The notes under the pieces: model-generated
What the model saw: only the letters and a program-made list of their open reading frames with translations
Database searches by the model: none
What the model was told of the DNA's origin: nothing
Position numbers and translations under genes: made by a program
Virus record (IMG/VR): IMGVR_UViG_3300028859_000009
Coordinates: 1-64,000 of that record
Strand: one strand, 5' to 3'
Source of the DNA: a virus
DNA length: 64,000 bases
Part shown: one piece after another, positions 1-64,000 of the stretch
How the letters are laid out: each line of letters opens with the position of its first letter
Position numbering within the stretch: position 1 is the stretch's first letter

Positions 1-917
1 TTATTAGAATTTAATCTACTAAAATTTTTTAAATTAAATTTATCTAACATTATAGAAGCATCATATATGTAACATTGTTTATAATATTTTTTAAATAATT
101 TATTAAATTCATTCTCAGTTATATTATTATTATCTAAATAATTTCTGATTTCTTTTTCACCTTTAGATTCTGAACAGTTTGGACAATCACTACCATTTAA
201 ATGAAATCTACTAATCTGTTCAAACATACCATGTATTGGACATATTATTTTTACAGTATTCATAACACCATTATATTTAACTAAACTATAATCATATTTA
301 TTATTATGATTTAATTTTGATAATTCTATAAATTTAGAAGTAGATAATGTATTTATGCCGCATTTTGGACATCCGTGACCATTGTTATGAGCATATGCAA
401 TTTTTTCGAATTCTCCGTGAATTGGACATATTATTTTAATTATAGAATGTTTATCTTTATAATTATTAACTAAACTATAATCATATTTATAATCATATAT
501 TTTATTAAAATCATCAATTATTTCAGATATATTTTTATTTTTTCCACTACATTTTGAACATCCTATTCCAAGTAAATGATTATTCGCCCTTATGATAAAT
601 TCTCCGTGAATCGGACATATTATTTTAATCTTATTTCTACTATTTATATAATTCGTTAAACTATAGTCATATTTATTATGTACAATATTAGCTTTTTCAA
701 TAAATTCTATTTTAGAATATATATAATGACCAGAACATTTCGTACATTCATGCCCATTTAAATGAGATTGAGCATTTTGAGTAAATTTTCCGTGTATTGA
801 ACAAATTATTTCGACATCATTTTTACAACCAGTATAAATAGTATTTGAATAATCATATCTATTATTATGTATCTCATTTGATTTTTCTATAAATTCATTT
901 GTAGTTAATTTTCTCAT
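1..917 (-). CDS. Zinc-motif repeat homing-endonuclease-like protein, 3' end outside window
   Basis: The frame is open from ATG at 917 to the window edge, so the C-terminus is missing. The N-terminus MRKLTTNEFIEKSNEIHNN starts four repeats of about 60 residues. Each runs F-I-E-K-x-x-x-x-H-N-x-(K)YDYS, then ICPIHGEF, then a CxxC pair (CTKC, CSKC, CPKC, CPNC). This is the DUF723-type module I know from phage and giant-virus endonucleases. After the last CPNC the text runs SESKGEKEIRNYLDNNNI, which is how a Vsr-like nuclease domain usually begins, so the catalytic domain probably lies beyond position 1. An RHH gene sits 2 nt upstream on the same strand. Activity is inferred. Confidence 0.7.
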   Translation of the reverse strand, partial: MRKLTTNEFIEKSNEIHNNRYDYSNTIYTGCKNDVEIICSIHGKFTQNAQSHLNGHECTKCSGHYIYSKIEFIEKANIVHNKYDYSLTNYINSRNKIKIICPIHGEFIIRANNHLLGIGCSKCSGKNKNISEIIDDFNKIYDYKYDYSLVNNYKDKHSIIKIICPIHGEFEKIAYAHNNGHGCPKCGINTLSTSKFIELSKLNHNNKYDYSLVKYNGVMNTVKIICPIHGMFEQISRFHLNGSDCPNCSESKGEKEIRNYLDNNNITENEFNKLFKKYYKQCYIYDASIMLDKFNLKNFSRLNSN

Positions 918-919
918 TA

Positions 920-1084
920 TTATAATTTTATTTTTGATACATCTTCTCCTAATTTATTAAAATATTCTAATAATAAATTATCTACATAATTAGATCTATT
1001 AGATGTTTTATCATCTAATAATATAAGTATGTCAGGACTTAATGTTATTGTTATTTTCCTCTTTTTTTCTTCAACTTTTTTCAT
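920..1084 (-). CDS. Ribbon-helix-helix (CopG/MetJ-like) small protein
   Basis: The protein is 54 aa from ATG 1084. An upstream in-frame ATG at 1132 would add a hydrophobic, unlikely stretch. A basic arm (KKVEEKKRK) is followed by the beta strand ITITLSPDI, then helix LILLDDKTSN, turn RSNYVD and helix NLLLEYFNKL. This is the layout of an RHH DNA-binding dimer. It is followed after 2 nt by the endonuclease gene, so the two are probably co-expressed, and it faces another RHH gene at 1190. It is likely a regulator of this locus rather than an antitoxin, since no toxin is visible. Function is inferred from fold only. Confidence 0.7.
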   Translation of the reverse strand: MKKVEEKKRKITITLSPDILILLDDKTSNRSNYVDNLLLEYFNKLGEDVSKIKL

Positions 1085-1189
1085 AACTTTTATTTTTATT
1101 CTATATATAAATAATTTCAAGTCATAACACAAGAATATATCTTATTTATAAAATAACAAACAAATAATATAAAAACATATATAAATTAT

Positions 1190-1342
1190 ATGAAGAAAAA
1201 AATGTTAGATAGTGAAAAAAAAATTACAGTGAGTTTTTCACTAAATCCATATATTTATGAATTATTAGATAAATATATTAAAAAATCTAAATCAAAATTC
1301 ATTGAAACTTTATTAAAAAATAAATTAAAAAATAATATATGA
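1190..1342 (+). CDS. Ribbon-helix-helix small protein upstream of DNA polymerase
   Basis: A 50-aa protein: acidic/basic arm, strand KITVSFSLNP, helix YIYELLDKYI, then SKSKFIETLLKNKLKNN. The RHH pattern is clear though short. Its TGA overlaps the polymerase ATG (ATGA, 1339-1342), so translation of the polymerase may be coupled to it. It diverges from the RHH/endonuclease pair to the left over about 105 bp that contain TATATA elements facing both ways. Two other loci in the window (34057 and 50531) have the same arrangement. Confidence 0.65.
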   Translation: MKKKMLDSEKKITVSFSLNPYIYELLDKYIKKSKSKFIETLLKNKLKNNI

Positions 1343-2823
1343 TTGTAGATACTGAATATAAAAATAATAACCTAATTATCTCATATATAGATAGTTCTGG
1401 TCAGATCAAACTAAAATATAAAAATTGGAGTCGCCCAACAAAATTTATAAAAACTACTGATGATGATAAAGAAAAAAGTGGTAGATTTGTCACATGGTCA
1501 GGAGAAAATGTTAAAGAGATTTATACAAAATACCCAAATCGGTATTCCATTTATGATTTCATAGATAGTTTTGATAAAGAAGAACGAGATGAAATATATT
1601 CATATGCAGAACCAGATATATTCTTCGTTGATATTGAGAACGAGATTCTTAATACTGGTAAACCACAACCACAACTTGCTGAGGGTGAGATACAAACAAT
1701 ATCAATAGTAAATAAAGATAAAGTGTTGGTAATTGGAACTCAGTTTTTAGATGCTGCACAAATTGAATCAATTGGTAATGATATCAATACTCATTTTCAA
1801 AAATTTGGAACAAATTATAAATTTAAATATGTTCAGTACAAAACTGAATATGATATGCTTCATAGTTTTTTTAACAAATTAGTTCCTAAAATGCCAGTAA
1901 TAACTGGTTGGAATTTCATTAATTATGACTGGACATATTTAGTTGCAAGAGCAAGAAGAATTGGACTTGAACCTGAGGTTGCCTCATTCACAAAAAAACT
2001 TAATAAACCATTTAATCCTCCTAATGCTATTAATCCAAGTTACGCAGAAATGCCAGCGCATAGGGTTATAGTTGATTATATGGAATTATTTAAAAAATGG
2101 GATCAATCAGTTAAAGTAAAGGAAAGTTTATCTTTAGATTTCGCTTCTGAAAAATTACTAGGAAAAGAAATTAAGAAAATTAATTACGATGGAGATTTAA
2201 AAAAATTGCATAAAGAGGACTATAAGAAATTTGTATTCTATAATGCTGTAGATAGTTGCTTAGTTCAACAGATACATAAAAAAATGAAATATGTAGACAT
2301 ACTTTATGGCATGGCTGTATTGGGTAAAATTAAGATTAAAGATGCAATTTCAACTCTTGCATTAACAGAAGGAATTTTAAGAGAAAAATTAAGAGATCAA
2401 AAAAATATTGTTCTTGTTAGAAATGAAGATAGTGAATACGGAGATACTGAAACTGAATCTATAAAAGGAGGATGGGTTAAAGAACCTGTAAGAGGTATGG
2501 CAGAATGGACATGCTGTTTTGACTTTAGTTCCTTGTATCCTACTACTATGAGAGAATTTAACATATCTGCAGATTCATATAAAGGTCAAAAAGTAAAAGG
2601 TAAAGATTATTCCATATTTAATGGACATCAATTAACAATTGAGCCTGATGATATCATAACTTTAAATGGATCAGTATTTAAGAATGAGGAAGGAGTTGTT
2701 AGTAGTGTAATGAGAGAAGTATATTCTGATAGAAAAAAGTGGAAAAACGTGATGATGGAAAAACATGAAGAACTTGATAAATTACAAAATGAGCTTAAAA
2801 AATTAGAGGGAACTCCTTTATGA
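1339..2823 (+). CDS. T4-type family B DNA polymerase, N-terminal half of a split gene
   Basis: 494 aa aligning by eye with the first half of T4 gp43. Exonuclease motifs are present: Exo I D98/E100 (FVDIE), Exo II GWNFINYD with D197, Exo III YNAVD with D305. Polymerase motif A is DFSSLYP with D395. The protein stops in the first fingers helix (REVYSDRKKWKN, ending EGTPL), before motif B (KxxxNSxYG) and motif C (DTDS). Neither motif occurs in any long frame of this window. Full-length relatives are near 900 aa. It starts inside the RHH stop codon and is followed after 62 nt by a homing endonuclease. A separate C-terminal polypeptide encoded elsewhere would be needed for polymerase activity; the exonuclease half looks intact. 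Confidence 0.93.
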   Translation: MIVDTEYKNNNLIISYIDSSGQIKLKYKNWSRPTKFIKTTDDDKEKSGRFVTWSGENVKEIYTKYPNRYSIYDFIDSFDKEERDEIYSYAEPDIFFVDIENEILNTGKPQPQLAEGEIQTISIVNKDKVLVIGTQFLDAAQIESIGNDINTHFQKFGTNYKFKYVQYKTEYDMLHSFFNKLVPKMPVITGWNFINYDWTYLVARARRIGLEPEVASFTKKLNKPFNPPNAINPSYAEMPAHRVIVDYMELFKKWDQSVKVKESLSLDFASEKLLGKEIKKINYDGDLKKLHKEDYKKFVFYNAVDSCLVQQIHKKMKYVDILYGMAVLGKIKIKDAISTLALTEGILREKLRDQKNIVLVRNEDSEYGDTETESIKGGWVKEPVRGMAEWTCCFDFSSLYPTTMREFNISADSYKGQKVKGKDYSIFNGHQLTIEPDDIITLNGSVFKNEEGVVSSVMREVYSDRKKWKNVMMEKHEELDKLQNELKKLEGTPL

Positions 2824-2885
2824 AATAATAAATAAAAATATAATTTTTTTATATTTTTATTTTTATATATAAAATAAAAAATGTT

Positions 2886-4487
2886 ATGATTTTGACAAAG
2901 TATGTCGATGTAAAAATATCTAATAATCAAATTAAATATTATAAAGAAAAAGGGTATGAAGTAAAAGGAGGAAATGAAATTATTTCTATACTTGCAATAG
3001 ATTTACCTACAAGAAGTGTATCAAAAATTAAAGCAAAATGTGATGTTTGTGGCGAAGAAACTATTATTTCATATAGTAGATATAATTATAACACAAAAAA
3101 TTCAACAACATATTATGCTTGTAGTAGAAAATGTTCTGAACAAAAATCAAAAAATACAAATTTAGAAAAATATGGAGTAGAAAATGTTTCAAATTCTCAA
3201 ATTATTAAAGATAAAAAAGTAGAAACTTGTTTAAAAAATTTTGGTGTCGAATATCCTCAGCAATCTAAAGAAATTAACAAAAAAGGACATGTAAGTAAAT
3301 TAGAAAAATATGGAGATGCTAACTATACAAATCCATATAAAATGAAATCAACGAATTTAGAAAGATATGGAGTAGAATATGCTAGTCAAAATGCAGAAAT
3401 ATCTATTAAAATGAGAGAAAATCAATTTATTAGTTTTAAGAAAAATTTTGATAAAGGATTATATAAATCTGAAATTATTAGAGATAGAAAAGATATATTT
3501 GTTGGATATTTATCAAATGGTCAATATGAATTTAAATGTGATTTACATAAAGATCATCATTTTAATATTGATTATAAATTATTGTGGAATAGGATAAATA
3601 ATAAAACAATATTATGTACAGAATGCAATCCAATTTCAAAAAATGTTAGTGGGTTAGAGTTACAATTATTAGGTTTTATTAAAGAAAATTATAATGATGA
3701 GATAATTTTGAATGATAGAAAAATTTTAAATCCTTTAGAATTAGATATTTATTTACCTAATTTGAAATTAGCATTTGAATTTAATGGTTTATGGTGGCAC
3801 AATGAATTAAATAAAGATAAAGATTATCATTTAAATAAAACTGAAGAATGTGAAAAACAAGGCATTCAATTGATTCATATTTATGAAGATGACTGGATTT
3901 ATAATAATGAAATTATAAAATCTATAATATTAAGTAAATTAAATATTTTTGAAAACGTAATTGATTCAAAAGATTGTGAAATAAGAGAAGTTTTAGATAT
4001 AAATTTAATTAAAAGTTATTTAGAAAAAAATGATATACATGGATATATTAAATCTAATATAAAAATTGGTTTATATTTAGGTAATGAATTAATTAGTTTA
4101 ATGACATTTAATATTAAGAATAATAATTATGAGATGATAAGTTTTAGTAATAAAATAAATACTAATATTATTGATAGTGAAATTACGTTATTAAATTATT
4201 TTATAAATAAATATAGTGCGAAAGAAATAGTATGTTATTTTGATAGAAGTTTTAGTCAAATTAATTTATATAAAAAAATAGGATTTGATTTTGTCGATAA
4301 AGTTAAGCCAGATTATCAATATATTATTGATAATATTAGGCATAATAAATGTAATTTTCGTAAAAATAAATTAGTAACAGAAGGATTTGATATAAATAAA
4401 ACAGAGCATGAAATTATGTTAGAACGGAAGGTATATCGCATATATGATTCTGGATTTTTAAAATTTATATATACTTTAAAAAAATAA
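2886..4487 (+). CDS. Vsr-like homing endonuclease with zinc finger and LEKYG repeats
   Basis: 533 aa. Residues about 50-85 hold a CxxC ... CxxxC zinc site (CDVCGEE, ACSRKCSE). Residues 90-170 carry three or four copies of the NLEKYGVEN repeat typical of phage endonucleases. A second CxxC (LCTEC) lies near 245. The central part has the Vsr/EDxHD-type nuclease core: ELDIYLP, LAFEFNGLWWHNE, then QLIHIYEDDW (about 275-340). The C-terminal 180 residues are a GNAT-like or accessory region I cannot name. It sits directly after the truncated polymerase gene, as expected for an element that invaded the fingers-coding region. The adjacent ATG at 2881 gives only a dipeptide, so 2886 is the start. Confidence 0.8.
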   Translation: MILTKYVDVKISNNQIKYYKEKGYEVKGGNEIISILAIDLPTRSVSKIKAKCDVCGEETIISYSRYNYNTKNSTTYYACSRKCSEQKSKNTNLEKYGVENVSNSQIIKDKKVETCLKNFGVEYPQQSKEINKKGHVSKLEKYGDANYTNPYKMKSTNLERYGVEYASQNAEISIKMRENQFISFKKNFDKGLYKSEIIRDRKDIFVGYLSNGQYEFKCDLHKDHHFNIDYKLLWNRINNKTILCTECNPISKNVSGLELQLLGFIKENYNDEIILNDRKILNPLELDIYLPNLKLAFEFNGLWWHNELNKDKDYHLNKTEECEKQGIQLIHIYEDDWIYNNEIIKSIILSKLNIFENVIDSKDCEIREVLDINLIKSYLEKNDIHGYIKSNIKIGLYLGNELISLMTFNIKNNNYEMISFSNKINTNIIDSEITLLNYFINKYSAKEIVCYFDRSFSQINLYKKIGFDFVDKVKPDYQYIIDNIRHNKCNFRKNKLVTEGFDINKTEHEIMLERKVYRIYDSGFLKFIYTLKK

Positions 4488-4488
4488 T

Positions 4489-4815
4489 ATGAAGCATTTA
4501 AAATTATTTGAAAATAATACTGGAACAATAATTTATCTTTGTACTATATCAGATTGTGGTATAAATGATATGTATTCATTTGATGATAAATTAAGCAGAA
4601 ATAATTTTACTATAAATCATATTTGCAATGAATATAAAGACAATGATATAGATTATGAAATTGAAGATATTTTTGATATTGATACATTAATTGAGAATTT
4701 TAATGTATGTGATTTAGATAAAAAAATTTATTTAGATACTGCTAAGGTTTTAAATGATGTAAAATTAGATCCAGAAATACAAATAAAATATGATATTAAA
4801 AAATTTAATTTATAA
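4489..4815 (+). CDS. Small protein with candidate capsid-targeting leader
   Basis: 108 aa, starting 1 nt after the endonuclease stop. The N-terminus MKHLKLFENN fits the leader seen across this genome (M-K-x-h-x-x-F-E). The rest is acidic and Asn-rich (YKDNDIDYEIEDIFDIDTLIENF) with no recognised domain. It is followed by the first tRNA-Gly-like repeat. It may be an internal virion protein, by leader only. Confidence 0.55.
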   Translation: MKHLKLFENNTGTIIYLCTISDCGINDMYSFDDKLSRNNFTINHICNEYKDNDIDYEIEDIFDIDTLIENFNVCDLDKKIYLDTAKVLNDVKLDPEIQIKYDIKKFNL

Positions 4816-4836
4816 ACTTTTTAATATTTAATTACT

Positions 4837-4924
4837 ATATTATTAAAATGCAGTGGTAGCATATGTTAATGCGTTTAGCTTCCAGTTAAAGGATTCTGTT
4901 CAAATCAGACCACTTGCTCAAATT
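4837..4924 (+). repeat. 88-bp direct repeat, copy 1 (contains tRNA-Gly-like sequence)
   Basis: Identical to 6750-6837 over 88 bp, starting ATATTATTAAAATG and ending GCTCAAATT. Identity stops sharply on both sides. The two copies enclose the two metallopeptidase genes. Confidence 0.95.
4850..4918 (+). tRNA. tRNA-Gly(TCC)-like, copy 1
   Basis: It folds as a cloverleaf. Acceptor GCAGTGG pairs with CCAC-T-TGC with one bulged T; D stem GCAT/ATGC; anticodon stem TTTAG/TTAAA with loop CTTCCAG giving anticodon TCC; T loop TTCAAAT in a four-pair stem. The bulge and short T stem make it degenerate, so it may be a poor or dead tRNA. Confidence 0.6.
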
Positions 4925-4930
4925 TATATT

Positions 4931-5905
4931 ATGGATTATTTAAACAATTACAACACATATTTATTAGAAAGAAAATCGATATCTGATTCTTGTGAAATTT
5001 TACAGGAGACTATATCAAAAGATTTGCATAATATATTAATTAATTTTAATAATATTAATTTAAGTAATGAGTTTACTTATGAATTATCTGAAAATGACTT
5101 AAAATTAGATAATATTAAAGTAATATTTAATTTATATAAATATAAAGAAAATGTTTGCAACTCTGTTGCTAGATTTAATAACTCTAAAATGAGTAATGAT
5201 ATTTTATCTAATATTGAAATAGTTTTAGATATTTATATTTCTGATAAAGATGAGATATATTTTAATGATTATATAGATTCTGTCATTTTACATGAATGTT
5301 TACACATTTTTCAATATTACAATATTTCTAAAAATAATAAATTTAGGTCATCTTCTTGGTCTATCGGAGTTATTTTGAGTCAATTTAGAAACAATTTTAA
5401 ATCAGATTATATTAATAATATAATTGAATTATTATATAAAACTTTAAGTCATGAAATCGATGCTCAAATACATCAATATTATTATTTTAGTAAGATTGGT
5501 AAAAAATACAATAAAATATTTGATAATATTAAAGATATTGAAAAATTTAATATAAAAAAGCTTAGTAATATAGAAGAAATTGAATTAAATTTATTAAAAG
5601 ATAAAATATATCAGAGTATTTATTATTATTCAAAAAATAAGAAATATATTAAGAAATTAAATAAATCTATATGGAAAGAAACTAATAATGATAAATTTTT
5701 AATTGATCTTAAAGAATTATTTGATATTAGGTTAAAATATATAAAAAGTAAAATATCAAGTGTTGATAATAGGATTAATGAGGGTAATTTAGAGTTCTCA
5801 TCGATACCATCTGCAATATTTCATAAAGATTTTAATAGAATGTATTTATATGATCCTATATTTTTTAAAAATTTATTAAATGAAAATTTTAATATACCAA
5901 TATGA
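4931..5905 (+). CDS. HExxH zinc metallopeptidase-like protein, divergent paralogue
   Basis: 324 aa from ATG 4931. An earlier in-frame start at 4853 lies inside the tRNA-like repeat and is rejected. The zinc motif is HECLH (H121, E122, H125) after a hydrophobic strand. A likely third ligand is E175 in LSHEIDAQIHQ, about 50 residues on, as in the other four paralogues (LDNELNAR). The leader MDYLNNYNTYLLERKS is a weak match to the capsid-type leader. The C-terminal 130 residues are longer than in the paralogues. It overlaps the next paralogue by 4 nt (ATGA), so they form one transcription unit inside the direct repeats. The substrate is unknown. Confidence 0.7.
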   Translation: MDYLNNYNTYLLERKSISDSCEILQETISKDLHNILINFNNINLSNEFTYELSENDLKLDNIKVIFNLYKYKENVCNSVARFNNSKMSNDILSNIEIVLDIYISDKDEIYFNDYIDSVILHECLHIFQYYNISKNNKFRSSSWSIGVILSQFRNNFKSDYINNIIELLYKTLSHEIDAQIHQYYYFSKIGKKYNKIFDNIKDIEKFNIKKLSNIEEIELNLLKDKIYQSIYYYSKNKKYIKKLNKSIWKETNNDKFLIDLKELFDIRLKYIKSKISSVDNRINEGNLEFSSIPSAIFHKDFNRMYLYDPIFFKNLLNENFNIPI

Positions 5906-6759
5906 AAAAGTATTTAAATTTTATCAATGAAGGTAATGGTATTTCTAACATTATTAAAACATATTCTGATATTATTTATACTAATTTTTTAGACTATGAA
6001 GATAAGATTATTTTTTTAGATTTAAAAGATATTTTATTTCCTTTATATAATATTAAATTGACTATTAATTTTGAAAAAAGATTAGATTGTTATGCTAAAT
6101 TTGATCCTATAAATTATACTTTTTCAAATAATATATTAAAAAATATAAATTTATACTTTTTTGTTCCTATTGGAACTGATGATTACATCATAAAAAGTAA
6201 AATATCTCATGAATTGACTCATGTTTTAGAATTTTATAATTTGGTTAAGAATCAAAGAGATTTACCTACTCATGTTAATTTACAAAAAATTATAACAAAT
6301 TTTAACAAAATCGAGACACCTTTAAATGATTTTACATATTTTATTTATTTATCTTTGGATAATGAATTAAACGCTAGAGTTTCAGAAGCGTATCATTTTT
6401 TAATGAAATTTAATAGCATAGATAAAAATATTTTATTAGAAAAAATTAAAGAATGTGAATCATGGAAAAAATATGAAGAATTGGATAGTTTTAATGCTGA
6501 AAAATTTTATAATTATATGTTAGAAAAAATATCAGAGCCAGCGTTAATAGTTTTAATTAATCATTTAAATGAACAAATTATTAAAAATAATTACAATTTA
6601 GATTTTATAGATTCAAATTTACCATTAATAGATTATTTTAAAAAATGGGAAAATATATTTAAAAATAAATGTATTAAAAATAAAAAAAAGTTATTATCTA
6701 TAATTAATGAAGTTATTAAGGATCAAGGAAATATGAATGAAAAATATAGATATTATTAA
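5902..6759 (+). CDS. HExxH zinc metallopeptidase-like protein with capsid-type leader
   Basis: 285 aa. The leader MKKYLNFINEGNGIS contains INE|G, a good T4-prohead-protease-type site ([LI]xE|G). The zinc motif is HELTH (H103, E104, H107) followed by a helix, with a probable third ligand E155 in LDNELNARV. The order leader, beta-rich 90 residues, HExxH, LxNELxAR, helical tail is shared with the genes at 35079, 37740 and 50867. The gene stop (6757-6759) lies inside the second 88-bp repeat, so the repeat supplied its 3' end. No signal peptide is present, so action is in the cytoplasm or virion. Confidence 0.75.
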   Translation: MKKYLNFINEGNGISNIIKTYSDIIYTNFLDYEDKIIFLDLKDILFPLYNIKLTINFEKRLDCYAKFDPINYTFSNNILKNINLYFFVPIGTDDYIIKSKISHELTHVLEFYNLVKNQRDLPTHVNLQKIITNFNKIETPLNDFTYFIYLSLDNELNARVSEAYHFLMKFNSIDKNILLEKIKECESWKKYEELDSFNAEKFYNYMLEKISEPALIVLINHLNEQIIKNNYNLDFIDSNLPLIDYFKKWENIFKNKCIKNKKKLLSIINEVIKDQGNMNEKYRYY

Positions 6760-6837
6760 AATGCAGTGGTAGCATATGTTAATGCGTTTAGCTTCCAGTT
6801 AAAGGATTCTGTTCAAATCAGACCACTTGCTCAAATT
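6750..6837 (+). repeat. 88-bp direct repeat, copy 2
   Basis: Exact copy of 4837-4924. Its first 10 bp encode the end of the metallopeptidase gene, and it runs into a terminator at 6837. Confidence 0.95.
6763..6831 (+). tRNA. tRNA-Gly(TCC)-like, copy 2
   Basis: The same sequence and fold as 4850-4918, with the same bulged acceptor stem. The perfect identity of two degenerate copies points to recent duplication or active homogenisation. Confidence 0.6.
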
Positions 6838-6866
6838 AAAAAGTCTCTTTATGGGACTTTTTTTAT
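6837..6866 (+). terminator. Rho-independent terminator
   Basis: Stem AAAAGTC/GACTTTT with loop TCTTTATGG and a T run. It ends the metallopeptidase/tRNA-like unit. Confidence 0.85.
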
Positions 6867-6908
6867 ATAAATATTTTTAAAATAGTAGGTAATTCAATTT
6901 TTTTTTAT

Positions 6909-6916
6909 TATCTTTG
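6909..6916 (+). promoter_or_regulatory. Bacteroidota-type -7 element TATCTTTG
   Basis: The TAtcTTTG box lies 14 nt before ATG 6930, in an AT-rich leader. Many early-type genes here share it. Confidence 0.6.
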
Positions 6917-6929
6917 AAAAAAATATAAT

Positions 6930-7412
6930 ATGGTAATTCCAATTTATTTAAATCCAGAATTTAAAGTAAGAGATATAATTGTATCATTAACTGAAATAAC
7001 TTTAAGTTATTGTAAATTTAGTTGTTATCATGAATTCACAATAATTGATTATGATTCAATAACGGGATACACCATAAGAGATAATGAGGCTGAAATAGAA
7101 TTAACTATATCATCAAGTGCATTAAAAACTTTCACAATAAAAACAGATATAAAAACATCAAAGAATAGATATATTAATATTGAAAATAAGAAAAAATTTA
7201 TTAATTTTATTGATGAAAATTGTCCGAATAAAAGAATTGAATGGGATTCTTATGATAAATATGATGCATGTAAATTAAAAAATTGTTACAATAATTATTG
7301 TGAAGTAGAAGAAAATTGTATTCGTTATATTAGTAATGATATAATTAATAAAAATTCTAATATTGTTAAATATATAAGAAGCAAAAAATTAAAAAAATTA
7401 AATGTCGATTAA
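6930..7412 (+). CDS. Cys-rich unknown protein with Lys/Leu tail
   Basis: 160 aa, not recognised. The middle is beta-rich. A Cys-rich patch lies near 113-130 (CKLKNCYNNYC, ENC) and could bind zinc. It ends YIRSKKLKKLN, one of the many (R)KxKLxKLN tails in this genome. It overlaps the next start by 11 nt. First gene of a small-gene run behind a host-like promoter. Confidence 0.7.
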   Translation: MVIPIYLNPEFKVRDIIVSLTEITLSYCKFSCYHEFTIIDYDSITGYTIRDNEAEIELTISSSALKTFTIKTDIKTSKNRYINIENKKKFINFIDENCPNKRIEWDSYDKYDACKLKNCYNNYCEVEENCIRYISNDIINKNSNIVKYIRSKKLKKLNVD

Positions 7413-7629
7413 TAATGAACTTTATCAAAAATTATTAGATGCATCTAATCTGATACATAATAAAAAACTTTCAGGATCAGGAGATTTTATAATTATTAAT
7501 TTTAAAACTGCAGAAATATTAAAAAAATACGAAAACAAAAGAAAGAAAAAGGAAGAAAGAATTAAAAAATTAAAAAATCTTGAAAAAATATCTAATTCAA
7601 AAAACATTAAAAAAAAATTAAATAAATAA
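7402..7629 (+). CDS. Small basic protein
   Basis: 75 aa. Its C-terminal half is almost all Lys/Glu/Arg (KRKKKEERIKKLKNLEKI), probably a charged helix. The start overlaps the preceding gene by 11 nt in the usual nested style. Function unknown. Confidence 0.6.
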   Translation: MSINNELYQKLLDASNLIHNKKLSGSGDFIIINFKTAEILKKYENKRKKKEERIKKLKNLEKISNSKNIKKKLNK

Positions 7630-7659
7630 AAAATGTAATGAACTACATATTATTTTTAT

Positions 7660-7667
7660 TATCTTTG
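7660..7667 (+). promoter_or_regulatory. Bacteroidota-type -7 element TATCTTTG
   Basis: The box is followed by GTACATT and an A-rich leader to ATG 7697. Confidence 0.65.
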
Positions 7668-7696
7668 TACATTATTAATTAAACAAACAAATGTAA

Positions 7697-8029
7697 ATGG
7701 AAATGAAATCAGACTATAGTTTTAATTTAGAAAATTCTTGGATAAATGATAATAATATTGATAATTATAAATCTTTCAACAAATTAATGGAAACATTTGA
7801 TTTGATTGGAGTTTTTTCTGACAAAATGGTCGAAAAAGTATTTAGTTTATCAAATAGAATGATTGATATTAAAAATTATGTACTTGATAATAAAATGAGT
7901 CAAGAAGATGCAGATATAAAATTTAAAGAATTGATTAGCGAATTTACTATATTTTTAAATATGTATTCTATTTTCTCAAATAAATTTAAAAGTAATTGTT
8001 TGATATTATTCATAAGCATAGGTTTATAA
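7697..8029 (+). CDS. Unknown small protein
   Basis: 110 aa. Helical by composition (FDLIGVFSDKMVEKVFSLSNRMIDI, MSQEDADIKFKELISEF), ending in a hydrophobic stretch LILFISIGL that could touch a membrane. No family recognised. Expressed from the host-like promoter at 7660. Confidence 0.65.
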   Translation: MEMKSDYSFNLENSWINDNNIDNYKSFNKLMETFDLIGVFSDKMVEKVFSLSNRMIDIKNYVLDNKMSQEDADIKFKELISEFTIFLNMYSIFSNKFKSNCLILFISIGL

Positions 8030-8062
8030 ACTTTTTAGTATTTACATTTAAAAAATAAAATT

Positions 8063-8167
8063 ATGAAAGCAATAAATAATTTTTTTAGTAAATATTATTT
8101 GTTAATTATTTTTATTATATTAGTTTTATCATGGTTAATTCTATATTATTTCAGTTTAAAAAAATAA
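8063..8167 (+). CDS. 34-aa single-pass membrane peptide
   Basis: MKAINNFFSKYYLL followed by one hydrophobic helix (IIFIILVLSWLILYYF) and a KK end. Its first ten residues match the next gene (MKAITKFFSK), so it looks like a truncated duplicate of it. Confidence 0.5.
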   Translation: MKAINNFFSKYYLLIIFIILVLSWLILYYFSLKK

Positions 8168-8171
8168 AATT

Positions 8172-8582
8172 ATGAAAGCAATAACTAAATTTTTTAGTAA
8201 ATGTTCTTTATGGATTATTTTTGGTATATCATTCGTGATATATTTTATTATTATTTATTCGATGGTTTATTTTATTACTATAGATAAAGATATTTCAGTT
8301 AATATTATGCTTAAATTGGCGCTTTATATATCTTTTTTATTTTCTTCATTAATAATAATTACTACTAATTCTACAAGGAAAAATAAAATTTTTTGGAATG
8401 ATAGTACAGAACTTGAAACTTTGATAAATAATTCTGATACAATTACCATATTAGAAGATTTATATAATATAAATATTCAATATTTAATTAAAATATCACA
8501 GGGTGGCATTCATTCTCAAGAAATAAATAGATTGATATCAATGATAGATATAAAAATTAAAACAATTAAGAAATTAAAATAA
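8172..8582 (+). CDS. Two-helix membrane protein
   Basis: 136 aa. Two hydrophobic helices lie near 12-33 and 45-65. A polar region follows, ending IDIKIKTIKKLK. Topology and N-terminus suggest an inner-membrane early protein. It overlaps the next ATG (TAATG). No homologue recognised. Confidence 0.65.
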   Translation: MKAITKFFSKCSLWIIFGISFVIYFIIIYSMVYFITIDKDISVNIMLKLALYISFLFSSLIIITTNSTRKNKIFWNDSTELETLINNSDTITILEDLYNINIQYLIKISQGGIHSQEINRLISMIDIKIKTIKKLK

Positions 8583-8821
8583 TGAAAAATACATCAGTTA
8601 AAAATTATTTAAAATCTATAAATTCATTAGGTGAAAATATAATAAAAGATATAAAATTATCTACGTATACTGATGATTTAGCTTGTTATTCAGTAAAATA
8701 TTTTGATATAGAACTTGCAAAAAATAGAATGAAATTAATTACTATTAGATTAATAGATTATCATCATTTTTGTAAACAAGATATTCGTAAGCAAAAACTT
8801 GAACAATTAAAAATATATTAA
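8582..8821 (+). CDS. Small protein with Lys/Leu tail
   Basis: 79 aa, helical, ending QDIRKQKLEQLKIY, which fits the RKxKLxxL tail. Unknown function, co-transcribed with the membrane proteins before it. Confidence 0.65.
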   Translation: MKNTSVKNYLKSINSLGENIIKDIKLSTYTDDLACYSVKYFDIELAKNRMKLITIRLIDYHHFCKQDIRKQKLEQLKIY

Positions 8822-8824
8822 ATT

Positions 8825-9031
8825 ATGATAACATATTATTTAAATGAAAAAGAAGAAAAATCTGCAAATGAATGGATCAAAAAACAAGAGAAAAAGAAAA
8901 AATCACCGAAAACAGCAATAGGCGGTAGATTTAGTTATAGATTTACTCCAACAGGAATAGGAACTGCAGTAATTATAATTGATAATCTTTTAAAAAAAGA
9001 AGAAAATATAACTGATTATGATTGTTGGTAA
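8825..9031 (+). CDS. Conserved small phage protein (AIGGRFSYRFTPTGIG)
   Basis: 68 aa. The pattern EEKSANEWIKKQ, then TAIGGRFSYRFTPTGIGTA, is one I recognise from many unrelated phages, where it remains uncharacterised. The usual trailing CxxC pair is reduced to one Cys. It sits in the early-type run. Confidence 0.7.
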   Translation: MITYYLNEKEEKSANEWIKKQEKKKKSPKTAIGGRFSYRFTPTGIGTAVIIIDNLLKKEENITDYDCW

Positions 9032-9032
9032 A

Positions 9033-9545
9033 ATGACAAATATGACAAAAGAAGAATGGATAGGAAAAAATAATAATATTAAAAATCCAATAATTGAAAA
9101 ATATGGTATAATGGAATACTATGTCATAAATGATGTATTTAATATTAATTTTATGGAAGATATATGTATATCACTTGGATATACAACAAAGCGTTGTAAC
9201 ATAGAGTTCACTATTTATTCTAAATTATTTGATGAAAATTCTAAAGAGATTGGTATTATTAGTAATCAAGGATGTCCTTCGATTGAAATTTATAAAAGAA
9301 ATAAAAAACATGCTATTAAAATATCAAAAAATGAAAATGTAATTTCACATATAGAAGGAATTCACAGAATTTTAGATTGGCATACTGTTGAAGGTAAATT
9401 ACACAAATTAGCAGGAGGTGAAATAGTTTTACATTTTAAACCATTAGAAATTTCTGATAAAGAAATTCAAACATTTAATGAAAAAACAAAAATTCTTGAA
9501 TTAATAAAAATAATGGAAAAGAAAAATGATAATGTTGTGAATTAA
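9033..9545 (+). CDS. Unknown protein, possible small-molecule or RNA binding
   Basis: About 170 aa from ATG 9033, 1 nt after the previous stop. An earlier start at 9018 overlaps that gene and is less likely. Mixed alpha/beta with GCPSIEIYKRNKK and GIHRILDWHTVEGKLHKLAGGEI. No family recognised. Its stop lies in the ascending arm of a terminator. Confidence 0.65.
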   Translation: MTNMTKEEWIGKNNNIKNPIIEKYGIMEYYVINDVFNINFMEDICISLGYTTKRCNIEFTIYSKLFDENSKEIGIISNQGCPSIEIYKRNKKHAIKISKNENVISHIEGIHRILDWHTVEGKLHKLAGGEIVLHFKPLEISDKEIQTFNEKTKILELIKIMEKKNDNVVN

Positions 9546-9563
9546 TTTTCACAACATTTTTTT
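9531..9563 (+). terminator. Rho-independent terminator
   Basis: Stem AATGTTGTGAA/TTTCACAACATT with a T run; it overlaps the end of the preceding gene. Confidence 0.85.
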
Positions 9564-9585
9564 ATAAAAAAACGGAAAACGGTTT

Positions 9586-9595
9586 TTAATATATA
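9586..9595 (+). promoter_or_regulatory. Late-type promoter element TTAATATATA
   Basis: TTAATATATA then CATAAAAAATAAC, 21 nt before ATG 9617. The spacing and sequence recur in front of leader-bearing genes. It resembles the T4 late promoter only in being a short AT box. Confidence 0.6.
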
Positions 9596-9616
9596 CATAA
9601 AAAATAACAACTTAAT

Positions 9617-10468
9617 ATGTTACCAAGAGAAACTAGTATTCGACAATTAAAAAAATTAAGAGCAGAGACCAAAGGAAAAGATATCGGAGATTTAACAACC
9701 AATGATAGAATGAATAAAGGCATTCCAAATCTTCAATATATAGGTAATGCAGTTGATCATCATATAGAAAGCTGGGATGAATTTGCTGCAAAGGATAGTA
9801 AACTACAAACAATTGCGTTCAAATCTAAATTAGTAAATCAATCAATAAAAGAAAATAATTATAGTAATATGAAAAATATTGAAAATGTATTAAAATTTAA
9901 AGATTTTGATGATAATTGGAAAGAAGAAAATGTAACAAAGACAAAAAGAACTGATGTAGCAAAAGATGTAATAAAAGAATATTATAGTAGAGATTCTGTA
10001 GAAGCTAAACCTGCATATGACGAATATAGTGAATATATTGAAACTTTAAAAAAAGAAATACTTAATAGTAACTCAGATATTGATGAAGATGCATTAAATT
10101 CAATTAGTGATAAAGAAGTTGAAGATTTGTATGATTATTTAAAAATTGATGAAATAACAGAATCAAATGAAATGCCTAAATATACTATGTTAGGTCAAGA
10201 AGAAGAACCTAAATCTGATCCAAACTTCGGCATAGGTGCAGTAAAAGCACAATGGGTTAAAAAAATATCAGACTTTAATGTTATCGATCCACAAACACCA
10301 AAAGAAAGATCAATTCTTAATGCTGGTGTATACATAGATAATGATATTATGAATGGACGTGTGAATAGAATTGACGGTAAAGATGTTTATATTGAATCTC
10401 CTGATGATCCTCTAGTAATTAAAAAATTTAGTATTAAAGATGCTGTTAAACTTAAAAAAGAAAAATAA
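9617..10468 (+). CDS. Probable virion/prohead protein with TKRTxVAKD motif
   Basis: 283 aa, charged and largely helical. Residues about 95-125 read FKDFDDNW ... TKTKRTDVAKDVIKEYY, a motif found twice more in the protein at 21354. The C-terminal 80 residues look beta-rich (GVYIDNDIMNGRVNRIDGKDVYIES), like a small barrel. It has a late-type promoter and a terminator of its own. A structural role is inferred from promoter and motif sharing. Confidence 0.65.
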   Translation: MLPRETSIRQLKKLRAETKGKDIGDLTTNDRMNKGIPNLQYIGNAVDHHIESWDEFAAKDSKLQTIAFKSKLVNQSIKENNYSNMKNIENVLKFKDFDDNWKEENVTKTKRTDVAKDVIKEYYSRDSVEAKPAYDEYSEYIETLKKEILNSNSDIDEDALNSISDKEVEDLYDYLKIDEITESNEMPKYTMLGQEEEPKSDPNFGIGAVKAQWVKKISDFNVIDPQTPKERSILNAGVYIDNDIMNGRVNRIDGKDVYIESPDDPLVIKKFSIKDAVKLKKEK

Positions 10469-10499
10469 AAAAAAGCTACTCAAATGAGTAGCTTTTTTA
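10467..10499 (+). terminator. Bidirectional terminator
   Basis: Stem AAAAAGCTACT/AGTAGCTTTTT between the convergent genes ending at 10468 and 10501. Confidence 0.9.
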
Positions 10500-10500
10500 T

Positions 10501-11835
10501 TTATAATAATTCATTTGCGATATTTGCTAATTCGGATCTTTCTCCTTTTACCAATGTTACGTGAGAATAAATAGGTTGTCCTTTTATTTTAGCAATCATA
10601 TGTGATAATCCATTACTTTGTGCATCTAAATAAGGAGTATCAATTTGATTTATATCTCCAGTGAATACTATTTTAGTTCCTTCTCCTGCTCTAGTTATAA
10701 TAGTCTTAATTTCGTGAGGAGTTAGATTTTGGGATTCGTCTACTATAAAAAATACATTTGAAATACTACGTCCACGAATATATGCTAACGGAGTAATTAC
10801 TAATTTTTCTTCTTTAACACAATCTTGAATAAATTTATATTCTTTATCAGTATCTTTAAACTGACTTTGTATAAATTTTAAGTTATCGAACAATGCAAGC
10901 ATATATGGGGATATTTTTTCCGACACATCGCCAGGTAAATAGCCTATTGATGAGTTACTTAGAGGTATAATTGGTCTTGCCAAAAATATTTGTTTAAAAT
11001 TTCTTTTTTGCTGAAGTGCTGCAGCCAATGCTAGCAATGTTTTACCTGTACCGGCGACTCCTTGTAATGAAACTAATTTAACATCAGGATTTAATAATGC
11101 GTGTAGAGCAAAAATTTGTTCTGAATTTCTTGGAGTTATTTTATAACAAGTTTCTTTATCAATTCTTTCTACTTGTTGAGTTAAAGAATTGTAATATGCT
11201 AATGCAGATGATGTTGAAGATTTAATAATTAAATATTTATTATTTAATAGATCTGTGATACCTAATTCTTGAGGTGTACAAACTTTATTTTGATATAATT
11301 TTGTAATTATTTCATCGTCGTCAAGTTCTATTGTTGATCTACCTGTAAATAATTTATCAGTATCTTTGATTTTACCTGTTAAATAATCTTCTGCGTTAAT
11401 ATTTAATGATTTAGCTTTTAATCTCAGATTTATATCTTTTGATACAAGTATAATCTTTTTATTAGGATATTCTTCTGATAATGAGATTGCTGTATTTAAA
11501 ATCAAATGATCTGGTTTTGTAGTTTTAAAAACTACGCAAGCATCTGTTGTTCCAGTAGTTTCATTCATCACAACTTTCAAATTTCCTTTACCTTTACCAA
11601 TAGAAATCCAATCACTCAAATTATTTTTTGCTGCTAATTTGTCTGTTTTTCTAATAAATTCTCTTGCTTCGTAATTAATTGTATCGTTACCTTTTTTAAA
11701 ATCGTCTAATTCTTCAAAAACTGTAATAGGAATTGCGACATCATTTTCTTCGAAATTGTAAATTGCATTGTGATCATAAAGTATTACACTTGTATCGAGT
11801 ACAAATATTTTATCACTTTTTTCTTTTTTAGCCAT
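10501..11835 (-). CDS. phoH: PIN-PhoH family ATPase
   Basis: 444 aa. The N-terminal PIN nuclease domain has FVLDTSVIL (D14), an EELDDFK acidic pair and VSKDINLRLKA. The C-terminal PhoH ATPase has Walker A GVAGTGKT (near 260), RPIIPL, the YIRGRS motif, Walker B FFIVDESQNL and a GDINQID sensor. This is the long PhoH2 form, an RNA helicase/nuclease in characterised bacterial members. Phages often carry PhoH, but its role there is unsettled. It is the last gene of a minus-strand unit with DHFR. Confidence 0.93.
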   Translation of the reverse strand: MAKKEKSDKIFVLDTSVILYDHNAIYNFEENDVAIPITVFEELDDFKKGNDTINYEAREFIRKTDKLAAKNNLSDWISIGKGKGNLKVVMNETTGTTDACVVFKTTKPDHLILNTAISLSEEYPNKKIILVSKDINLRLKAKSLNINAEDYLTGKIKDTDKLFTGRSTIELDDDEIITKLYQNKVCTPQELGITDLLNNKYLIIKSSTSSALAYYNSLTQQVERIDKETCYKITPRNSEQIFALHALLNPDVKLVSLQGVAGTGKTLLALAAALQQKRNFKQIFLARPIIPLSNSSIGYLPGDVSEKISPYMLALFDNLKFIQSQFKDTDKEYKFIQDCVKEEKLVITPLAYIRGRSISNVFFIVDESQNLTPHEIKTIITRAGEGTKIVFTGDINQIDTPYLDAQSNGLSHMIAKIKGQPIYSHVTLVKGERSELANIANELL

Positions 11836-11855
11836 TAATTTTAATTTTTTTTGTT

Positions 11856-12107
11856 TTATTGATTTTCATCAACGTAATAATTTGTTAATTTTTCATATTC
11901 TTCATTGTTCAATAATTTCACAAAATTTGCAGTTTCTTTAAATTCATCAGAAGTAAAATTATTATTAATAGAAATTTTCTTTCTTATTTCTAAAGTTTTA
12001 TATATGTGACTCATTAGATATTCAGTATCATCATTTTCTATGTATGAATTATTATGATTTAATAATTCTATCATCGCATTTATTTTACTACGTTTTAATA
12101 TTATCAT
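11856..12107 (-). CDS. Small helical protein between DHFR and PhoH
   Basis: 83 aa, helical, Asn-rich (MIELLNHNNSYIENDDTEYLMSHIYKTLEIRKKI). Its ATG overlaps the DHFR stop (ATGA at 12104-12107), so the two are translationally coupled. No family recognised. Confidence 0.7.
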   Translation of the reverse strand: MIILKRSKINAMIELLNHNNSYIENDDTEYLMSHIYKTLEIRKKISINNNFTSDEFKETANFVKLLNNEEYEKLTNYYVDENQ

Positions 12108-12595
12108 ATCTTTCTATTATATATTTTATAAGTATGGTCGTAATCATTTTTTTCATCTTTTGATTCAAATTTTTCAGATATACAAATCCATTTATCATCA
12201 AGTTCTGGAAATTTAGTATCTCCATCTATAATTGTATGAACTACAGTTAAATATACAGTATCTGAAATATTTAAAAATTGTTTATATATACCACCTCCGC
12301 CTGTTATAAAAACATCATCTCCATACATTTCGGCTGTTTTTAAAGCATCTTCTATTGAATATGCAGCAATTGTATTAGGTTCATTAAAACTCTCATCTAA
12401 TGTCAGTATAATGTTTATTCTATTTGGTAATGCGCCTTTTGGTAAAGAGTAAAATGTTTTATCACCCATTATAATAGGTTTATTTAGAGTTAATTCTTTA
12501 AATTTTTTAAGATCATTACTAAGTTTCCATAATAATTTATTATCATTACCGATAACCCAATTTTCTGATGCTGCTACAATAATATTTATTTTCAT
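12104..12595 (-). CDS. folA: Dihydrofolate reductase
   Basis: 163 aa, the normal length for DHFR. Motifs: IIVAASENWVIGNDNKLLW (NADPH/folate site), then NDLKKFKELTLNKPIIMG (with MG replacing the usual MGRxTYES start as MGDKTFYSLP), the GGGGIYKQFL nucleotide loop, and YLTVVHTIIDGDTKFPE. It supplies tetrahydrofolate for thymidylate synthesis, a common phage nucleotide-metabolism gene. No thymidylate synthase gene is in the window. Confidence 0.93.
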   Translation of the reverse strand: MKINIIVAASENWVIGNDNKLLWKLSNDLKKFKELTLNKPIIMGDKTFYSLPKGALPNRINIILTLDESFNEPNTIAAYSIEDALKTAEMYGDDVFITGGGGIYKQFLNISDTVYLTVVHTIIDGDTKFPELDDKWICISEKFESKDEKNDYDHTYKIYNRKI

Positions 12596-12690
12596 ATTTT
12601 AATTATTCAATTTGATTTATTTATAATATTTTTCTTATAAAGTTTAATTAATTATTTAGTATAAAAAAATCAAAAAATGAGTTTTTTTAT

Positions 12691-12755
12691 TTAATATATA
12701 TACTTGAATAAAAATAGGCATATGAATTTTAATATATAAATAAAATTAATATATA
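12691..12755 (+). promoter_or_regulatory. Three TTAATATATA elements in tandem
   Basis: Copies lie at 12691-12700, 12729-12738 and 12746-12755. The last two are each followed by AATAAAA. ATG 12781 is 25 nt after the last copy. This is the strongest promoter cluster of this type in the window, suggesting high late expression. Confidence 0.6.
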
Positions 12756-12780
12756 AATAAAAAAAAATAATATCAACAAA

Positions 12781-13290
12781 ATGACAAAAAATATTTTAAG
12801 TTTAAACGATTTCAAAGGTAAGAAATCTATTACACAAGATTCAGCAATAAATGAAATGGTAGATGCTATTGATGATTTTTATAGAGTTAGTGTTGATGTT
12901 GATCTTCCTAAATCTTTAGTTGGATCATTCATCAAAAAAGTAAAAGAAAGCTCTGGTAAAGATTTAAGAGCAGAAATGGGTGAAAAAAGATTAGCTGAAA
13001 GATTAGTACAATGGGCAAATGAAAATTATTTGAACATAGAAAATCTTCCTGTTGAAATAGTAACAGGTTCAGATAAAGGACCAGTTCAGGCTCAACCACA
13101 AGCTCAAGGTGCACAAGATGAATTTAATGATGATTCACAAGCTCAACCACAGGCACAAGGTGCACAAGCACAAGTTCAACCAAGAACTGCACAAGCTCAA
13201 CCTGCAGGCTCAGCACAAGGACAAGTTCAAGCAACTATTCAACCAAGTGCTCAATCTGCTGCATCTCAAGTACCAGCACAAGAAATTTAA
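12781..13290 (+). CDS. Protein with Ala/Gln-rich disordered tail, probably abundant late protein
   Basis: 169 aa. Residues 1-100 are a helical domain (MTKNILSLNDFKGKKSIT ... AERLVQWANENYLNIENLPVEI). From about 100 to the end it is Gln/Ala/Pro-rich with repeated PQAQGAQ units, unlike the Asn/Lys-rich neighbours. Triple late-type promoter upstream and its own terminator suggest a highly made structural or scaffold protein. Family not recognised. Confidence 0.7.
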   Translation: MTKNILSLNDFKGKKSITQDSAINEMVDAIDDFYRVSVDVDLPKSLVGSFIKKVKESSGKDLRAEMGEKRLAERLVQWANENYLNIENLPVEIVTGSDKGPVQAQPQAQGAQDEFNDDSQAQPQAQGAQAQVQPRTAQAQPAGSAQGQVQATIQPSAQSAASQVPAQEI

Positions 13291-13305
13291 TTAATTATTT
13301 AACAC

Positions 13306-13344
13306 AAAAAAAGATTATTACTATAAAGTAATAATCTTTTTTTA
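13306..13344 (+). terminator. Rho-independent terminator
   Basis: Stem AAAGATTATTACT/AGTAATAATCTTT followed by a T run. Confidence 0.9.
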
Positions 13345-13390
13345 TATAATTAACTTTTATTCAATAAAAAATAAAAATGACTTTAATTTA

Positions 13391-13400
13391 TTAATATATA
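13391..13400 (+). promoter_or_regulatory. Late-type promoter element TTAATATATA
   Basis: TTAATATATA then ATAAAAAATAAC, 20 nt before ATG 13421; nearly the same spacing as at 9586. Confidence 0.6.
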
Positions 13401-13420
13401 ATAAAAAATAACAATATAAT

Positions 13421-13918
13421 ATGCCTATTAAAAAATATACAGATTTTAATATAATTGATACAAAAATAGAATCTGATAATATTTCATCAAATAATGCAGT
13501 AGATGAAACTATTGAAAAGGTTATTAAACCTATAAAAGAAGAAGTTTTACTAGCTCCTAAAGATGACTCTATGTTGAGTATTGAAATATTAGAGGAAAAA
13601 ATTATAAAATTTAATAGCGGACATATAACTGATATATTAGAAACTATAAAAAATAAATATTCAGATACTGATTACTTTATTAGAAAAAAAGATAATCAAT
13701 TACATATTGTTAAATATAATGAAAAATTAAAAATGAATATTAATGAATTCGTCAATACTTTATTAAAATATTATTCAACAAAACCTGAATTAAGAAAAAT
13801 TACAGAAGGAATAAAAATTAAAGGGAATCAAAATTTTACTATAATTGAAAATATGAATCCAAAAAATTCTGAGAAATTTATTAATGATATAACATCTTTA
13901 CTATCAAAGAAAAAATAA
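13421..13918 (+). CDS. Unknown late-type protein
   Basis: 165 aa starting MPIKKYTDFNIIDTKIESD, a weak match to the leader (aromatic at position 6, 9). An acidic low-complexity stretch (27-60) precedes a helical/beta region (SGHITDILETIKNKYSDTDYFIRK). Late-type promoter. No family recognised. Confidence 0.65.
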   Translation: MPIKKYTDFNIIDTKIESDNISSNNAVDETIEKVIKPIKEEVLLAPKDDSMLSIEILEEKIIKFNSGHITDILETIKNKYSDTDYFIRKKDNQLHIVKYNEKLKMNINEFVNTLLKYYSTKPELRKITEGIKIKGNQNFTIIENMNPKNSEKFINDITSLLSKKK

Positions 13919-13951
13919 TCACTTAAATAGTTGTATATAAAAAATATTTTG

Positions 13952-13959
13952 TATCTTTG
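13952..13959 (+). promoter_or_regulatory. Bacteroidota-type -7 element TATCTTTG
   Basis: The box lies 27 nt before ATG 13987, so the DHH gene is on the host-like programme. Confidence 0.65.
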
Positions 13960-13986
13960 TAATCTAATTATTAAAGATATAAAAAT

Positions 13987-15834
13987 ATGGCAGCGCCAAG
14001 ACTTCCAAATAATATAAATTATTGGATTAAAAAAGGAAAATCTGGAAAAAATGTATGTTTAATTACACACAACGATTTAGACGGAATTGTTTCCGCAATA
14101 ATAATGAAAAATTATTTAATTAATCATGATTTTAAAATTATCAAATATGGATTGATTGATTATCAAGAAGGTGTTTCAGCATTTAAACTTGATGACTCGT
14201 TGATTAATATAACTTTAGATTTTGCATCAGATGACGAAATATTTAATTATTACGTTGATCATCACGGTGTTTTTTCAGAAGAAGATAAAATAATAGCTCA
14301 AAAGAAAGGTAGCATAAAAACTGATACAGGTTCTGCTGCTGAAGGTTTAGCGTTACAATTAGGAATACCGTTTTCAAATGATACTAAAGATTGGATTGAT
14401 ATGGTTGATTCTGCTAAATATGAAGAATATAACGTTGATATCAAAGGAATATTAGATTTTGATTTAAAAAAAATTGCTAGCGGGCCTAATGCAAAATTAA
14501 ATTTTGCAGCATCATTTAATCAAATGTTAAAACGTTCTGATCATAAAACATTTATTGAAGTTATAAATGCATCTCAAGAGCCATCAATTTATAATATATT
14601 CAGGTTATTTAAAATATTCTATCCTAAAAACAATCCTAATTTCAAAAATGGTGATGAACCTGATTTTGTATCTGATGCATATTTAAGATTAGCACAAATG
14701 AAAATAAAAACAAAAGGTATTGGAGAAAAATATCAAGGATTCTCAGAAGATGGTAAAAAAATTATATTCACTTCACAAGAACAATTTTGGAAAAAATTCG
14801 CACAAAATATTTCATATATAGATTATGACAATGATGGTAATATTATAAATTCAGATGTAGTAAAATTACAAGTTAAACCAGTTGTATATCAAATTATTGT
14901 AAATCTTATGTATGTTCCATCTGGTACATGGTCTAATGCTCTAAGAGCAAAAGCAATTTTTGCACAAGATGTAAAATCTGGCATCATACCTAATGATACT
15001 AAAATAAATTTTGTATTATTACAATATGGTAATACTCTTCAACTTGCAAATTTAACAACTAAAATGTCAGATATGTTAGAAGAAGATTTACCAAAAGATA
15101 AATTAGGATTACCGATTAATAATTTAGGTAAATATATGGATGGTTTATTAAAAAATTTTCAAACTCATATGGGATATAATGATGATAGAACTGTTGCAGG
15201 GGGGCATGATGGTATAGGTTCTTGCTCTAATATATTCAATAAATGTAAATTAGAATCATATAAAGATATTAAGTTTTTAGATTTATTTAGAAATAAAATC
15301 ATTAATGATATATCAGGAGTTAAATGGGGAATAACTATGCTATGGAATGAATCAGATGAAAAAGGTAAAGTATTTGCACCTGATGAAGTTAATAAAAAAC
15401 TACTTGATATCAATAATATTAGTAGTGAAAATGATATTTTAATTGAAAATGATGAAAGAGAAATATTAAATTATCTTGTGATTAATAATATTATAGATAA
15501 AGATATTATTTCAAAATTTAAAAATAATACAATAAGAAAAATTTATGAAATTTATATTGAGACTGAATTTAATGAAATAAAAAATAGAACAATAAAATGT
15601 AATGATTTAGAAAGAATATATTTCAAAAATAATAGTGTTATAGAAAATAGTATATTATTTAAAGCAATATATACTAAATTTGAATTAAATAATATACATA
15701 GTGATATTCTTATTGATTCAAGAAAATTTCAACGAAAAGAACTTAAAAAATTTTTTAAATATATATTTAATATAATGAATAAAATATACTTAAAAGAAGA
15801 TACTAATAAAAAGGTTGAAAAATTTATAAAATAA
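13987..15834 (+). CDS. DHH/DHHA1-type phosphoesterase
   Basis: 615 aa. N-terminal DHH domain: THNDLDG (D30, D32), a TLDFASDD strand with D78 region, and the signature YVDHHG (D91-H92-H93). The C-terminal DHHA1-like domain has AGGHDGIGS (G405-G406-H407), the substrate-binding GGH loop. Known members are nanoRNases, cyclic-dinucleotide phosphodiesterases and RecJ exonucleases. It lacks RecJ's extra domains but carries an insertion (about 200-300) and a 140-residue Asn/Lys-rich tail, which may be an unrelated addition. Likely cytoplasmic, with metal-dependent hydrolysis of short or cyclic nucleotides. The exact substrate cannot be told. Confidence 0.88.
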   Translation: MAAPRLPNNINYWIKKGKSGKNVCLITHNDLDGIVSAIIMKNYLINHDFKIIKYGLIDYQEGVSAFKLDDSLINITLDFASDDEIFNYYVDHHGVFSEEDKIIAQKKGSIKTDTGSAAEGLALQLGIPFSNDTKDWIDMVDSAKYEEYNVDIKGILDFDLKKIASGPNAKLNFAASFNQMLKRSDHKTFIEVINASQEPSIYNIFRLFKIFYPKNNPNFKNGDEPDFVSDAYLRLAQMKIKTKGIGEKYQGFSEDGKKIIFTSQEQFWKKFAQNISYIDYDNDGNIINSDVVKLQVKPVVYQIIVNLMYVPSGTWSNALRAKAIFAQDVKSGIIPNDTKINFVLLQYGNTLQLANLTTKMSDMLEEDLPKDKLGLPINNLGKYMDGLLKNFQTHMGYNDDRTVAGGHDGIGSCSNIFNKCKLESYKDIKFLDLFRNKIINDISGVKWGITMLWNESDEKGKVFAPDEVNKKLLDINNISSENDILIENDEREILNYLVINNIIDKDIISKFKNNTIRKIYEIYIETEFNEIKNRTIKCNDLERIYFKNNSVIENSILFKAIYTKFELNNIHSDILIDSRKFQRKELKKFFKYIFNIMNKIYLKEDTNKKVEKFIK

Positions 15835-15902
15835 TTATTTAATTTTTTATATATAATAAAAAAATTAAATTATTTAATTTTTTATATATAATAAAAAAAT
15901 TA
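15835..15902 (+). repeat. Tandem duplicated promoter-like unit (2 x 33 bp)
   Basis: A 33-bp unit starts at 15835 and again at 15870 (period 35). Each copy contains TTTTTTATATATAATAAAA, a late-type promoter variant. Together they make a doubled promoter for the gene at 15908. Confidence 0.85.
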
Positions 15903-15907
15903 TTTCA

Positions 15908-16216
15908 ATGAATCACATAAAATTAATAACAGAGATGTACAATAAAAATCCAGATCATGAAATAAATTCATTTGGATGGAAAGTACCTATAAGAAATTAT
16001 GTTGATGATGTATTTGATCATATTGACTACATATATTGTAATGAACACAATATAAGTGAAAAATCATTTAAGCAATCAGATGACGCTGTATTATTTATTA
16101 GAAATATTTTTGATAATAATCCAGAAATAATAAAAGAAATTAATAATCTTAAAGATAAAAGAAAAGAATATACTGCAGAAGTTATTTATGATAAATATAT
16201 TAAAAATAAAAATTGA
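15908..16216 (+). CDS. Small protein with weak leader
   Basis: 102 aa starting MNHIKLITEMYNKN, a possible leader variant. The body is acidic/helical (YVDDVFDHIDYIYCNEHNISEK). Unknown function; doubled late-type promoter upstream. Confidence 0.6.
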   Translation: MNHIKLITEMYNKNPDHEINSFGWKVPIRNYVDDVFDHIDYIYCNEHNISEKSFKQSDDAVLFIRNIFDNNPEIIKEINNLKDKRKEYTAEVIYDKYIKNKN

Positions 16217-16219
16217 TAT

Positions 16220-16303
16220 ATGAAAGTAAATAAATTTGAAGAATATTTAAGAGTTAAAGATGATTCTGAATTTAATAGAACAACAGATAAATTTAATTTA
16301 TAA
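16220..16303 (+). CDS. 27-aa orphan leader peptide
   Basis: MKVNKFEEYLRVKDDSEFNR... ends after 27 residues. The start is a good capsid-type leader (MKVNKFEEYL) with almost nothing behind it. Probably a decayed gene or a bare leader peptide. Confidence 0.45.
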   Translation: MKVNKFEEYLRVKDDSEFNRTTDKFNL

Positions 16304-16318
16304 AAAAAAATAGATATT

Positions 16319-17044
16319 ATGAAAAATAAACATTTAAAATCATTTGAAGGATTTACAAATGATGAACATTTTTATGGTGATGATTATACATCAACATTCA
16401 CGAAATACAGTGACGGCAGAAAACAGAAAAAAGATTTAGAAAAAAATATTCATAGTTATTATTATGAGTGTAGAACATATCTTATGAATAAAGAAACAAA
16501 TAATGTTATAAGTCTTATTGATGCGCATCCTGAAATAATAAATGTTGAATTGGCTGGTGATAATATACTTAATTTATCAAGTTCATATCAGAATTATGAT
16601 GTATGTAAGTATTTAATTGATAAAGGAGCTGATATTAATTTAAAAGGACATGCAAATTTTAGCCCACTATCTAGTATTGTGTATGAGAAACGTTTAAATG
16701 AAGAAGGATTTAAGGTATTTGAACTATTATTAGAACAGCCTAATATTGATATTAATTCTATAAGTAGAGATGGATCTACTCCATTAATACTAGCAGTCGA
16801 AAATTTAAAAAGAAAAGATCATATACTTTCTGGTGAAAATCATAATGTTGATATGAGATTGAAAATTATTGATGAACTTTTACAGAAAGGTGCAAATTTA
16901 TATGCTAAAGACTATAATTTTAAACCAGAACCTAATGATGATGGACTTAATGTATTTGATATTGTAAATAAAAATGATTATTTTTATTCTAATAAATATA
17001 ATAAACAAATATTATCTATATTAAATAAATATAAAAAAAATTAA
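16319..17044 (+). CDS. Ankyrin-repeat protein with capsid-type leader
   Basis: 241 aa. The leader MKNKHLKSFEGFTNDE is followed by a charged linker. Ankyrin repeats from about 60 are recognisable by YDVCKYLIDKGADINLKGHANFSPL, VFELLLEQPNIDINSISRDGSTPLILAV and IIDELLQKGANLYAKD. Ankyrin repeats bind proteins and are rare in phages. With the leader, a head-packed effector that binds a host protein is possible but not shown. A second ankyrin protein of the same plan is at 36743. Confidence 0.8.
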   Translation: MKNKHLKSFEGFTNDEHFYGDDYTSTFTKYSDGRKQKKDLEKNIHSYYYECRTYLMNKETNNVISLIDAHPEIINVELAGDNILNLSSSYQNYDVCKYLIDKGADINLKGHANFSPLSSIVYEKRLNEEGFKVFELLLEQPNIDINSISRDGSTPLILAVENLKRKDHILSGENHNVDMRLKIIDELLQKGANLYAKDYNFKPEPNDDGLNVFDIVNKNDYFYSNKYNKQILSILNKYKKN

Positions 17045-17053
17045 AAAAATTAA

Positions 17054-17340
17054 ATGAAAATAGAAAAAATTAATGAATAATTTGATACGTCTAAAATTAG
17101 AAATATATATGAGTTATCTGAAAATGGAGAATTAACTAAAACTCAGGAATTTGAAGTTAGAAACAAAAATTCTAAAATTGTTTATTTAACAGAATAAGAA
17201 TATAATAAATTAAAAGGATTGTCTGATAGTACAAAGAAAATGTATAATTTGTTGGATAATAAAAAAACTCAATATGTTAATATTATTATAGCAGCAATAT
17301 ACAAAGTTAAATCAGAAACATTTAAAAAAATTCAGTATAA
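17054..17340 (+). pseudogene. Leader-bearing gene with two in-frame TAA stops
   Basis: In one frame from ATG 17054 the sequence reads MKIEKINE, stop (17078), FDTSKIRNIYELSENGELTK ... KIVYLTE, stop (17195), EYNKLKGLSDSTKKMYNLLD ... AAIYKVKSETFKK. The text on both sides of each TAA is coherent, and both sites would read naturally as Gln (CAA to TAA). The end runs into a terminator. It is probably a decayed small protein with a capsid-type leader. Confidence 0.6.
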
Positions 17341-17358
17341 ATCTACTGAATTTTTTTA
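17323..17358 (+). terminator. Bidirectional terminator
   Basis: Stem AAAAATTCAGTA/TACTGAATTTTT between convergent genes. Confidence 0.9.
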
Positions 17359-17982
17359 TTTTTTCTTATTTGCTAATGCAGCATCAATTGATTTATTTAT
17401 ATCTCTATCCGAAATTCTCATATCTTTATATTTATCATGTATTTCTAAATCAGCATCTCCGATATTTATTTCTTTTAATTCTTCTTTAAGATCTTTAAAG
17501 AACTCTTTCATACTCTTTTGTAATTTATATAAAGTTTCAATACAATCTTTCATCTCTCTTTGAAACATTGATACTGCTTGAAACAAATCTGCATCAGAGC
17601 TACCATTATCTATTTGCTTCATTAAATTAATCAATCCTCTTTTTGAACATGATATTGAAAATTTTAAATCCGAAATTGCAAGTGCATCATTTTTAATTAT
17701 ATTATTTATGTTTTTATTTAACATAATATCCTCAGATAAATACAAATTTGCTATACATTCAAGAGTTTCTTTTGACTCTTCTCTAATTACTTCCAAATCT
17801 TTTTCATAATCATGCATTTCAATTTTGAAATTTAGATCAATATTATTATTTACTGGAAAAAATTCTGTTGGATCAAAATCTAATTCTTCTTGGGCATCTT
17901 CAATTTCACTTTTTAATTTATCTATATTATCTTGAAAAGATTCTTTATAATCTTTTGCTGTTGGTGTTTCACTTTTTGACAT
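17356..17982 (-). CDS. Coiled-coil protein, probable late/structural
   Basis: 208 aa, acidic, almost wholly helical with heptads (DNIDKLKSEIEDAQEELD, IREESKETLECIANLYLSEDI, LYKLQKSMKEFFKDLKEEL). No family recognised. Its start faces the TTAATATATA element at 18003, which can also be read on the minus strand as a TATATATTAA box. It could be a scaffold, small terminase or tail chaperone; nothing decides among these. Confidence 0.7.
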   Translation of the reverse strand: MSKSETPTAKDYKESFQDNIDKLKSEIEDAQEELDFDPTEFFPVNNNIDLNFKIEMHDYEKDLEVIREESKETLECIANLYLSEDIMLNKNINNIIKNDALAISDLKFSISCSKRGLINLMKQIDNGSSDADLFQAVSMFQREMKDCIETLYKLQKSMKEFFKDLKEELKEINIGDADLEIHDKYKDMRISDRDINKSIDAALANKKK

Positions 17983-18002
17983 ACAAAAATAACTTTATTT
18001 TT

Positions 18003-18012
18003 TTAATATATA
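18003..18012 (+). promoter_or_regulatory. Late-type promoter TTAATATATA, divergent region
   Basis: The TTTTAATATATATAAATAA block separates the minus-strand gene (17982) from the plus-strand leader gene (18033) and could serve both. Confidence 0.55.
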
Positions 18013-18032
18013 TAAATAAATATAAGTTATAA

Positions 18033-18218
18033 ATGAAATATATTAGATTTTTTGAAAATATAAATACTAAATTTAAAATTGGTGATTATGTTATAATTGA
18101 CATCAAAGATAGACAAAATAAATATGAATCTATTGTTGATTTTTTAGATAATAATGTAGGTATCATTGCTGACTTTGAATATGATAAAGGTATTCAAAAT
18201 CTTCATATAAATGAATGA
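18033..18218 (+). pseudogene. 5' fragment of leader gene split by TnpB element
   Basis: The frame gives MKYIRFFENINTKFKIGDYV then VGIIADFEYDKGIQNLHINE and a stop. The leader is MKYIRFFEN; FKIGDYVIIDI is the small SH3-like start seen in other proteins here. A continuation (YYDVKYDNVPNNLIMFTRYM) is found at 19688 on the other side of the TnpB gene in an open frame, so the gene was probably interrupted. Confidence 0.65.
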
Positions 18219-19687
18219 AAAATAATGAATTTCAATGAAATTATTTCATCAAATGATTTAATAAACTAAGATAGTAAATATTTATCATATAAATTAAAAT
18301 AAATAGTTAAATAAAAATAATAAATTAATTTAAACTTTTAATGATTTAATTTCTATAAAATATAAATAAATAATATATTTTTATTAATATATACATTAAA
18401 ATTAGGTATTAATACATGAAATTGACGGAAAGACATATAATTACTAAATCACATTCAAATTATAAAGAGTGTGATGAATTATGTTTTAAATCAAAGAACA
18501 TCTATAATCGATCAGTTTATTTAATCAGACAAGGTTTAGAAACAACTGATTATAATCCTTTAAATAAGTTATATCAAGTAATGAAGTCTGAAGAGTGCTT
18601 TCAGAGATTACCAATGAAAGTTGCGACTGGAACTATCATTCAGGTTCAACGAAATTACAAAAGTTTCTTTAATTCATGTAAAGATTATGGTAAAAATAAA
18701 TCAAAGTATAAAAGTTATCCAGAGCAACCAGGATTTCTTCATAAGATTAAAGGAAGATTTATTATTTCATATAATTATCAAGCGATATCAAGAAAAGTAT
18801 TCAAGAAAACAAACAAAATCAAGTTATCAGGTACTAAAATAGAATTCTATACCAAGTTAACTGATATTAATTCAATAGATTGCGTTCGGATAATACCAAG
18901 GCTTGATCAATACGTGATTGAAGTGTGTTATACCTATAATGAAAAGAAACAAGTCAGAGACAACAAACGATACGCTTCAATTGATTTAGGTGTAAATAAT
19001 TTAGCGACATTAACGACCAGTATTAAAGGATTTCAACCATTAATTTTTAATGGTAGACCACTTAAATCTACAAATCAATATTACAATAAACGTTTAGCAG
19101 AAATGAAATCAGTTCTTGAAATCACTAATAAAAAGAAGTCAAGTAAAGGAATAAGGAAGTTAACAAATAAACGAAACAATAAAGTAGATGATTACCTACA
19201 CAAAGCAAGTAATCAAATAGTTAAAGAATTAATTATCAATAACATATCAAAATTAGTTATTGGTAAAAATGATGGTTGGAAACAAGAATGCAACATGTCA
19301 AAACAGAACAACCAGAATTTCATACAGATTCCACATAGTAGATTTATATCGATGTTATCGTATAAGTGCGAAAAAGAAGGAATAAGAGTTATATTACAAG
19401 AAGAAAGTTATACTAGCAAATCTTCATTTTTGAATTTAGATTTAATACCAGTTTACGGAGACAAAACCGAAAAAATATTCAGTGGATATCGTCAAAGTAG
19501 AGGTTTATATAAAATAAAAAATTCAAATGTGATAATTAACGCAGATGTAAATGGTAGTTATAACATTTTAAGAAAAGCATTTCCGAATATATTTATTGAC
19601 GGAATAGAGGGGTTTGTAGTTACCCCAAAAATTATTAACTTAATTTTAAACTGATTTCATTGTTTTTCATCGAAATTAGAAACTATA
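18219..19687 (+). mobile_element. TnpB-only IS200/IS605-type element (ends approximate)
   Basis: It lies between two halves of a disrupted gene. A small palindrome near the left end (ATTTCAATGAAAT, about 18228) and a hairpin after tnpB (ATTTC ... GAAAT, about 19657-19679) resemble the subterminal hairpins of this family. No TnpA is present, so it would depend on another transposase. The right-end hairpin is where an omega-RNA scaffold would be expected. Exact ends cannot be set from one copy. Confidence 0.65.
18416..19654 (+). CDS. tnpB: TnpB RNA-guided nuclease (IS605 OrfB), zinc-ribbon-less form
   Basis: 412 aa. The RuvC triad is intact: D190 in ASIDLGVNNLATL, E330 in QEESYTSKSSF, D377 in INADVNGSYNIL. 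The N-terminus (ERHIITKSHSNYKECDELC ... YNRSVYLIRQ) is the usual bridge and wedge region. The zinc ribbon between E330 and D377 has no cysteines (FLNLDLIPVYGDK ... FSGYRQSRGLY), as in one known subfamily. Upstream at 18376-18410 is a TTAATATATA-like promoter. TnpB cuts DNA guided by an RNA from the element's right end and helps keep the element. Intact, so probably active. Confidence 0.92.
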   Translation: MKLTERHIITKSHSNYKECDELCFKSKNIYNRSVYLIRQGLETTDYNPLNKLYQVMKSEECFQRLPMKVATGTIIQVQRNYKSFFNSCKDYGKNKSKYKSYPEQPGFLHKIKGRFIISYNYQAISRKVFKKTNKIKLSGTKIEFYTKLTDINSIDCVRIIPRLDQYVIEVCYTYNEKKQVRDNKRYASIDLGVNNLATLTTSIKGFQPLIFNGRPLKSTNQYYNKRLAEMKSVLEITNKKKSSKGIRKLTNKRNNKVDDYLHKASNQIVKELIINNISKLVIGKNDGWKQECNMSKQNNQNFIQIPHSRFISMLSYKCEKEGIRVILQEESYTSKSSFLNLDLIPVYGDKTEKIFSGYRQSRGLYKIKNSNVIINADVNGSYNILRKAFPNIFIDGIEGFVVTPKIINLILN

Positions 19688-19885
19688 TGCTATTATGATG
19701 TTAAGTATGATAATGTACCTAATAATCTTATTATGTTTACCAGATATATGGGATCTGAACCAAAAAACGGATTAAAAAGGGAAGGTGAAATTTTTACTGG
19801 AGCAGAAGATGAATTAATATTAGCTACGAAAGAAGCAATAGAAATTCAAAAAATTAAAAATAAATCAAATAAATTCAATATGTAA
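19688..19885 (+). pseudogene. 3' fragment of the gene split by TnpB
   Basis: The open frame CYYDVKYDNVPNNLIMFTRY ... EGEIFTGAEDELILATKEAI ends at TAA 19885 and has no start codon nearby. It fits as the continuation of 18033-18218. Confidence 0.6.
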
Positions 19886-19888
19886 ATA

Positions 19889-19916
19889 TTAATATATACT
19901 TAATTATTAATATATA
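19889..19916 (+). promoter_or_regulatory. Two late-type TTAATATATA elements
   Basis: Copies at 19889-19898 and 19907-19916 precede ATG 19937; the second is followed by ACAAAAAATAAT. Confidence 0.6.
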
Positions 19917-19936
19917 ACAAAAAATAATAAATTTTT

Positions 19937-20425
19937 ATGGAATATTATGATCAATCGTATTTAGATTTATTCAAACAAGTAAATGCTAAAAAAATAGAAA
20001 CAACAGATTACACATACGAGCAATTAAGAGGTAATGATAATTCTTTTAATGGACAAATGTTAAAAGAAACTCCTGATTATACTAATTATAATACTAATTA
20101 TAGTAATTATAGTCAACAAAATATAAATGAAGTAAGACGTCAAGAATACTCACAAGACTTTAACATTAATGAATTTAACATTGAAACAAAAGTAAATGGA
20201 TTTAATATTAATGAAGTTAAACAAGAAGCAAAAGAAAATAAATTAAATGAAGTTATGCAAAAACTTCATGATGAAAGACTAAATGAAGTTAAACAAGCGC
20301 AAGAACGTCAAAGTTTAAATGAAACAGTAGATTTCACTAATACTGATTATGTATCATTAGAAATGTTTGAAAAAGCAAGATATAATTCTATGATGCAAGT
20401 TGCGAATAGAATTAATCCAAGATAA
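19937..20425 (+). CDS. Probable prohead core/internal protein with repeated [IL]NE sites
   Basis: 162 aa, disordered and Asn/Gln/Tyr-rich. It carries at least six [IL]NE tripeptides (INEVRR, INEFNI, INEVKQ, LNEVMQ, LNEVKQ, LNETVD), spaced 7-20 residues apart. [LI]xE is the site cut by the T4 prohead protease, and T4 core protein gp22 is cut to peptides in this way. A core or internal protein destined for proteolysis is the simplest reading. Paired late-type promoters upstream. No homology seen to gp22 itself. Confidence 0.6.
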   Translation: MEYYDQSYLDLFKQVNAKKIETTDYTYEQLRGNDNSFNGQMLKETPDYTNYNTNYSNYSQQNINEVRRQEYSQDFNINEFNIETKVNGFNINEVKQEAKENKLNEVMQKLHDERLNEVKQAQERQSLNETVDFTNTDYVSLEMFEKARYNSMMQVANRINPR

Positions 20426-20438
20426 ATTAAATTTATAA

Positions 20439-20645
20439 ATGTTTAAAGAATATTATATAGGAAGAAAAGGATTTTATCATAATAAAAATGTTGTCATTCT
20501 ATCAAGTAGTTATGATATGATTGAATATCAAGACTTTGGTTTAATTTTTGATAATTTTGAGATTATAATTTATTTTGAAGATGGTACTAAAAAATCTGTT
20601 AAATTAAAAGGAAATTTAATTAAAAGACAATTTACATTAAAATAA
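20439..20645 (+). CDS. Small beta-rich protein
   Basis: 68 aa (MFKEYYIGRKGFYHNKNVVIL ... IIIYFEDGTKKSVKLKGNLI), beta-rich, unknown. Starts 13 nt after the previous gene and is likely co-transcribed. Confidence 0.6.
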   Translation: MFKEYYIGRKGFYHNKNVVILSSSYDMIEYQDFGLIFDNFEIIIYFEDGTKKSVKLKGNLIKRQFTLK

Positions 20646-20665
20646 TAAAAAATGATTTTTATTAT

Positions 20666-20675
20666 TTAATATATA
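20666..20675 (+). promoter_or_regulatory. Late-type promoter element TTAATATATA
   Basis: TTAATATATA then TATAAAAAACTAA, 21 nt before ATG 20697. Confidence 0.6.
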
Positions 20676-20696
20676 TATAAAAAACTAATAATATCA

Positions 20697-20963
20697 ATGA
20701 ATAAAATTAAAAATTTCAAACAATATAATGAAAGTTTATCATTAAATGAAAAATTATCAGATTTACAAATAGAATATAGAGAATATTTTAAATTCATACT
20801 TGATTGTTATGATGTTAAATCTCCTGCTAAATTATCAGATGAAAAGAAAAGTGAATTTTTTGATAATGTAAACAAATATTGGACAAAAGGAAAAGGTGCA
20901 ACTAAAGATTTAGAAAAAATTAAAATTGATATTTGCGGTGAAGAAAAAACAAATAAAAAATAA
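20697..20963 (+). CDS. Conserved virion-type protein with leader
   Basis: 88 aa. The leader MNKIKNFKQYNESLSLNE has two possible cleavage sites (YNE|S, LNE|K). The body has SPAKLSDEKKSEFFDNVNKYW, a motif I recognise from small proteins of many T4-like phages, often predicted virion components. Late-type promoter upstream. Confidence 0.7.
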   Translation: MNKIKNFKQYNESLSLNEKLSDLQIEYREYFKFILDCYDVKSPAKLSDEKKSEFFDNVNKYWTKGKGATKDLEKIKIDICGEEKTNKK

Positions 20964-20994
20964 TATATATAGTATATAAAAAAAAAATAAATGT

Positions 20995-21330
20995 ATGAAT
21001 CACTTAAAGATTTTTGATATGTTCGTTAATGAAAACAACGAAAATAATGATGATGATTATGCTGGATATTCAGAAAACGGAATAACACAAGATAAAAATG
21101 CTGAAACTGAATTAGTTAATTATCTTAATATACAATCTAAACTATTAGATGAAACTGCTAATAATTATTTTAAAAATGGAAAGAATGAACAAGGCATAAA
21201 AATGTTAAATGATTTGAGAACTGAAACAGATAATCATTTAACCCAAAACATGAAATCTGCTAAAAATTTTAATAGTATATATCACGACATTTTTTATAAA
21301 AAATATATAGAATACAAAACAATAAAATAA
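20995..21330 (+). CDS. Helical protein with capsid-type leader
   Basis: 111 aa. The leader MNHLKIFDMFVNENN (VNE|N) is followed by an acidic linker and a helical body (ELVNYLNIQSKLLDETANNYF). Unknown. A TATATA box lies at 20962. It is followed closely by the TKRT-motif gene. Confidence 0.65.
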   Translation: MNHLKIFDMFVNENNENNDDDYAGYSENGITQDKNAETELVNYLNIQSKLLDETANNYFKNGKNEQGIKMLNDLRTETDNHLTQNMKSAKNFNSIYHDIFYKKYIEYKTIK

Positions 21331-21353
21331 TATAAAAATAAAAATAAAATAAT

Positions 21354-21875
21354 ATGAAAGATAATAAATTAAATAATCTACTTAGTATTGATGATTTTAC
21401 AGAAAAAGAAATTTTCAAAAATGCAAAAGTGACTAAAAGAACTGAAGTTGCTAAAGATATTTTTGAAAATAAAGAAGAATCTGGTGGTAAATGTATTACA
21501 GAAAAACCAAAAAGTAAAGAAGAACACGTATTTGGTAAATTGAATAATCTTTGTGATCTTGATAATTTTACAGATAAAGAATTTTTTAAAAGTTCTGGTC
21601 CAACTAAACGCACAAATGTAGGTAAAGATATTCTTAAAGAATTCAAAAACATCAAAGATGATGACGATGATGACGATGATAAATATGAGAAAAAAGGTAA
21701 AGTCGTAAAAAAATGTAAAGATGATGAAAAAGAATGTAAAGATAAAAAAGGGGCAATAAAAAAGTTTTCTAAAGACGATGATGAAAAAGAAGAAAAAACT
21801 GGTCTTTCTGCAGCCCAAAAGAAACTACCAACTGCATTGCAGCAAGCCATATTAAAAAGACAAGGTAAAAAATAA
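21354..21875 (+). CDS. Acidic/basic protein with two TKRTxVxKDI motifs
   Basis: 173 aa. Two copies of a 30-residue unit (IDDFTEKEIFKN ... TKRTEVAKDIFE and LDNFTDKEFFKS ... TKRTNVGKDILKEF) match one unit in the protein at 9617. An acidic run of eight Asp follows near 101-108, then a Lys-rich region and a hydrophobic end (SAAQKKLPTALQQAILKRQ). Looks like an internal or scaffold protein. Unknown family. Confidence 0.65.
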   Translation: MKDNKLNNLLSIDDFTEKEIFKNAKVTKRTEVAKDIFENKEESGGKCITEKPKSKEEHVFGKLNNLCDLDNFTDKEFFKSSGPTKRTNVGKDILKEFKNIKDDDDDDDDKYEKKGKVVKKCKDDEKECKDKKGAIKKFSKDDDEKEEKTGLSAAQKKLPTALQQAILKRQGKK

Positions 21876-21886
21876 TAATATAATTT

Positions 21887-22261
21887 ATGAATAAAACATA
21901 TTTTTTTGGATGGACTAATATAAAAAGATTTGTCATGGAAATATTAAAAATTTATTCAAATCAACCATCATTTTTTTCTAAGAAAAGGATTGAATCTTCG
22001 ATTGCGTTTATAATTGGTCAATGGGGTATGATTTATTTTTTATTACACTCATTAAGTACAATATCAGCAGGTGATTTCGCAATATGGGCTGGAATAGAAT
22101 TTGCGGTTGCTGGATATATTATTAATTATATAGAAAAAGGTAAAAAAATAATTAACACTACTGATACAAATACTAGTAATATTACTAATGATAATACAGG
22201 AGAAAATACTACTGATACGAATACTACAAAAACTAATACTATAGGAAACGATTCAAAGTAA
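21887..22261 (+). CDS. Two-helix membrane protein with Thr/Asn-rich tail (holin candidate)
   Basis: 124 aa. Two hydrophobic helices, about 42-60 (IAFIIGQWGMIYFLLHSL) and 64-84 (AGDFAIWAGIEFAVAGYIINY), are separated by a short turn. A polar tail of TNT repeats follows. Size and topology suit a class II holin or another small inner-membrane protein. It is the last gene of the late-type block and has its own terminator. No lysin is adjacent; the only candidate lysin is at 44463. Confidence 0.6.
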   Translation: MNKTYFFGWTNIKRFVMEILKIYSNQPSFFSKKRIESSIAFIIGQWGMIYFLLHSLSTISAGDFAIWAGIEFAVAGYIINYIEKGKKIINTTDTNTSNITNDNTGENTTDTNTTKTNTIGNDSK

Positions 22262-22280
22262 ATAACATTTATTATATAAT

Positions 22281-22316
22281 AAAAAGACTGAAATAATTAT
22301 TTCAGTCTTTTTTTAT
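22281..22316 (+). terminator. Bidirectional terminator
   Basis: Stem AAAAGACTGAAATAA/TTATTTCAGTCTTTT between convergent blocks. Confidence 0.9.
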
Positions 22317-22630
22317 TATTTTGTATAAAAAGATTTTATTTTTTTACAATATCCTTTATATTTTATTGGAATATCACTATCTACATCACAAATATTATAT
22401 TCTTGCTGATTAAGTAATGAATATAAAATTCTTTGAGGATTTGGAGTATCAATAAATATAGTAGGAAAATCTACCCACGCTCCAGATAACATACTCCAAT
22501 AAACAATTGATTTCCATGTAGTTGAAAATTCAAGTGGACAAAATAATTCCACAGTATCTCCAACATAAATATTTTTACCAAAATCATCTTTACATATTAA
22601 ATATTTTTTCTTATAATTTTGTATTGTCAT
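22316..22630 (-). CDS. Small early-type protein (ICKDDFGxxIYVGDTVE)
   Basis: 104 aa. KKYLICKDDFGKNIYVGDTVELFCP is a pattern I have seen in small proteins of Bacteroidota phages; the GDTVEL part suggests an SH3-like barrel. Unknown function. Last gene of a six-gene minus-strand nested block. Confidence 0.65.
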   Translation of the reverse strand: MTIQNYKKKYLICKDDFGKNIYVGDTVELFCPLEFSTTWKSIVYWSMLSGAWVDFPTIFIDTPNPQRILYSLLNQQEYNICDVDSDIPIKYKGYCKKIKSFYTK

Positions 22631-22631
22631 T

Positions 22632-22802
22632 TTATTTAGAATTTATTTCATTTAATTTAGCAATTCTTTCTTCTTTTTTTAATTTTATTTTATCTTGATT
22701 GATTAATGTTTTCCATTTTTGTAGCATTTCTAACGATAAATTATTAAAATCATTATCAGGAAATTTAAAACTATAATCAAAATCATTCAAAGTTTTTTTC
22801 AT
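22632..22802 (-). CDS. 56-aa protein with Lys/Leu tail
   Basis: MKKTLNDFDYSFKFPDNDF ... MLQKWKTLINQDK then KLKKEERIAKLNEINSK. The ATG lies inside the end of the upstream gene (20-nt overlap), and the tail fits the KLxKLN pattern. Confidence 0.6.
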   Translation of the reverse strand: MKKTLNDFDYSFKFPDNDFNNLSLEMLQKWKTLINQDKIKLKKEERIAKLNEINSK

Positions 22803-23034
22803 AAATATTATTTAAATTATTAATTTTTTCTTTTCTATATTTTTTTAAATCTATCCAATTCCTGTCGATATCATCATCACGAAAATAAACACTATCTCCT
22901 ATATCATTCATTATATGTCCACAAATAGTTCCAGGTATAAAATGAGAATTTATCCTATATACATAATATTTTTTATTTTTAGTATAATACATATTAGTAT
23001 CTCCTAAATAAACTTGAACATCTCCAATTTTCAT
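22783..23034 (-). CDS. SH3-like small protein with Lys/Leu tail
   Basis: 83 aa: beta-rich body (MKIGDVQVYLGDTNMYYTKNK, GDSVYFRDDDID) then DLKKYRKEKINNLNNIYEKN. One of about a dozen paralogues of this plan. Confidence 0.65.
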   Translation of the reverse strand: MKIGDVQVYLGDTNMYYTKNKKYYVYRINSHFIPGTICGHIMNDIGDSVYFRDDDIDRNWIDLKKYRKEKINNLNNIYEKNFE

Positions 23035-23603
23035 TCTATTGATTTTAATTTTTGTAATCTAATATATGACTTAGTTTCTTGATGCTCATAATATTTCCAA
23101 ACTTCTTTTAATTGGGATTCATCTTTAATATGATTTTCATCATTATAATAAACTACATCAACATAAAAACGTTTAGGTGTAAATGGTAATTTAATTGTTT
23201 GCCTACTTGTTATACTATCATGACTATTATTATATGCTCTACCAGTAAAAGATGAATTATTTTCATCAACAAAAATAATAGCATCCAAATAATATGGATT
23301 ACTATCAATTTTTTCTTTAAATACTGCAGAACAACGATTATTTTGATAACATTCATCTGCTATATCATTCCATTCATCATCGGTACACATAATCGGAGCA
23401 ATTGGTTCAAAATTAGCCAATTTATTAAAATAACTAAGTACATATGATGCTGAAAATCCAGAATGACCTTGTTTAGAAAATATTTCAAGTAATTCTAATA
23501 TATTTTCTTGTATCCATTTATTTGGATCATTTTCGCATTTATCAATTGGTTTATAACCTAATTTAAGAAATTCTCTTTTTGCATGTTCTACTAAATTACT
23601 CAT
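23031..23603 (-). CDS. Unknown early-type protein
   Basis: 190 aa. The N-terminal helix MSNLVEHAKREFLKLGYKP is followed by PNKWIQENILELLEIFSKQGHSGFSASYVLSYFNKLANFEPIAPIMCTDDEW. This is the pattern of a small protein common in many phages (LVxHAKREFxxxGY ... HSGxSAxY). The second half is beta-rich, and it ends SYIRLQKLKSIE. It overlaps its neighbours at both ends by 4-8 nt. Confidence 0.75.
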   Translation of the reverse strand: MSNLVEHAKREFLKLGYKPIDKCENDPNKWIQENILELLEIFSKQGHSGFSASYVLSYFNKLANFEPIAPIMCTDDEWNDIADECYQNNRCSAVFKEKIDSNPYYLDAIIFVDENNSSFTGRAYNNSHDSITSRQTIKLPFTPKRFYVDVVYYNDENHIKDESQLKEVWKYYEHQETKSYIRLQKLKSIE

Positions 23604-23907
23604 TACTTTCTAATTTTTTAATTTTCTTTCTCCTCATAATATTATTATATTCTTTATATAATTCTGAATTTGATTCTAATTTATCAATTATATTATTTGC
23701 TTCTTCTTTCAATAAATTTTTTTTATATTCTATTCTTTCTTCATCACTCATATTTTCTATTCTTTCAAACTCTTTTATTATATAATCTAATCGATTTTCA
23801 TTCAATTTTATTCTGAGTTCTTGAAATCTATCGGATTCTTTATTAATTTCGTAATATGGATTAATAGAATTAAATATATTTTTTAATTTTTTACTAAATC
23901 TTCTCAT
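23596..23907 (-). CDS. Helical protein with Lys/Leu tail
   Basis: 103 aa, strongly helical and charged (DRFQELRIKLNENRLDYIIKEFERIENMSDEERIEYKKN), ending MRRKKIKKLESNE. Unknown. Confidence 0.65.
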   Translation of the reverse strand: MRRFSKKLKNIFNSINPYYEINKESDRFQELRIKLNENRLDYIIKEFERIENMSDEERIEYKKNLLKEEANNIIDKLESNSELYKEYNNIMRRKKIKKLESNE

Positions 23908-24146
23908 GATAATTGTTTTATTTCGTTTAATTTAATTTTTCTATATTCTTGCAATGAAATAAAATCACATTCAAAATACCAACTTTGAGTTGTATTACTA
24001 TCATTATCACTCACCGAATACATAAATTCAGACGAACGAATTGAAAAATTCTCAATTTTATAGATTTTATAATCAACAAGATCCCAAGCATAAATAGTTT
24101 TAGAATTATTTATGAATATAACATTATCTCCGATATTAAATTTCAT
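23904..24146 (-). CDS. SH3-like small protein with Lys/Leu tail
   Basis: 80 aa: FNIGDNVIFINNSKTIYAWD, then FISLQEYRKIKLNEIKQLS. It shares both the barrel-like start (GDxVxxI) and the tail with genes at 26646-28132 and 29965. Confidence 0.7.
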   Translation of the reverse strand: MKFNIGDNVIFINNSKTIYAWDLVDYKIYKIENFSIRSSEFMYSVSDNDSNTTQSWYFECDFISLQEYRKIKLNEIKQLS

Positions 24147-24156
24147 AAATTAGATA

Positions 24157-24348
24157 TTAAAAATTAAATGATTTGTTTGGGTTTTTTGTTCTTTCTAATG
24201 TAAATAATGCATTAAATTGTCTTTTATTAAATTCTGTTTTTCCATATTGACCATCAACGTGGAATTTATTGTCGTTAGTGCATGAATAATTGTAGGTTTT
24301 GTTATTTTCAAACTGTCCGTAATCTAGCTTACATATTGCTCTCATCAT
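24157..24348 (-). CDS. Small unknown protein
   Basis: 63 aa, beta-rich (CKLDYGQFENNKTYNYSCTN), no tail motif. Unknown. Confidence 0.6.
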   Translation of the reverse strand: MMRAICKLDYGQFENNKTYNYSCTNDNKFHVDGQYGKTEFNKRQFNALFTLERTKNPNKSFNF

Positions 24349-24364
24349 TATATTTATTTATTTT

Positions 24365-24655
24365 TTATAAAATGTTTATTACTTTACCATAAACATTTTT
24401 GGTCCATCCATTTATATGTCCTTTATTGTTACCAATAAGAACACCTTGTTCTGAGTTTTTTGATTTTACTAAGTGTGTATATAATTTTCCGTGATATTTA
24501 GCATATACAATATCTCCCACTTCAACTGATTCCCAAGTTGCAGGTTCTAATGTTACAGGCTGTTTTGATTTGATTATTGGAAGCATTGAGTTTCCTGGTT
24601 CTTTACTAATAATAGTTTCTCCAGCTAAAAGTCTTTCAACTTTATTATTTATCAT
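24365..24655 (-). CDS. S24/S26 (LexA/signal-peptidase-like) peptidase-fold protein
   Basis: 96 aa. EPGNSMLPIIKSKQPVTLEP is the Ser-containing motif (GxSMxP) of the S24/S26 fold. VGDIVYAKYHGKLYTHLV and LIGNNKGHINGWT are its later strands. The catalytic Lys is not clearly placed; K67-K69 region is the only candidate. No DNA-binding or membrane domain is attached, so self-cleavage of a repressor is unlikely. It is the first gene of the minus-strand block. Confidence 0.75.
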   Translation of the reverse strand: MINNKVERLLAGETIISKEPGNSMLPIIKSKQPVTLEPATWESVEVGDIVYAKYHGKLYTHLVKSKNSEQGVLIGNNKGHINGWTKNVYGKVINIL

Positions 24656-24880
24656 ATAAAAATTTGTATTATTAAATATTTTTGTTATCTTTGTAAAAAT
24701 CTAGTTGAGTATAGTTCATTTAAAATTATATCACTTATATATTATAAATAAAAAAAGTTTTATATTTTTAAAAAACATTTATTTAAAAAACATATATATA
24801 AAAAATAAATTAGCATAATATATCAAAAATGAAGAAAAAATTAGATAAATATTAGATTATTAAAAAATAATCTAATAAAA
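24656..24880. promoter_or_regulatory. Divergent intergenic region with promoter, mini-ORF and hairpin
   Basis: A TATCTTTG box (24686-24693) lies on the plus strand. Downstream, an 8-codon frame (ATG 24829 to TAG 24855) runs straight into hairpin TAGATTATT ... AATAATCTA (24853-24874), 6 nt before ATG 24881. It has the layout of a leader peptide with an attenuating hairpin. The hairpin has no long T run. Confidence 0.4.
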
Positions 24881-25099
24881 ATGAAAAAATTCAAATGTAA
24901 AAAATCAGAAGTTGTAACTGACAACAAAACTTATAACATCTTAACAAAAGATGATACAGATCCGTATTGGGACGAAGGTTTACACTTTTATCCAGAATAT
25001 TCAAGAATAACAAAAAAATATAAAAAGAAACAATTATTGATGTATCAAATAAGAATGTATAAAACTTGGAAGCATAATAGAAATAAACAATATAAATAA
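24881..25099 (+). CDS. Small basic protein
   Basis: 72 aa. MKKFKCKKSEVVTDNKTYNIL then a basic tail (KKYKKKQLLMYQIRMYKTWKHNRNK). Unknown; may bind nucleic acid by charge. Confidence 0.65.
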   Translation: MKKFKCKKSEVVTDNKTYNILTKDDTDPYWDEGLHFYPEYSRITKKYKKKQLLMYQIRMYKTWKHNRNKQYK

Positions 25100-25101
25100 T
25101 T

Positions 25102-25266
25102 ATGAAGAAAAATTATAAATTTGAATATCAGATAGTAAATATGGATTATGCAAACTTATATCCTAAACATATTATATTTGATGACGAATTTATGAGAGAA
25201 ATTAAAAGAAAAGAACTCAATAAGAAAAGAAAAGAAAAAATCGAAAAAATAAATAATTTAAAATGA
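25102..25266 (+). CDS. 54-aa protein with Lys-rich tail
   Basis: MKKNYKFEYQIVNMDYANLY ... IKRKELNKKRKEKIEKINNLK. Its stop overlaps the next ATG (ATGA, 25263-25266). The tail fits the KxKIxKIN variant. Confidence 0.6.
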   Translation: MKKNYKFEYQIVNMDYANLYPKHIIFDDEFMREIKRKELNKKRKEKIEKINNLK

Positions 25267-25766
25267 AAAAAACCGTAAATTGCTGTGGAAATTGTCCATT
25301 TTGTAATACTGAATATTATTATGAATCAGGAGATGAACCAATAAGTGAATGTATACTATCAAAATTTTTAAAAAATGATGAATATTTTATTAATTTTAAT
25401 GATAATGTTAGTTTTTACACTGCAGAATGGTGTCCTCTTAAAAATGAAGAATATGTTTTTAACTTTAAAGAATTTTCAGATAAAAGGAAAAATGATATAC
25501 TTACCATAGATAAAAAAATAACTGAAAATGAATATCAAATTGATCAAAATATAGATTATGATTCATTCGAATTTGTATCAAATAATATAGAAAGTCAAGA
25601 ATTATTTAAAAAATTTGATGAACTAATGACAAGCGAAGATATATCTGAAGAAGATATTAAAGAAGAATTTAATAATAGTATAGAACAAATAAAAAAGCAA
25701 ATGATAAATTTAGAATCACTTGGAACTAAATTAAATGACGAAGTAAGTAAATTAGGCAATTTATAA
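25263..25766 (+). CDS. Zinc-motif protein (CGNCPFCN ... WCPLK)
   Basis: 167 aa. Cysteines at CCGNCPFC, SECILSKF and EWCPLKN are the pattern of a small phage protein family I recognise but which has no known role. A long acidic helical C-terminal half follows (EDISEEDIKEEFNNSIEQIKKQM). Likely zinc-binding. Confidence 0.7.
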   Translation: MKKTVNCCGNCPFCNTEYYYESGDEPISECILSKFLKNDEYFINFNDNVSFYTAEWCPLKNEEYVFNFKEFSDKRKNDILTIDKKITENEYQIDQNIDYDSFEFVSNNIESQELFKKFDELMTSEDISEEDIKEEFNNSIEQIKKQMINLESLGTKLNDEVSKLGNL

Positions 25767-25774
25767 TCAGTATT

Positions 25775-26113
25775 ATGCAAATAATAAAAATAAATTCTAA
25801 AAAACAAGATAACGGGTTATGGGGTATGCCTAAAAACTGTTATTCTATGGATAAATATATTCAATTGAATGAAAAAAATGAATTAATTAGATCTGGCGCA
25901 ATAATTGCAATGACTGAGAAATTTAATTTAAGTTTTTCAATTTTTATGTCAAGTGAATATTCTTTCTATATTAAATTTGATGATTATTTGCCATTTGTTA
26001 TTACATACTCTAAATATGAAGTAGTTAATGATATATTATATCAATTTAATGATGATAAAGAACATAATATTTTTTTAAGAAAACAAAAATTAGAAAAAAT
26101 TAATAATGTATAA
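25775..26113 (+). CDS. Small protein with Lys/Leu tail
   Basis: 112 aa, beta-rich (QDNGLWGMPKNCYSMDKYI, FYIKFDDYLPFVITY), ending NIFLRKQKLEKINNV. First of nine nested genes to 28132; it overlaps the next by 8 nt. Confidence 0.7.
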   Translation: MQIIKINSKKQDNGLWGMPKNCYSMDKYIQLNEKNELIRSGAIIAMTEKFNLSFSIFMSSEYSFYIKFDDYLPFVITYSKYEVVNDILYQFNDDKEHNIFLRKQKLEKINNV

Positions 26114-26402
26114 ATATAAAGAAAATACGCAATCATATGAAAATTTACTCAAAGAATTAAAAATATATTATTCAAATATACTAAATGATAATTTTAAATA
26201 TACTGTATATGATATATCAGGATTTAGAAAAAGTTATCATAATAATTCTGAGTATGTTATTTCTGTTAAAATGAGAAAAAAATATAGATTATCAGGATAT
26301 TTTTATACTACTGAACATCATTATTTATCTGAATGCAAATTAAATAATATATCCAGAATAAATAAACTAAATAAACTAAATAAATTATGCCAACCAATAT
26401 AG
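26106..26402 (+). CDS. Small protein with Lys/Leu tail, paralogue of next gene
   Basis: 98 aa. YENLLKELKIYYSNILNDNF ... YVISVKMRKKYRLSGYF matches the next protein (YLLLLRELKKYYDEQIPDSDF ... YVVTIHYNH) in layout. Tail ISRINKLNKLNKLC. Overlap with next gene 16 nt. Confidence 0.7.
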   Translation: MYKYKENTQSYENLLKELKIYYSNILNDNFKYTVYDISGFRKSYHNNSEYVISVKMRKKYRLSGYFYTTEHHYLSECKLNNISRINKLNKLNKLCQPI

Positions 26403-26659
26403 TTTCAAACTTAGATACCAAATCATATTTATTGTTATTAAGAGAACTGAAAAAATATTATGATGAACAAATACCAGACAGTGATTTTTATATACGTGAA
26501 ATAAGATATGATTGTAATAATGATAATTATGTTGTAACTATTCATTATAATCATATAGTGAATACAAATATGAGATTTAGATTATTATCTTTACCCGAAA
26601 ATCAATTAATTTTAATTTTAAGAAAAGTTAAACTAAATAAACTAAATGAAAGAAAATGA
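26387..26659 (+). CDS. Small protein with Lys/Leu tail, paralogue of previous gene
   Basis: 90 aa, ending ILILRKVKLNKLNERK. The next ATG lies within the codons of KLNERK (14-nt overlap). Confidence 0.7.
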   Translation: MPTNIVSNLDTKSYLLLLRELKKYYDEQIPDSDFYIREIRYDCNNDNYVVTIHYNHIVNTNMRFRLLSLPENQLILILRKVKLNKLNERK

Positions 26660-26918
26660 ATTGACAAATTATGATTTTAAAATTGGCCAAATTGTCACTT
26701 GTGTAAAAATTGATGATAATGATTATTGGGATCAACATTTAACAATAGGTAAAAAATATAAAATTGAATATATTGATTGGTATTTTCAAAATAAAATTGT
26801 AGTAAAAAGTGACACTAAAAAATTCAGCCAATTTGTACCAATAAGTTTTTTTACTGATATTAAATCAATCAGAAAATTAAAATTAAAAAAACTAAATAAA
26901 TATGTACAAAATAGGTGA
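26646..26918 (+). CDS. SH3-like small protein with Lys/Leu tail
   Basis: 90 aa: FKIGQIVTCVKIDDNDYW, LTIGKKYKIEYI, SFFTDIKSIRKLKLKKLNKYVQNR. The GxxVxC ... LTxGKxYxI barrel-like pattern is shared by about ten genes here. Confidence 0.7.
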   Translation: MKENELTNYDFKIGQIVTCVKIDDNDYWDQHLTIGKKYKIEYIDWYFQNKIVVKSDTKKFSQFVPISFFTDIKSIRKLKLKKLNKYVQNR

Positions 26919-27237
26919 TGTAGTTGTTTGTATAGATAATGAACCTAAACAAGATTATGTTTTTTATGATTTCGTATCATATATGTTAGAATTTCATAAA
27001 ATAAATCCATTAGAAATAAATAAAACTTACACAATTAAAAAAATTCTATCATATTGGGGAGATGATGGAAATTGTTATGAATCACTTGATGATACTAGTA
27101 GTCGATATGAAAGCACTTCATATATATTAGATGAAATTGAAAATAAATATGGATATTCAGTTTATGATATGACGAGATTTATAAGTGTAAAAGGATATAG
27201 AAAATTAAAATTAAATAAACTAAATGAAATTAGTTAA
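26902..27237 (+). CDS. SH3-like small protein with Lys/Leu tail
   Basis: 111 aa: YKIGDVVVCIDNEP, EINKTYTIKKI, then GYRKLKLNKLNEIS. A longer loop than its paralogues. Overlaps neighbours by 17 and 14 nt. Confidence 0.7.
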   Translation: MYKIGDVVVCIDNEPKQDYVFYDFVSYMLEFHKINPLEINKTYTIKKILSYWGDDGNCYESLDDTSSRYESTSYILDEIENKYGYSVYDMTRFISVKGYRKLKLNKLNEIS

Positions 27238-27478
27238 AAATAATAAATTTGAAATTGATGATTATGCTATTTGTATAAAAAATAGCAATCAATTAATAAC
27301 AGTAGATAAAGAATATAAAATATTATGGATATATAAAAATAGCGGATATTTAAATATAATATGCGATAATAATCTTATAATGCCGTTACCTGATTCATAT
27401 TTTATAAATAAAAAGAATTTAAAAGATTTAAGAAAATTTAAACTTGAAAAACTAAATAAATATGTTCAAAACAAATGA
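27224..27478 (+). CDS. SH3-like small protein with Lys/Leu tail
   Basis: 84 aa: FEIDDYAICIKNSNQLITVDKEYKIL then DLRKFKLEKLNKYVQNK. The tail is nearly the same as in the gene at 26646, including YVQNK. Confidence 0.7.
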   Translation: MKLVKNNKFEIDDYAICIKNSNQLITVDKEYKILWIYKNSGYLNIICDNNLIMPLPDSYFINKKNLKDLRKFKLEKLNKYVQNK

Positions 27479-27686
27479 TACCATTGTTTGTATAAAAACC
27501 TTTGAATATTCAAATATATTGACAATAAATAAAGAATATAAAATATCAGCAATGGGAATATTTAATACTGATAATATATGCGTAACATGCGATATAAATA
27601 TTAATTATTTTGTACCTAAATCCTGTTTTGCTAGTAAAAAAGAACTTAGAAAAATGAAAATAAATGAAATCAAAAAACAAATTTAA
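27462..27686 (+). CDS. SH3-like small protein with Lys-rich tail
   Basis: 74 aa: FKTNDTIVCIKTFEYSN, LTINKEYKI, FVPKSCFASKKELRKMKINEIKKQI. Very close to the next gene. Confidence 0.7.
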   Translation: MFKTNDTIVCIKTFEYSNILTINKEYKISAMGIFNTDNICVTCDININYFVPKSCFASKKELRKMKINEIKKQI

Positions 27687-27906
27687 AGTTGGTGAATTAG
27701 TTATTTGTATAAAAAATGATACTTTTACTGAACTATTATTGACAATAAATAACGAATATAAAGTACTTCAATTAAGTAATTGTAATTCAAGTAATATGTA
27801 TATGATATGTAATAATAATTATAATTTTTTTGTACCTGAATCTTATTTCATTAGTAAACAAAAACTTAGAAAAATGAAAATAAATGAAATCAAACAACAA
27901 ATTTAA
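27664..27906 (+). CDS. SH3-like small protein, recent tandem duplicate
   Basis: 80 aa: FKVGELVICIKNDT, LTINNEYKVL, FVPESYFISKQKLRKMKINEIKQQI. Its flanking neighbours share long stretches (FKVGEL.ICIKND), so the array grew by tandem duplication. Confidence 0.7.
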   Translation: MKSKNKFKVGELVICIKNDTFTELLLTINNEYKVLQLSNCNSSNMYMICNNNYNFFVPESYFISKQKLRKMKINEIKQQI

Positions 27907-28132
27907 AGTTGGAGAATTAGCTATTTGTATAAAAAATGATAATACAAATGATTTATTAATAACAGTAGGTAAAGAATATAGAATATTAAACATTTATGAA
28001 GATGAAAAAAATAGTTCTATATTAATAATGACTGATGTTAACGTTGATTGCTATATAATTATTAAAACATTTTTTATTAGTAAAAGAATTGAAAGAAAAA
28101 ATAAATTGAAAGAAATTAGTGAAACATTTTAA
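27884..28132 (+). CDS. SH3-like small protein, end of array
   Basis: 82 aa: FKVGELAICIKNDNTNDLLI, VGKEYRIL, ending RIERKNKLKEISETF, a more diverged tail. It starts inside the previous gene's tail (23-nt overlap). Confidence 0.7.
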   Translation: MKSNNKFKVGELAICIKNDNTNDLLITVGKEYRILNIYEDEKNSSILIMTDVNVDCYIIIKTFFISKRIERKNKLKEISETF

Positions 28133-28150
28133 TAATTAAAATAATTGTTG

Positions 28151-28158
28151 TACATTTG
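28151..28158 (+). promoter_or_regulatory. Bacteroidota-type -7 element TACATTTG
   Basis: The TAnnTTTG box lies 30 nt before ATG 28189, so RtcB has its own promoter. Confidence 0.6.
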
Positions 28159-28188
28159 CAAATTAAATATAAATAAAAAAGTAAAATT

Positions 28189-29583
28189 ATGATAGAATTA
28201 AAAGGTAAATATACAGATGCTAAAATATTTATAGATGAAGTTGAAGAAGGAGTATTTACTCAAATATACAATGTTATAAACTCAGAAACATCTAATGGAT
28301 TGAAAATTAGAATAATGCCAGATGCACATGTTGGATCGGATATCTGCATTGGATTTTCCATGGAATTAGGAAAATACATCAAACCAAGTACGATCGGAAC
28401 AGATATCGGATGTGGCATGTTGTCTGCAAGATTTTCAGGTAAAACTTCATTAGATTTAGAGAAAATTGATAATCTGATACGTGAAAATGTTCCTATGGGA
28501 TTTGATATGCATGAAGATATAGTATTCAAAAATATTCCTTTTGATGATGTACAAGTAATTGCTGATAAATTTGCTGCAAAATTTAATGAGAAATTTGGAA
28601 CTTCTTATGAGTCACCAACATATAATGAAAAATGGTTAACAGCTAAATTGAAAGATATTAATATGGATGAAGGTAAATTTTTTCAATCAATTGGTACATT
28701 AGGAGGAGGCAATCACTTTATTGAACTTGGCAAATCAGATAAAACTAATGATTATTGGATAACAGTTCACTCTGGCTCAAGAAATTTTGGTTTGAAAATT
28801 GCTGAATATTGGACTAATGTAGCAAGAGGTAAAGTATTTGTTGCTACCAAAGAATATAATATGGAATTAGATGATATTGTTATGAACACTTATCCAAAAT
28901 CTGATATTGATAAAAAAATAAAAGATTTAAGAACAAGATATAGTCTTAATATTAATAAAGAATATTTAGACGGTGAAAATCTTATTGGATATCTATTTGA
29001 TATGATTTTTGCACAACAATATGCTCTATGGAATAGAAAAACTATGTTATCTTTGATAAAAAAAGCATTAAATATCAAAAAATTTGATGAAGAAATAAAT
29101 TCAATACATAACTATGTCGACTTTAAAGACTTTATCATAAGAAAAGGAGCAATATCATCTTATCTTGGAGAAAAAATGATTATACCATTCAATATGAGAG
29201 ATGGAATACTTATATGTGAAGGGAAATCGAATGAAGACTGGAATAATTCAGCTCCGCATGGTAGTGGTAGATTGATGTCAAGATCAAAAGCAAAAGAGTC
29301 AATTGATTTAAAAGATTTTCAGAGAGTAATGAAAAATGTTTATTCAACATCTGTATGTAAAAGTACAATTGATGAATCTCCATTTGCTTACAAAAACTCA
29401 GAAATGATTGAAAAAGCTATTGAACCTACTGCATTAATTCTTGATAAAATTAAACCAATCTTAAACATCAAAGATAAATCTGAAGGTACTTCATGGAAAG
29501 ATAGAAAAGAACAAAAAAAGAAAGATAAACAACGTAGCAATGAAAGAAATGCTATTTCTTATCAAAAAATGAAAAAGTTTTAA
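28189..29583 (+). CDS. rtcB: RtcB-type 3'-phosphate RNA ligase
   Basis: 464 aa. Motifs: MPDAHVG (metal), GTDIGCGM with C75 (metal), LGGGNHFIEL, VHSGSRNFG, KGAISS and APHGSGR, with the His that takes GMP. These are all the RtcB signatures. RtcB joins 2',3'-cyclic phosphate and 5'-OH RNA ends, repairing tRNA or other RNA cut by nucleases. The C-terminal 35 residues are a Lys-rich extension (EQKKKDKQRSNERNA). Own host-like promoter and terminator. In a phage it probably repairs RNAs cut by host defence. Confidence 0.93.
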   Translation: MIELKGKYTDAKIFIDEVEEGVFTQIYNVINSETSNGLKIRIMPDAHVGSDICIGFSMELGKYIKPSTIGTDIGCGMLSARFSGKTSLDLEKIDNLIRENVPMGFDMHEDIVFKNIPFDDVQVIADKFAAKFNEKFGTSYESPTYNEKWLTAKLKDINMDEGKFFQSIGTLGGGNHFIELGKSDKTNDYWITVHSGSRNFGLKIAEYWTNVARGKVFVATKEYNMELDDIVMNTYPKSDIDKKIKDLRTRYSLNINKEYLDGENLIGYLFDMIFAQQYALWNRKTMLSLIKKALNIKKFDEEINSIHNYVDFKDFIIRKGAISSYLGEKMIIPFNMRDGILICEGKSNEDWNNSAPHGSGRLMSRSKAKESIDLKDFQRVMKNVYSTSVCKSTIDESPFAYKNSEMIEKAIEPTALILDKIKPILNIKDKSEGTSWKDRKEQKKKDKQRSNERNAISYQKMKKF

Positions 29584-29587
29584 TAAC

Positions 29588-29624
29588 AAAAAGGATGAAA
29601 AATAATTATTTTTCATCCTTTTTT
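29588..29624 (+). terminator. Rho-independent terminator
   Basis: Stem AAAAAGGATGAAAAATAA/TTATTTTTCATCCTTTTT. Confidence 0.9.
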
Positions 29625-29634
29625 CATTATAAAA

Positions 29635-29666
29635 TTTGGTAAATATCTAAAAATGTATTATCTTTG
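29635..29666 (+). promoter_or_regulatory. Bacteroidota-type promoter (TTTGG, 19 nt, TATCTTTG)
   Basis: TTTGG at 29635-29639 and TATCTTTG at 29659-29666, 19 nt apart; ATG 29685 follows 18 nt later. A clean full-consensus example. Confidence 0.8.
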
Positions 29667-29684
29667 CATCAAAATTATAAAAAT

Positions 29685-29867
29685 ATGGAAAACGAAGAAA
29701 TAAAAATTTATGAGCATACAATTAGAGAAGATATTTTAAAACATATTGATGATTTAAGAGAAAAAATTTCTAATAATGTATATTTTCCAGAAGGAAAACA
29801 AGATATACAATCATTGATTCATATTGATGATAGTATTGATGAATGCTTAAATTGCTGGTATTATTAA
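29685..29867 (+). CDS. Small helical protein
   Basis: 60 aa from ATG 29685; an ATG at 29664 would overlap the promoter. Helical and acidic, MENEEIKIYEHTIREDILKH ... DDSIDECLNCWYY. Unknown. Confidence 0.6.
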   Translation: MENEEIKIYEHTIREDILKHIDDLREKISNNVYFPEGKQDIQSLIHIDDSIDECLNCWYY

Positions 29868-29881
29868 TTATGATGTCATTG

Positions 29882-29934
29882 TGTCATATTATATGACAAA
29901 TTGACATTATTTTTGGTTTGGCATAACATTTGAA
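29882..29934 (+). promoter_or_regulatory. Palindromic operator plus sigma-54-like promoter upstream of dnaK unit
   Basis: TGTCATATTATATGACA (29882-29898) is a perfect 17-bp palindrome with further TGTCAT/TGACA copies beside it. It is followed by TTGGCATAACATTTGAA (29918-29934), which has the GG-N10-G spacing of a sigma-54 promoter with GA for GC at -12. Neither phage promoter type of this window fits here. It resembles a host stress-gene control region. Confidence 0.5.
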
Positions 29935-29964
29935 TAATAATAAAAAGTAATTAATATATTAATT

Positions 29965-30213
29965 ATGTTTAAAGAAGGAAATATAATAGTTTGTATTGAT
30001 GATAGTAATGATACTAAAACATTTGAACCATATAAGAATTTGAAAAAATATTCTACGTATAAAATAGAAAGTTATGGTCATTATTATATGCTTAATCAAT
30101 ATATAAAATTAATTAATATAGGAGGAAATTTCAGAGCAGACAGATTCATATCACTAAAAGAATATAGAAAATTAAAACTTGAAAAGTTGTGTTTAAATCA
30201 GGAGATAAAGTAG
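29965..30213 (+). CDS. SH3-like small protein with Lys/Leu tail
   Basis: 82 aa: FKEGNIIVCIDDSNDTKTF ... FISLKEYRKLKLEKLCLNQEIK. Same family as the 26646-28132 array. Overlaps the next gene by 25 nt. First gene of the dnaK unit. Confidence 0.7.
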   Translation: MFKEGNIIVCIDDSNDTKTFEPYKNLKKYSTYKIESYGHYYMLNQYIKLINIGGNFRADRFISLKEYRKLKLEKLCLNQEIK

Positions 30214-30536
30214 TAATTGTAGATTATAATATATTTTCATTTGATGATTATTTGAAACTTTTAAAAAATAATAAATTATTTGAAAAAGATAATATTAATA
30301 TTAAAAAATATGATATATTAACAGTCAGAAGAGTGTGGTATTCATCAGATAATGATTATTTTACAACAGATTATTATAAAACTTTTGGTAATTTAGATTA
30401 CATATATATAAATTTATCATTTGAAGAATTTGGTAATAGTTCATTTTCATTAGATGTTAAAAGATTCATATCACTAAAAGAATATAGAAAATTAAAATTA
30501 AAAAAAATTAATAATTCAAAAAAAAAATTAAAGTAA
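30189..30536 (+). CDS. SH3-like small protein with Lys/Leu tail
   Basis: 115 aa: FKSGDKVVIVDYNIFSFDDY, then RFISLKEYRKLKLKKINNSKKK. It shares FISLKEYRKLKL with the previous gene exactly. dnaK starts 3 nt later. Confidence 0.7.
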   Translation: MFKSGDKVVIVDYNIFSFDDYLKLLKNNKLFEKDNINIKKYDILTVRRVWYSSDNDYFTTDYYKTFGNLDYIYINLSFEEFGNSSFSLDVKRFISLKEYRKLKLKKINNSKKKLK

Positions 30537-30539
30537 ATT

Positions 30540-32411
30540 ATGAGTAAAAAAATTATTGGAGTAGATCTTGGATCATACAATTCGGTAGTAAGCATCATTG
30601 AGGGAGGTGTAGCAGTTGTTATACCAAACGCAGAAGGAAATTTAACAACTCCTTCTATCGTAGCATTTGATCAAAAAACAGGAGAAATTAAAGTTGGAGA
30701 GTCTGCTAAACGCCAAGCAGCATTAAATCCTAAAAATACCATTTTTAATATTAAACGACTTATTGGTAGAACATATGATGAAGTTAAACATCTAAAACGT
30801 CCTTATGATATAGTTGATAATAATGGTAAGGCAGCAGTAAAAATTGGTGATAGAGTATATTCGCCAGAAGAAATTTCAGCAATGATTCTTCAAAAAATGA
30901 AAAAAACAGCAGAAGATTATCTATCTTGTAAAATAGACTCGGTAATTATAACGACTCCAGCTTATTTCAATTCGGATGAAAGAAGTTGCACTAAGGTAGC
31001 AGGTGAAATAGCTGGGTTTCAAGTAGATAGAATTATTTCAGAGCCAACAGCAGCAGCATTAAATATTAAAGATAAGACAGATAAACTATATATGGTCATA
31101 GATGCTGGTGGTTGTACAACGGATAGCTCAGCAATTACGGTATCAGATGGTTTATATGAAGTACTATCAACAGACGGTAATTTAGATTTAGGCGGAAATT
31201 TGATTGATGATGCAATTGTTGATTATGTTTCTGAAGAATTTTTAAAAGAAACTGGTGTAGATATTCGTAAAGATTCAATGGCACTACAACGTATTACTGA
31301 ATCCGCAGAAAAAGCAAAAATAGAATTATCTAGTGTAACACAAACTGAAATCAACTTACCGTACATCACGGCGGTAGATGGACAACCACGACATTTAAAT
31401 AAAATTATTACTCGTGCTAAATTTGAGCAATTAATTCAATTTTATGTTGATAAAACAATGAAATTAATTATGTCATCACTTAAGAAAAGTAACAAACAAA
31501 TTTCACAATTTGATGATATAATTTTAGTGGGGGGTAGCACCAGGATACCTTATTTGGTAGAAAGTATTGAAAAATACTTTGGTAAAAAAGCAAATAAATC
31601 TCTAAATGCTGATACTGCAATTGCATCTGGAGCCGCTATTCAAGGTTCTGTATTAAATGGAGATAATACAGATATATTATTACTTGATGTAACAGCGTTG
31701 AACTTTTCTATTGAGACAATGGGTGAAATTGCTACTATCATGATTCCCGCAAATACTACGATCCCGACATCTAAGAGTCAAGTATTTAGTACAGCATCAG
31801 ATTCACAACCAAGCGTACAGGTAAATGTTTGTACTGGAGATAGACCTCTATACAAAAACAATAAACATTTAGGCACATTTTCACTTGATGTTCCACCTGC
31901 TCGTAGAGGCACACCACAGATTGAAATTACATTCAGTTTAGATAGCAATTCAATTTTGACAGTTAAAGCAGTTGATAAAGCAACTGGTAAATCTAATGAT
32001 ATTAGAATAGAAGGTAAATCATCTTTAACAAAAGAAGAAATTGAAAAAATGAAGATGGAAGCTGAGCAAAATGCGGAATCAGATAAAAAAGAAAAAGAAA
32101 AGATTGATAAACTTAATCAAGCAGATGCTATGATTTTTCAAACTGAAAAACAAATTGAAGAATATGGCGATAAATTGAATGAATCAAATAAAACTGAATT
32201 GAATTCTAAGCTTGATAATCTTAAAGAAGCTCACAAAACTCAAAATCTGGATGATATTGATAAATATAGTAAAGAATTGAATGATACTTGGCAAAATATA
32301 AGTTCTAAGCTTTACGAAGAGAATAATAATCAATCAACTAATGAAAGTACATCAACTAATAAAGATGAATCTGAAAACATAAATGACGTGGATTTCGAAG
32401 AAGTTCACTAA
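30540..32411 (+). CDS. dnaK: Hsp70 chaperone DnaK, full length
   Basis: 623 aa, complete. The ATPase domain has IGVDLGSYNSVV (phosphate 1), RLIGR, SVIITTPAYFNSDER, the linker-facing ILVGGSTRIP (adenosine loop) and DTAIASGAA. The phosphate 2 loop is VIDAGGCTTDSS instead of the usual DLGGGTFDVS, so nucleotide handling may differ. The substrate-binding domain (LLLDVTALNFSIETMG, TIPTSKSQVFSTASDSQ) and lid are present, and it ends DVDFEEVH like cellular DnaK. DnaJ and GrpE are not in the window, so it may use host partners or help capsid assembly. Less AT-rich than neighbours, which suggests transfer from a bacterium. Confidence 0.96.
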   Translation: MSKKIIGVDLGSYNSVVSIIEGGVAVVIPNAEGNLTTPSIVAFDQKTGEIKVGESAKRQAALNPKNTIFNIKRLIGRTYDEVKHLKRPYDIVDNNGKAAVKIGDRVYSPEEISAMILQKMKKTAEDYLSCKIDSVIITTPAYFNSDERSCTKVAGEIAGFQVDRIISEPTAAALNIKDKTDKLYMVIDAGGCTTDSSAITVSDGLYEVLSTDGNLDLGGNLIDDAIVDYVSEEFLKETGVDIRKDSMALQRITESAEKAKIELSSVTQTEINLPYITAVDGQPRHLNKIITRAKFEQLIQFYVDKTMKLIMSSLKKSNKQISQFDDIILVGGSTRIPYLVESIEKYFGKKANKSLNADTAIASGAAIQGSVLNGDNTDILLLDVTALNFSIETMGEIATIMIPANTTIPTSKSQVFSTASDSQPSVQVNVCTGDRPLYKNNKHLGTFSLDVPPARRGTPQIEITFSLDSNSILTVKAVDKATGKSNDIRIEGKSSLTKEEIEKMKMEAEQNAESDKKEKEKIDKLNQADAMIFQTEKQIEEYGDKLNESNKTELNSKLDNLKEAHKTQNLDDIDKYSKELNDTWQNISSKLYEENNNQSTNESTSTNKDESENINDVDFEEVH

Positions 32412-32432
32412 TTTTTAAAATAATTCAAAAAC

Positions 32433-32464
32433 AAAAAGTCAGAATAATTATTCTGACTTTTTTT
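32433..32464 (+). terminator. Bidirectional terminator
   Basis: Stem AAAAGTCAGAATAA/TTATTCTGACTTTT. The same hairpin recurs at 43947. Confidence 0.9.
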
Positions 32465-33746
32465 GTTTTTGAATATATCCTTGATTTATATGATTTTTAA
32501 ATAATTCATTTAATATTTTTTTAGTTTTAGAATAACTATAAGAGTTTATATCATTTTTTCTAAAATCATTTCTTGTTTTATATTTGTTAGCTTCTTCTTG
32601 TAATCTTTCTGTTGTCCAATAATATTTATGCTTTGCTGTCCTGCCTTGATTAATATGATTTTTAAATAATTCATCAATTATTTTTAAATTACTTGCCGCA
32701 TGATATGCTTTACTACATTCTTTTCTAAATTGCATTATAGTATTATATTTGTTAGCTTCTTCTTGTATTTTTTCTTTCGTCCAATATCCTTCTTTAACTT
32801 GTCTATTAGTATAACCACTATTTATATGATTTTCGAATAATTTGTCCATTATTTTTAATCTATTTGCAGAATTATATGCAGATTCGTTATCATTACAAAA
32901 ATCTCCTCTAGTTTTATATTTTTTAACGTATTTTATTAATTTATTTTCGGTCCATTTAAAAGGTTTGCCACCTAAAGAACCTCCTTTCGCAATATTAAAT
33001 AATTTCCAATTATTTTGTTTATAATAATCAATCCAAAATATTTCAGCTTCTTTAGCATCTATTGAATTTAAATTAGAATCTAATATTTTATATTTTGGAT
33101 ATGAAATATTAGATTCTTTACAAAATTTATTTAATTTTTCATTTTGATCAAATACGTGCTCTTTGTCTCTTCTATCAATATTAATAGTCAATCCAATATA
33201 AGCTTTATTATAATCTATCAATTCATAAACATAAACAAAATAAATATAATTTTTAGAGTATTTATCTGAATATCCATTATTATTATGATTTTTAAATAAA
33301 TCATCCATCAGATTTCTTCTAACTGCAGATAAATATGCACCATTCGATTTTTGTTGAAATTCACATCTAGTACAATATTTATTAGACTCTTCTTGTAATT
33401 TTTCATCAGTCCATTTTATATAATATCCATTATTTTTATGATTTTTAAACAAATCATCTATCATATTTTTGCTACATGAATATTGATACGCAGGTTTATT
33501 ATTTTTAATAAATTCTCCACGAGTAAAATACTTATTAGCCTCTTCTTGTAACTGCTTGTTGGTATATTTTAATTTTTTTTTAGTCCATGTTATAATATAT
33601 CCTTTATTTATATGTTTTTCGAATAATTCATTCATTATATGATTTCTATATGAATATCTGTAAGCCGCTTTGCTATTTTCTCTAAATTCCATTCTATTTG
33701 TATATTTGTTTGCTTCTTCCTGCAACATTTCCTTAGTCCACTTCAT
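32448..33746 (-). CDS. GIY-YIG homing endonuclease with six WTxxxLQEEANKY repeats
   Basis: 432 aa. Three N-terminal and three C-terminal repeats of about 45 residues follow WTxExLQEEANKYxTRxEF, AYxxA, DELFKNHINQGY. They flank a GIY-YIG domain (VYVYELIDYNKAYIGLTI, RRDKEH, EAEIFWIDYY, at about 155-245). The repeats are probably DNA-binding helical modules that position the nuclease. It overlaps the upstream RHH stop by 4 nt (ATGA). Its end reaches into the dnaK terminator. A free-standing homing endonuclease is the likely nature. Confidence 0.85.
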   Translation of the reverse strand: MKWTKEMLQEEANKYTNRMEFRENSKAAYRYSYRNHIMNELFEKHINKGYIITWTKKKLKYTNKQLQEEANKYFTRGEFIKNNKPAYQYSCSKNMIDDLFKNHKNNGYYIKWTDEKLQEESNKYCTRCEFQQKSNGAYLSAVRRNLMDDLFKNHNNNGYSDKYSKNYIYFVYVYELIDYNKAYIGLTINIDRRDKEHVFDQNEKLNKFCKESNISYPKYKILDSNLNSIDAKEAEIFWIDYYKQNNWKLFNIAKGGSLGGKPFKWTENKLIKYVKKYKTRGDFCNDNESAYNSANRLKIMDKLFENHINSGYTNRQVKEGYWTKEKIQEEANKYNTIMQFRKECSKAYHAASNLKIIDELFKNHINQGRTAKHKYYWTTERLQEEANKYKTRNDFRKNDINSYSYSKTKKILNELFKNHINQGYIQKQKKSE

Positions 33747-33925
33747 AATATAATATGTTTATTTTTTAGTTCTTCTTTTATTTCATAATTTTTGCACATT
33801 TCATCTATCATAATATTTTGTATATATTTTGATCTATTTGCTATTGTATTATTTACAGTATTTAATATATCTGGATCAAATGATATTGAAAATGTCATTT
33901 TCTTTTTTTCTATTTTTCTTCTCAT
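33743..33925 (-). CDS. Ribbon-helix-helix protein coupled to GIY-YIG endonuclease
   Basis: 60 aa from ATG 33925; the earlier in-frame ATG at 33976 adds an unlikely hydrophobic arm. RRKIEKKKMTFSISFDPDIL, helix NTVNNTIANRSKYIQNIMIDEM: arm, strand and two helices with the RSKYI turn shared by the RHH proteins at 50220 and 50531. Coupled by ATGA overlap to the endonuclease. Confidence 0.7.
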   Translation of the reverse strand: MRRKIEKKKMTFSISFDPDILNTVNNTIANRSKYIQNIMIDEMCKNYEIKEELKNKHIIL

Positions 33926-34056
33926 AATTATTATTTTTATTGTATATATTAATATACAAAAATCATTTTTTGACAATTTTATAATAATTGTAGTTAATTA
34001 TTAAGAAAAAGTTTAATAAAAATAAAACATTTTAAAATAATTTTATTATATATGTC

Positions 34057-34215
34057 ATGAGAAAGACTGTGCCAGAAGATAAGAAAAGAAAAAAGTTATC
34101 AGTATCTATTGATCCTGAAGTGTATGAACTTTGGCAAAAATATTGTGAGGATAATGGGATTGAGAATTATTCTGAATATATTGAGAAAATAATAATTAGT
34201 AAAATAAAAAAATAA
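34057..34215 (+). CDS. Ribbon-helix-helix protein, divergent
   Basis: 52 aa: MRKTVPEDKKRKKLSVSIDP, EVYELWQKYCEDNGIENYSEYIEKIIISKIKK. A good RHH pattern. It diverges from the RHH/endonuclease pair over about 130 bp. Remnants of its 3' half appear again at 34957 and 35930. Confidence 0.7.
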   Translation: MRKTVPEDKKRKKLSVSIDPEVYELWQKYCEDNGIENYSEYIEKIIISKIKK

Positions 34216-34236
34216 TATATACTTAAAAATCGTACT

Positions 34237-34698
34237 TTGAGGATATTAAATTTTAAATTATTTAATGAAGCAAGATTATCAGATATATCTATAATTAAAG
34301 GTACTGGAGTCACTTTTAGTGATCAAGAAATTATTAATACAGATAATTTTATAAAAAATAAAACTATCTCTAAAAGAATAGATAATAAAAAGATTAGGTT
34401 GAATATAAATTGGAATCACACAATTAAGCATGATTTAATAAAAAGATTTAAAGAAAGAACTTCGTTAAAAAATATAACAGAATTAAATACATTAATTAGT
34501 AAAGGATTAGATGAATTATTTATTAATAATTATGATTATATTAAGAATAATGGAAAATACTCATTATGGTTTTCAGAATATAATTTTACTATAATTGTTA
34601 ATATTTCTAATAATTTGAATATTAATATAATAACAATATTACCAGGTCAAAAAACTATTGATGTAAAAAATATAATAGAATTAAAAACAAAAATATGA
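34237..34698 (+). CDS. Leader-bearing protein with conserved His/Arg region
   Basis: 153 aa from a TTG start. The leader LRILNFKLFNEARL gives FNE|A. The C-terminal domain contains NHTIKHDLIKRFKERTSL, then a strand pair (YSLWFSEYNFTIIVNI, INIITILPGQ). It resembles small barrel toxins or nucleases of the H...R-E-R type, but no firm match. It may be delivered with the virion. Confidence 0.6.
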   Translation: MRILNFKLFNEARLSDISIIKGTGVTFSDQEIINTDNFIKNKTISKRIDNKKIRLNINWNHTIKHDLIKRFKERTSLKNITELNTLISKGLDELFINNYDYIKNNGKYSLWFSEYNFTIIVNISNNLNINIITILPGQKTIDVKNIIELKTKI

Positions 34699-34958
34699 AT
34701 AAAAAAGAATTAAAAAAAGAATTTGAATTTTGTTGTTCTGCATTAGTTAAAACTAATGATACTTGGGATTTTTATTGGGATGTCTTAGATGTTAATGAAA
34801 AAACTCGTGATTTTTTCAAAATAAAATTTGAAAAATTATTATCATTATTAAATGAAGATGATACTTCATTTATATCTATGGAAACTGATGATATTTATGA
34901 TATATTAGAACTTAATAAAATTGAACATATGTATCAAAAAACATATGAAATGATATAA
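34695..34958 (+). CDS. Small acidic helical protein
   Basis: 87 aa (KKEFEFCCSALVKTNDTWDFYWDVLDVNEKTRD). It overlaps the previous gene by ATGA and is possibly a partner of it. Unknown. Confidence 0.6.
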   Translation: MNKKELKKEFEFCCSALVKTNDTWDFYWDVLDVNEKTRDFFKIKFEKLLSLLNEDDTSFISMETDDIYDILELNKIEHMYQKTYEMI

Positions 34959-34983
34959 ATATTGTGAAGATATTAGTATTGAG
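34957..34983 (+). repeat. Short imperfect repeat, left of metallopeptidase gene
   Basis: AAATATTGTGAAGATATTAG onward is like part of the RHH gene at 34136-34165 and like 35930-35952. The copies bracket the gene at 35079. Confidence 0.5.
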
Positions 34984-35049
34984 AATAATTAGTAAAATTA
35001 AAAATCAATAGTAATTATTCTGATTTTTTAATAATATAACATATATTCT

Positions 35050-35059
35050 TTAATATATA
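35050..35059 (+). promoter_or_regulatory. Late-type promoter element TTAATATATA
   Basis: TTAATATATA then ATAAAAATAGAA, 19 nt before ATG 35079. Confidence 0.6.
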
Positions 35060-35078
35060 ATAAAAATAGAATAAGTAT

Positions 35079-35921
35079 ATGTTAAATGAGGGTAAAGGTA
35101 TATCAGATATAATAAAGAACGAAGTAAACAATATATGGAAATTATTTATTAATAATTCATATTCATCTCACATATTAAAATTTGGACGTGATGATATTGG
35201 ATATAGAGATATTACAATAATTTTTAACAATATAAATAGTTATTACTCAAACATTAAAATTATTAAACCTAATAATATTATAGTTAATATTGGAATACCA
35301 ACAAATGGTAATGAAAATAGAGTTAAGGAAAATATATCGCATGAGCTAACTCATGTTATAGAAATTTTAGGTATTGGAGATAAGGACTATCCAAAATATA
35401 ATAAAATAAAAACATCTTTATTAAAATTTAAAAATTATTCTATGTCTAATGCAATGGAATTTATTACTGATATTTTTTATAAAACATTGGACAATGAAGT
35501 TAATGCTAATGTTGCTCAAACTTATATTTATATTAAAAGTGAAGGTAGATGTTCAAAAGATGATGCTATATTAAGATTAAAAGATTGGGAAACATATAAA
35601 TTATATGATAATATAAAAAATATAAAAATGAGTATTCTTGTTTCACAATTAAAACAAAAAGAAGTTGATGATTTTAATGATATACTTATTAAAAACGATG
35701 TTAAAACAATAACTTCAAATAGTATTGAAACTTGGCTAAATTTCTGGTTTAAAATATTTAAATTAAAATCAGATGTTTTTTTAAAAAATTCTGAAAGAAT
35801 TTTGAATGAAATAGAAAAAGACTGGGAAATTTTTGAGACTTATGTTTCAAATACATATAATAAATCAAAAGTTATTGATTATAATAAATATATATCTGAT
35901 TTTAATAATTTTAAAAAATAA
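35079..35921 (+). CDS. HExxH zinc metallopeptidase-like protein, short leader
   Basis: 280 aa. The N-terminus MLNEGKGISDIIKNE keeps only the cleavage part of the leader (LNE|G). Zinc motif HELTH (H88, E89, H92); probable third ligand in LDNEVNANVAQ about 60 residues later. Most like the genes at 5902 and 50867. Late-type promoter at 35050. Confidence 0.75.
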   Translation: MLNEGKGISDIIKNEVNNIWKLFINNSYSSHILKFGRDDIGYRDITIIFNNINSYYSNIKIIKPNNIIVNIGIPTNGNENRVKENISHELTHVIEILGIGDKDYPKYNKIKTSLLKFKNYSMSNAMEFITDIFYKTLDNEVNANVAQTYIYIKSEGRCSKDDAILRLKDWETYKLYDNIKNIKMSILVSQLKQKEVDDFNDILIKNDVKTITSNSIETWLNFWFKIFKLKSDVFLKNSERILNEIEKDWEIFETYVSNTYNKSKVIDYNKYISDFNNFKK

Positions 35922-35929
35922 AATTTTAA

Positions 35930-35952
35930 AAATATTGAGAAGATAATAGTAT
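35930..35952 (+). repeat. Short imperfect repeat, right of metallopeptidase gene
   Basis: AAATATTGAGAAGATAATAG onward matches 34957-34979 with few changes. Confidence 0.5.
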
Positions 35953-36003
35953 ATGGATTGTAATATTTATAATTTTTAGTATAGTAATTTATTAAAAATA
36001 TTT

Positions 36004-36033
36004 AAAAAAGTTTGGTTAATCCAAACTTTTTTT
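36004..36033 (+). terminator. Rho-independent terminator
   Basis: Stem AAAAAAGTTTGG/CCAAACTTTTTT. Its ascending arm also supplies the TTTGG of the next promoter. Confidence 0.85.
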
Positions 36034-36042
36034 GTATATTTG
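36011..36042 (+). promoter_or_regulatory. Bacteroidota-type promoter (TTTGG, 19 nt, TATATTTG)
   Basis: TTTGG 36011-36015 and TATATTTG 36035-36042, overlapping the terminator hairpin. It drives the secreted protein at 36101 through a 58-nt leader. Confidence 0.75.
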
Positions 36043-36100
36043 TTTTTCAAAAATCTTAAAATCCAAAACCTCACGATGTATAGGTTATCGTCTAACAAAT

Positions 36101-36664
36101 ATGAAAAAAAATATATTATTTTTAATAATGTTAATTATTTTTAGCATTAATTCTTTCACACAAACAATAAAAATAAAAGAACCTGAATTTTTAAATAATG
36201 TTGTATATGTCAATGACACAATTGGCGACGGTATATTATTAAAAAAACAAATACCAACATATAAAAATAATGCAAATGCTGCATCTTATATACCATATGT
36301 TGGGTTATTTGCTGGTAAAGCTACAATAAGATTGAGATTTTTATCACATGATAATGGTTCATACACATTCAAAAATAAAAACAATAAATTTATCATTAAA
36401 TGTTTTAATAATACAATTGATCCTACTACTATTATAAAGATTATAAAATTAGAACCAGAAGGTGAAAAATATCTATCTATTGTAATAGCAACTGGTAGTG
36501 TTTTTGGTGGAGGTGAATCAAAAAATCCAAACACAATTGAATATAAAGCTACAAAATACGGCGATAGTTCATATTTAATTGAACTTGAAAATTTAGATTA
36601 TGGAAATTATTCATTTAAGTTGATAATGTCAAATGAATATATATTATTTAATATTTTAAATTGA
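36101..36664 (+). CDS. Secreted/periplasmic unknown protein, host-like
   Basis: 187 aa from ATG 36101. The signal peptide MKKNILFLIMLIIFSINSFT-Q is typical of Bacteroidota; longer starts are rejected as they would bury it. The mature part is beta-rich with IPYVGLFAGKATIRLRF and NLDYGNYSFKL near the end, like host exported proteins. Likely a host-derived gene acting on the envelope or released after secretion. Unknown function. Confidence 0.7.
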   Translation: MKKNILFLIMLIIFSINSFTQTIKIKEPEFLNNVVYVNDTIGDGILLKKQIPTYKNNANAASYIPYVGLFAGKATIRLRFLSHDNGSYTFKNKNNKFIIKCFNNTIDPTTIIKIIKLEPEGEKYLSIVIATGSVFGGGESKNPNTIEYKATKYGDSSYLIELENLDYGNYSFKLIMSNEYILFNILN

Positions 36665-36694
36665 ATGATATTAAATGATATTAATCTTTTTAAA

Positions 36695-36727
36695 TAAAAA
36701 AGTCAGATTAGTTCTGGCTTTTTTTAT
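36695..36727 (+). terminator. Terminator (duplicated type)
   Basis: Stem AAAAGTCAG/CTGGCTTTT with loop ATTAGTT. Together with its left flank (ATTAATCTTTTTAAATAA) it matches 39840-39890. Confidence 0.8.
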
Positions 36728-36742
36728 TTTTCAATTTGAATA

Positions 36743-37657
36743 TTATTTTTTTGCCAAATATTTAGCATATTTTTCTGGATATTTCTCTTTTAATATTTCT
36801 TGATATTTTGGTGATAATATTTCAAAAAAATCTTTTTCTTCATAAAATTTACCTCTCGGCGTATAAGGTTTACCACCATTAATAGAATTAAATGAAAGAA
36901 TAGTATTATCTTTATATTTAGTTATATTCCAATCTGATCCAGCTTCTATCAATTTATAAATTATATTCATATTTAGATAACGAGCAGCAATAATTAATGC
37001 TGTTTCACCTTTATTATTCTGTATATTCAAATTTGCACCAGATTTTATTAAAGATTCTACACGTTTAATGTTTCTATCTTTCACTGCATAAATTAATGCT
37101 GTATCTCCTTTATTATTCTGTGAATTTGAATTTGAATTTGAATTTGAACTTTCTTTTTTACTTAAATAATAGTTATATTTTTCTGGATATTTTTCTTTTG
37201 TTAATTCTTGATATTTTGGTGTTAACATCTCAAAAAAATCAATATTAGCTAATAATTTGTCTCTATAAGAGATAGGATTTTCTACAGATGATAAAAATTT
37301 GTCATATTTTTCTATATTCCAATCTGCACCAGCATCTATCAATAAACTAATGTATCTCATGACATCTCTATTTTTTGTTGCTTTCATTAATGCTGTTTCT
37401 CCATTATTATTTTGAATATTTAAATCTGCTCCACTTTTAATTAAAATATTTGTCAGTTCACTCTTGCTATTTGTAACAGATCTAATTAAAGGAGTGTTTC
37501 CATTTTTATCTATAACATCAATATCGCCGCCAGCTTCTATATAAGCTAATAATTGTTTTTTATTATTAGGATAGCCACCAAGATTACCAACAGCAAGATT
37601 ACCAACAGAATCTATATCATAGTCACGATATAATTCAAATGTTTTTACATATTTCAT
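36743..37657 (-). CDS. Ankyrin-repeat protein with capsid-type leader
   Basis: 304 aa. The leader MKYVKTFELYRDYD precedes seven or so ankyrin units (KQLLAYIEAGGDIDVIDKNG, NTPLIRSVTN, ILIKSGADLNIQNNNGETAL, RVESLIKSGANLNIQNNKGE). Two half-domains are duplicates, each ending FFEMLTPKYQELTKEKYPEKY or a close form, joined by a Ser/Asn linker (SSNSNSNSNS). The paired ending is not standard ankyrin and could be a target-specific cap. Late-type promoter on the same strand at 37681. Confidence 0.85.
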   Translation of the reverse strand: MKYVKTFELYRDYDIDSVGNLAVGNLGGYPNNKKQLLAYIEAGGDIDVIDKNGNTPLIRSVTNSKSELTNILIKSGADLNIQNNNGETALMKATKNRDVMRYISLLIDAGADWNIEKYDKFLSSVENPISYRDKLLANIDFFEMLTPKYQELTKEKYPEKYNYYLSKKESSNSNSNSNSQNNKGDTALIYAVKDRNIKRVESLIKSGANLNIQNNKGETALIIAARYLNMNIIYKLIEAGSDWNITKYKDNTILSFNSINGGKPYTPRGKFYEEKDFFEILSPKYQEILKEKYPEKYAKYLAKK

Positions 37658-37680
37658 AATTTTAAAAATTTTATTTCGTT

Positions 37681-37690
37681 TATATATTAA
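37681..37690 (-). promoter_or_regulatory. Late-type promoter TTAATATATA (minus strand)
   Basis: Read on the minus strand as TTAATATATA then AACGAAATAAAA, about 24 nt before the ankyrin gene start. Confidence 0.6.
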
Positions 37691-37739
37691 AAATTAATAT
37701 TAGATTTATTATCTTTTTATATATAAATAAAAACTTTAT

Positions 37740-38672
37740 ATGAAAATATTAAATAAAAATTTATGGAATAAATACATAAAAACATATGAATCATTCAATA
37801 AAGAAATTCCAGATGAATTAAAAAAGTTATTTAATGAAATAAGGCAAATTATAGGCAATCAAACGAAATCATTTAAAAAAAATATAGATTTAAATTCATT
37901 AGAATTTTGTAATTTGATCATAGAATTAGATGTTAAATTTAACAAATTGAATTCTGAAATAAGATATGAGGATAAAGATATTATTTACTATTCAAATGTA
38001 AATATAAATGATTTAGTAACAGGAAAAGATAGAACAATAATACCAATTATAATTGATGATATAAATTTAAATGTAGATAAATTATGTTCAGTTATAAGTC
38101 ATGAAATAAGACATATCTATGATGTTTACACTATAAATGAAGAAAGTGATATGAAATCATTCACAAATTCTTTATTTTATACTGAGTTACTTAAAAATGA
38201 AAGCAATAAATATTTTATAGATTTTTTACAATTAATTTATTTATCATTAGAACACGAATTAATAGCTAGAAATACTATGATATGGGAGATGTTTATAAAT
38301 TGTAAGTGTTCTAAAGAAGAATTATATAGGTTATATCATGATTCTTACATGTATAAATCTTTTAATATTTTAAAATCATTTGATTATAATAAATTAATTA
38401 ATGAGCAAGATATTATAGATAAAGTAAATATTTTTATAAATTATTTTGGTGGTAATTTATGTGCAGATAAAAATGATATATTTATATTTTTTGAAAATTG
38501 GAAAAAATATTTTATTACTAAATCTGATGAATATATAATAGAAGGATATAAAGTTTTGGATGATATTTTATCTATAAATGAATTTAAAAATAACAAATCA
38601 GATACAATTAATATAAAAGATTTACTTCTTTATATTCATAAAAAATTCATTTTTAAACAAAAATATGAATAA
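37740..38672 (+). CDS. HExxH zinc metallopeptidase-like protein, long leader
   Basis: 310 aa. The leader is longer than in the paralogues (MKILNKNLWNKYIKTYESFNKE). Zinc motif HEIRH (H121, E122, H125); probable third ligand in LEHELIARNTM. TTTTTATATATAAATAAAA upstream is a late-type variant. The most diverged member after 4931. Confidence 0.72.
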   Translation: MKILNKNLWNKYIKTYESFNKEIPDELKKLFNEIRQIIGNQTKSFKKNIDLNSLEFCNLIIELDVKFNKLNSEIRYEDKDIIYYSNVNINDLVTGKDRTIIPIIIDDINLNVDKLCSVISHEIRHIYDVYTINEESDMKSFTNSLFYTELLKNESNKYFIDFLQLIYLSLEHELIARNTMIWEMFINCKCSKEELYRLYHDSYMYKSFNILKSFDYNKLINEQDIIDKVNIFINYFGGNLCADKNDIFIFFENWKKYFITKSDEYIIEGYKVLDDILSINEFKNNKSDTINIKDLLLYIHKKFIFKQKYE

Positions 38673-38795
38673 AAAAATATATAGATACATTGAAATCTAA
38701 ATGTTTCTATAATATTTCTATATTAACTTGTGATAGTAGAATTACGGATTATTTTTACAGTAGAATAGAAGAAATAAAATTTAAATTACTAAAAA

Positions 38796-38824
38796 TAAAA
38801 ATGACATCATCTGATGTCATTTTT
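38796..38824 (+). terminator. Bidirectional terminator
   Basis: Stem AAAAATGACATCA/TGATGTCATTTTT. It ends both convergent genes and overlaps the end of 38807-39466. Confidence 0.85.
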
Positions 38825-39466
38825 ATTATTTTGTCTTTGATTTCCTTTATATCCTTGGTTTGGTTTATCTTTGAACAATTCATCTAGTAAACTATTTCTA
38901 ACAGCATTAGAATATGCTTCTGAATCATTTTTTTGAAATTCTCTTCGTGTTTTATATTTATTTACTATATTTTGTAATTGTTTTTTCGTAAAAACTTTAT
39001 TAGGATTATGTTTTTCCGCATATCCTTGATTCTCATGATCGTTAAACAATTTATCTAATATGTCTTTATCACAAGCAATATTATATGCTGAAGCATTATT
39101 ATCTTTGAAATCATTTCGTAATTCATATTTATCAGCTTCTTTTTGAAGGTTTTCTTCTGTCCAATATCCTTTTGGCACTTGTTTAGATTGTTTATTGAAT
39201 AAGTAATCTAATAAATTACTTTTAAGAGCAATATCATAAGCTCTTGGATCATTTTTAATAAATTCTTCTTTTGTTTTATATTTATCTGCGGCAATTTGTA
39301 AAGTATCAATACTTAAACCACCCATTGTTGGGTCATCAAATACAGAGTCATCATAATCAGGGTCATAGAATTCAGGGTCATCAAATTCTGAATCATAAAA
39401 TTCTGAATCATCAAATTTATAATTATACTCATTTACAAACTCATCAAATTTATTAATTCTACTCAT
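38807..39466 (-). CDS. Endonuclease-type repeat protein without nuclease, with capsid-type leader
   Basis: 219 aa. The leader MSRINKFDEFVNEYN (VNE|Y) is followed by an acidic Asp/Tyr/Phe/Glu repeat (FDDSEFYDSEFDDPEFYDP) at 17-48. Three repeats follow of the same kind as in the GIY-YIG endonuclease at 32448 (YWTEENLQKEADKYELRNDF, DKLFNDHENQGY). No GIY-YIG or other catalytic motif is present. Probably a DNA-binding module recruited as an internal head protein. An AT-rich late-type box lies just upstream on its strand. Confidence 0.75.
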   Translation of the reverse strand: MSRINKFDEFVNEYNYKFDDSEFYDSEFDDPEFYDPDYDDSVFDDPTMGGLSIDTLQIAADKYKTKEEFIKNDPRAYDIALKSNLLDYLFNKQSKQVPKGYWTEENLQKEADKYELRNDFKDNNASAYNIACDKDILDKLFNDHENQGYAEKHNPNKVFTKKQLQNIVNKYKTRREFQKNDSEAYSNAVRNSLLDELFKDKPNQGYKGNQRQNNKNDIR

Positions 39467-39535
39467 ATTTAAAATATTTATTTCTACTATATATAAAAAT
39501 ATTTATTATTTTTTTGTAATATCAAATAATTTCAT

Positions 39536-39543
39536 TATCTTTG
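39536..39543 (+). promoter_or_regulatory. Bacteroidota-type -7 element TATCTTTG
   Basis: Followed by a short frame (ATG 39560, 14 codons) and then the gene at 39593. Confidence 0.65.
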
Positions 39544-39592
39544 TAAAAATTAAAAATCATGAAAATGATGCTTCAATTTAAAAATATAAATA

Positions 39593-39835
39593 ATGTTAAA
39601 TAAAAATACAAAATATATTTGTAAAAAGGCATATAATAATTATATTGAAGGTGAATATTATTATATTATATTTTATGATGATTATATAGTTTATTTGTAT
39701 AATTTTGGAATATTTTCTCTTAATAAAACTAAATTTGTAGGAGATTATCCTAATTTCTATGAATATTTCTGTACACTTCAAGAACAGAGAAAACTTAAGT
39801 TATTAAAAATAAAAAGTGAATATGAAATAAGTTAA
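39593..39835 (+). CDS. Small protein with Lys/Leu tail
   Basis: 80 aa, Tyr-rich and beta-rich (YICKKAYNNYIEGEYYYIIFY), ending TLQEQRKLKLLKIKSEYE. Same plan as the SH3-like tail family. Confidence 0.65.
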   Translation: MLNKNTKYICKKAYNNYIEGEYYYIIFYDDYIVYLYNFGIFSLNKTKFVGDYPNFYEYFCTLQEQRKLKLLKIKSEYEIS

Positions 39836-39864
39836 ATAATATTAATCTTTTTAAATAAACAATA

Positions 39865-39890
39865 AATCCAGATTAGTTCTGGATTTTTTT
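39865..39890 (+). terminator. Terminator (duplicate of 36695 type)
   Basis: Stem AATCCAG/CTGGATT with the same loop ATTAGTT and the same left flank. Confidence 0.8.
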
Positions 39891-39893
39891 ATA

Positions 39894-39901
39894 TATCTTT
39901 G
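39894..39901 (+). promoter_or_regulatory. Bacteroidota-type -7 element TATCTTTG
   Basis: Directly after the terminator T run, 25 nt before ATG 39927; starts a long early-type run to 43961. Confidence 0.65.
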
Positions 39902-39926
39902 TATCAAAATTATAAAACTAAATCAA

Positions 39927-40103
39927 ATGGAAAATCCGTATTATAAAATGATGATAAACAATGCAAGAGCATTTGTTAGATCAAGCAAAAATCAAGAAGA
40001 TGTCGATAGAATTTCAATTTTTGAAATTAGTGAAGTTCTTGCAATTTGTACTGGTAAATTAAAAGAAGATATTGTGATTGAAATTTCTGGGCTTAAGTTA
40101 TAA
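39927..40103 (+). CDS. 58-aa helical protein
   Basis: MENPYYKMMINNARAFVRSS, QEDVDRISIFEISEVLAICTGKLKEDIVIEISGLKL. Resembles a small accessory protein found in Bacteroidota phages, unnamed. Confidence 0.65.
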   Translation: MENPYYKMMINNARAFVRSSKNQEDVDRISIFEISEVLAICTGKLKEDIVIEISGLKL

Positions 40104-40123
40104 ACAATATAAAATATAAAATC

Positions 40124-40369
40124 ATGACAAAAAATCAAATCATACAACAGTATAAGAATGAAGCATTGAATAGTATTGCTAAAATTTATCATCCTAAATA
40201 TAATTTTAGATATGATGAATATAGTCATCTTAGTGGATCTGAACAGAAAGAAGAAGAAATTCGTTCTATTATTCAAAATATGAATAAAAATATTGAAGAA
40301 GTAAAGAAAAAAGAAAAAGAAATCGAATCTAAAAAAATAAATAATAATGAACATATTAGAACGTTGTAA
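40124..40369 (+). CDS. Helical charged protein
   Basis: 81 aa: MTKNQIIQQYKNEALNSIAK, then a coiled-coil end (NMNKNIEEVKKKEKEIESKK). Shares MTKNQI with the gene at 56204. It overlaps the next by 23 nt. Confidence 0.65.
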   Translation: MTKNQIIQQYKNEALNSIAKIYHPKYNFRYDEYSHLSGSEQKEEEIRSIIQNMNKNIEEVKKKEKEIESKKINNNEHIRTL

Positions 40370-40853
40370 GAAAAAAATAGAAGAAGATTTTGGTATTATA
40401 GATTGGGAATTTGTAGTAGAACAACCTGATAATAACGTAGTTACGCATTATAGATTCAAAAATAAAGATGGTTATGAAGCATTTGTGACAGTAATTAATG
40501 GTACTGAAATATGGACTCCATTAGTTACTGATATTAATGATAATGAAGTTATGTCAATAAAAAATGATAGAATTGAAAAAAAATATAAAAATAGAAATAG
40601 GAGCACTATAAATCCTGATGAAGCTGTATTTTTATGTTATATTGAAGATGATGTCGTTACTTGTGTTATTGATTATAAAGAAGAAGATGAATCATATGAT
40701 GATATTGAAAATGTTAATAATTCAGATTTTAATAGATATTGGGATTGTATAGAGGAGAATATATTTGAAACAATTCATTTTACTACAATTGAATCTGCTA
40801 ATGATTGGTTAATATCAATTGGAATGGAATATGATTCAAAATTAAATCATTAA
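40347..40853 (+). CDS. Unknown protein
   Basis: 168 aa, alpha/beta (MNILERCKKKIEEDFGIIDW, YRFKNKDGYEAFVTVINGTE, WDCIEENIFETIHFTTIESANDWLIS). Unknown. Early-type run. Confidence 0.7.
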   Translation: MNILERCKKKIEEDFGIIDWEFVVEQPDNNVVTHYRFKNKDGYEAFVTVINGTEIWTPLVTDINDNEVMSIKNDRIEKKYKNRNRSTINPDEAVFLCYIEDDVVTCVIDYKEEDESYDDIENVNNSDFNRYWDCIEENIFETIHFTTIESANDWLISIGMEYDSKLNH

Positions 40854-40855
40854 TA

Positions 40856-41233
40856 ATGAAAATTGAAGATATTAAACCAATTGGTAATTTCAAATCAGTA
40901 TTAGAATTATTTAGAGAAAAAGCTGATGCTATAATCACAAGATGTAACAAAGAAAAAGTGTACAATTCTGCACTTTCTATATTAATTAAGTCAATTTGTG
41001 GAGAATTTGCTATTATTAAATTGTTATCTGATAGTATTATAAATCATAAGGTTGGTAGTATAAGTATAGAAGAAATGAGAATTGATTTACTATATACACA
41101 CTTAATTGTTATAGATTTAAATAATGTTGCTCAATTTTATTTAAATAACATTAAAATGGAATCAAGAACAAAACAGCTACAAGAAATTATATATTTTAAT
41201 AAAGATATTTTTGGTAATTTAAAAATAGAATAA
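40856..41233 (+). CDS. Helical protein
   Basis: 125 aa, all-helical by composition (FKSVLELFREKADAIITRCN, ALSILIKSICGEFAIIKLLSD). Unknown. Its final A is the first base of the next ATG. Confidence 0.7.
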   Translation: MKIEDIKPIGNFKSVLELFREKADAIITRCNKEKVYNSALSILIKSICGEFAIIKLLSDSIINHKVGSISIEEMRIDLLYTHLIVIDLNNVAQFYLNNIKMESRTKQLQEIIYFNKDIFGNLKIE

Positions 41234-41346
41234 TGAGAAAAACTAAATGTAAGAAATTTATCATAAAAAACTTTGATAAATTTGAATATGATAGTAAATG
41301 TGAAGATAATAATGAAGGAAAAGCTTATAGATTAGAAATAATATAA
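41233..41346 (+). CDS. 37-aa Cys-containing peptide
   Basis: MRKTKCKKFIIKNFDKFEYD ... KCEDNNEGKAYRLEII. A tight start overlap supports translation; function unknown. Confidence 0.45.
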   Translation: MRKTKCKKFIIKNFDKFEYDSKCEDNNEGKAYRLEII

Positions 41347-41362
41347 AAAAAATAATATATTT

Positions 41363-41698
41363 ATGAAGCAATTAAGATTTACTACAACTCATCCTTATGG
41401 AATGTTCTCTTCAAGTGAAAGTGAATTATTAATATCAACTGATAATATAAATTTAGGAGAATTAAGTAATTATTTACCTAAAGGAGTAGGAGCTTATATT
41501 GATAATGATGCAGAAGAATTAGCAAAATTTGATATTCCAGTGTTCTTAGATGGTGATTATGAGCAACTTGATTTGCCTATTGAAGAACAGGATATATTGA
41601 TGATGTTACCTTCTGGAAATTATCAATGTAAATCTGAATTAACATATAAATCTATGATTAATAAAGATAAATATTATCTACTAACTCTTAAAAAATAA
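41363..41698 (+). CDS. Unknown beta-rich protein
   Basis: 111 aa (MKQLRFTTTHPYGMFSSSES, LPKGVGAYIDNDAEEL, DILMMLPSGNYQCKSELTY). Unknown. Confidence 0.7.
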   Translation: MKQLRFTTTHPYGMFSSSESELLISTDNINLGELSNYLPKGVGAYIDNDAEELAKFDIPVFLDGDYEQLDLPIEEQDILMMLPSGNYQCKSELTYKSMINKDKYYLLTLKK

Positions 41699-41700
41699 AC

Positions 41701-42213
41701 ATGAATAAAAAAGTATATTATAAATCAGAGTGTGGTAAATTAATACAATATAATAGAGATACTGATACATATTCTATAAGAAATGATATAAAAAAAGTAG
41801 ATAAAAGATTATCATTTAATGAATTTATGCTTTTTAATGTTAAGATTATTAATACTCAAGAGTTTAGTAGATTAATGAATATTTATTTCAATAGCATTAA
41901 AGAAACTTGGATATTTGAAGGAAGTGAATATCAGAGTTTAGATAACTTTGAATTTAAGGATGGTAATTTATCTGCTAATTATATCCTTGGAAAAGAAATA
42001 CCATATCATCACATAATTCAATCTGAATATTTTGGTTATAAAGCAGAGATGATCCTTGTCTATCATTGGGGTAAGGCATATTATCATGACATTTCATATA
42101 ATGGTGAGGATACAGGTAGATTATACGACATAAAAACATTTAAATCTGTTCAATGGTGCAAATTAAAACACTGTTCTCCAATATTTAATAAATTAAGTAA
42201 AAAAATAATGTAG
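41701..42213 (+). CDS. Unknown protein ending in TAG
   Basis: 170 aa, alpha/beta. The gene ends with TAG at 42211-42213, which helps show that TAG is a normal stop in this genome. Unknown function. Confidence 0.7.
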   Translation: MNKKVYYKSECGKLIQYNRDTDTYSIRNDIKKVDKRLSFNEFMLFNVKIINTQEFSRLMNIYFNSIKETWIFEGSEYQSLDNFEFKDGNLSANYILGKEIPYHHIIQSEYFGYKAEMILVYHWGKAYYHDISYNGEDTGRLYDIKTFKSVQWCKLKHCSPIFNKLSKKIM

Positions 42214-42218
42214 AAAAT

Positions 42219-42356
42219 ATGGAAGAGTTAATTAAAATGTTAAATAATTCTTGTGAAGAATTAGAATTAATTACTGAACTTACTTTAAAATATAAAGATA
42301 TTCAGGTAGTAGGAGAAATGCTATTATATAAAAAAAATGGAAGATGGTATTCTTAA
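42219..42356 (+). CDS. 45-aa protein
   Basis: MEELIKMLNNSCEELELITE ... MLLYKKNGRWYS. It overlaps the next gene by 20 nt. Unknown. Confidence 0.5.
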   Translation: MEELIKMLNNSCEELELITELTLKYKDIQVVGEMLLYKKNGRWYS

Positions 42357-42519
42357 TAAATTAATGACAGCTAGTATATCTCAATTAGAATTACTTAAAC
42401 GAGATTATTATTTCAGATATTATAAAAAAGATATCACAAACAAGCTTATTGATATAGCAATAAAGAATGTTACAAGAAGAAATAAATTAAACAAACTAAA
42501 TTTATGTGTGGAATTGTAG
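42337..42519 (+). CDS. 60-aa helical protein with Lys/Leu tail
   Basis: MEDGILNKLMTASISQLELL ... NVTRRNKLNKLNLCVEL. AsnB starts within its last codons (16-nt overlap). Confidence 0.65.
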   Translation: MEDGILNKLMTASISQLELLKRDYYFRYYKKDITNKLIDIAIKNVTRRNKLNKLNLCVEL

Positions 42520-43961
42520 GTGGAAATGGTTTCGGATCTAAAGAAGATATTCAGATATCATTAGATAAAATTAAGCACAGAGGAAGAGATTATCAAGAAA
42601 TATACGAATATAAAAATATATTTATGGGTCATAATAGATTATCTATTGTTGATTTGTCAGATTATTCAAATCAGCCATTTCATAGTAAAGATGATAATTA
42701 TGTTATTGTTTTTAACGGTGAATTATTTAATAGAACTATTGATAACTTTTCATATTTGAGAAAAAAATACAATATTAATAATTATAAATCAGATGTAGAA
42801 TTATTATTATTAATTTATATAGAATATTCTGACGATTTAATAAAATTTATGTCATCATTAGACGGTATGTTTTGTTTTTGTATCTTGGATAAAATTAAAA
42901 ATAAATTGGTTTTAGGTAGGGATTATATTGGAAGATTACCATTTCATTATAAGTATGATAGTAAACTGATATTTGCCAGTGAAAAAAAATGTTTTGATAC
43001 CAATGATAATATTTGTGATGTTCAGCCTGGTACAGTATTAGAATATTTTTTAGATACTAATGAATTAAAAATGTCAAAATATTTTACATTTGATAATATT
43101 AATTATGACAAAATTGACAAAGGTGAAAATTATTATACAACGAATATAAGAAGATTACTAAATGCCGCTATTGATAATGAATTAGTATCAGATGTACCCA
43201 TATGCACAATATTAAGTGGTGGAATAGATTCTACATTAATAACATATTTATTATCTAAAAGAATACAAAATATTACAAGTTTTGTTATAAATATATCTGG
43301 CACCACAAATTCAAAAAAAATATTAAAAGATGATTTATATTTTGCAAAAAAATTCTCAGAAGAAAATAATATAAAATTAGTTATTATTGATATTCCATTT
43401 GATGTAATGAAAGAAAAATTGCAAGAAACAATTTATGCGATAGAAAGTGAAAATTATATTCAATTATCATTTGCTATTGCACAAATATTATTAGCTAAAG
43501 AAATATCAAATAGAGGATTTAAAGTAGTATTTGGTGGAGATGTTAGTGATGAAATATTTGGATCATATGATGATGTTAAAAGGTGGTGCTGGAATGATGA
43601 AACAAAATATCATAACAGAAGAATATCATTAGTTAAAAATGTAAATCATAAAAATCTGAGTACATTAAATAAATCTATGATGTATGGAGGTACAATTGAA
43701 GCAAGAACTCCATTTGCTGATTATAATTTTGTGAATTTTTGTTTAAGAATACCTCCAAAATATCGTGATGAAAATAACGGTAAAGGAAAACACTTGAAGT
43801 ATATTTTGAGAAAATCATTTGAAAATATTATATCAGACGAATTCTTATGGAGAAAAAAAGTACCATTTCAAAATGGTTGTCATTCTGATAAGTTTGACAT
43901 ACGATCAGCTATAAAAACAAACAAATTAATTAAATTAGATACAATAGAAAAGTCAGAATAA
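42504..43961 (+). CDS. asnB: Asparagine synthetase B (glutamine-hydrolysing)
   Basis: 485 aa. N-terminal glutaminase domain: Cys2 nucleophile after Met removal (MCGIVGG), HRGRD, GHNRLSIVDLS, VFNGELFN, and an SDVELLL motif. C-terminal synthetase: pyrophosphate loop ILSGGIDSTL (near 235), GGDVSDEIFGSY, EARTPFADYNFVNF and WRKKVPFQNG. It makes Asn from Asp and Gln. The last part is somewhat shorter than E. coli AsnB (554 aa). It may serve the phage's very Asn-rich proteins, alongside two tRNA-Asn genes. The stop lies inside a terminator. Confidence 0.94.
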   Translation: MCGIVGGNGFGSKEDIQISLDKIKHRGRDYQEIYEYKNIFMGHNRLSIVDLSDYSNQPFHSKDDNYVIVFNGELFNRTIDNFSYLRKKYNINNYKSDVELLLLIYIEYSDDLIKFMSSLDGMFCFCILDKIKNKLVLGRDYIGRLPFHYKYDSKLIFASEKKCFDTNDNICDVQPGTVLEYFLDTNELKMSKYFTFDNINYDKIDKGENYYTTNIRRLLNAAIDNELVSDVPICTILSGGIDSTLITYLLSKRIQNITSFVINISGTTNSKKILKDDLYFAKKFSEENNIKLVIIDIPFDVMKEKLQETIYAIESENYIQLSFAIAQILLAKEISNRGFKVVFGGDVSDEIFGSYDDVKRWCWNDETKYHNRRISLVKNVNHKNLSTLNKSMMYGGTIEARTPFADYNFVNFCLRIPPKYRDENNGKGKHLKYILRKSFENIISDEFLWRKKVPFQNGCHSDKFDIRSAIKTNKLIKLDTIEKSE

Positions 43962-43978
43962 TTATTCTGACTTTTTTA
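43947..43978 (+). terminator. Terminator, same hairpin as 32433
   Basis: Stem AAAAGTCAGAATAA/TTATTCTGACTTTT; includes the asnB stop codon. Confidence 0.9.
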
Positions 43979-44013
43979 TTAAACTTTTTTTTATCATGTG
44001 ATATAAATATATT

Positions 44014-44325
44014 ATGTCGTATTGGAATTATAGAATTTTAGCAAAAAGAATGGTAACAGATTTTGACTCTGAAGTCGAATTTGGTGTTTATGAAGTATAT
44101 TACAATGATGAAAGTGATATACCTGAATCTTGTACAGAAAATTCAATAAACATTTTTTCATATGAAAGTGAATGTGAGGATCCAATAGAATCTATACAAT
44201 GGCAATTAGATATGATAAAAAAAGCATCTGATAAACCTGTATTAGACTATGATAATTTTCCAAATGAATATGTTAAGCATTTAAGAAAAAAGAAATTAAA
44301 ATCAATTGAAAATAATTTTAAATAA
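44014..44325 (+). CDS. Conserved small phage protein (MSYWNYRIL)
   Basis: 103 aa. MSYWNYRILAKR, YEVYYNDESDIPESCTENSI, KPVLDYDNFPNEY is a pattern I recognise from many phages and plasmids, unknown in role. It ends HLRKKKLKSIENNFK with the Lys/Leu tail. Confidence 0.75.
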   Translation: MSYWNYRILAKRMVTDFDSEVEFGVYEVYYNDESDIPESCTENSINIFSYESECEDPIESIQWQLDMIKKASDKPVLDYDNFPNEYVKHLRKKKLKSIENNFK

Positions 44326-44473
44326 ACTATTTACTTATGATTTAGTAGCAGATCCAAGTTTTTCAAACGCAAAACTATCATATAAATATGATAGAGAAGC
44401 AGAAAGAAAAAAATTGAAAGATGATAGAATTGAAAAACTCAATAAATTAAATAATTTTCAAATTAATCAATAA
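44306..44473 (+). CDS. 55-aa protein with Lys/Leu tail (TTG start)
   Basis: Read from TTG 44306: LKIILNKLFTYDLVADPSF ... REAERKKLKDDRIEKLNKLNNF. The tail pattern and the 20-nt overlap suit the local style. No ATG is available, so it is uncertain. Confidence 0.45.
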   Translation: MKIILNKLFTYDLVADPSFSNAKLSYKYDREAERKKLKDDRIEKLNKLNNFQINQ

Positions 44474-44933
44474 AAACATATTGATTATCAATTTTATTTA
44501 AATTGTATATTTTAATCATGTCAACGATATGTTTACCCCAATTTTTTGTTTGCGAATATCCACCTCTTTGAATGTTATGTACCCATATATTATAATCTGT
44601 AACATTATTATTTATTAATTTAGAATAATATTTTCTTTTTGAAGTAAACTCACAAAAATGCCTAAATGATATAGAATCATTTTCATAACTTCTATAATGT
44701 TTTCCTTGTTTAACTCCAAAATAATTATGTTTAGTTCTACTCAATTTACTTGTTCCAGAACCACTTTCCCATATTGAAATTGAAAGAATTACGCTAGCAG
44801 GGATTTTATATTCGTTGCTTAATGATATAGTTAATGCATTATATTTATCAATAAATCTTGTTGTAATGTTTTGAGTATTTGAATATACACTAAAAGCGAA
44901 TAGCATTATTATGCCTAGTAAAATTTTTCTCAT
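44463..44933 (-). CDS. Secreted glucosaminidase-type peptidoglycan hydrolase (endolysin candidate)
   Basis: 156 aa from ATG 44933; the longer start at 44993 would bury the signal. Signal peptide MRKILLGIIMLFAFSVYSNT is followed by the glucosaminidase/FlgJ-type fold: IPASVILSISIWESGSGTSKLSR with the likely catalytic Glu in WESG, HNYFGVKQGKHYRSYEND, SFRHFCEFTSKRKYYSKL, NIWVHNIQRGGYSQTKNWGKHI. It cuts the glycan backbone. A Sec signal would make lysis holin-independent, or the protein may act at entry. It is the only lysin candidate in the window. Confidence 0.82.
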   Translation of the reverse strand: MRKILLGIIMLFAFSVYSNTQNITTRFIDKYNALTISLSNEYKIPASVILSISIWESGSGTSKLSRTKHNYFGVKQGKHYRSYENDSISFRHFCEFTSKRKYYSKLINNNVTDYNIWVHNIQRGGYSQTKNWGKHIVDMIKIYNLNKIDNQYVFID

Positions 44934-44993
44934 GTCTTTAAATTGTTTTTTTATTGATGAATCAGTAAATAGGATAAAAATAAATATATCCAA

Positions 44994-45267
44994 ATGGTAA
45001 TAAATTCCGCTTATAAGATAGGATTTACAGTAAGAAAATCAGCGGATTAATTCATCAATTAATTATAAAATTAGGTTATCTAATTTGATTTATAATTATT
45101 AGTTATGTTATTATATAGTAATTCTTTATTACTAAAATTAAATTATTCTCATTGTTATATAGTAAAAATTAAATAATTAGTTTATTTTTATTTTAATGTA
45201 CTTATAATCAGCAAATTATGATAATAAGTTAAAAATATATAAATAATTGAAAATATACTTTATATTA
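44994..45267. other. Non-coding stretch
   Basis: No credible gene. An inverted pair AATTCCGCT (45002) and AGCGGATT (45040) could form a 50-nt hairpin. The words TTATATAGTAA and similar recur at 45113 and 45154. Otherwise plain AT-rich spacer before the promoter at 45268. Confidence 0.5.
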
Positions 45268-45298
45268 TTGACATATGATTAATAATGTAGTATCTTTG
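45268..45298 (+). promoter_or_regulatory. Promoter TTGACA, 17 nt, TATCTTTG
   Basis: TTGACA 45268-45273 and TATCTTTG 45291-45298, upstream of ATG 45329. A strong host-type promoter. Confidence 0.75.
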
Positions 45299-45328
45299 TA
45301 TTTATAAACTTATATAAATATAAATGAT

Positions 45329-45526
45329 ATGAAATTTAAAGAATTGGACGAAATTTTACAATTAAGATTAAAAAAATCTTGTAGATTAAATGAATCTTTA
45401 AATGGTTGGCTGCCTTCAAGTGAAGATTATGTTTATATGAAAGATGATGAGGTTGTAGAAATATTCTCAAATAATTTAGAAATAGAATTTAAAGATAATA
45501 ATATCACATCTGTGAATAAGTATTAA
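45329..45526 (+). CDS. 65-aa small protein
   Basis: MKFKELDEILQLRLKKSCRL ... LNGWLPSSEDYVYMKDDEVV. A strong host-type promoter suggests an early product. Its end overlaps the convergent gene by 23 nt. Unknown. Confidence 0.6.
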   Translation: MKFKELDEILQLRLKKSCRLNESLNGWLPSSEDYVYMKDDEVVEIFSNNLEIEFKDNNITSVNKY

Positions 45527-46127
45527 TCTTATTTTTTCTATATTTAACGTTAGATAAATATTTATCATCTTTTGATATTATTTCGTAAGGAATATTATTC
45601 AATTTTAGCAATTCAATTTTTTTTGTTATATCTCTATTACTATAAATAATATATACTTTTTTTATATATTTTATTGAAACTTCATTTGATACTATTATCT
45701 CTTCTGCAATACCAAAATCGAATGCATCTTTATTTGTTTTGATGTTCCAATATTCTTTACCAAATTCTTTTAATCTAAGTTGTTTTGATATTGATAATTT
45801 TTTAGTTTTTTCTTTTGGTAAATTCAAATAATAGTCTAAATTTTCTATTATTGGAATAATTTTATATTTATCACTCAATTTTTGAGTATCAAATTCTATT
45901 ACAGCATCACCATAACCAACAGCAGTTGAAAAATTTCTAGTTACTGATATGCCAACTTCATCTTTTATTCCTAAATTTCTTCTCATATCTGAACTCCATT
46001 GATAACCCCATTCACCTTTTAGTAATTTTATTTTACCATCAAGTAAAATTTGTTTTAAATTACCTACTCCTTTATAAAGGTTATAATTTTTTGATTCTAA
46101 TATAAATTCTTCAAATTTTATTTTCAT
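45504..46127 (-). CDS. ADP-ribosyltransferase-like protein with capsid-type leader
   Basis: 207 aa. The leader MKIKFEEFILES gives ILE|S and closely resembles the T4 internal-protein leader (MKTYQEFI.E). The body has the mono-ADP-ribosyltransferase order: LYKGVGNLKQIL (K19 where Arg is usual), ISVTRNFSTAVGYG (the S-T-S-type strand, 60-73), VIEFDTQKL, and AEEIIVSN with E142/E143 at the expected E-x-E place, then YIKKVYI. T4 Alt is a head-packed ADP-ribosyltransferase that acts on host RNA polymerase, so a parallel role is attractive. The Lys for Arg change is a caution. Confidence 0.55.
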   Translation of the reverse strand: MKIKFEEFILESKNYNLYKGVGNLKQILLDGKIKLLKGEWGYQWSSDMRRNLGIKDEVGISVTRNFSTAVGYGDAVIEFDTQKLSDKYKIIPIIENLDYYLNLPKEKTKKLSISKQLRLKEFGKEYWNIKTNKDAFDFGIAEEIIVSNEVSIKYIKKVYIIYSNRDITKKIELLKLNNIPYEIISKDDKYLSNVKYRKNKINTYSQM

Positions 46128-46132
46128 ATATT

Positions 46133-46142
46133 TATATATTAA
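46133..46142 (-). promoter_or_regulatory. Late-type promoter TTAATATATA (minus strand)
   Basis: TTAATATATA on the minus strand, 5 nt before ATG 46127, closer than usual, so the leader would be very short. Confidence 0.5.
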
Positions 46143-46166
46143 TTTTTTTATTCCAAATTTATTTTG

Positions 46167-46174
46167 TATATTTG
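46167..46174 (+). promoter_or_regulatory. Bacteroidota-type -7 element TATATTTG
   Basis: 20 nt before ATG 46194. Confidence 0.6.
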
Positions 46175-46193
46175 TACTCTAAATAACATAATT

Positions 46194-46595
46194 ATGACAA
46201 AAAATGCATTCATAAAATTTATAGAATTATCTATAGAAAAAGGTAAAAAAGAAAATAATATTCATGATAATGGATTAGATTTATTTGATTTTTTAGAAGA
46301 TTATAATAAAATCAATAATATTTTATTAAAATCTATTTATGGTGAAACATTTTATGATATTATAAATGATTTTATATATGATAGTATAGATGATATATTA
46401 ATAAAAAATAAAGATAATTATATCATTTATGATGAAAATGATAATATTATAACAGATTGCTCTAATATTGATAATCTATATAACTATTCTGAAAGTGAAA
46501 GATTAAGATTAATATCAGAAAAATATTCTTATGATATAAAAAAATCTATGTCAGATGAAGAAAGATTAAAAATCATTAAAGATTTTGTCAAATAA
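46194..46595 (+). CDS. Unknown helical protein
   Basis: 133 aa from ATG 46194; an earlier ATG at 46164 overlaps the promoter. MTKNAFIKFIELSIEKGKKE, Asp/Asn-rich middle, end MSDEERLKIIKDFVK. Unknown. Confidence 0.65.
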   Translation: MTKNAFIKFIELSIEKGKKENNIHDNGLDLFDFLEDYNKINNILLKSIYGETFYDIINDFIYDSIDDILIKNKDNYIIYDENDNIITDCSNIDNLYNYSESERLRLISEKYSYDIKKSMSDEERLKIIKDFVK

Positions 46596-46618
46596 CTATT
46601 AATCTGATAAATAATTAG

Positions 46619-46626
46619 TATCTTTG
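46619..46626 (+). promoter_or_regulatory. Bacteroidota-type -7 element TATCTTTG
   Basis: 23 nt before ATG 46650; drives a run of conserved small genes. Confidence 0.65.
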
Positions 46627-46649
46627 TATCTAATTAAAACATAACCAAT

Positions 46650-46964
46650 ATGAAACAGTTAATAGGCACAAAAAAAATTACACTTGCTACATTAAAAAGT
46701 TTTGCAAAAAGGAATAGTGATAAACTATTTGTAAAAAATATTAGTTCATTTGATGGAATGACAGATTGTGTTGAAGAATGTCATGATAATAGTTGGAAAG
46801 AAACATCTATTATAGATAAAACTAATTACTATAAAACTGGTATTAACGGTATTTATACAGTAGGTTGCAGTAATGATTATTTTACTCTATATGAAGATAC
46901 AGTATTTGTTGGTATTGAAGTTTATAATTCTTGTGGTAGTTCAATTTTAGCTGTGAAAAAATAA
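46650..46964 (+). CDS. Conserved small protein (SSFDGMTDCVE)
   Basis: 104 aa. TLATLKSFAKRNSDKLFVKN, SSFDGMTDCVEE, and VYNSCGSSILAVKK form a pattern I recognise from phages and plasmids; role unknown. Confidence 0.75.
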   Translation: MKQLIGTKKITLATLKSFAKRNSDKLFVKNISSFDGMTDCVEECHDNSWKETSIIDKTNYYKTGINGIYTVGCSNDYFTLYEDTVFVGIEVYNSCGSSILAVKK

Positions 46965-47056
46965 TATGAAAAAAAATTATTGAAAACTGAAAAAGATTTA
47001 TATAAATTATTAGATGAAATATATAATATTATACCCAATGATAATAATTAAAAATT

Positions 47057-47224
47057 ATGATTTATAATTACTTAGAACTAATACCAGATGAAATAATTGA
47101 TACATTTTATAATCAAATTAAGAGATGTATTGATGAAAAAATATCATATGATCATTATATAAAAAATTTAAAAAAAATAAATAATAACAAAATACCTGAA
47201 AAAATTAAAAATTTATTAAAATAA
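47057..47224 (+). CDS. 55-aa helical protein
   Basis: MIYNYLELIPDEIIDTFYNQ ... INNNKIPEKIKNLLK. Unknown; 3 nt before the next gene. Confidence 0.5.
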   Translation: MIYNYLELIPDEIIDTFYNQIKRCIDEKISYDHYIKNLKKINNNKIPEKIKNLLK

Positions 47225-47227
47225 ATA

Positions 47228-47647
47228 ATGGAAAAAAAATTTAAATTAGCAATTCAAGAATATCAATGTCCTGGTTGCGTATGTGGATCAAACATTAAAT
47301 GTTTTGAACCTAATACAATAGCAGGAGTTGGATGTGGAAAACATGTAATAGGAACTATGATATTTGGAATAGGGCATATATTATTAGGACTTCCTAATGG
47401 ATTTAATAGAGTAGGAAAACAAAATGATTTAAAACCAATAATTTTTGAATCATATGAAAAATCAGATTGGAAATTTGATAAATTTAATGTTCCTATTTGG
47501 AAACATTATAATAAAAATGGACATACTATAGTAAGAGGTATTATGCCAAGAAAAAATGAAACATTTATTCATATTTTTCTTGAAGATTGTAGAAAAGATA
47601 TTGATTGTATTGAAATTTCAGAAGATGAAATTTCAGAGATGGACTAA
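47228..47647 (+). CDS. Conserved Cys-rich protein (QCPGCVCGSN)
   Basis: 139 aa. QCPGCVCGSNIKCF, GVGCGKH, GLPNGFNRVG, FDKFNVPIWKHYNKNGHTIV, FIHIFLEDC. A widely spread phage protein, probably metal-binding through the N-terminal Cys cluster. Role unknown to me. Confidence 0.78.
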   Translation: MEKKFKLAIQEYQCPGCVCGSNIKCFEPNTIAGVGCGKHVIGTMIFGIGHILLGLPNGFNRVGKQNDLKPIIFESYEKSDWKFDKFNVPIWKHYNKNGHTIVRGIMPRKNETFIHIFLEDCRKDIDCIEISEDEISEMD

Positions 47648-47664
47648 TTTTAAAAATAAATAAT

Positions 47665-47919
47665 ATGAATAGATTTTTTGGAATGATGCCTTCAAGTGAG
47701 GTAAAAAAAAGTAAAAGCTTTAAAGTTGGTGTTGGACAATTAACAGTAACAATTCAAGCAGGTGAAAATGGTTGGACAATTTTATTTGCTGATAGTTCAT
47801 CAGAATATAAAGATGTTATAGATACTACTGAAAATAATTTTAATAAAGCATTATATGTATTAAAAACTCATTTTTGTGATGTAAATGAAATAGATGAAAA
47901 AGAAAAATTTGAATGCTAA
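47665..47919 (+). CDS. Conserved small protein (MNRFFGMMPSSEV)
   Basis: 84 aa. MNRFFGMMPSSEV, LTVTIQAGENGWTILFADSS is a familiar unnamed phage family often found beside the 47228-type protein, as here. Confidence 0.75.
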   Translation: MNRFFGMMPSSEVKKSKSFKVGVGQLTVTIQAGENGWTILFADSSSEYKDVIDTTENNFNKALYVLKTHFCDVNEIDEKEKFEC

Positions 47920-48197
47920 ATGATATAATAATGATAACATCTTTGAAAATTGGTGATAAAATTGTACTTAAACAACCTACAAATATATTTGAAGAAATGG
48001 GTGTACCAAAAACATTAAATTTTAATGAAATTTATACTGTAGATCAATTAGTCAATTCAATAGTAGACAATTCAATTATACGTGTTGGATTAAAAGAAGA
48101 ACCATATCAAATATATTATATAGGATTATTTGAAACATCATTGAAATTTGAAAGAAAACAAAAATTAAACAATTTAAAAAAATATGAAACAAACTAA
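47913..48197 (+). CDS. SH3-like small protein with Lys/Leu tail
   Basis: 94 aa (or 88 from ATG 47931): LKIGDKIVLKQPTN, FNEIYTVDQL, ending FERKQKLNNLKKYETN. Its tail codons overlap the radical SAM start by 14 nt. Confidence 0.65.
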   Translation: MLNDIIMITSLKIGDKIVLKQPTNIFEEMGVPKTLNFNEIYTVDQLVNSIVDNSIIRVGLKEEPYQIYYIGLFETSLKFERKQKLNNLKKYETN

Positions 48198-49266
48198 ATT
48201 AAAACTCTCTAACGGAGAAGACGCACTAATTGTAGATACTAATGATGCTAAAATATTAAAATCAGAAAACTATAATTTCTTCTTCAATAAGAAAAACGGT
48301 TACTTCGCAAGATGGGGTAAAACAGAAGAAGATGATGGAGATATTGATTTATCATTACCAGAGATCATAGACATGGAGATTAGTACAACATGTCATGGAG
48401 TTGGAACACCTTGTAAATTTTGTTATAAATCTAATAATTCTAAGGGCAAGTATATGAATTTTGAAACTTTCAAAAAAGTATTTTCTAAACTACCTCCATC
48501 AATAACTCAATTAGCAGCAGGAATTGGAGATATTGATAGTAATCCTGATATGTGGAAAATTTTTGAATATTGTAGAGAAAATTCTGTAATTCCTAACGTT
48601 ACAATTAATGGAGCAAGAATGGCATCAGAGTATTTTGATAATCTTGCAAAATATTGCGGAGCAGTAGCAATTAGCGTATATGATAAAGAGTTGACTTATA
48701 ACGCAATATCTGAATTGACAAACCGTGGAATGGATCAAATAAATATACATTTTATGATTTCGGAAAATACTATTGATACAGCATATGAAGTTATAAATGA
48801 TATGCAAAATGATCCAAGACTTAGTAAAATGAACGCTATTATTTTTTTGTCACTCAAGCAGAAAGGAAATGCAAAAACTGGTTTTTCTCAATTATCACAA
48901 GAAAAATTTAATGAATTGTGCAAATATTCAATATCAAAAAAAATTAGGTTCGGATTTGACTCATGCAGCAGTCGCAAATTCTTCACTTATTTGGAATCAG
49001 ATGAATCTTTAACTACAGAATTTAAAGATCAAATGGATCAATGTATTGAGCCTTGTGAGAGTTCAGTTTACTCTTCTTATGTAAATGTAGATGGAAATTA
49101 TTTTCCATGTAGTTTCTGTGAAGGTGTTAATGATGAATGGAAAAACGGATTAAGTGTATTGAATTGTAATGATTTCTTAACTGATATTTGGAATAACGAA
49201 AAAACTAAAAATTTTAAAAATAATTTGTTGTCTTGCGGTAGAGATTGTCCGATATATAAAATTTAA
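48184..49266 (+). CDS. Radical SAM enzyme with SPASM-like C-terminus
   Basis: 360 aa. The FeS motif is TTCHGVGTPCKFCYK (C70-x6-C77-x2-C80), an expanded form of CxxxCxxC. A GGE-like strand is AAGIGDID, and AISVYD, NIHFMI follow in TIM-barrel order. The C-terminal Cys set (QCIEPCES, PCSFCEG, SCGRDC) looks like SPASM auxiliary clusters, which modify peptides or proteins. GC is above local average. No small Cys-rich substrate peptide gene is adjacent apart from the Cys-rich protein at 47228. A phage-borne member with its substrate unknown. Confidence 0.88.
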   Translation: MKQTKLKLSNGEDALIVDTNDAKILKSENYNFFFNKKNGYFARWGKTEEDDGDIDLSLPEIIDMEISTTCHGVGTPCKFCYKSNNSKGKYMNFETFKKVFSKLPPSITQLAAGIGDIDSNPDMWKIFEYCRENSVIPNVTINGARMASEYFDNLAKYCGAVAISVYDKELTYNAISELTNRGMDQINIHFMISENTIDTAYEVINDMQNDPRLSKMNAIIFLSLKQKGNAKTGFSQLSQEKFNELCKYSISKKIRFGFDSCSSRKFFTYLESDESLTTEFKDQMDQCIEPCESSVYSSYVNVDGNYFPCSFCEGVNDEWKNGLSVLNCNDFLTDIWNNEKTKNFKNNLLSCGRDCPIYKI

Positions 49267-50217
49267 TAAAAAGTGACAATTAAAAATTGTCACTTTTTTA
49301 TAATCATCTTCATTTTTTGTGTGTTTTGATGCATTATGTCTTCTTTTAGTGAAACATAGATTTTCAATAGCACAAATATCTTCATAATTTATATCGTTTA
49401 AAAATCCATAAATTATACTTATTTTATGATCAATATTTGGATAATTTTCATTATTTTGTTCATATAATACATAATTATCTTTTATATATTCATTATCATA
49501 ATAATCATAACCATTCCAATTTTCTTTAAAATTGGTAGCTCTAATGTTTATTTTTGTTAAACTTTGACATTTTTTATAATAATTTTCAAATTTTGTATAA
49601 TCGTTTTCATCTACTCTATATCCTTTATCAATCATGTTTTGACGTAATTTTTTAATAATATCTGGAATTTGAAATACATTTTCAACACCATATTTTTCTA
49701 AATTTGTCATTTTTCTTTTTTCTATCACATCTTTATTTTGTAATGCGTATTCTGTTCCAAATTTTTCTAAACAAGAATCTTTCATTTTTTGTTTAACATC
49801 ATCTAATTTTGCAGGATTATCTTCACCATATTTTTCTAAACATGTATTTTTTGTTTTTTGTACAATACTGTCAAGATCTTCTTTTGATTTATTTTTCCAA
49901 ATTTCACGATTTAAATTTTTATAGTAATCTAATTGAGTATTATTTGATACTCCATATCTTATCATATTTGTTTCTATTATTTTCTCCCTTGTTTTTGGAT
50001 TTTTATTTACACATTTATTTGAACAATGTATAAAATAGCCAAATGCTCTTTTATTAAAACTTGCTTCTTCGCCACAAACAGGACATATTCCTTCATTCTC
50101 TTTTTTATAGAAAGAGTCATAATAGTATTTTTTAGAAACATTGTGAGATGAAATTACGTGTTTAATTAACCCTCCCCAACTTTTAAACTTTTTATTACAT
50201 ATTTTACATTCTTCCAT
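49177..50217 (-). CDS. HNH-type homing endonuclease with LEKYG repeats, 3' end in host gene
   Basis: 346 aa. An N-terminal C2H2 finger (CKICNKKFKSWGGLIKHVISSH) is followed by a CxxC site (CPVCGE) and four LEKYG repeats (MIRYGVSN, LEKYGEDN, LEKFGTEY, LEKYGVEN). The HNH-like nuclease reads YPNIDHKISIIYGF, then ENLCFTKRRHN. After TKNEDDYKK the frame runs through the terminator and 90 bp antisense into the radical SAM gene, giving a non-native tail. It overlaps nothing upstream; an RHH gene ends 2 nt before its ATG. Confidence 0.8.
   Translation of the reverse strand: MEECKICNKKFKSWGGLIKHVISSHNVSKKYYYDSFYKKENEGICPVCGEEASFNKRAFGYFIHCSNKCVNKNPKTREKIIETNMIRYGVSNNTQLDYYKNLNREIWKNKSKEDLDSIVQKTKNTCLEKYGEDNPAKLDDVKQKMKDSCLEKFGTEYALQNKDVIEKRKMTNLEKYGVENVFQIPDIIKKLRQNMIDKGYRVDENDYTKFENYYKKCQSLTKINIRATNFKENWNGYDYYDNEYIKDNYVLYEQNNENYPNIDHKISIIYGFLNDINYEDICAIENLCFTKRRHNASKHTKNEDDYKKVTIFNCHFLLNFIYRTISTARQQIIFKIFSFFVIPNIS
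49267..49301 (+). terminator. Terminator between convergent genes
   Basis: Stem AAAAAGTGACAATT/AATTGTCACTTTTT. It lies within the reading frame of the minus-strand endonuclease. Confidence 0.9.
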
Positions 50218-50219
50218 TT

Positions 50220-50384
50220 TTACAATATTATTTTTTTAATTCTTTCGTCATTCAATTTACTCAAGTCCTGATATATTAGATACTCAATATACTTTGACTT
50301 ATTTGATATTTTTTCATTCATTAGATTATCAAGTTTTCTATCTATTGAAACTCTTCTTGCGATTTTTGTTTTTATATTATTCAT
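50220..50384 (-). CDS. Ribbon-helix-helix protein paired with endonuclease
   Basis: 54 aa: MNNIKTKIARRVSIDRKLDN, LMNEKISNKSKYIEYLIYQD. Very close to the divergent RHH at 50531 in the KLD and SKYIE parts. Two nt before the endonuclease ATG. Confidence 0.7.
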   Translation of the reverse strand: MNNIKTKIARRVSIDRKLDNLMNEKISNKSKYIEYLIYQDLSKLNDERIKKIIL

Positions 50385-50530
50385 AATAACTTATTTTATT
50401 TATTACTATATATAAATATTTAAAAGTCAAAAAATGTTATTTTCATGTTTTTATTATATTTTTTATATGTTATATAACATATTTTCAAAACTATTTATAA
50501 AAATTATTATATATGAAATAAAAAAGAATT

Positions 50531-50725
50531 ATGTCTAGAAAAAAATTATCTGATGAGAATAAAAAACCTGGTATTTCAATAACAATTGATAATAAATTAG
50601 ATGATATTATGGAAGATTATTTAAAAGAAAATAATGTGAATAGGTCAAAATATATTGAGCATCTTATACGTAAAGATTTTGAATCTAAAGGTTATAATGT
50701 CACTCCTTACTCAAAGAAGCAATAA
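50531..50725 (+). CDS. Ribbon-helix-helix protein, divergent
   Basis: 64 aa: GISITIDNKLDDIMEDYLKE, NNVNRSKYIEHLIRKDFESK. RHH pattern with a longer tail. About 146 bp of TATATA-rich DNA separates it from the oppositely directed RHH/endonuclease pair. Confidence 0.7.
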   Translation: MSRKKLSDENKKPGISITIDNKLDDIMEDYLKENNVNRSKYIEHLIRKDFESKGYNVTPYSKKQ

Positions 50726-50832
50726 ATATTATTATTGGTATATAATAAAAATAGAGTAAAATAATATAAAAATTCAAAAAATAATTATATTGAAAATATG
50801 ATAAAAAAGAAACCTGTTTGAATCAATATAAT

Positions 50833-50842
50833 TTAATATATA
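50833..50842 (+). promoter_or_regulatory. Late-type promoter element TTAATATATA
   Basis: TTAATATATA then CTATTATAAAAATAAA, 24 nt before the TTG start at 50867. Confidence 0.6.
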
Positions 50843-50866
50843 CTATTATAAAAATAAATAATTGAA

Positions 50867-51706
50867 TTGACATATTATGATTATTTAAATGAAGGTAAGG
50901 GTATATCTAACTTTATAAAAAAATTATCTACCATAATAGTTGGTAATATTTTCAAAGACATTAAAGTTTTTGATATAGAAATAGATATATCAGAATTAAA
51001 ATTAATTAATAAAATTTCAATAGAAGTTAATAATATAACTAGAGATTATAATTCAGCATTTTTTGTTAAAAAAAATACTGATGATGATATTTTGAATAAT
51101 TTATCAATAAAATTTGATTTACCATTTATAGAAGATGTTGATCATTATTATTTAATTGAAATTGTTACACATGAGCTAACACATTTGTATGAGTTTTATA
51201 ATATTGTTAAAAATAATAAAAAATTACCACTTTATAATAATATTAAAAAATCTTTAATACAAACGATTAAGCAAGACAATTTTGATATATTCTCATATTT
51301 TAGAAATATAGTTTATTTAACATTAGATAATGAATTAAATGCTAGAGTTTCTCAAACATATCAATTATTAAAATTTAAAAATATCAAAGATAAAATACAA
51401 TTATTTAATATATTAAAAACTACTCATATTTGGAAAAAATATAAAGAGATTGATAATTTTAATCCAAAATCATACACAAGTGATTTAATAGAAATACTTG
51501 GTGTTAATTTGACTTGCATATTAATTAATGATTTTAATAATGAATTAAAAAATAATTTTATAAATTTTTCATTTATAACTAATGTTAGCAATGAAAATGA
51601 AATAATTGAATATTTTAATAATTGGAATAAGAGATTCAAATATAAATTAAAAAAACATATTTTAAAATTGAATAAAGTTATTGATGAAGTTATTACTGAT
51701 TTATAA
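50867..51706 (+). CDS. HExxH zinc metallopeptidase-like protein with leader
   Basis: 279 aa from a TTG start. The leader LTYYDYLNEGKGIS gives LNE|G, identical to 35079 from LNEGKGIS. Zinc motif HELTH (H102, E103, H106); third ligand in LDNELNARVSQ. Very like 5902 (same HELTH, FYNIVKN, LDNELNARVS). Late-type promoter. Confidence 0.75.
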   Translation: MTYYDYLNEGKGISNFIKKLSTIIVGNIFKDIKVFDIEIDISELKLINKISIEVNNITRDYNSAFFVKKNTDDDILNNLSIKFDLPFIEDVDHYYLIEIVTHELTHLYEFYNIVKNNKKLPLYNNIKKSLIQTIKQDNFDIFSYFRNIVYLTLDNELNARVSQTYQLLKFKNIKDKIQLFNILKTTHIWKKYKEIDNFNPKSYTSDLIEILGVNLTCILINDFNNELKNNFINFSFITNVSNENEIIEYFNNWNKRFKYKLKKHILKLNKVIDEVITDL

Positions 51707-51711
51707 AAAAT

Positions 51712-51738
51712 AAAAAGTCCTTATTTTCAGGATTTTTT
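51712..51738 (+). terminator. Weak terminator
   Basis: AAAAAGTCCT ... AGGATTTTTT with G-T pairs, between convergent genes. Confidence 0.6.
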
Positions 51739-51879
51739 ATATTCATCATAATTTATATCTTGTTCAAAATAACCTTCGTTCTCTATTGAATCATTTTTAT
51801 CTTGTTCTACTCTATCAATAACACCATCAACATGTTGTCTTTCAAATAAAAAGTATTCAAATTCGTTAATATATATCAT
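51727..51879 (-). CDS. 50-aa protein (EFEYFLFERQHVDGVIDRVEQ)
   Basis: From ATG 51879. A TTG at 51918 would lengthen it. EFEYFLFERQHVDGVIDRVE looks like a conserved phage peptide rather than a shadow, and no plus-strand gene covers it. Unknown role. Confidence 0.5.
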   Translation of the reverse strand: MIYINEFEYFLFERQHVDGVIDRVEQDKNDSIENEGYFEQDINYDEYKKS

Positions 51880-51928
51880 TTCATTTTTAATTGTATATAT
51901 TAAGTTTGGTTTATTCAATTTTTATTTG

Positions 51929-51936
51929 TATATTTG
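51929..51936 (+). promoter_or_regulatory. Bacteroidota-type -7 element TATATTTG
   Basis: 38 nt before ATG 51974; TTTGG at 51905-51909 is 19 nt upstream of the box, the full consensus. Confidence 0.75.
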
Positions 51937-51973
51937 CAAACTAAATAATATATTACACTAAATAATTAAGCAT

Positions 51974-52890
<917 letters not shown>

Positions 52891-52909
52891 TCATTAAATA
52901 TATTAAATT

Positions 52910-53383
52910 ATGACAACAGAAGATTTATCAATAAAAAAAGAGATAGAGTTAATTGAATTTGCTCTTTATGAAGCAATTTATATATCAAGATATACAGAAA
53001 ATAAAGAAGGCGTGTATGCAGTACTTCAAGTAGAAGAAGCTGAACAGATGGTGAAAGACATATTCGAAGAATTGAATAAAATTGGATATGAAATAGTTAG
53101 AAAACATGTTGATTTACCGATATGCGGGTATTGTAGAAAATATAATAACGATTTAATTAGCGTTTTAGGTAAACAAGGCTATATTTGGAGAGAAAATAAA
53201 GTAAATATAAATGATAATTATACTTTAATTTGGTATGGATCATATAGAAAATATGAGCAAACTTCATATTATATTGATTATATATCATGTGATATTGATA
53301 CGTATTTACCTGGATTAAAATATAAAGATGATTATAAGGAAGTTATATGCTTAGATAATAATAAATATAAAATAATAGAATAA
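52910..53383 (+). CDS. Unknown protein with CxxC
   Basis: 157 aa. Helical N-terminus (ELIEFALYEAIYISRY), then PICGYCRKYNNDL and a beta-rich end. Single CxxC, unknown function. Confidence 0.65.
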   Translation: MTTEDLSIKKEIELIEFALYEAIYISRYTENKEGVYAVLQVEEAEQMVKDIFEELNKIGYEIVRKHVDLPICGYCRKYNNDLISVLGKQGYIWRENKVNINDNYTLIWYGSYRKYEQTSYYIDYISCDIDTYLPGLKYKDDYKEVICLDNNKYKIIE

Positions 53384-53432
53384 AATTCAAAAATAATTTG
53401 GCAATTTCAAAAATAAATAGTAACTTTATTAT

Positions 53433-53690
53433 ATGAAATATACTGATCTAATATTAAATAATTTTAAATATGATATTGAAGATGATATTTGGTATGATAC
53501 TAAATCTTCTTATCGTGCAATGGAAATTGAATATTTAAATGTTAATGATAGTTTCAAGTTATATTATGGAGGTTTTGACATTTATTTAGGAGAATTCTCA
53601 GATAAACATTTATTCTTAAATAAGATTAAATATCATAAAACTAAATTATTAAGGTTAAATAAATTAAAAGAATTAAATAAAACAATATGA
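53433..53690 (+). CDS. Small protein with Lys/Leu tail
   Basis: 85 aa, beta-rich (SFKLYYGGFDIYLGEFSDK), ending KTKLLRLNKLKELNKTI. Overlaps the next ATG. Confidence 0.65.
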   Translation: MKYTDLILNNFKYDIEDDIWYDTKSSYRAMEIEYLNVNDSFKLYYGGFDIYLGEFSDKHLFLNKIKYHKTKLLRLNKLKELNKTI

Positions 53691-53989
53691 TAAAAAAAAT
53701 ATCAAAATTAATAAATAGTTTTTGGAAATTTGATTCTGATCAACAACCAACATCAAGTTGGAATGATAAACAAGATCTTCTTAAAGAAATTGAAAAAATA
53801 CAATTTGAAGAACTTGCTGATATTAGAAATAAAATAGGTCCTATTAATAATTTATTAAAAATATTAGATAATTCTTCAAATGGAGAAAAAATTATCATTA
53901 AAGATACATTATACTTATTTGTAATGTCTGAAATTAAAAAATCAAAAGAAGTTATTGAATATATTACTAAAAAAGAGTTAGAAAAATGA
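53687..53989 (+). CDS. Small helical protein
   Basis: 100 aa (KISKLINSFWKFDSDQQPTS, KQDLLKEIEKIQFEELADIR). Unknown; ATGA overlaps on both sides. Confidence 0.65.
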   Translation: MIKKISKLINSFWKFDSDQQPTSSWNDKQDLLKEIEKIQFEELADIRNKIGPINNLLKILDNSSNGEKIIIKDTLYLFVMSEIKKSKEVIEYITKKELEK

Positions 53990-54432
53990 TAGATAATATT
54001 ACATACTTTACTTTTGATGTCTCAAAATGTAATGATGATGCTATCAAATGTTATAAAAAAAGAATTATTAAATTTAGTAAATTAGAATATTTTGGATTAC
54101 ATATTGATAATGTGTGTACTGGTATTATAAATTTCAGTGTTGATACACAATTAATAAGGAAATTAAAAATATTAAATTTAGATAACAAAATAGAATATTA
54201 TAGTTCTGAATATTTAATTTTAGATTTTATTCAAAATTCAAGAATTGATAATAATAAATCTATATCTAATTATAGTACAATGTATTGGTATACATATGAT
54301 GATTGTAAAATAATTGATGAGATTAATAACCAATATCAAAGAGAAATAAAAGTATTCAACAATAAAAATAAATCAAAAATGGATACTCAAAAAATAAAAC
54401 AATATAATAATAAAAGAAATTATCGTAAATGA
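53986..54432 (+). CDS. Unknown protein with internal Lys/Leu motif
   Basis: 148 aa. Internal TQLIRKLKILNLDNKIEYY resembles the tail, followed by 80 more residues, as in 52237. Ends in a basic stretch. ATGA overlap with the HisRS-like reading frame. Confidence 0.6.
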   Translation: MIDNITYFTFDVSKCNDDAIKCYKKRIIKFSKLEYFGLHIDNVCTGIINFSVDTQLIRKLKILNLDNKIEYYSSEYLILDFIQNSRIDNNKSISNYSTMYWYTYDDCKIIDEINNQYQREIKVFNNKNKSKMDTQKIKQYNNKRNYRK

Positions 54433-54942
54433 AAATAATAAAAGAAACTTGTTATAAAGGAACCAGAATTTTAGTTGGTAATGAAAAGAGAAACTTGATT
54501 AATTCTATGATTACAATATTAATTGATGAATATCATTTTCAAGAAATTCAAATACCTATTATTCAACTTCAAGAATTATTCAAAAATAAAGTTGGTGAAG
54601 AGAATAACAACATGATGTTTCCGTGGTGAAAAACCACAATATGCAAGATTCCGAGAATTTACACAATTTGGAGTTGAAATATTAAATCCTACTCATGATT
54701 ATCTATCTGAAGGAGCAAATTTACAACATTTAGCAATGAAATTATTAACAAATAATTTCACTGTCAATATTGATAATTATATCATTAATAATGATGTTAA
54801 ACGAGGACTTGATTATTATAAAGACGGTAAAGGATTTGAAATCACTTGTGAAAAATTAGGTTCATCAAAACAAATTTGTGGTGGGGGAGAATATGATGGA
54901 GGAGTTGGATTTGCAATAGGAATTGATAGATTAATAAACTAA
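54429..54942 (+). pseudogene. Frameshifted, internally deleted HisRS-like (class II aaRS) gene
   Basis: Part 1 (54429-54629) has HisRS motif 1: CYKGTRILVGNEKRNLINSM, ILIDEYHFQEIQIPI, LFKNKVGEE. Then one base out of frame the text goes on RGEKPQYARFREFTQFGVEI (motif 2, from about 54622). After a deletion comes RGLDYYKDGKGFEI, QICGGGEYDGGVGFAIGIDRL (HisRS signatures and motif 3), ending at 54942. The anticodon domain and much of the core are missing (about 170 instead of about 420 residues). A single extra C near 54621 explains the shift. Decayed, or made by +1 frameshifting. Confidence 0.75.
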
Positions 54943-54967
54943 ATAATAAAATTTAAATATAAATAAT

Positions 54968-55321
54968 ATGAAAATAAGAAGTGGATTTGTGAGCAACTCA
55001 AGTAGTTCGTCTTTTGTAATTCTGTTACCTGAGAATTTTCTTGATGTTATTGATTATGATAAGATTACTAATAAATATGAAGATTTTCCATTAGATGGAT
55101 TTAAAGACTTATTAAAAATGCTCATCGACAATGAAGAATTATGGTATGATTCCATATATGAGTATTGTAATACAGATGAATTTGAAGATTTCGATTTTCC
55201 TGATCATTTAGATAAATTAGTTAAGCCATATGTAATTGCAGAAGTTGAAGGTGGACCAGATGAAGGCAAAATTATTATTGCAAATAAAAATAAAATTAAT
55301 GAAATTTTAAATAATAAATAA
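54968..55321 (+). CDS. SNSSSSSF-family protein 1
   Basis: 117 aa starting MKIRSGFVSNSSSSSFVILL. After the fixed N-terminus the body is acidic (NLDVIDYDKITNKYEDFPLDG in type) and differs from the other family members. First of six. Confidence 0.75.
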   Translation: MKIRSGFVSNSSSSSFVILLPENFLDVIDYDKITNKYEDFPLDGFKDLLKMLIDNEELWYDSIYEYCNTDEFEDFDFPDHLDKLVKPYVIAEVEGGPDEGKIIIANKNKINEILNNK

Positions 55322-55322
55322 T

Positions 55323-55766
55323 ATGAAAATACGAAATGGATTTGTAAGCAACAGTAGTAGTAGTTCTTTTATAGTTCTTATTAAAAATGATCAAAAAATA
55401 TCAAATAATATGCTTATGAAATTATTTGATTTAAAAGAAAACTCTATTCTATGTGGATTTGCTTCTGAATTATCTAATTGGATGTTAGAAAATCTAAAAG
55501 AAATGACTATTAAAGATATATTTAATAATTATTGTTATTCAGAAGATAAAAATTTATCAGAAGAAGATATGATAAATATAATTATAAATGATAGTTGTCC
55601 TGATATTTCAAGAGAAGAGTTAGAAAAAATAAAGAATAAAGAATATCGTTATTATGAATGTTCAGCATCTGATGATTCTGGTGATGGACTAGAATCTTAT
55701 CTATGTGATAAAGGAATAAATGTTGATAATGATAACATTCGTATTCAAAGTGGAGGAAGTTATTAA
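55323..55766 (+). CDS. SNSSSSSF-family protein 2
   Basis: 147 aa starting MKIRNGFVSNSSSSSFIVLI; 1 nt after the previous stop. Body helical/acidic (LSEEDMINIIINDSCPDISR), ending in a Gly-rich piece. Unknown. Confidence 0.75.
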   Translation: MKIRNGFVSNSSSSSFIVLIKNDQKISNNMLMKLFDLKENSILCGFASELSNWMLENLKEMTIKDIFNNYCYSEDKNLSEEDMINIIINDSCPDISREELEKIKNKEYRYYECSASDDSGDGLESYLCDKGINVDNDNIRIQSGGSY

Positions 55767-55785
55767 AATTAAAAAAAAAAATTAA

Positions 55786-56178
55786 ATGAAAATAAGAAAT
55801 GGTTTTGTAAGTAATTCAAGTAGTTCATCTTTTGTGATAAGAGGAATTAAAATTACAGTAGAAGAATTAGTTAAAGTATTAAATATTCCTATTGAAGAAT
55901 TTGATAATATTGAAGATGAATATGATAAATATGAATTTATATCAAATAAAATTGATGATGATTTCAGAATTGAAGTAAATGGTAATTATTTTGGAGAAAA
56001 AGATTATAATACTCTTATTGTAGGTGATTCACTCGGTGGATTAGAAGATGGTGAAGTAACAGAATTTAAAGATCGTACACCAGAAGAAGATGATGCATTA
56101 CGTCAAAAATTTGAAAAATATGGAATTTCAGGAGTAATTTGCACGTATATTCAAATGGTAAGTAATGACAATTATTAA
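55786..56178 (+). CDS. SNSSSSSF-family protein 3
   Basis: 130 aa starting MKIRNGFVSNSSSSSFVIRG. It then has ITVEELVKVLNIPIEEFDNI, FIVEVNGNYFGEKDYNTLIV-like strands and FKDRTPEEDDALRQKFEKYG. Unknown. Confidence 0.75.
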   Translation: MKIRNGFVSNSSSSSFVIRGIKITVEELVKVLNIPIEEFDNIEDEYDKYEFISNKIDDDFRIEVNGNYFGEKDYNTLIVGDSLGGLEDGEVTEFKDRTPEEDDALRQKFEKYGISGVICTYIQMVSNDNY

Positions 56179-56203
56179 ATAATTATTTATAATTAAAAAA
56201 ATT

Positions 56204-56647
56204 ATGACAAAAAATCAAATTCATAATATATTTTATTACCTTGGTATTATGTTAAATGATAATAAAATCATATATACATCACCTGATTATTTAATAGAAA
56301 AATCAATGACTTTTTTTAATAAATTAGGTAAAAATATTTTTATATGTGATATTGAAAATAATTATAAGAAACAAGAGATAGATTATGATATGAATTTTTG
56401 GTCTAAATATTGTGAAATATGGAAAATTAATAAGCAAGATTTTGAATTATTAAATATTATTAATTTTATATTAAATTCTAATATTAATAATACTAAAAAT
56501 GTAATTAAAAATTTCGAAAAATATATTGGAAATATTGATATAATATCTGATTCAGATTTAAGTTTTAAATTGCATCCAATATTACGATCTCATATAAATA
56601 ATAGTATTAATTTTGATAGTAGATATTTAAAATTAATATCATTTTAA
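56204..56647 (+). CDS. Unknown protein, MTKNQI start
   Basis: 147 aa, helical, Asn/Ile-rich, with MTKNQIHNIFYYLGIMLNDN; no SNSSSSSF start although it sits among those genes. Unknown. Confidence 0.65.
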   Translation: MTKNQIHNIFYYLGIMLNDNKIIYTSPDYLIEKSMTFFNKLGKNIFICDIENNYKKQEIDYDMNFWSKYCEIWKINKQDFELLNIINFILNSNINNTKNVIKNFEKYIGNIDIISDSDLSFKLHPILRSHINNSINFDSRYLKLISF

Positions 56648-56650
56648 TAA

Positions 56651-56687
56651 AATTAAATAAAAAATTAAATAAAAAATTAAATAAAAA
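56651..56687 (+). repeat. Tandem 12-bp A-rich repeat before IMPDH/GMPR gene
   Basis: Three copies of AAATTAAATAAA-type words (56650-56687) directly before ATG 56688. Probably an A-rich translation-enhancing leader made by slippage. Confidence 0.7.
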
Positions 56688-57722
56688 ATGATAAATAATA
56701 TAGCATTAACATATGATGATATTCAATTATCTCCAGAATATTCTGAAGTAGAACATAGAAGTGAAATTAGTTTAATAACAAAGTTATCAAAAAATTATGA
56801 ATTAATTATACCATTAGTTGCATCACCAATGGATACAGTTTGTGAATATGAAATGGCATGTAAAATGTTTCAATTAGGAGGCATTGGATGTATTCATAGA
56901 TTTATGACTATAGAAGATCAAATTGTTGAAATTAAAAAATTAACTAATTATATTAATAATAGTTCTCATAATCCTTTTATTGGACGTAAAATTCCAATAA
57001 TGGCTGCAGTAGGATCAACTGGAGATTTTTTAGAAAGAGCAAAAGAATTAATTAAATCTGGAGTAAATGTCATTCTTATTGATGTTGCTCATGGACATCA
57101 TATAAATGTCAAAAAAGCAATTGAAGCAATTAAAGGCTTAAATTTAAATATTGATGTAATTGCAGGTAACATTGCAACAGCAGAAGCAGCAATTGATTTA
57201 CAGAATTGGGGTGCTGATGGATTAAGATGCGGAATTGGAAATGGGGCGTTATGTACAACAAGGTTAAAAACAGGATTTGGAATACCAAGTGTAACAAGTT
57301 TAATTGATATTATATCTGTTGCTAAAGTTCCTGTTATGGCAGATGGAGGAATTAGAAATAGCGGTGATATTTCTAAGGCTCTTGCATTAGGATCATCTAG
57401 TGTTATGTTAGGTTCTCTATTAGCTGGAACAGAAGAGTCACCAGGAAAGATTATAGAGAGTTCTAATGGCTTATATAAACGTTATAGAGGCTCTGCTTCA
57501 TTAGAAACAAAAACTGTTCACAATCAAGCAGAAAGAAACGTGGAAGGTGAGTCAACAACAATACCATTTAAAGGTGGTGTCAAATTTGTAATAGAAGGAT
57601 TAATAGATGGAGTTCGTTCAGCATTATCTTATGGTGGAGCTAACAATCTATCTGAATATAATCCAAAATGGGTTCAAGTAACAAATGCTGGAATTGCTGA
57701 AGCAAAACCACATTTATTATAA
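56688..57722 (+). CDS. IMP dehydrogenase / GMP reductase family enzyme
   Basis: 344 aa, no CBS domains, the length of GMP reductase. TALTYDD-like start, MDTVCEYEMA, then IDVAHGHHINVKKAI and VIAGNIATAEAA. The catalytic loop is GIGNGALCTTR with C189 (usual GxGSxCTTR). PVMADGGIRNSGDISKALAL, then YRGSASLET and NVEGESTTIPFKGGV. Active-site residues are all there; the loop Pro-Gly-Ser is replaced by Asn-Gly-Ala. It could make IMP from GMP or XMP from IMP; length favours GMP reductase, the flap (EGESTTIPFKG) leaves it open. A purine-pool enzyme in the middle of the SNSSSSSF cluster. Confidence 0.9.
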   Translation: MINNIALTYDDIQLSPEYSEVEHRSEISLITKLSKNYELIIPLVASPMDTVCEYEMACKMFQLGGIGCIHRFMTIEDQIVEIKKLTNYINNSSHNPFIGRKIPIMAAVGSTGDFLERAKELIKSGVNVILIDVAHGHHINVKKAIEAIKGLNLNIDVIAGNIATAEAAIDLQNWGADGLRCGIGNGALCTTRLKTGFGIPSVTSLIDIISVAKVPVMADGGIRNSGDISKALALGSSSVMLGSLLAGTEESPGKIIESSNGLYKRYRGSASLETKTVHNQAERNVEGESTTIPFKGGVKFVIEGLIDGVRSALSYGGANNLSEYNPKWVQVTNAGIAEAKPHLL

Positions 57723-57742
57723 AAATAAAAGATAAATAAAAA

Positions 57743-58045
57743 ATGAAAATAAGAACAGGATTTGTAAGTAATTCAAGTTCAAGTAGTTTTGTAATAATTG
57801 GAGTCAAAAGATTAGATTGTACAGAAGAAGAAATTGAACAAGGGTTTGATAATGGAATAGAAACACTTTATGTGGATATGACTAACTATAATTATATTAT
57901 TGGTTATATAATTTCAAATGGAGAAGAATTATATAGTAGTATAACATCAATAGATGATATAATAGAAAAATCTAAATTGGTATCTGAAACATTAAATGTT
58001 GATATCAGTGAAGTTGAATTAATAACTGGAACTAGATATTGTTAA
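57743..58045 (+). CDS. SNSSSSSF-family protein 4
   Basis: 100 aa starting MKIRTGFVSNSSSSSFVIIG. Body acidic alpha/beta (EEEIEQGFDNGIETLYVDMT), differing from the others. Unknown. Confidence 0.75.
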   Translation: MKIRTGFVSNSSSSSFVIIGVKRLDCTEEEIEQGFDNGIETLYVDMTNYNYIIGYIISNGEELYSSITSIDDIIEKSKLVSETLNVDISEVELITGTRYC

Positions 58046-58059
58046 TATAAATAATAAAA

Positions 58060-58698
58060 ATGAAAATAAGAAGTGGATTTGTAAGTAATTCGTCATCTAG
58101 TAGTTTTATAATTTCTGATAAAAGTTTTAAGAGTGTACGTGATCTTGCTACATATATGATTAATGTAAAATATGAACAATATATTGATAATGATATGAAA
58201 AATAAAGAATATGATGCATATAGTATAACTGAATATAATTCATATATTAATATATTAAAAAATATAGATGAAAATCAAGCTATAACCTTTCAAAGTTGTA
58301 ACTATGATACATATATAAAAAAAGTAGCTGATCGCTATTTAGTTTCTACATGCAATAACGAAGATTGGGAGTTGTATGAATATAATACAAAATTATCAGA
58401 TGATGCGATATCAGAATTAAGAATAATACAACAAAATTATAAAGTTAATAGTGATGACTGGAATACTATAGAATATTTAACTAAATATGAAAATGATTTT
58501 GATGCTTTTGATAATGATTATTATTCTTTAGATTTTAAAATAGTTGGTAAAGAAAGTTCAACATATTGTCCAAAATGTAAGAAAAATGGCGATTATTATG
58601 ATATGTGGAACACAAAAAAACATGGACTTATATGTTTAGTGTGTAATCCAATATATAAAAGAAAAGATAAATTAGACGAAATAAATAAAAATATATGA
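58060..58698 (+). CDS. SNSSSSSF-family protein 5 with zinc ribbon and Lys tail
   Basis: 212 aa starting MKIRSGFVSNSSSSSFIISD. A C-terminal zinc ribbon is CPKCKKNGDYYDMW ... LICLVCNP, followed by YKRKDKLDEINKNI, a Lys/Leu-type tail. It joins the two main signal families of this genome in one protein. Confidence 0.78.
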   Translation: MKIRSGFVSNSSSSSFIISDKSFKSVRDLATYMINVKYEQYIDNDMKNKEYDAYSITEYNSYINILKNIDENQAITFQSCNYDTYIKKVADRYLVSTCNNEDWELYEYNTKLSDDAISELRIIQQNYKVNSDDWNTIEYLTKYENDFDAFDNDYYSLDFKIVGKESSTYCPKCKKNGDYYDMWNTKKHGLICLVCNPIYKRKDKLDEINKNI

Positions 58699-58865
58699 TA
58701 GAAATTTTAAAATATGTAACTTCAGATTTTTGGACATTTATTGGATGTTTTTTAATAATTTCTATTATAGGAAGTTTTATTGTAGGAATTTTTGAAGCAA
58801 TTTTCAAAAAACCAGACATCAAAATAGATTTAACTAATAAAAAAGATAAAAATAAAATAATATGA
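58695..58865 (+). CDS. 56-aa single-pass membrane protein
   Basis: MIEILKYVTSDFWTFIGCFL ... IISIIGSFIVGIFEAIF, then a Lys-rich end. ATGA overlaps at both ends place it firmly between the two SNSSSSSF genes. Confidence 0.65.
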   Translation: MIEILKYVTSDFWTFIGCFLIISIIGSFIVGIFEAIFKKPDIKIDLTNKKDKNKII

Positions 58866-59383
58866 AAATAAGAAATGGTTTTGTTAGTAACTCATCATCA
58901 AGTAGTTTTATCGTTATTTTTCCAATGGAACCTAAATGTGTAAATGATGTAAAAAATATGTTATTCACTAAAAATCAATCATATTATGATTTTGATAATA
59001 CTTATTCAGTTGAACAAGTTGCAATGACTGTATGGTCTGACATATGTGATCAAACTAAAAATAATACTGAAAAAGCTATTGAAATTTTAAGTAGCGGATA
59101 TTATGGAGATGGAGCGCCTGAATATGATGATTTTAAATATATAGAGGATTCATCTGATAGATGGACAGCATATAACAATGCTACAAATAAATATTCAGCA
59201 AAAATACTTAAAGATTTCTTTAATATAAGAAAGTTAAAACTTCAAATAATTGATGGAAAAGAAGTAACTGGATCAGTAATGTATTGCTTCAGCTATTCAG
59301 ATAATGACGGAAACTATTATAGCGCACTTGAACACGATGGATTATTTAATAATTTAAAGAATATAACAGTTAGTCAACACTAA
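58862..59383 (+). CDS. SNSSSSSF-family protein 6
   Basis: 173 aa starting MKIRNGFVSNSSSSSFIVIF. Body PMEPKCVNDVKNMLFTKNQS ... GDGAPEYDDFKYIEDSSDRW, ending SYSDNDGNYYSALEHDGLFN. Closest in size to member 2. Unknown. Confidence 0.75.
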   Translation: MKIRNGFVSNSSSSSFIVIFPMEPKCVNDVKNMLFTKNQSYYDFDNTYSVEQVAMTVWSDICDQTKNNTEKAIEILSSGYYGDGAPEYDDFKYIEDSSDRWTAYNNATNKYSAKILKDFFNIRKLKLQIIDGKEVTGSVMYCFSYSDNDGNYYSALEHDGLFNNLKNITVSQH

Positions 59384-59384
59384 T

Positions 59385-59416
59385 AAAAAAAAGCTTCTTT
59401 TTAGAAGCTTTTTTTA
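59385..59416 (+). terminator. Bidirectional terminator
   Basis: Stem AAAAAGCTTCT/AGAAGCTTTTT between convergent genes. Confidence 0.9.
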
Positions 59417-59656
59417 TTTCCAATTTCGTTTTGCTCTAATTGCAAAATTTATTTCTTGCTCTTGATCAATAATACTCTTAGGCACATCTTTACCTTCATC
59501 TTGATATTTCTTACTTCTTTTTTTAAGTGATGATAATTCATTATTTAATTCTTCAATAGTTTTACCTGCATGTTCACCAGTATGCTTAACTTTAACATCT
59601 TCTTCCCATTTTTCATTCATAGAATTATAATCTAAAAAATTCTTTATTTTTTTCAT
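59414..59656 (-). CDS. Small charged protein with capsid-type leader
   Basis: 80 aa. The leader MKKIKNFLDYNSMNEKW (MNE|K) is followed by VKVKHTGEHAGKTIEELNNELSS and a coiled-coil. Its promoter (ATAATATATA, minus strand 59676-59685) is late-type. Unknown. Confidence 0.65.
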   Translation of the reverse strand: MKKIKNFLDYNSMNEKWEEDVKVKHTGEHAGKTIEELNNELSSLKKRSKKYQDEGKDVPKSIIDQEQEINFAIRAKRNWK

Positions 59657-59675
59657 AATCTATATTATTTTTGAG

Positions 59676-59685
59676 TATATATTAT
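59676..59685 (-). promoter_or_regulatory. Late-type promoter ATAATATATA (minus strand)
   Basis: Followed on the minus strand by CTCAAAAATAATATAG, 19 nt before ATG 59656. Confidence 0.55.
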
Positions 59686-59783
59686 TATATTTTTTTAATT
59701 ATTAGTATTTTTATAGTTTAATTATATTCTAAATGTGAAATATATACAAATTATTATAAAGAATAATAAAAACAAATTAAATA

Positions 59784-59815
59784 TTTGGTACATAAAAGTA
59801 TTCGAAGTACATTTG
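59784..59815 (+). promoter_or_regulatory. Bacteroidota-type promoter (TTTGG, 19 nt, TACATTTG)
   Basis: TTTGG 59784-59788 and TACATTTG 59808-59815, 48 nt before ATG 59864. Confidence 0.75.
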
Positions 59816-59863
59816 TAGTGTAATTAAAACAACAAACATTTAAACAATTTAAATTCAACTATT

Positions 59864-60043
59864 ATGACAACAAATTCAGAAAATTCATCTAAATCAGCAA
59901 AAGTTTTCTTTTTGACTAAAAATGAATATCATTCAGTAAAAAAAAGTGTAAATTTTAATAATTTTATGACTGTACCTGGTGTTGGAAAAGAAAAAGGTGG
60001 ACTTACATTTTATACAATGAAAAAAGAAGAAGTTTCGTTGTAA
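59864..60043 (+). CDS. 59-aa small protein
   Basis: MTTNSENSSKSAKVFFLTKN, VNFNNFMTVPGVGKEKGGLT. A strong promoter and a dedicated leader suggest good early expression. Unknown. Confidence 0.6.
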   Translation: MTTNSENSSKSAKVFFLTKNEYHSVKKSVNFNNFMTVPGVGKEKGGLTFYTMKKEEVSL

Positions 60044-60121
60044 AAATTAAAAAGTATAAAAACTAAACCTTTTTTTTCTTCACTGAAAAGAAAGGTTATT
60101 TTTTAAATAAGTTTAAAAACA

Positions 60122-60153
60122 TTTGGTAGATTAAAAACTTTGTATTACTTTTG
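60122..60153 (+). promoter_or_regulatory. Bacteroidota-type promoter (TTTGG, 19 nt, TACTTTTG)
   Basis: TTTGG 60122-60126 and TACTTTTG 60146-60153; drives the short frame at 60238 and possibly the tRNA region. Confidence 0.7.
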
Positions 60154-60237
60154 TACTACAAATTAAAAATAGAAAAAAATGACTTTTTTTCTATTATATA
60201 TAAGAAAGACTAAAAAAAAAATAAAAAAGAAAACAAA

Positions 60238-60315
60238 ATGTATCAAAATTTATATATAGAAATGTGTAACGAAAATATCATTAATGATGATACATCACAA
60301 TTGACTGGAATTTAA
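60238..60315 (+). CDS. 25-aa peptide before terminator
   Basis: MYQNLYIEMCNENIINDDTS, ending QLTGI. Followed by a small GGC/GCC hairpin and then a strong terminator. It resembles the 43-aa peptide at 61727 in its end (INDDxxxxxTG). Confidence 0.4.
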   Translation: MYQNLYIEMCNENIINDDTSQLTGI

Positions 60316-60344
60316 AATTCAGGCTTATATGCCTAAAATTATAC

Positions 60345-60378
60345 AAAACCAGTCATTAAAAAATGACTGGTTTTTTTA
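60345..60378 (+). terminator. Terminator overlapping the next start
   Basis: Stem AAAACCAGTCATT/AATGACTGGTTTT; the T run ends at ATG 60378, so the next gene must be transcribed by read-through or a promoter within. Confidence 0.85.
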
Positions 60379-60767
60379 TGAATAAATTTGTTAAGAAATT
60401 ATTAGAAGATAAAAAAATAGAAAATAGTAAACTTCAAAATATAAAAGAAGAAAAAAAACGTAAAAAAGAAAAAAATGTTGAAAGACATCAAAGCGTTAAA
60501 GAAGAAATAATAAATATTCAAAATTATTATAACGAAATTAAAAGTAAAGAAAAAAAAATTGATGAGTCAGTAAAAGTAGTAAATAAAATTCAAGAAAATT
60601 ACGATGAACTGAAAAGAAAATCTGATAGAACTGAAAAATTTATAATGTTTGCTGATAAAATCAAAATTGACGATAAAGAAGTTCCTAAAACAGAAAAAGG
60701 TATGAGTTCAAAAGCAAAAGAAATTGCTAAAAAACTCTATAAAAAAATTGATAAAGAAAAAAATTAA
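60378..60767 (+). CDS. Coiled-coil basic protein
   Basis: 129 aa from ATG 60378. ATG 60363 lies in the terminator stem and is rejected. MNKFVKKLLEDKKIENSKLQ, long Lys/Glu coiled coil, then DRTEKFIMFADKIKIDDKEV. Directly upstream of the tRNA cluster. Unknown. Confidence 0.65.
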   Translation: MNKFVKKLLEDKKIENSKLQNIKEEKKRKKEKNVERHQSVKEEIINIQNYYNEIKSKEKKIDESVKVVNKIQENYDELKRKSDRTEKFIMFADKIKIDDKEVPKTEKGMSSKAKEIAKKLYKKIDKEKN

Positions 60768-60775
60768 AATATATC

Positions 60776-60844
60776 GCGATGGTGATGCAATGGCAGCATA
60801 TAGGGCTCATAACCCTGAAACGAGGTCCGAATCCTACGATCGCA
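60776..60844 (+). tRNA. tRNA-Met(CAT), initiator-like
   Basis: Acceptor GCGATGG/(A)CGATCGC with one mismatch; anticodon stem TAGGG/CCCTG, loop CTCATAA. The GGG/CCC pairs next to the loop are the initiator hallmark. Discriminator A. Confidence 0.85.
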
Positions 60845-60859
60845 ACAATAATAAAAAAT

Positions 60860-60928
60860 GCGGGATATTGTAATGGTAACATATCAGTCTCATAAGCTGA
60901 AGTAGGAGTTCGAATCTACCTCCACGCA
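60860..60928 (+). tRNA. tRNA-Met/Ile2(CAT)
   Basis: Anticodon stem TCAGT/GCTGA, loop CTCATAA; T loop TTCGAAT. The acceptor (GCG.GGA/TCC.A.CGC) has a bulge, like the Gly-like copies. Could be elongator Met or Ile with lysidine. Confidence 0.75.
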
Positions 60929-61004
60929 ACAAATAAATAAAAAATTATACATTTTATAAAAAGTTCATTATTTTATATTTATATATAAAATAAAAAGTTG
61001 AACT

Positions 61005-61694
61005 ATGACAGATAAAATGTATAGTACTAAAATTTTAAGATTTGCTAAAAAATTAAAAGCAATAAATTTTTTAGGAGGTAAATGTAAAAAATGTGGAGAA
61101 ACTAATTTTTTTAAATTATGTTTTCATCATACGAATTCTGAAGATAAAGAATATAGATTATCTCGTATGTGGGGTAAAAATTGGAAAAATATATTCAAAG
61201 AAGTTGAAAAATGTGAGTTATTATGTCAAAATTGTCATTATGAGTTTCATGATAAACCTAAGACATATAGAACAAATGATAAAAAAATATTCTTAGAATA
61301 TAAAAATGTAAAAGGATGTGAAAAATGTGGATATAATAATACAACAAGTGCATTACATTTTCATCATTTAAAAGATAAAAATTTTGAATTTAGATTTGTC
61401 AAAGAAAATATTTCTTCCATAGAAGAGATAAGAATAGAAATAATAGAAGAATTAAATAAATGTCAAATATTATGTGCAAATTGTCATACAATTGAACATT
61501 CTGATGTTGATTTTTTTAATAATAATTATGAACTAATAAAAAACAAATCATTAAAATTTAAAAAAATGTCTAGTAAAATAGATAAAGAAGTTGTTAAAAA
61601 ATTATATATTGATGGAGTAAGACAAATAGACATTTCTAAGTTATTAGATTGTTCAAAATCCACAATATCAGGAATAATAAAGAATTTTAAATAA
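61005..61694 (+). CDS. Tandem HNH-like homing endonuclease with HTH, within tRNA cluster
   Basis: 229 aa. Two HNH/zinc modules in tandem: CKKCGETNFFKLCFHHTNSE ... LLCQNCHYEFH, and CEKCGYNNTTSALHFHHLKD ... ILCANCHTIEH. Both keep the His pair and Cys pairs. The C-terminal DNA-binding part VVKKLYIDGVRQIDISKLLD, then SKSTISGIIKNFK is a helix-turn-helix. Located between the second and later tRNAs. AT-rich promoter TTTATATATAAAATAAAA upstream. Confidence 0.82.
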   Translation: MTDKMYSTKILRFAKKLKAINFLGGKCKKCGETNFFKLCFHHTNSEDKEYRLSRMWGKNWKNIFKEVEKCELLCQNCHYEFHDKPKTYRTNDKKIFLEYKNVKGCEKCGYNNTTSALHFHHLKDKNFEFRFVKENISSIEEIRIEIIEELNKCQILCANCHTIEHSDVDFFNNNYELIKNKSLKFKKMSSKIDKEVVKKLYIDGVRQIDISKLLDCSKSTISGIIKNFK

Positions 61695-61726
61695 ACAAAA
61701 AACAATAAATTAAAAAAGTAAACATT

Positions 61727-61858
61727 ATGAATAACATGAATAACATATATCGCATTTATCGCAATTGTAACATTAATTACAATATGGAAGAGATATGTAT
61801 TAATATGAATAATGATTATATTAATGATGATGAAAATATTGTACGAAGAACTGGATAA
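61727..61858 (+). CDS. 43-aa Asn-rich peptide before terminator
   Basis: MNNMNNIYRIYRNCNINYNM ... DYINDDENIVRRTG. Followed by the terminator at 61886. Similar in end and setting to the peptide at 60238. Confidence 0.4.
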   Translation: MNNMNNIYRIYRNCNINYNMEEICINMNNDYINDDENIVRRTG

Positions 61859-61885
61859 GTTAAAAAAATTATTATGTGAATAATA

Positions 61886-61924
61886 AAAAAACTCAGTTCT
61901 TAAAAATAAGAACTGAGTTTTTTG
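61886..61924 (+). terminator. Rho-independent terminator
   Basis: Stem AAAAACTCAGTTCTTA/TAAGAACTGAGTTTTT. Confidence 0.9.
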
Positions 61925-61969
61925 TTTTTAAATGCTCTTTGAAATACTGGATAATGAATAAATAAATAT

Positions 61970-62115
61970 GAGGTGGCTATGGTTGTGGTGAAGCCAGCCT
62001 GGGATGGACCCAGGTGTCTAAGGAATGAGGTAAATAAACGTATTAAGATATGTGTAATAAGTGTACATGAAAAGCACAGAAGTTATTACAATTGGTTCGA
62101 ATCCCCTCCATCTCA
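61970..62115 (+). ncRNA. Odd 146-nt tRNA-like element
   Basis: The ends pair as an acceptor (GAGGTGG with CCATCTC, discriminator A), and GGTTCGAATCC near the 3' end is a T-loop. Between them lie a GGCT/AGCC stem, a strong CCTGGG/CCCAGG stem with loop ATGGA, and a TGTAATAA/TTATTACA stem about 20 nt apart. No normal anticodon arm is found. It is too short for a standard tmRNA. It could be an intron-bearing tRNA or a new tRNA-like RNA. Confidence 0.5.
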
Positions 62116-62129
62116 CAAAATAAATTAAT

Positions 62130-62204
62130 GCTGGTTTCGTCTATCGGTTAGGACTACAGGTTTTCAACCTGCCAAGAAGAGTTCAACTCTCTTAATCAGT
62201 ACCA
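62130..62204 (+). tRNA. tRNA-Glu(TTC)
   Basis: Acceptor GCTGGTT/AATCAGT, anticodon loop TTTTCAA, 3' ACCA encoded. Confidence 0.88.
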
Positions 62205-62210
62205 AAAAAT

Positions 62211-62285
62211 GGATTATTAGGCTCCTTGGTGGAGAACTTGACCGTCACTCAAGTAAAATTAACGGACCGTAACCGTTATAGTCCG
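62211..62285 (+). tRNA. tRNA-Asp(GTC), unusual T loop
   Basis: Acceptor GGATTAT/ATAGTCC, anticodon stem CTTGA/TCAAG with loop CCGTCAC, T stem AACGG/CCGTT. The T loop ACCGTAA lacks the usual TTC, which is rare. Confidence 0.75.
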
Positions 62286-62293
62286 CTTATTAT

Positions 62294-62368
62294 TGGAATG
62301 TAGCTCTTAACGGTTAGAGCGGCACTTTGTTAAAGTGAGGGTTATTGGTTCGAATCCAACTATTCCAG
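62294..62368 (+). tRNA. tRNA-Asn(GTT) copy 1
   Basis: Acceptor TGGAATG/TATTCCA, anticodon loop TTGTTAA, T loop TTCGAAT. Seven-pair acceptor with one G-T pair. Confidence 0.88.
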
Positions 62369-62379
62369 CAAAAATATAT

Positions 62380-62451
62380 GGGAATGTAGCTCAAAGGCAG
62401 AGCAACTGGCTGTTAACCAGTAGGTTAGGATATCGTGATTCCTCACTCCCG
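62380..62451 (+). tRNA. tRNA-Asn(GTT) copy 2
   Basis: Anticodon stem ACTGG/CCAGT, loop CTGTTAA. T arm AGGAT/TTCCT with loop ATCGTGA, which again departs from TTCRANY. Confidence 0.75.
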
Positions 62452-62459
62452 CAAAAAAT

Positions 62460-62533
62460 GACCGAGTGCCCGAATGGAATAAGGGGATAGTCTGCAAAAC
62501 TATATTGTGTGGGTTCGAGTCCCACCTTGGCCT
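62460..62533 (+). tRNA. tRNA-Cys(GCA)
   Basis: Anticodon stem ATAGT/ACTAT with loop CTGCAAA; T arm GTGGG/CCCAC with loop TTCGAGT; acceptor GACCGAG/CTTGGCC, one mismatch. Confidence 0.85.
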
Positions 62534-62545
62534 CAATAAACATAA

Positions 62546-62617
62546 TGCCGAAGCTTAGTGGAAAAGAGATTTCTCTCATAAGGAAATCCAAATGATTTCG
62601 AACATCATATTCGGTAC
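62546..62617 (+). tRNA. tRNA-Met/Ile2(CAT), third CAT tRNA
   Basis: Acceptor TGCCGAA/TTCGGTA, anticodon stem TTTCT/GGAAA, loop CTCATAA, T loop TTCGAAC. Three CAT tRNAs suggest that Met initiator, Met elongator and Ile2 are all carried. Confidence 0.75.
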
Positions 62618-62683
62618 ATAGTTTATAATTGTGACTATTATCATACTAATAGTATGTTATGATTAATAAAAATAAACTTATAT

Positions 62684-62757
62684 AGTCTTGTAGTTCAGTT
62701 GGTTAGAGCAATTGCCTGATAAGCAATAAATCGTGAGTTCAAGTCTCACCGAGACTA
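62684..62757 (+). tRNA. tRNA-Ile(GAT)
   Basis: Acceptor AGTCTTG/CGAGACT, anticodon stem ATTGC/GCAAT, loop CTGATAA, T loop TTCAAGT. Confidence 0.9.
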
Positions 62758-62766
62758 CTAAATAAT

Positions 62767-62839
62767 GCTCCTATCATATAATTGGTAAGTATGCGCGCCT
62801 TATAAGCACGTCATGTAGGTTCAATGCCTACTGGGAGTA
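62767..62839 (+). tRNA. tRNA-Ile(TAT)
   Basis: Acceptor GCTCCTA/TGGGAGT, anticodon stem CGCGC/GCACG with one mismatch, loop CTTATAA giving TAT, which reads ATA, a codon used heavily here. Confidence 0.78.
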
Positions 62840-62844
62840 CAAAT

Positions 62845-62927
62845 GGATTGATTGAGCAGTTGGTTGGCTCGCCGCACTGTAAATGCGTTCTCTTCGGAGC
62901 TTGTGGGTTCGAATCCCTCTCAGTCCA
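62845..62927 (+). tRNA. tRNA-Tyr(GTA)
   Basis: Class II tRNA with a long variable arm. Acceptor GGATTGA/TCAGTCC, anticodon stem CGCA/TGCG, loop CTGTAAA, T loop TTCGAAT. Confidence 0.88.
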
Positions 62928-62982
62928 CTAATTTTACAAATAATTTATTATACATTTTTTATATATAAAGATAAAAAGTAGT

Positions 62983-63606
62983 ATGAAGAAATTGTTACAA
63001 AAATTTGAATCATTACAAGAAGGTTTAGCAGTTATATTATCAAATTCATTATCTAGTATGGCTATGTTTTGGATAATAACATTATTAGTTATAATACCAT
63101 TATTTTTCAGTCAGCCTTCAGGACCAGTTGCATGGATGCAATATATAGTTTCCGTATTTTTTCAAGGTGTAGCGTTACCAGTTTTGGGTTATATTGCTAA
63201 AATAAGTGGAGAAAGGACTGATAGTATAATTAAAAAAATTGAAGAATTATCTGAAAAAATAGAAGGAATGACAGAAAATATTAAAACTGAAGTTGATGAT
63301 ATTGAAAAAGATGTTGACTATATCGAAAAAGATGTTGATGATATAAAAATTGATGTTGAAAAAACAGATAATAAAATAAAAAAGAATGTTGATGATATTC
63401 AGGAAAATGTTGATGATATTCAGGAAAATGTTGACAAAAATGATAAAAATATTCAAACTGATATTGATAATATACAAAAAAATGTTAATAACATAACAGA
63501 GAATGTAAAAGAGAATGATAATTTCGTAAAAACTCGCACTGATGATATACAAGAAAATGTTGATAAAATTCAAGAAAATGTTGATAATATATCAGGAAAA
63601 AGTTAA
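62983..63606 (+). CDS. Membrane protein with long coiled-coil tail and leader
   Basis: 207 aa. The leader MKKLLQKFESLQEGLA gives LQE|G. Two hydrophobic segments follow, about 26-45 (MAMFWIITLLVIIPLFF) and 54-72 (QYIVSVFFQGVALPVLGYI). From about 75 to the end is an unbroken coiled coil with seven-residue repeats of the IQENVDD type. The upstream box TTTTTATATATAAAG is late-type. Possibly a membrane-anchored virion or delivery factor. Confidence 0.7.
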   Translation: MKKLLQKFESLQEGLAVILSNSLSSMAMFWIITLLVIIPLFFSQPSGPVAWMQYIVSVFFQGVALPVLGYIAKISGERTDSIIKKIEELSEKIEGMTENIKTEVDDIEKDVDYIEKDVDDIKIDVEKTDNKIKKNVDDIQENVDDIQENVDKNDKNIQTDIDNIQKNVNNITENVKENDNFVKTRTDDIQENVDKIQENVDNISGKS

Positions 63607-63625
63607 AAAATATTTTAATTATTTA

Positions 63626-63657
63626 TTTGGTTAATTAATAAAAAAATAGTATCTTTG
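63626..63657 (+). promoter_or_regulatory. Bacteroidota-type promoter (TTTGG, 19 nt, TATCTTTG)
   Basis: TTTGG 63626-63630 and TATCTTTG 63650-63657, 18 nt before ATG 63676. The clearest example of the consensus. Confidence 0.85.
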
Positions 63658-63675
63658 TTTTTAATAAAATATAAA

Positions 63676-64000
63676 ATGAAATACGGAATTTACACATTAG
63701 TAATTGAAAATTATTTAGTTAAACATTTATCATTATTTAGTTTATATCCTTCTATGTTAGAATTTGGATGGGGAAATGGTTATATATTATTACCTACTAA
63801 TCATCCATTATATAAAAAACCATATGATGATATAAATGATATAAGAGTTCATGGTGGATTAACATACGGACAACTTTTTAATTCAGATTCATTTTTAAAA
63901 TGGATTGACGGATTATCAATTGATGGAGATGTAACATTAGATAATTATGAAAAATTCAATAATTATTGGATGATAGGTTTTGATACTAGTCATTATGGAG
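63676..64000 (+). CDS. Conserved phage protein (VHGGLTYG ... GFDTSHYG), 3' end outside window
   Basis: 108 residues are seen: LEFGWGNGYILLPTNHPLY, DIRVHGGLTYG, YWMIGFDTSHYG. The IRVHGGLTY and GFDxxHxGD patterns mark a family found in many phages and plasmids; no role known to me. The frame is open at the window edge. Confidence 0.8.
   Translation, partial: MKYGIYTLVIENYLVKHLSLFSLYPSMLEFGWGNGYILLPTNHPLYKKPYDDINDIRVHGGLTYGQLFNSDSFLKWIDGLSIDGDVTLDNYEKFNNYWMIGFDTSHYG

Follow-up and report, generated by a model that had tools for sequence, protein, structure and literature searches.

In phage T4, the internal proteins IPI, IPII and IPIII and the protein Alt carry capsid-targeting sequences (MKTYQEFIAE) that are cut by gp21. 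Mutagenesis of IPIII identified residues 4 and 7 as needed for targeting and residues 8 and 10 for cutting, and gp21 cuts after L/I-x-E (PMC9026906). The T4 authors suggested that such leaders allow T4-like phages to pack varied proteins (PMC9026906), so the principle as such is known. Leaders of the T4 form (MKSFKQFLEE, MKSFSQFLTE) are likewise found on few proteins of the T4-like cyanophage P-SSM2, which has a gp21-type protease. Sphingomonas phage PAU, a smaller T4-type phage, has a set of eight carriers starting with MKT[LI][ST]KL[YF]E. Many packed proteins with cut propeptides are also represented by the ejection proteins of phiKZ and SPN3US; SPN3US has ~50 head proteins (PMC7411985), and the propeptides of these phages are long (PMC5694885).

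The leader set described here, from a stretch of viral DNA and its relatives, resembles that of the T4 internal proteins and Alt in its N-terminal leader of 10–16 residues, with two aromatics three apart and an [IL]xE end, in the unrelated bodies behind it, in the gp21-type protease and in an ADP-ribosyltransferase-like cargo. It differs from T4 in having tens of carriers, perhaps ~100, instead of a handful, a second leader class without the L/I-x-E rule, and a protease fused to a scaffold of leader-like repeats. Leaders were assigned to class A, [FY]xx[FY][ILV]xE, or to class B, MKxLKxFE or MITNFKxFE, which has no [LIV]xE. P-SSM2, in contrast, has five class-A matches only (0.6 expected). PAU, whose leader set is class-B-like, has ~9 carriers among 253 genes and a consensus of its own; its protease and adaptor are related to those of this clade. 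phiKZ and SPN3US differ by an S/A-x-E motif, an S80 protease and the lack of a common short class-A leader (phiKZ: 0 matches). A literature search found no paper describing such a leader set in huge phages; what is new is the scale, the second leader class and the repeat scaffold.

Source record and relatives

The window, that is, the whole 64-kb stretch analysed, is the first part of a 140,730-base virus record, a fragment of a T4-type phage. Its GC content is 22.6%, and Shine-Dalgarno sites are nearly absent. PhoH, DHFR, a gp46-like protein and a split DNA polymerase, as judged by sequence, make up the T4-type gene content of the record. Its head-tail adaptor shares 56% identity with the adaptor of LR756501 and 37–39% with those of 634–642 kb phages. 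LR756501 is a 735-kb phage of Al-Shayeb et al., who assigned their largest genomes to the Mahaphage clade and predicted Bacteroidetes hosts (PMC7162821). The phage of the window is of the T4 type and related to the 735-kb Mahaphage LR756501. The relatives compared were LR756501, LR756502 (540 kb read) and the IMG/VR records G001 (330 kb; adaptor 92%), G003 (345 kb) and G005 (155 kb).

Enrichment of leaders over chance

Leader-type N-termini were counted against three null models: a within-sequence shuffle, a column shuffle and windows at internal Met residues. Of the 104 genes in the window, 11 matched class A or B, compared to 1.4, 1.9 and 1.9 expected under the respective models, and the shuffles never rose above 7. 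The relatives gave the same picture, with 97 of 958 genes in LR756501 (12–19 expected), 83 of 529 in G001 (8–16 expected), 45 of 458 in G003 (8–10 expected), and 22/204 and 23/212 in two further genomes of the clade (3–19 expected across all five). In LR756502, class A was found 25 times (2.8 expected) and class B 54 times (6.9 expected). The strict class-A regex also caught T4 IPII and IPIII; it had zero matches in RaK2 and in phiKZ, and RaK2 showed no leader enrichment.

Composition or start-codon context could in principle produce such N-termini, if AT-rich genes often started with MKK..F..E by chance; a GC content of 22.6% favours K, N, I, F, Y and E. We regard this as highly improbable: all three null models yield several times fewer matches, and RaK2 and phiKZ lack the class-A motif. 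Moreover, synonymous codons within the leaders are used at approximately the genome average for most residues. As the motif residues also lie past the usual MKK start, the signal is at the protein level, and the codon usage indicates that selection acts on the peptide. Chance was therefore rejected for the set as a whole, while single members may still be chance matches.

Between orthologs, leader identity was 0.76 and body identity 0.69, compared to 0.74 and 0.70 for the corresponding regions of non-carriers. By this measure, leaders show no clear excess of conservation over bodies; only the motif is retained.

Virion proteins have been counted for two other phages, with 131 for Atu_ph07 and 54 for RaK2.

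Leader carriers in the window

The original prediction listed about 18 proteins of the window as sharing a capsid-targeting-type leader. Six of them are clear class-A carriers. Three of these are the genes at 4931–5905 (+ strand; MDYLNNYNTYLLE followed by RK, with YNTYLLE) and 5902–6759 (+; MKKYLNFINE followed by G), with metallopeptidase-like bodies containing HECLH and HELTH, respectively, and the gene at 20995–21330 (+; MNHLKIFDMFVNE followed by N). The first of these had been listed as weak. The other three are located at 38807–39466 (−; MSRINKFDEFVNE followed by Y), with tandem KYKTRxEFxKNDxxAY repeats and a match to phrog_20046 (unknown function), at 45504–46127 (−; MKIKFEEFILE followed by S), with an ADP-ribosyltransferase-like body, and at 50867–51706 (+; TTG start; MTYYDYLNE followed by G), with a HELTH metallopeptidase-like body. 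Looser class-A leaders are present at 20697–20963 (+; MNKIKNFKQYNE followed by S; retained in G001 and G003), 34237–34698 (+; TTG start; LRILNFKLFNE followed by A) and 59414–59656 (−; MKKIKNFLDYNSMNE followed by K; retained in G001).

Class B is represented at 4489–4815 (+; MKHLKLFE followed by NN) by a 108-aa protein with a body of no known type, at 16319–17044 (+; MKNKHLKSFE followed by G) by an ankyrin-repeat protein (Pfam Ank, 2e-10), and at 36743–37657 (−; MKYVKTFE followed by L) by a protein that is ankyrin-like by sequence. A class-B-like variant (MKYIRFFE followed by N) precedes a small body at 18033–18218 (+) that was classed by eye as SH3-like (KIGDYVIID).

The remaining listed genes were weak or wrong. 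At 35079–35921 (+), a HELTH paralog of the gene at 5902, the leader is reduced to MLNE followed by GKGIS. The HEIRH metallopeptidase-like paralog at 37740–38672 (+) has no clear leader in its first 18 residues, and neither this gene nor that at 15908 fitted a leader pattern. The gene at 62983–63606 (+; MKKLLQKFESLQE) is probably not a member of the set, as the leader is not retained in its near ortholog (MNKLVEKLKSSQEK). The entries at 17054, an 8-codon ORF ending in a stop (MKIEKINE), and at 16220, an ORF of 27 aa, were rejected. UvsW (position 472420 in LR756501), a clamp-like protein and other matches to the loose regex were likewise judged by sequence to be false. The shared leader is thus real as an enriched feature, and the set reaches far past the window and is much larger than 18, even though several of the members first named do not belong to it.

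Bodies behind the leaders

The carriers had been predicted to have unrelated bodies, and this was borne out: the bodies are unrelated or only distantly related and represent several different folds. The window contributes ankyrin repeats, HExxH metallopeptidase-like paralogs and an ART-like protein (45504), for which a low-confidence structure model gave Tpt1 and DarT as top folds. LR756501 adds polyphosphate kinase 2 (PPK2), DeoC aldolase, radical SAM and methyltransferase bodies. Pfam and PHROG searches of the window cargo mostly returned no matches, and most carrier bodies belong to no known family.

Sequence logos fall to background information past the E, with A, S, N or E favoured at P1', and the segments shared in an alignment of 106 carriers comprise the leader only, plus a DxYGxxxW box in some. 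Together with body clusters, these data describe a short, sharp-ended element at the extreme N-terminus of differing proteins. Paralog families do occur among the carriers (HELTH, SH3-like), as would be expected if a single family had been duplicated and had diverged until only the N-termini remained alike. It is hard to credit such an origin for a set that includes PPK2, DeoC, methyltransferase, radical SAM and ankyrin folds and whose alignment shares little beyond the leader.

Two leader classes

In class A, P3 was I, L or V in 108 of 114 leaders, although the regex permitted six residues, and P2 was mostly N or K. At the positions corresponding to T4 residues 4 and 7, class A has [FY]xx[FY] and class B [LIF]xx[FY], so that both classes are aromatic or hydrophobic there. 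The L/I-x-E processing site is present in class A and absent in class B, where P3 is most often K or T and where no conserved cut site was found downstream of the leader. The conserved class-A positions are those that direct targeting and cutting in T4, and class B keeps the targeting half and not the cut rule. The proposed match to the T4 form with an [LIV]xE cut consequently applies to class A, while class B breaks the rule.

Class B might instead be a different N-terminal signal that marks small accessory proteins, for example for a site in the infected cell, with class A alone bound for the head. The residues at P3 and the missing cut site would agree with this, as would the occurrence of class B mostly on tandem arrays of small proteins (76 class-B leaders in G001, in tandem clusters of small genes). 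We nevertheless consider this possibility rather doubtful, since the same bodies carry either class depending on the genome. An isochorismatase-like body, named by sequence, has a class-A leader in G000 and LR756501 and a class-B leader in LR756502, and HAD-like and SH3-like families, named in the same way, also swap leaders between genomes. Furthermore, the start forms MITNF..F and MIKKF..F are common to both classes with identical hydrophobic and aromatic spacing, and both are enriched behind late-type promoters in LR756501 (see below). Class-B proteins are probably packed as well, with different cutting or none.

Protease-scaffold fusion in relatives

The original prediction called for a gp21-like protease elsewhere in the genome. 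In the 140-kb record, no match to gp21 or gp23 was found, and a search with PF03420 gave none either, the controls of that search also matching nowhere. In the record nearest the window (IMGVR_UViG_3300030041_000009, 256 kb), a search for the protease-scaffold fusion described below returned one weak 30-residue match, and the fragments were not joinable. As the 140-kb record is a fragment without gp23 and gp21 matches, the relatives were used, and the link of the window's leaders to a gp21 protease runs via them.

A gp21-type protease fused to a scaffold was present in LR756501, LR756502, G003, G005 and 76 IMG/VR relatives (ORFs of at least 400 aa). The protease matched PHROG phrog_207, 'head maturation protease' (E = 2e-28), and passed the cut-off of Pfam S80 (28.8 bits, cut-off 23.4), while that of S77 was not reached (24.4 bits, cut-off 27). 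H77, S132/133 and D154 are invariant and aligned with T4 gp21 residues that we take to be its catalytic triad. The structure model of the protease had modest confidence (pLDDT 58), and its sole confident PDB match was 5JBL, T4 gp21 (E = 6e-6). Protease and leaders occur within one record in LR756501, LR756502, G003 and G005.

In each of the 76 fusions with a length of 400 aa or more, the scaffold part contains 10–16 copies of the class-A motif, arranged as 14-residue repeats, for example YSEYIAENLDKSID. The scaffold of LR756501 has 14 copies, compared to 0.18 expected from shuffles, and in three proteomes the fusion ranks first for its content of the class-A motif. In addition, a processing-type site ([LMI]NE followed by N) is conserved in the N-terminal region of gp23 in 49 sequences extracted from relatives.

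Some carriers of LR756501 adjoin neck and adaptor genes, which could mean that the leader directs its proteins to the virion under assembly, or to the place of assembly, and that they are finally located on its exterior, in its neck or tail, or remain in the cell. This destination appears unlikely, because the motif is most numerous in the prohead scaffold-protease and because, in T4, leaders of this type are bound for the head core (PMC9026906).

Interpretation

The best reading of these data is a greatly expanded T4-type capsid-targeting system, and the proposal of a head-packed cargo set is upheld by the conserved T4-critical positions and by the protease-scaffold built of the leader motif in relatives. 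With good confidence, we regard the leaders as T4-type capsid-targeting propeptides whose cargo would be docked, cut, kept in the head and injected with the DNA; packaging, cutting and injection are what we infer from T4. Late in infection, the two aromatics of the leader would dock the cargo on the prohead core, the scaffold of which consists of repeats of the leader's own motif. The scaffold-fused gp21-type protease would then cut the core, gp23 and class-A leaders after [ILV]xE, and the freed cargo would remain in the head during DNA packaging and enter the next host along with the DNA. Class-B leaders (MKxLKxFE) would keep the docking half, and their proteins would probably be packed and either cut by another rule or left uncut.

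Approximately one gene in ten in this giant-phage group starts with what reads as a T4-like head-loading tag, and therefore cargo proteins numbering in the tens, and perhaps ~100, are probably injected together with the DNA. To our knowledge, ~100 packed species would be more than any T4-like phage carries in its head. A broader proposition, to which we give about even chances, is that Mahaphage-type phages use a genome-wide address tag on 10–16% of genes, with a motif-repeat scaffold, to load ~100 enzymes and effectors. The cargo would include ADP-ribosyltransferase-like and metallopeptidase-like proteins, polyphosphate kinase, and ankyrin and LRR proteins, and of the two tag classes one would mean 'pack and cut' and the other a different cut or a tag that is kept.

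If this is correct, the leaders would allow the cargo injected by the largest known phages to be recognized by a rule applied to the sequence. Nearly all genes of these phages lack annotation, and long lists of hypothetical proteins would become candidate host-takeover and anti-defence effectors. Being short and portable, the leaders lend themselves to tests in laboratory T4. A scaffold of leader-like repeats also suggests how docking on the core works, an open question in T4.

Probable late-type promoters

A decamer, TTAATATATA, is located 15–35 bases upstream of many genes in LR756501. Because these include the adaptor and tail-fibre genes, we infer a late-type promoter. In LR756501 it precedes 19 of 80 class-A and 11 of 38 class-B genes, compared to 64 of 688 others (p = 4e-4 and 8e-4, respectively); enrichment of carriers behind it was not significant in G000 or G003. 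In the window, the exact decamer was found upstream of five listed genes (20697, 35079, 36743, 45504 and 50867), and across the whole 140-kb record it stands before 5 of 35 carriers and 9 of 151 other genes, which is not significant. Given this weak trend in the window's own record, the earlier statement that most carriers sit behind TTAATATATA was too strong. The sequence AATATATA precedes 12 of the 35 carriers of the record and 14 of the 151 other genes.

The head protease and scaffold, which are encoded by two genes in T4, were found as a single fused protein of ~800 amino acids with 14-residue tandem repeats in the Mahaphage relative LR756501 (L039, a stretch of this genome, 13913–16336). 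Many small LR756501 proteins share a second box, DPYGEE[IN]W, downstream of the leader; it occurs on class B (MKxLKxFE) and some class A ([FY]xx[FY][ILV]xE) carriers (examples at 474651–476339). A set resembling class B leaders was found in the cultured Sphingomonas phage PAU, where eight proteins start with MKT[LI][ST]KL[YF]E (9332, 100631, 101031, 106521, 107429, 107809, 113313, and 159561).

In the window, an array of small SH3-like proteins (KxGDxVxCI; 26646–28132 and 29965–30536, plus strand) is devoid of leaders, and class B leaders are present on similar proteins elsewhere. Six window proteins (54968, 55323, 55786, 57743, 58060, and 58862, spanning 54968–59383, plus strand) share the N-terminus MKIR[SNT]GFVSNSSSSSF[VI], which is unlike the leaders and lacks the glutamate cut motif. 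Five proteins of the 330-kb IMG/VR relative G001 also start this way, and none was found in the remaining genomes checked.

In the window's own record (stretch L002, 98192–102147), the DNA polymerase gene appears, as judged by sequence, to be split and to contain an intein-like sequence. Its pieces stand amid several genes that, by the same judgment, are homing-endonuclease-like.

Follow-up and report, generated by a model that had tools for sequence, protein, structure and literature searches.

A nine-residue motif, R1-K2-x-K4-[LI]5-x-x-[LI]8-N9, recurs at the C-termini of numerous small and for the most part otherwise unrelated proteins in one lineage of phages, where selection acts on the amino acids of the tail and not on its codons. 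This tail is probably a lineage-specific modular docking or address helix, found at the C-terminus of many unrelated small, mostly accessory proteins. Its primary role would be that of a tag and its use as a leader of the next gene would be secondary, given that the peptide is conserved, the codons are ordinary and the tail is kept where no overlap exists.

Source phages and the C-terminal motif

The window, i.e., the whole stretch of 64,000 nucleotides analysed here, comprises bases 1-64000 of an IMG/VR phage record of 140,730 bases in total, with a GC content of 22 to 23%. An identical copy (100%) of the gene array of the window lies in G001, a 256-kb contig from the same phage that carries further genes of the same kind, and the comparison was extended to the related contigs G002 (330 kb), G003 (235 kb), G004 (97 kb), G009 (155 kb) and G008 (55 kb). 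The contigs derive from metagenomes and include near-duplicates, genes with identical protein products were collapsed into one, and all gene calls, for both the record and the contigs, were made in the present analysis. The source lineage is one of very large, AT-rich tailed phages, with a topoisomerase II, DNA polymerases, helicases, PhoH and numerous HNH and homing endonucleases encoded in G002, and a T4-type gp23 and a terminase in G009.

Other genes of these phages were also recorded. The RtcB gene is intact in the window (28189-29583) and is split in G002 (85656-88144) by an insert, perhaps an intron that encodes a homing endonuclease, with an ORF of 261 aa. A phage-encoded DnaK (Hsp70) lies at 30540-32411 of the window and shows 73 to 82% identity in three related contigs. 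The sole matches in the phage collection for the 615-aa protein encoded at 13987-15834 were two records, both from an uncultured huge phage of 735 kb, at 36.6% identity, which hints at a distant kinship.

Tails of the form R-K-x-K-[L/I]-x-x-[L/I]-N stand at the ends of 27-28 proteins of the window. The initial annotation had reported more than 20 such RKxKLxKLN-type tails, all of which are present at the genes listed, and the number is thus higher than had been claimed. The tails examined individually are given below, with the gene that carries each.

7377-7403, plus strand: RSKKLKKLN, gene 6930-7412
8786-8812, plus strand: RKQKLEQLK, gene 8582-8821
22810-22836, minus strand: RKEKINNLN, gene 22783-23034
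23034-23060, minus strand: RLQKLKSIE, gene 23031-23603, Tad3 family (PF25185)
23916-23942, minus strand: RKIKLNEIK, gene 23904-24146
25228-25254, plus strand: RKEKIEKIN, gene 25102-25266
26078-26104, plus strand: RKQKLEKIN, gene 25775-26113; 8-nt overlap with the start of 26106
26355-26381, plus strand: RINKLNKLN, gene 26106-26402; 16-nt overlap with 26387
26621-26647, plus strand: RKVKLNKLN, gene 26387-26659; 14-nt overlap with 26646
26871-26897, plus strand: RKLKLKKLN, gene 26646-26918, SH3-like body; 17-nt overlap with 26902
27199-27225, plus strand: RKLKLNKLN, gene 26902-27237, SH3-like body; 14-nt overlap with 27224
27431-27457, plus strand: RKFKLEKLN, gene 27224-27478, SH3-like body; 17-nt overlap with 27462
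27648-27674, plus strand: RKMKINEIK, gene 27462-27686; 23-nt overlap with 27664
27868-27894, plus strand: RKMKINEIK, gene 27664-27906; 23-nt overlap with 27884
28094-28120, plus strand: RKNKLKEIS, gene 27884-28132; RtcB is next, 56 nt off
30166-30192, plus strand: RKLKLEKLC, gene 29965-30213, SH3-like, modelled with AlphaFold2
30486-30512, plus strand: RKLKLKKIN, gene 30189-30536; the DnaK start is 3 nt past the stop
39788-39814, plus strand: RKLKLLKIK, gene 39593-39835; next gene at 91 nt
42475-42501, plus strand: RRNKLNKLN, gene 42337-42519; tail kept and overlap gone in the G002 and G004 orthologues
44284-44310, plus strand: RKKKLKSIE, gene 44014-44325; tail retained in the G002 and G004 orthologues
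48153-48179, plus strand: RKQKLNNLK, gene 47913-48197; next gene at 713 nt
53652-53678, plus strand: RLNKLKELN, gene 53433-53690
58660-58686, plus strand: RKDKLDEIN, gene 58060-58698, MKIRSGFVSNSSSSSFI family, 212 aa

The last of these genes lies in a region (54968-59383) that holds five paralogues with the start MKIR.GFVSNSSSSSFI, and the tail is found on this one only (58060).

In the 140,730-base record, the motif reached at least 9 bits in the last 30 aa of 41 of the 238 C-termini, compared with 4 of 1025 internal 30-aa segments, none of the 238 N-termini and about one of 238 shuffled C-termini. Tailed genes make up 103 of 467 (22%) in G001, where internal segments gave 6 of 1845, and the six related contigs together returned 103/467, 85/579, 73/395, 25/157, 21/210 and 11/105, with the motif in 0.1 to 0.8% of their internal segments. 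Shuffling the tails by nucleotide or by codon left the motif in 5 of 1810 in either case (0.3%), the A-rich intergenic leaders contained it in only 7 of 472, and a degenerate DNA pattern for RKxKLxKLN had five occurrences in the window, where dinucleotide shuffles predict 0.00.

As a fitted profile would be circular, an unseeded count was performed, in which every gapped pattern of four residues was tallied over the C-terminal 20 residues of a single protein drawn at random from each of 987 body clusters, the bodies having been clustered with their final 24 residues trimmed off. The pattern that ranked first was R-x-x-K-[LI]-x-x-[LI], which was C-terminal in 178 of the 987 clusters and internal in 2. 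A composition artefact is ruled out by the internal, N-terminal, shuffled, codon-shuffled and intergenic-leader controls, together with the unseeded count, and the AT-richness that the initial annotation had raised as a possible full explanation fails to account for the tail. The motif is not strictly C-terminal, because an internal copy occurs in one array of tandem paralogues in G003 (217172-221494, loci L210 and L211), at a fixed site near residue 38, where it takes the form FYDExxIRKxKLCKLNNQ and replaces the C-terminal position.

As far as sampled, the tail is specific to this lineage. A tblastn search of 50,697 phage records with a 21-residue tail query, which is weakly sensitive at this length, returned no match, tails were found in 0 of 250 ORFs in the 150 kb examined of the 735-kb huge phage, and no description of the motif was found in the open-access papers searched. 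The tail was also considered as a bacterial feature and rejected, as the scan of genome contigs for YRKxKLxKLN gave five matches, i.e., the chance level, one of which (Roseivirga) ends a 362-aa frame, with the other four in very short frames.

Tail anatomy and the proteins that carry it

The information content of the aligned C-termini rises sharply at R1 and falls off past N9, with K2 present in 78% and N9 in 47% of the cores. Between the core and the stop there are 0 to 18 residues (e.g., KYVQNK or CQPI), which often correspond to the start of the next gene in another frame, as in the case of the tail end KYVQNK, which lies opposite the next-gene start MFKTN. The tailed proteins are small, with a median of 87 aa, compared with 136 aa for the tailless ones.

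Judged by their spacing (i, i+3, i+4, i+7), R1, K4, L5 and L8 would share one face of a helix. The AlphaFold2 model of gene 29965-30213 (40 aligned SH3-like members) predicts a beta barrel followed by a C-terminal helix at residues 64-77, which is the tail, with a pLDDT of 96 and 89 over the tail blocks, the SH3-like family being the only one for which a confident model of the tail was obtained. A fold search of the PDB with this model gave weak barrel matches only, none at E <=0.001, and the viral structure library gave one match, at 7e-4, to an uncharacterised protein.

The initial annotation had described the tailed proteins as otherwise different, which holds for most of the bodies, given that they are unrelated by BLAST, but not for the array, which is mostly a single SH3-like family. 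The 319 tailed bodies compared by BLAST formed 157 clusters, including 104 singletons, and one cluster consisted of 72 SH3-like barrels, the family to which the array genes between 26646 and 28132 are related, as are 29965, 30189 and 23904. The other tailed bodies made up 156 clusters, their domains including DUF7448 and DUF6794 as well as zinc ribbons and an ATPase-like fragment, and PHROGs, Pfam and PADLOC provided no family for most of them. Pure homology was rejected, since the bodies fail to cluster, the 72-member SH3-like cluster notwithstanding.

The gene at 23031-23603 (minus strand), which sits in a run of tailed genes, encodes what is, on the basis of its sequence, a homologue of Tad3, a type I Thoeris inhibitor family. 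Its product matches PF25185 over residues 2-121 with 122.1 bits, compared with a curated cut-off of 27, and bears the tail at residues 182-190; the AlphaFold2 model of this homologue had a mean pLDDT of 44 and was too poor for use. In this lineage, R..KL..[IL] or a near form was present in all the Tad3-family members seen, whereas the Tad3 homologues of Vibrio, Rhizobium, Enterococcus and crAss phages do not have the tail, which implies that a pre-existing body has either gained or lost it. The same body can thus occur with or without the tail.

A docking helix is suggested by the discrete conserved face, the unrelated bodies, the anti-defence homologue and the variable distance to the C-terminus. 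The tag would be a nine-residue amphipathic basic helix at the C-terminus, whose R1/K4/L5/L8 stripe may dock in the groove of a common putative receptor, most likely phage-encoded, and this docking would gather diverse host-interaction and anti-defence proteins at one place. Recognition of a free C-terminus is unlikely, given the 0 to 18 residues that separate the core from the stop. The same variability is relevant to a stability tag, i.e., a degron or a protective signal that controls how long early proteins persist, which would agree with the tail being carried by numerous small accessory proteins, including one from an anti-defence family. This alternative is rather unlikely, however, as ssrA-like and other C-terminal degrons lie at a fixed distance from the last residue, which the tail does not, and the defined four-residue face is better suited to docking.

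Shared ancestry alone would require one ancient SH3-like gene to have been duplicated, with bodies that diverged past recognition and a C-terminal helix that changed slowly. While this would account for the 72 of 319 bodies in a single cluster, for the tandem duplicates with intact junctions (27462, 27664 and 27884) and for the fewer array cassettes in G004, it is quite improbable as a general explanation, given that the Tad3, DUF7448, DUF6794, zinc-ribbon, ATPase-like and SNSSSSSF bodies have folds or families of their own, that the Tad3 relatives elsewhere are tailless, and that in the orthologue sets the body changes faster than the tail.

Amino acids, codons and the start of the next gene

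In the array at 25775-28132, consecutive genes overlap by 8, 16, 14, 17, 14, 17, 23 and 23 nt, precisely the range of 8-23 nt that had been claimed. Among same-strand pairs, an overlap of more than 4 nt was found in 171 of 300 (57%) when the first gene was tailed and in 123 of 1318 (9%) when it was tailless (odds ratio 12.9, Fisher P 2.4e-68), and this excess was present in every size class. The commonest distance from R1 to the ATG is 25 nt, seen in 57 of 255 cases, with the ATG in the AAT-G of N9, and the gene starts of these phages are A-rich upstream and have no Shine-Dalgarno (SD) sequence, which bears out the earlier claim that the DNA of the tail lies in the A-rich leader of the next gene. 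Initiation of this kind is an established mechanism in Bacteroidota, e.g., Flavobacterium johnsoniae (PMC6847099; also PMC6728339), and the SD-less, A-rich leaders of these phages fit it. Phage bS21 was considered as a translation link and set aside, with S21 absent from seven related records.

The orthologues of G001 and G002 presented a pN/pS of 0.17 in the core, 0.58 in the body and 0.92 in the residues past the core, and in three genome pairs the values were 0.17, 0.32 and 0.27 for the core, 0.46 to 0.58 for the bodies and 0.69 to 1.13 just past the core, all as uncorrected proportions from small sets (82 to 236 core codons) of genes that had been selected as tailed, by profile, from one of the two genomes compared. 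Synonymous divergence between G001 and G002 was 0.39 in the core and 0.43 in the body, that of the core was mostly near normal, and the direction agrees across the three genome pairs. Codon choice in the tail, counted on PWM-selected genes, is that of the genome as a whole, and the nucleotide selection at synonymous tail sites that would mark a Bacteroidota-type leader was not seen. Given the profile selection and the small codon sets, the argument rests on the unseeded count and on the comparison across orthologues. The case of conserved synonymous positions and free amino acids, raised by the initial annotation, is the opposite of what was observed, and its alternative suggestion, that the peptide itself matters, is favoured by the conserved amino acids and by the tails kept without an overlap.

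The tail is retained in 46 of 48, 16 of 17 and 20 of 20 orthologues in the three genome pairs, and it persists in pairs where the overlap was gained or lost, as in 42337-42519 and its counterparts in G002 and G004. The motif is equally strong, with the same frequency of N9, in the 67 tailed genes that are not closely followed by another start (22 are convergent). Such tails are found at 27884 (next start at +56), 39593 (+91) and 47913 (+713), and in the convergent genes 44306, 66589 and 115440 of the 140,730-base record. Two genes had been cited initially as having no close follower, and this is correct for 27884, which is followed by RtcB, but not for 30189, where DnaK begins 3 nt later.

A nascent-peptide effect, in which the basic tail would slow termination from within the ribosome exit tunnel and promote re-initiation at the overlapping start, would bring together the conservation of the peptide and its strong association with overlaps. 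Even so, it is very unlikely, as the core may lie anywhere between 0 and 18 residues ahead of the stop, the tail is kept even without a downstream start, and charge alone would not predict L/I at positions 5 and 8. It is hardly credible that the tail exists primarily because its A-rich DNA serves the next gene as a ribosome-binding leader, the peptide being a mere by-product, since this reading, which the overlap excess, the 25-nt peak and the A-rich, SD-less leaders would support, is already contradicted by conserved amino acids at free synonymous sites, by the same motif in the 67 genes without a close start (22 convergent), by its near absence from A-rich intergenic leaders (7/472) and by tails that stay in place when the overlap is lost. 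The initial proposal that one sequence serves as both protein tail and translation signal stands in respect of the overlap and the leader position, which are real, but not in respect of the signal as the cause of the tail.

Under the docking-helix reading, the A-rich DNA of the tag is available from the outset as an SD-less leader like those of Bacteroidota, and the next gene often begins inside the tag, most commonly at the AAT-G of N9, so that tagged genes are packed into overlapping cassettes. This leader role would be opportunistic, and not the reason for the motif.

Known systems and a second terminal class

Encapsulin cargo-loading peptides are short, C-terminal, common to unrelated cargo and groove-binding, and the known ones are rich in Gly, Ser and Leu. 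The phage tail is likewise a short C-terminal peptide on unrelated proteins, but differs from them in being basic, R-K-x-K-L-x-x-L. The capsid-targeting sequence (CTS) of the T4 proteins IPI, IPII, IPIII and Alt is N-terminal and is cut off by the prohead protease. It resembles the tail in that one short sequence is found on highly diverse small proteins, whereas the tail is C-terminal (0 to 18 residues from the end, and on 0 of 238 N-termini) and has another consensus. The T4 internal proteins, a diverse anti-defence set whose only common element is the capsid-targeting sequence (PMC3012670), would be the best analogy for the tail, which is not claimed as a member of the CTS family.

In the import of proteins into the phage nucleus of the Chimalliviridae, a recognition surface was found, but not a terminal signal (PMC11087766); the likeness here is the selective sorting of jumbo-phage proteins, and the difference is the terminal motif of the present phages. 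Termination-reinitiation at overlapping genes proceeds without SD in Bacteroidetes (PMC6728339), and the phage genes resemble translational coupling in being co-directed and overlapping, although their overlaps are of 7 to 32 nt, within the conserved tag, and not mainly of 1 or 4 nt. The phage starts are like the A-rich, SD-less leaders of Bacteroidota (PMC6847099), from which the tail differs by a conservation at the level of the amino acids that is superfluous for a leader.

A second terminal class was found, in which 58 proteins of G001, 93 of G002 and 37 of G003 end exactly in [KR]F[NS][LIMV], mostly KFNL or KFNI. Most of those in G001 and G002 start with M-K-[YH]-[IL]-K-x-[FY]-E, which is T4-CTS-like, and this class (MKYIKxFE...KFN[LI]) and the RKxKLxxL tail are mutually exclusive. 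The class occurs throughout G001, G002 and G003, and its examples in the window are as follows.

4489-4815: protein of this class
19748-19885: protein of this class

It is possible, if tentative, that these phages sort their proteome by at least two zip codes, one being the C-terminal helix, on about one-fifth of the genes, and another the class with N-terminal MKYIKxFE and C-terminal KFN[LI], on about one-tenth. One receptor or compartment of the huge phage would then read the C-terminal helix, and the second class would mark another address.

The function of most small genes of giant phages is not known, and the tag groups about 100 of them in one genome. Used as bait, it may lead to the receptor or compartment, and from there to a shared location or role for many uncharacterised genes, including the anti-defence homologue. 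The tag also shows how a peptide and an SD-less leader may occupy the same DNA, packing genes into overlapping cassettes.

Follow-up and report, generated by a model that had tools for sequence, protein, structure and literature searches.

A candidate internal head protein with homing-nuclease repeats behind a T4-like leader in a jumbo phage

In the 64,000-nucleotide stretch of phage DNA analysed here (hereafter the window; positions 1 to 64,000 of IMG/VR record IMGVR_UViG_3300028859_000009), ORF 38807-39466 encodes a protein that joins an N-terminal leader with T4 capsid-targeting-like spacing to an acidic stretch and three helical repeats of a family associated with homing-type nucleases. 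We lean towards the view that this T4-related jumbo phage makes the protein as an accessory, most likely non-essential component of the head interior, which would be packaged, cut and delivered with the DNA. A first-pass annotation had read the gene as a homing-nuclease module domesticated as an internal head protein. Its observation is confirmed and its interpretation is partly supported: the nuclease-associated repeats and the capsid-like leader stand, whereas the leader does not serve as evidence of domestication, since intact nucleases carry it as well.

Anatomy of the Gene and Its Product

The ORF lies exactly at the position annotated earlier (Table 1), and searches of Pfam, PHROGs, and NCBIfam found no nuclease domain in it, again as annotated. 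The acidic repeat is likewise present, encoded by a 15-bp tandem unit (x5.7) at 39332-39417, and the protein is acidic overall (pI 4.9). It has a single cysteine and lacks a zinc-finger domain of the CxxC...CxC type. The three repeats were modelled as compact helical domains (pLDDT ~90-95), and a single repeat was modelled as well; neither the three-repeat nor the single-repeat model had a fold match in the PDB, and the main result of a BFVD fold search was a BcepSauron protein that itself belongs to this repeat family. The codon-usage score of the ORF is 0.252, vs. 0.196 +/- 0.062 for the genes of the phage, in whose genome ~9% of random codons would be stops. A recent loss of the nuclease by frameshift, which would have spoken against the first-pass reading, was not seen, as no GIY remnant was found in the 36.5-42 kb region (only matches with E > 2).

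Table 1. Features of the window and of the head modules of related phages.
Feature	Position	Strand	Remarks
CDS	38807..39466	(-)	219 aa, ATG start; leader, acidic stretch and three helical repeats
Leader MSRINKFDEFVNE	39428..39466	(-)	residues 1-13; T4 capsid-targeting-like spacing and N-terminal enrichment
Acidic stretch	39323..39427	(-)	residues 14-48; net charge -13
Repeat 1	39188..39310	(-)	residues 53-93; W and tail motif lost; profile match
Repeat 2	39029..39163	(-)	residues 102-146; net charge -6; profile match
Repeat 3	38858..38992	(-)	residues 159-203; profile match
Promoter-like TATATATAG	39487..39495	(-)	29 nt upstream of start codon of ORF 38807-39466
GIY-YIG homing-type nuclease	32448..33746	(-)	six repeats of same family, no leader
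Small ORF overlapping nuclease start	33743..33925	(-)	ribbon-helix-helix-like by eye; pairing recurs in relatives
Leader-bearing ORF (MKIKFEEFILE/S)	45504..46127	(-)	G005 ortholog also with leader
Leader-bearing ORF (MNHLKIFDMFVNE/N)	20995..21330	(+)	TATATATAG upstream as in ORF 38807-39466
Two adjacent leader-bearing ORFs (MDYLNNYNTYLLE/R; MKKYLNFINE/G)	4931..6759	(+)	
Protease-scaffold fusion	G004 64886-67234; G006 52370-54757		tandem YSEYIAE motif

Repeat Family, Kinship, and Altered Surface

The repeat unit is ~45 amino acids long and helical, and the family flanks the GIY-YIG domain of the nuclease at 32448. A repeat profile finds three copies in ORF 38807-39466 and six in the nuclease, around YIGLTINIDRRDKEH, and both proteins match PHROG 20046 (9e-27 and 2.5e-62, respectively), which bears out their earlier assignment to one family. 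In other phages the same repeats are joined to GIY-YIG, MUG113-type, and probable HNH and REase-like domains, the last two assigned by eye or below curated cut-offs. No bacterial relatives were found in a scan of genome contigs. The motif WTxxxLQEEANKY, said earlier to be shared by the two proteins, holds as a mark of family membership; none of the three repeats of ORF 38807-39466 has it in full, the W being kept in repeat 2 only and the remainder taking the forms LQIAADKY, LQKEADKY, and LQNIVNKY. The three repeats are thus diverged members of the family.

Derivation from the neighbouring nuclease is supported neither by repeat identities, according to which the three repeats resemble the nuclease at 32448 no more than they resemble the arrays of other phages, nor by a tree of 84 repeats, in which they sit among the arrays of the jumbo-phage group (SH-aLRT 91) in a clade whose inner branching is unresolved. 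Their branches are long (0.46-0.68 vs. a median of 0.32), and the divergence is unevenly distributed. The fold-core positions are kept in 24 of 24 cases, whereas the K-N-H that follows LF (hereafter the tail motif) is kept in only 2 of 9, as against 138 of 157 in other arrays (p = 3e-5; p = 8e-6 for core vs. tail motif within the ORF 38807-39466 repeats). Mean charge per repeat is -0.67, whereas the clade's remaining arrays range from +0.8 to +5; the surface of the repeats has changed. The DNA-binding label of these repeats derives from their fusions to nucleases, and because both the tail motif and the positive charge are lost, DNA binding by the ORF 38807-39466 copy is doubtful.

The Leader Pattern and Its Enrichment

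In T4, 10 leader residues suffice for targeting, and mutagenesis showed that residues 4 and 7 govern targeting while residues 8 and 10 govern processing (PMC9026906). IPII and IPIII of T4 start with MKTYQEFIAE, and residues 7-13 of ORF 38807-39466 (FDEFVNE) share the 4-7-8-10 anchor spacing with the T4 sequence YQEFIAE. We expressed the leader as the pattern [FYLIW]xx[FY][ILV]xE, the match to which begins at residue 7 in ORF 38807-39466; its chance fit is ~0.5% per ORF, and about 3% of the ORFs in this phage group carry it. In the window phage, the N-terminal pattern occurs in 15 of 554 ORFs vs. 3.7 expected, an enrichment that is partly circular because the pattern was chosen after the leaders of the window had been seen, and the fair test is its occurrence in genomes not used in choosing it. 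Observed and expected numbers at N-termini were 10 and 0.5 in G003, 10 and 1.0 in G004, and 14 and 1.9 in G005, while the enrichment was weak in the sister phage G002 (6 vs. 3.3 expected). The pattern was found in 0 of 207 ORFs of G009, a phage outside the group used as negative control, and of the 57 ORFs tested in two stretches of T4, the positive control, it matched IPII and IPIII and no others. Leaders of orthologs hold the anchors while adjacent residues vary, e.g., MKSYNNFITE/RKISY vs. MKKYTDFILE/RKISY. With the T4 spacing, the out-of-sample enrichment and the tandem copies in the scaffold of relatives (below), the likeness to a capsid-type leader noted earlier is supported.

The putative cleavage site of ORF 38807-39466 is V-N-E, a departure from the strict L/I-x-E motif of T4; V occupies the same place in some scaffold copies of relatives (YSEYVAE). 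A prohead protease may cut after E13.

Head Module of Related Phages

Relatives of the window phage encode a T4-type portal (1e-62), a gp23-type major capsid protein (5e-25), and a fusion of prohead protease and scaffold (Table 1). In 19 of 19 loci examined (L151-L169), which were found with the capsid protein, this fusion has the leader motif in 10-14 tandem copies, as YSEYIAE or similar; one of these loci, L160, stems from the metagenome that also yielded the sister phage. In contig G006, a T4-like head module occurs alongside a GIY-YIG nuclease that bears the leader. In the two incomplete contigs of the window phage we found neither gp21 nor a portal, only a weak match resembling a capsid protein, and the prohead protease of this phage is accordingly presumed from its relatives.

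Other Carriers of the Leader

The leader is present on 4 of the 11 repeat ORFs of the clade, namely ORF 38807-39466 and one each in G008, G002, and G006 (chance 2e-7, or 2e-4 when the leader rate of the clade itself is used). The G008 protein has a leader and six repeats without a nuclease. In two phages, the leader precedes intact GIY-YIG nucleases (L048 in G006, L050-L053 in G002), with Pfam GIY-YIG scores of 21.5 and 21.2 bits, respectively, against a cut-off of 22.6. Unrelated proteins also carry it, including a NUDIX protein, a rubrerythrin-like protein, and an ADP-ribosyltransferase-like protein at G004 51270-51941 (L108:11270-11941; PF18760, 8.7e-9), which recalls Alt, the ADP-ribosyltransferase packaged by T4 (PMC9026906). 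Because intact nucleases and unrelated enzymes have it, the leader is a general address rather than a sign of nuclease-free domestication.

Within the window, the two adjacent leader-bearing ORFs listed in Table 1 are bracketed by a perfect 88-bp direct repeat (4837-4924 and 6750-6837), at which ARAGORN found no tRNA. An ankyrin-repeat ORF at 36743-37657(-) starts with MKYVKTFELYRD, of a looser leader class (KxIKxFE) that is common in the window phage. A seven-repeat protein at G005 140269-141429 has neither nuclease domain nor leader.

Genomic Context

Two contigs, G000 and G001, overlap and come from a single phage, whose genome measures at least 348,569 bp. A 100% identical copy of the gene in IMGVR_UViG_3300030041_000009 was rejected as a second occurrence, since an identical overlap of 48,194 bases assigns it to the same phage. 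Outside this phage, the searches revealed no ortholog. The sister G002 has dnaK and the ortholog of 39927-40103 but, between them, lacks the block that runs from the nuclease at 32448 through ORF 38807-39466; the gene is accessory. G004 has the nuclease cassette at the same place. The stable family across phages that the first-pass annotation had envisaged is therefore not borne out: the sister lacks the gene, and the one further array that has a leader but no nuclease, that of G008, is laid out differently.

The ribbon-helix-helix-like ORF that overlaps the start of the nuclease has counterparts overlapping GIY-YIG nuclease starts near G001 120070-120952 and G004 103116-104419, as if repressor and nuclease travelled jointly. 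A further GIY-YIG ORF at 65 kb, considered at first as a broken gene, has an intact reading frame that starts with TTG. The sister's nuclease with a leader lies close to it but at a different site, the two insertions falling to either side of ORF 65150. Broken repeat remnants are present in G005 at 282391-282615. Elsewhere in the window, six ORFs in 54968-59383(+) share the N-terminus MKIRxGFVSNSSSSSF, and seven tRNA genes are clustered at 62130-62928.

Upstream of leader genes, TATATATA occurs in 21 of 61 cases, vs. 216 of 2000 for other genes. The TATATA element precedes head genes of relatives but also other genes, those of the nuclease cassettes included, and a reading of TATATATA as a late promoter was softened on this account. 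As non-head genes have the element too, the promoter-like sequence upstream of ORF 38807-39466 is no proof of late timing.

Alternative Explanations

The gene might instead be a decaying remnant, in which a leader-bearing GIY-YIG nuclease like that of the sister lost its nuclease in frame and is drifting, its product having no selected function. Such decay would fit the long repeat branches, the loss of the W and the tail motif, the slippage-like acidic expansion, the lack of a detected ortholog and the place of the gene in an accessory block adjoining a homing nuclease, and broken repeats do exist in G005. A complete fold core beside a largely lost tail motif is, however, not uniform drift; codon usage is normal despite the frequency at which random codons would yield stops, and no nuclease remnant lies nearby, with the proviso that a recent in-frame loss could still appear intact. 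We therefore regard decay as unlikely.

It is also conceivable, though we think it quite improbable, that the protein is a nuclease-free regulator or competitor in the infected cell, whose repeats bind DNA to repress a gene or shield homing sites, the likeness of the leader having nothing to do with packaging. CapR, a repressor made from the DNA-binding domain of a homing nuclease, provides a precedent (PMC10448857, PMC8263062), the fusion of the repeats to several nuclease types suggests DNA binding, and the seven-repeat protein of G005 manages without leader or nuclease. Against this, ORF 38807-39466 has lost both the tail motif and its net positive charge, the whole protein is acidic, and the leader, which few ORFs would fit by chance, is left unexplained. 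A role as a scaffold or core component, consumed in head assembly rather than delivered and with the acidic stretch and the repeats filling the core, would agree with a leader motif that is the scaffold's own and with the acidic sequence of T4 core proteins such as gp67, but, unlike an assembly factor, the gene belongs to an accessory block and is missing from the sister, and we see just one evident protease site, close to the N-terminus; we consider this very improbable.

Proposed Role as an Internal Head Protein

For the reading that we favour, an accessory internal head protein, we infer the following course. The N-terminal 13 residues would act as a capsid-targeting sequence that binds the prohead scaffold, the partner being a protease fusion that carries the same motif in tandem, as in the relatives. 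The prohead protease would then cut after FVNE, and the mature protein, an acidic tail with three helical repeats from the homing-nuclease arrays of the group, would remain in the head beside the genome and be delivered with it. Once delivered, it may act non-catalytically by binding DNA or a protein partner, in the manner of T4 internal proteins in counter-defence.

Comparison with Known Systems and Significance

The closest parallels are IPI, IPII, and IPIII of T4, in which, too, a conserved leader with this anchor spacing begins the protein, ends in a protease-type E and precedes varied accessory cargo; the head genes of the relatives are also T4-type. ORF 38807-39466 differs from them in its cargo, an acidic stretch followed by an array of homing-nuclease repeats, in having V instead of L/I at the site, and in being acidic, whereas the small internal proteins of T4 are described as basic (PMC9026906). 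It shares with T4 Alt the likely status of a packaged, leader-processed accessory protein, and ADP-ribosyltransferase relatives with a leader occur in this phage group, but it has no enzyme domain. The multi-repeat GIY-YIG nucleases of PHROG 20046, found in Vibrio schizotequatroviruses and environmental jumbo phages, have the same ~45-aa repeats; unlike them, ORF 38807-39466 lacks the nuclease, the tail motif and the positive charge and has a leader. Like CapR of the PLE, it is a nuclease-free protein related to the DNA-binding domain of phage homing nucleases, but CapR is a zinc-finger repressor of a satellite, with a DNA-binding domain defined by CxxC...CxC (PMC10448857), whereas ORF 38807-39466 consists of phage helical repeats and a leader and has no CxxC.

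Leader-driven packaging of nucleases and other proteins in T4 has been achieved by engineering (PMC9026906, PMC3012670), and we found no report of a homing nuclease with such a leader in the literature, most subscription journals lying outside the scope of the search. We tentatively suggest that the jumbo phages of this group might, in nature, use a T4-style leader to package both homing-type nucleases and their nuclease-free counterparts in the head, delivering them with the genome to act at once on resident or competing DNA. If true, this would illustrate how selfish nucleases, or the binding arrays of such enzymes, come to be virion cargo, and would tie phage-phage competition to head assembly. 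The leader pattern also offers an easy way to list, from sequence, the proteins that uncultured jumbo phages are likely to package.
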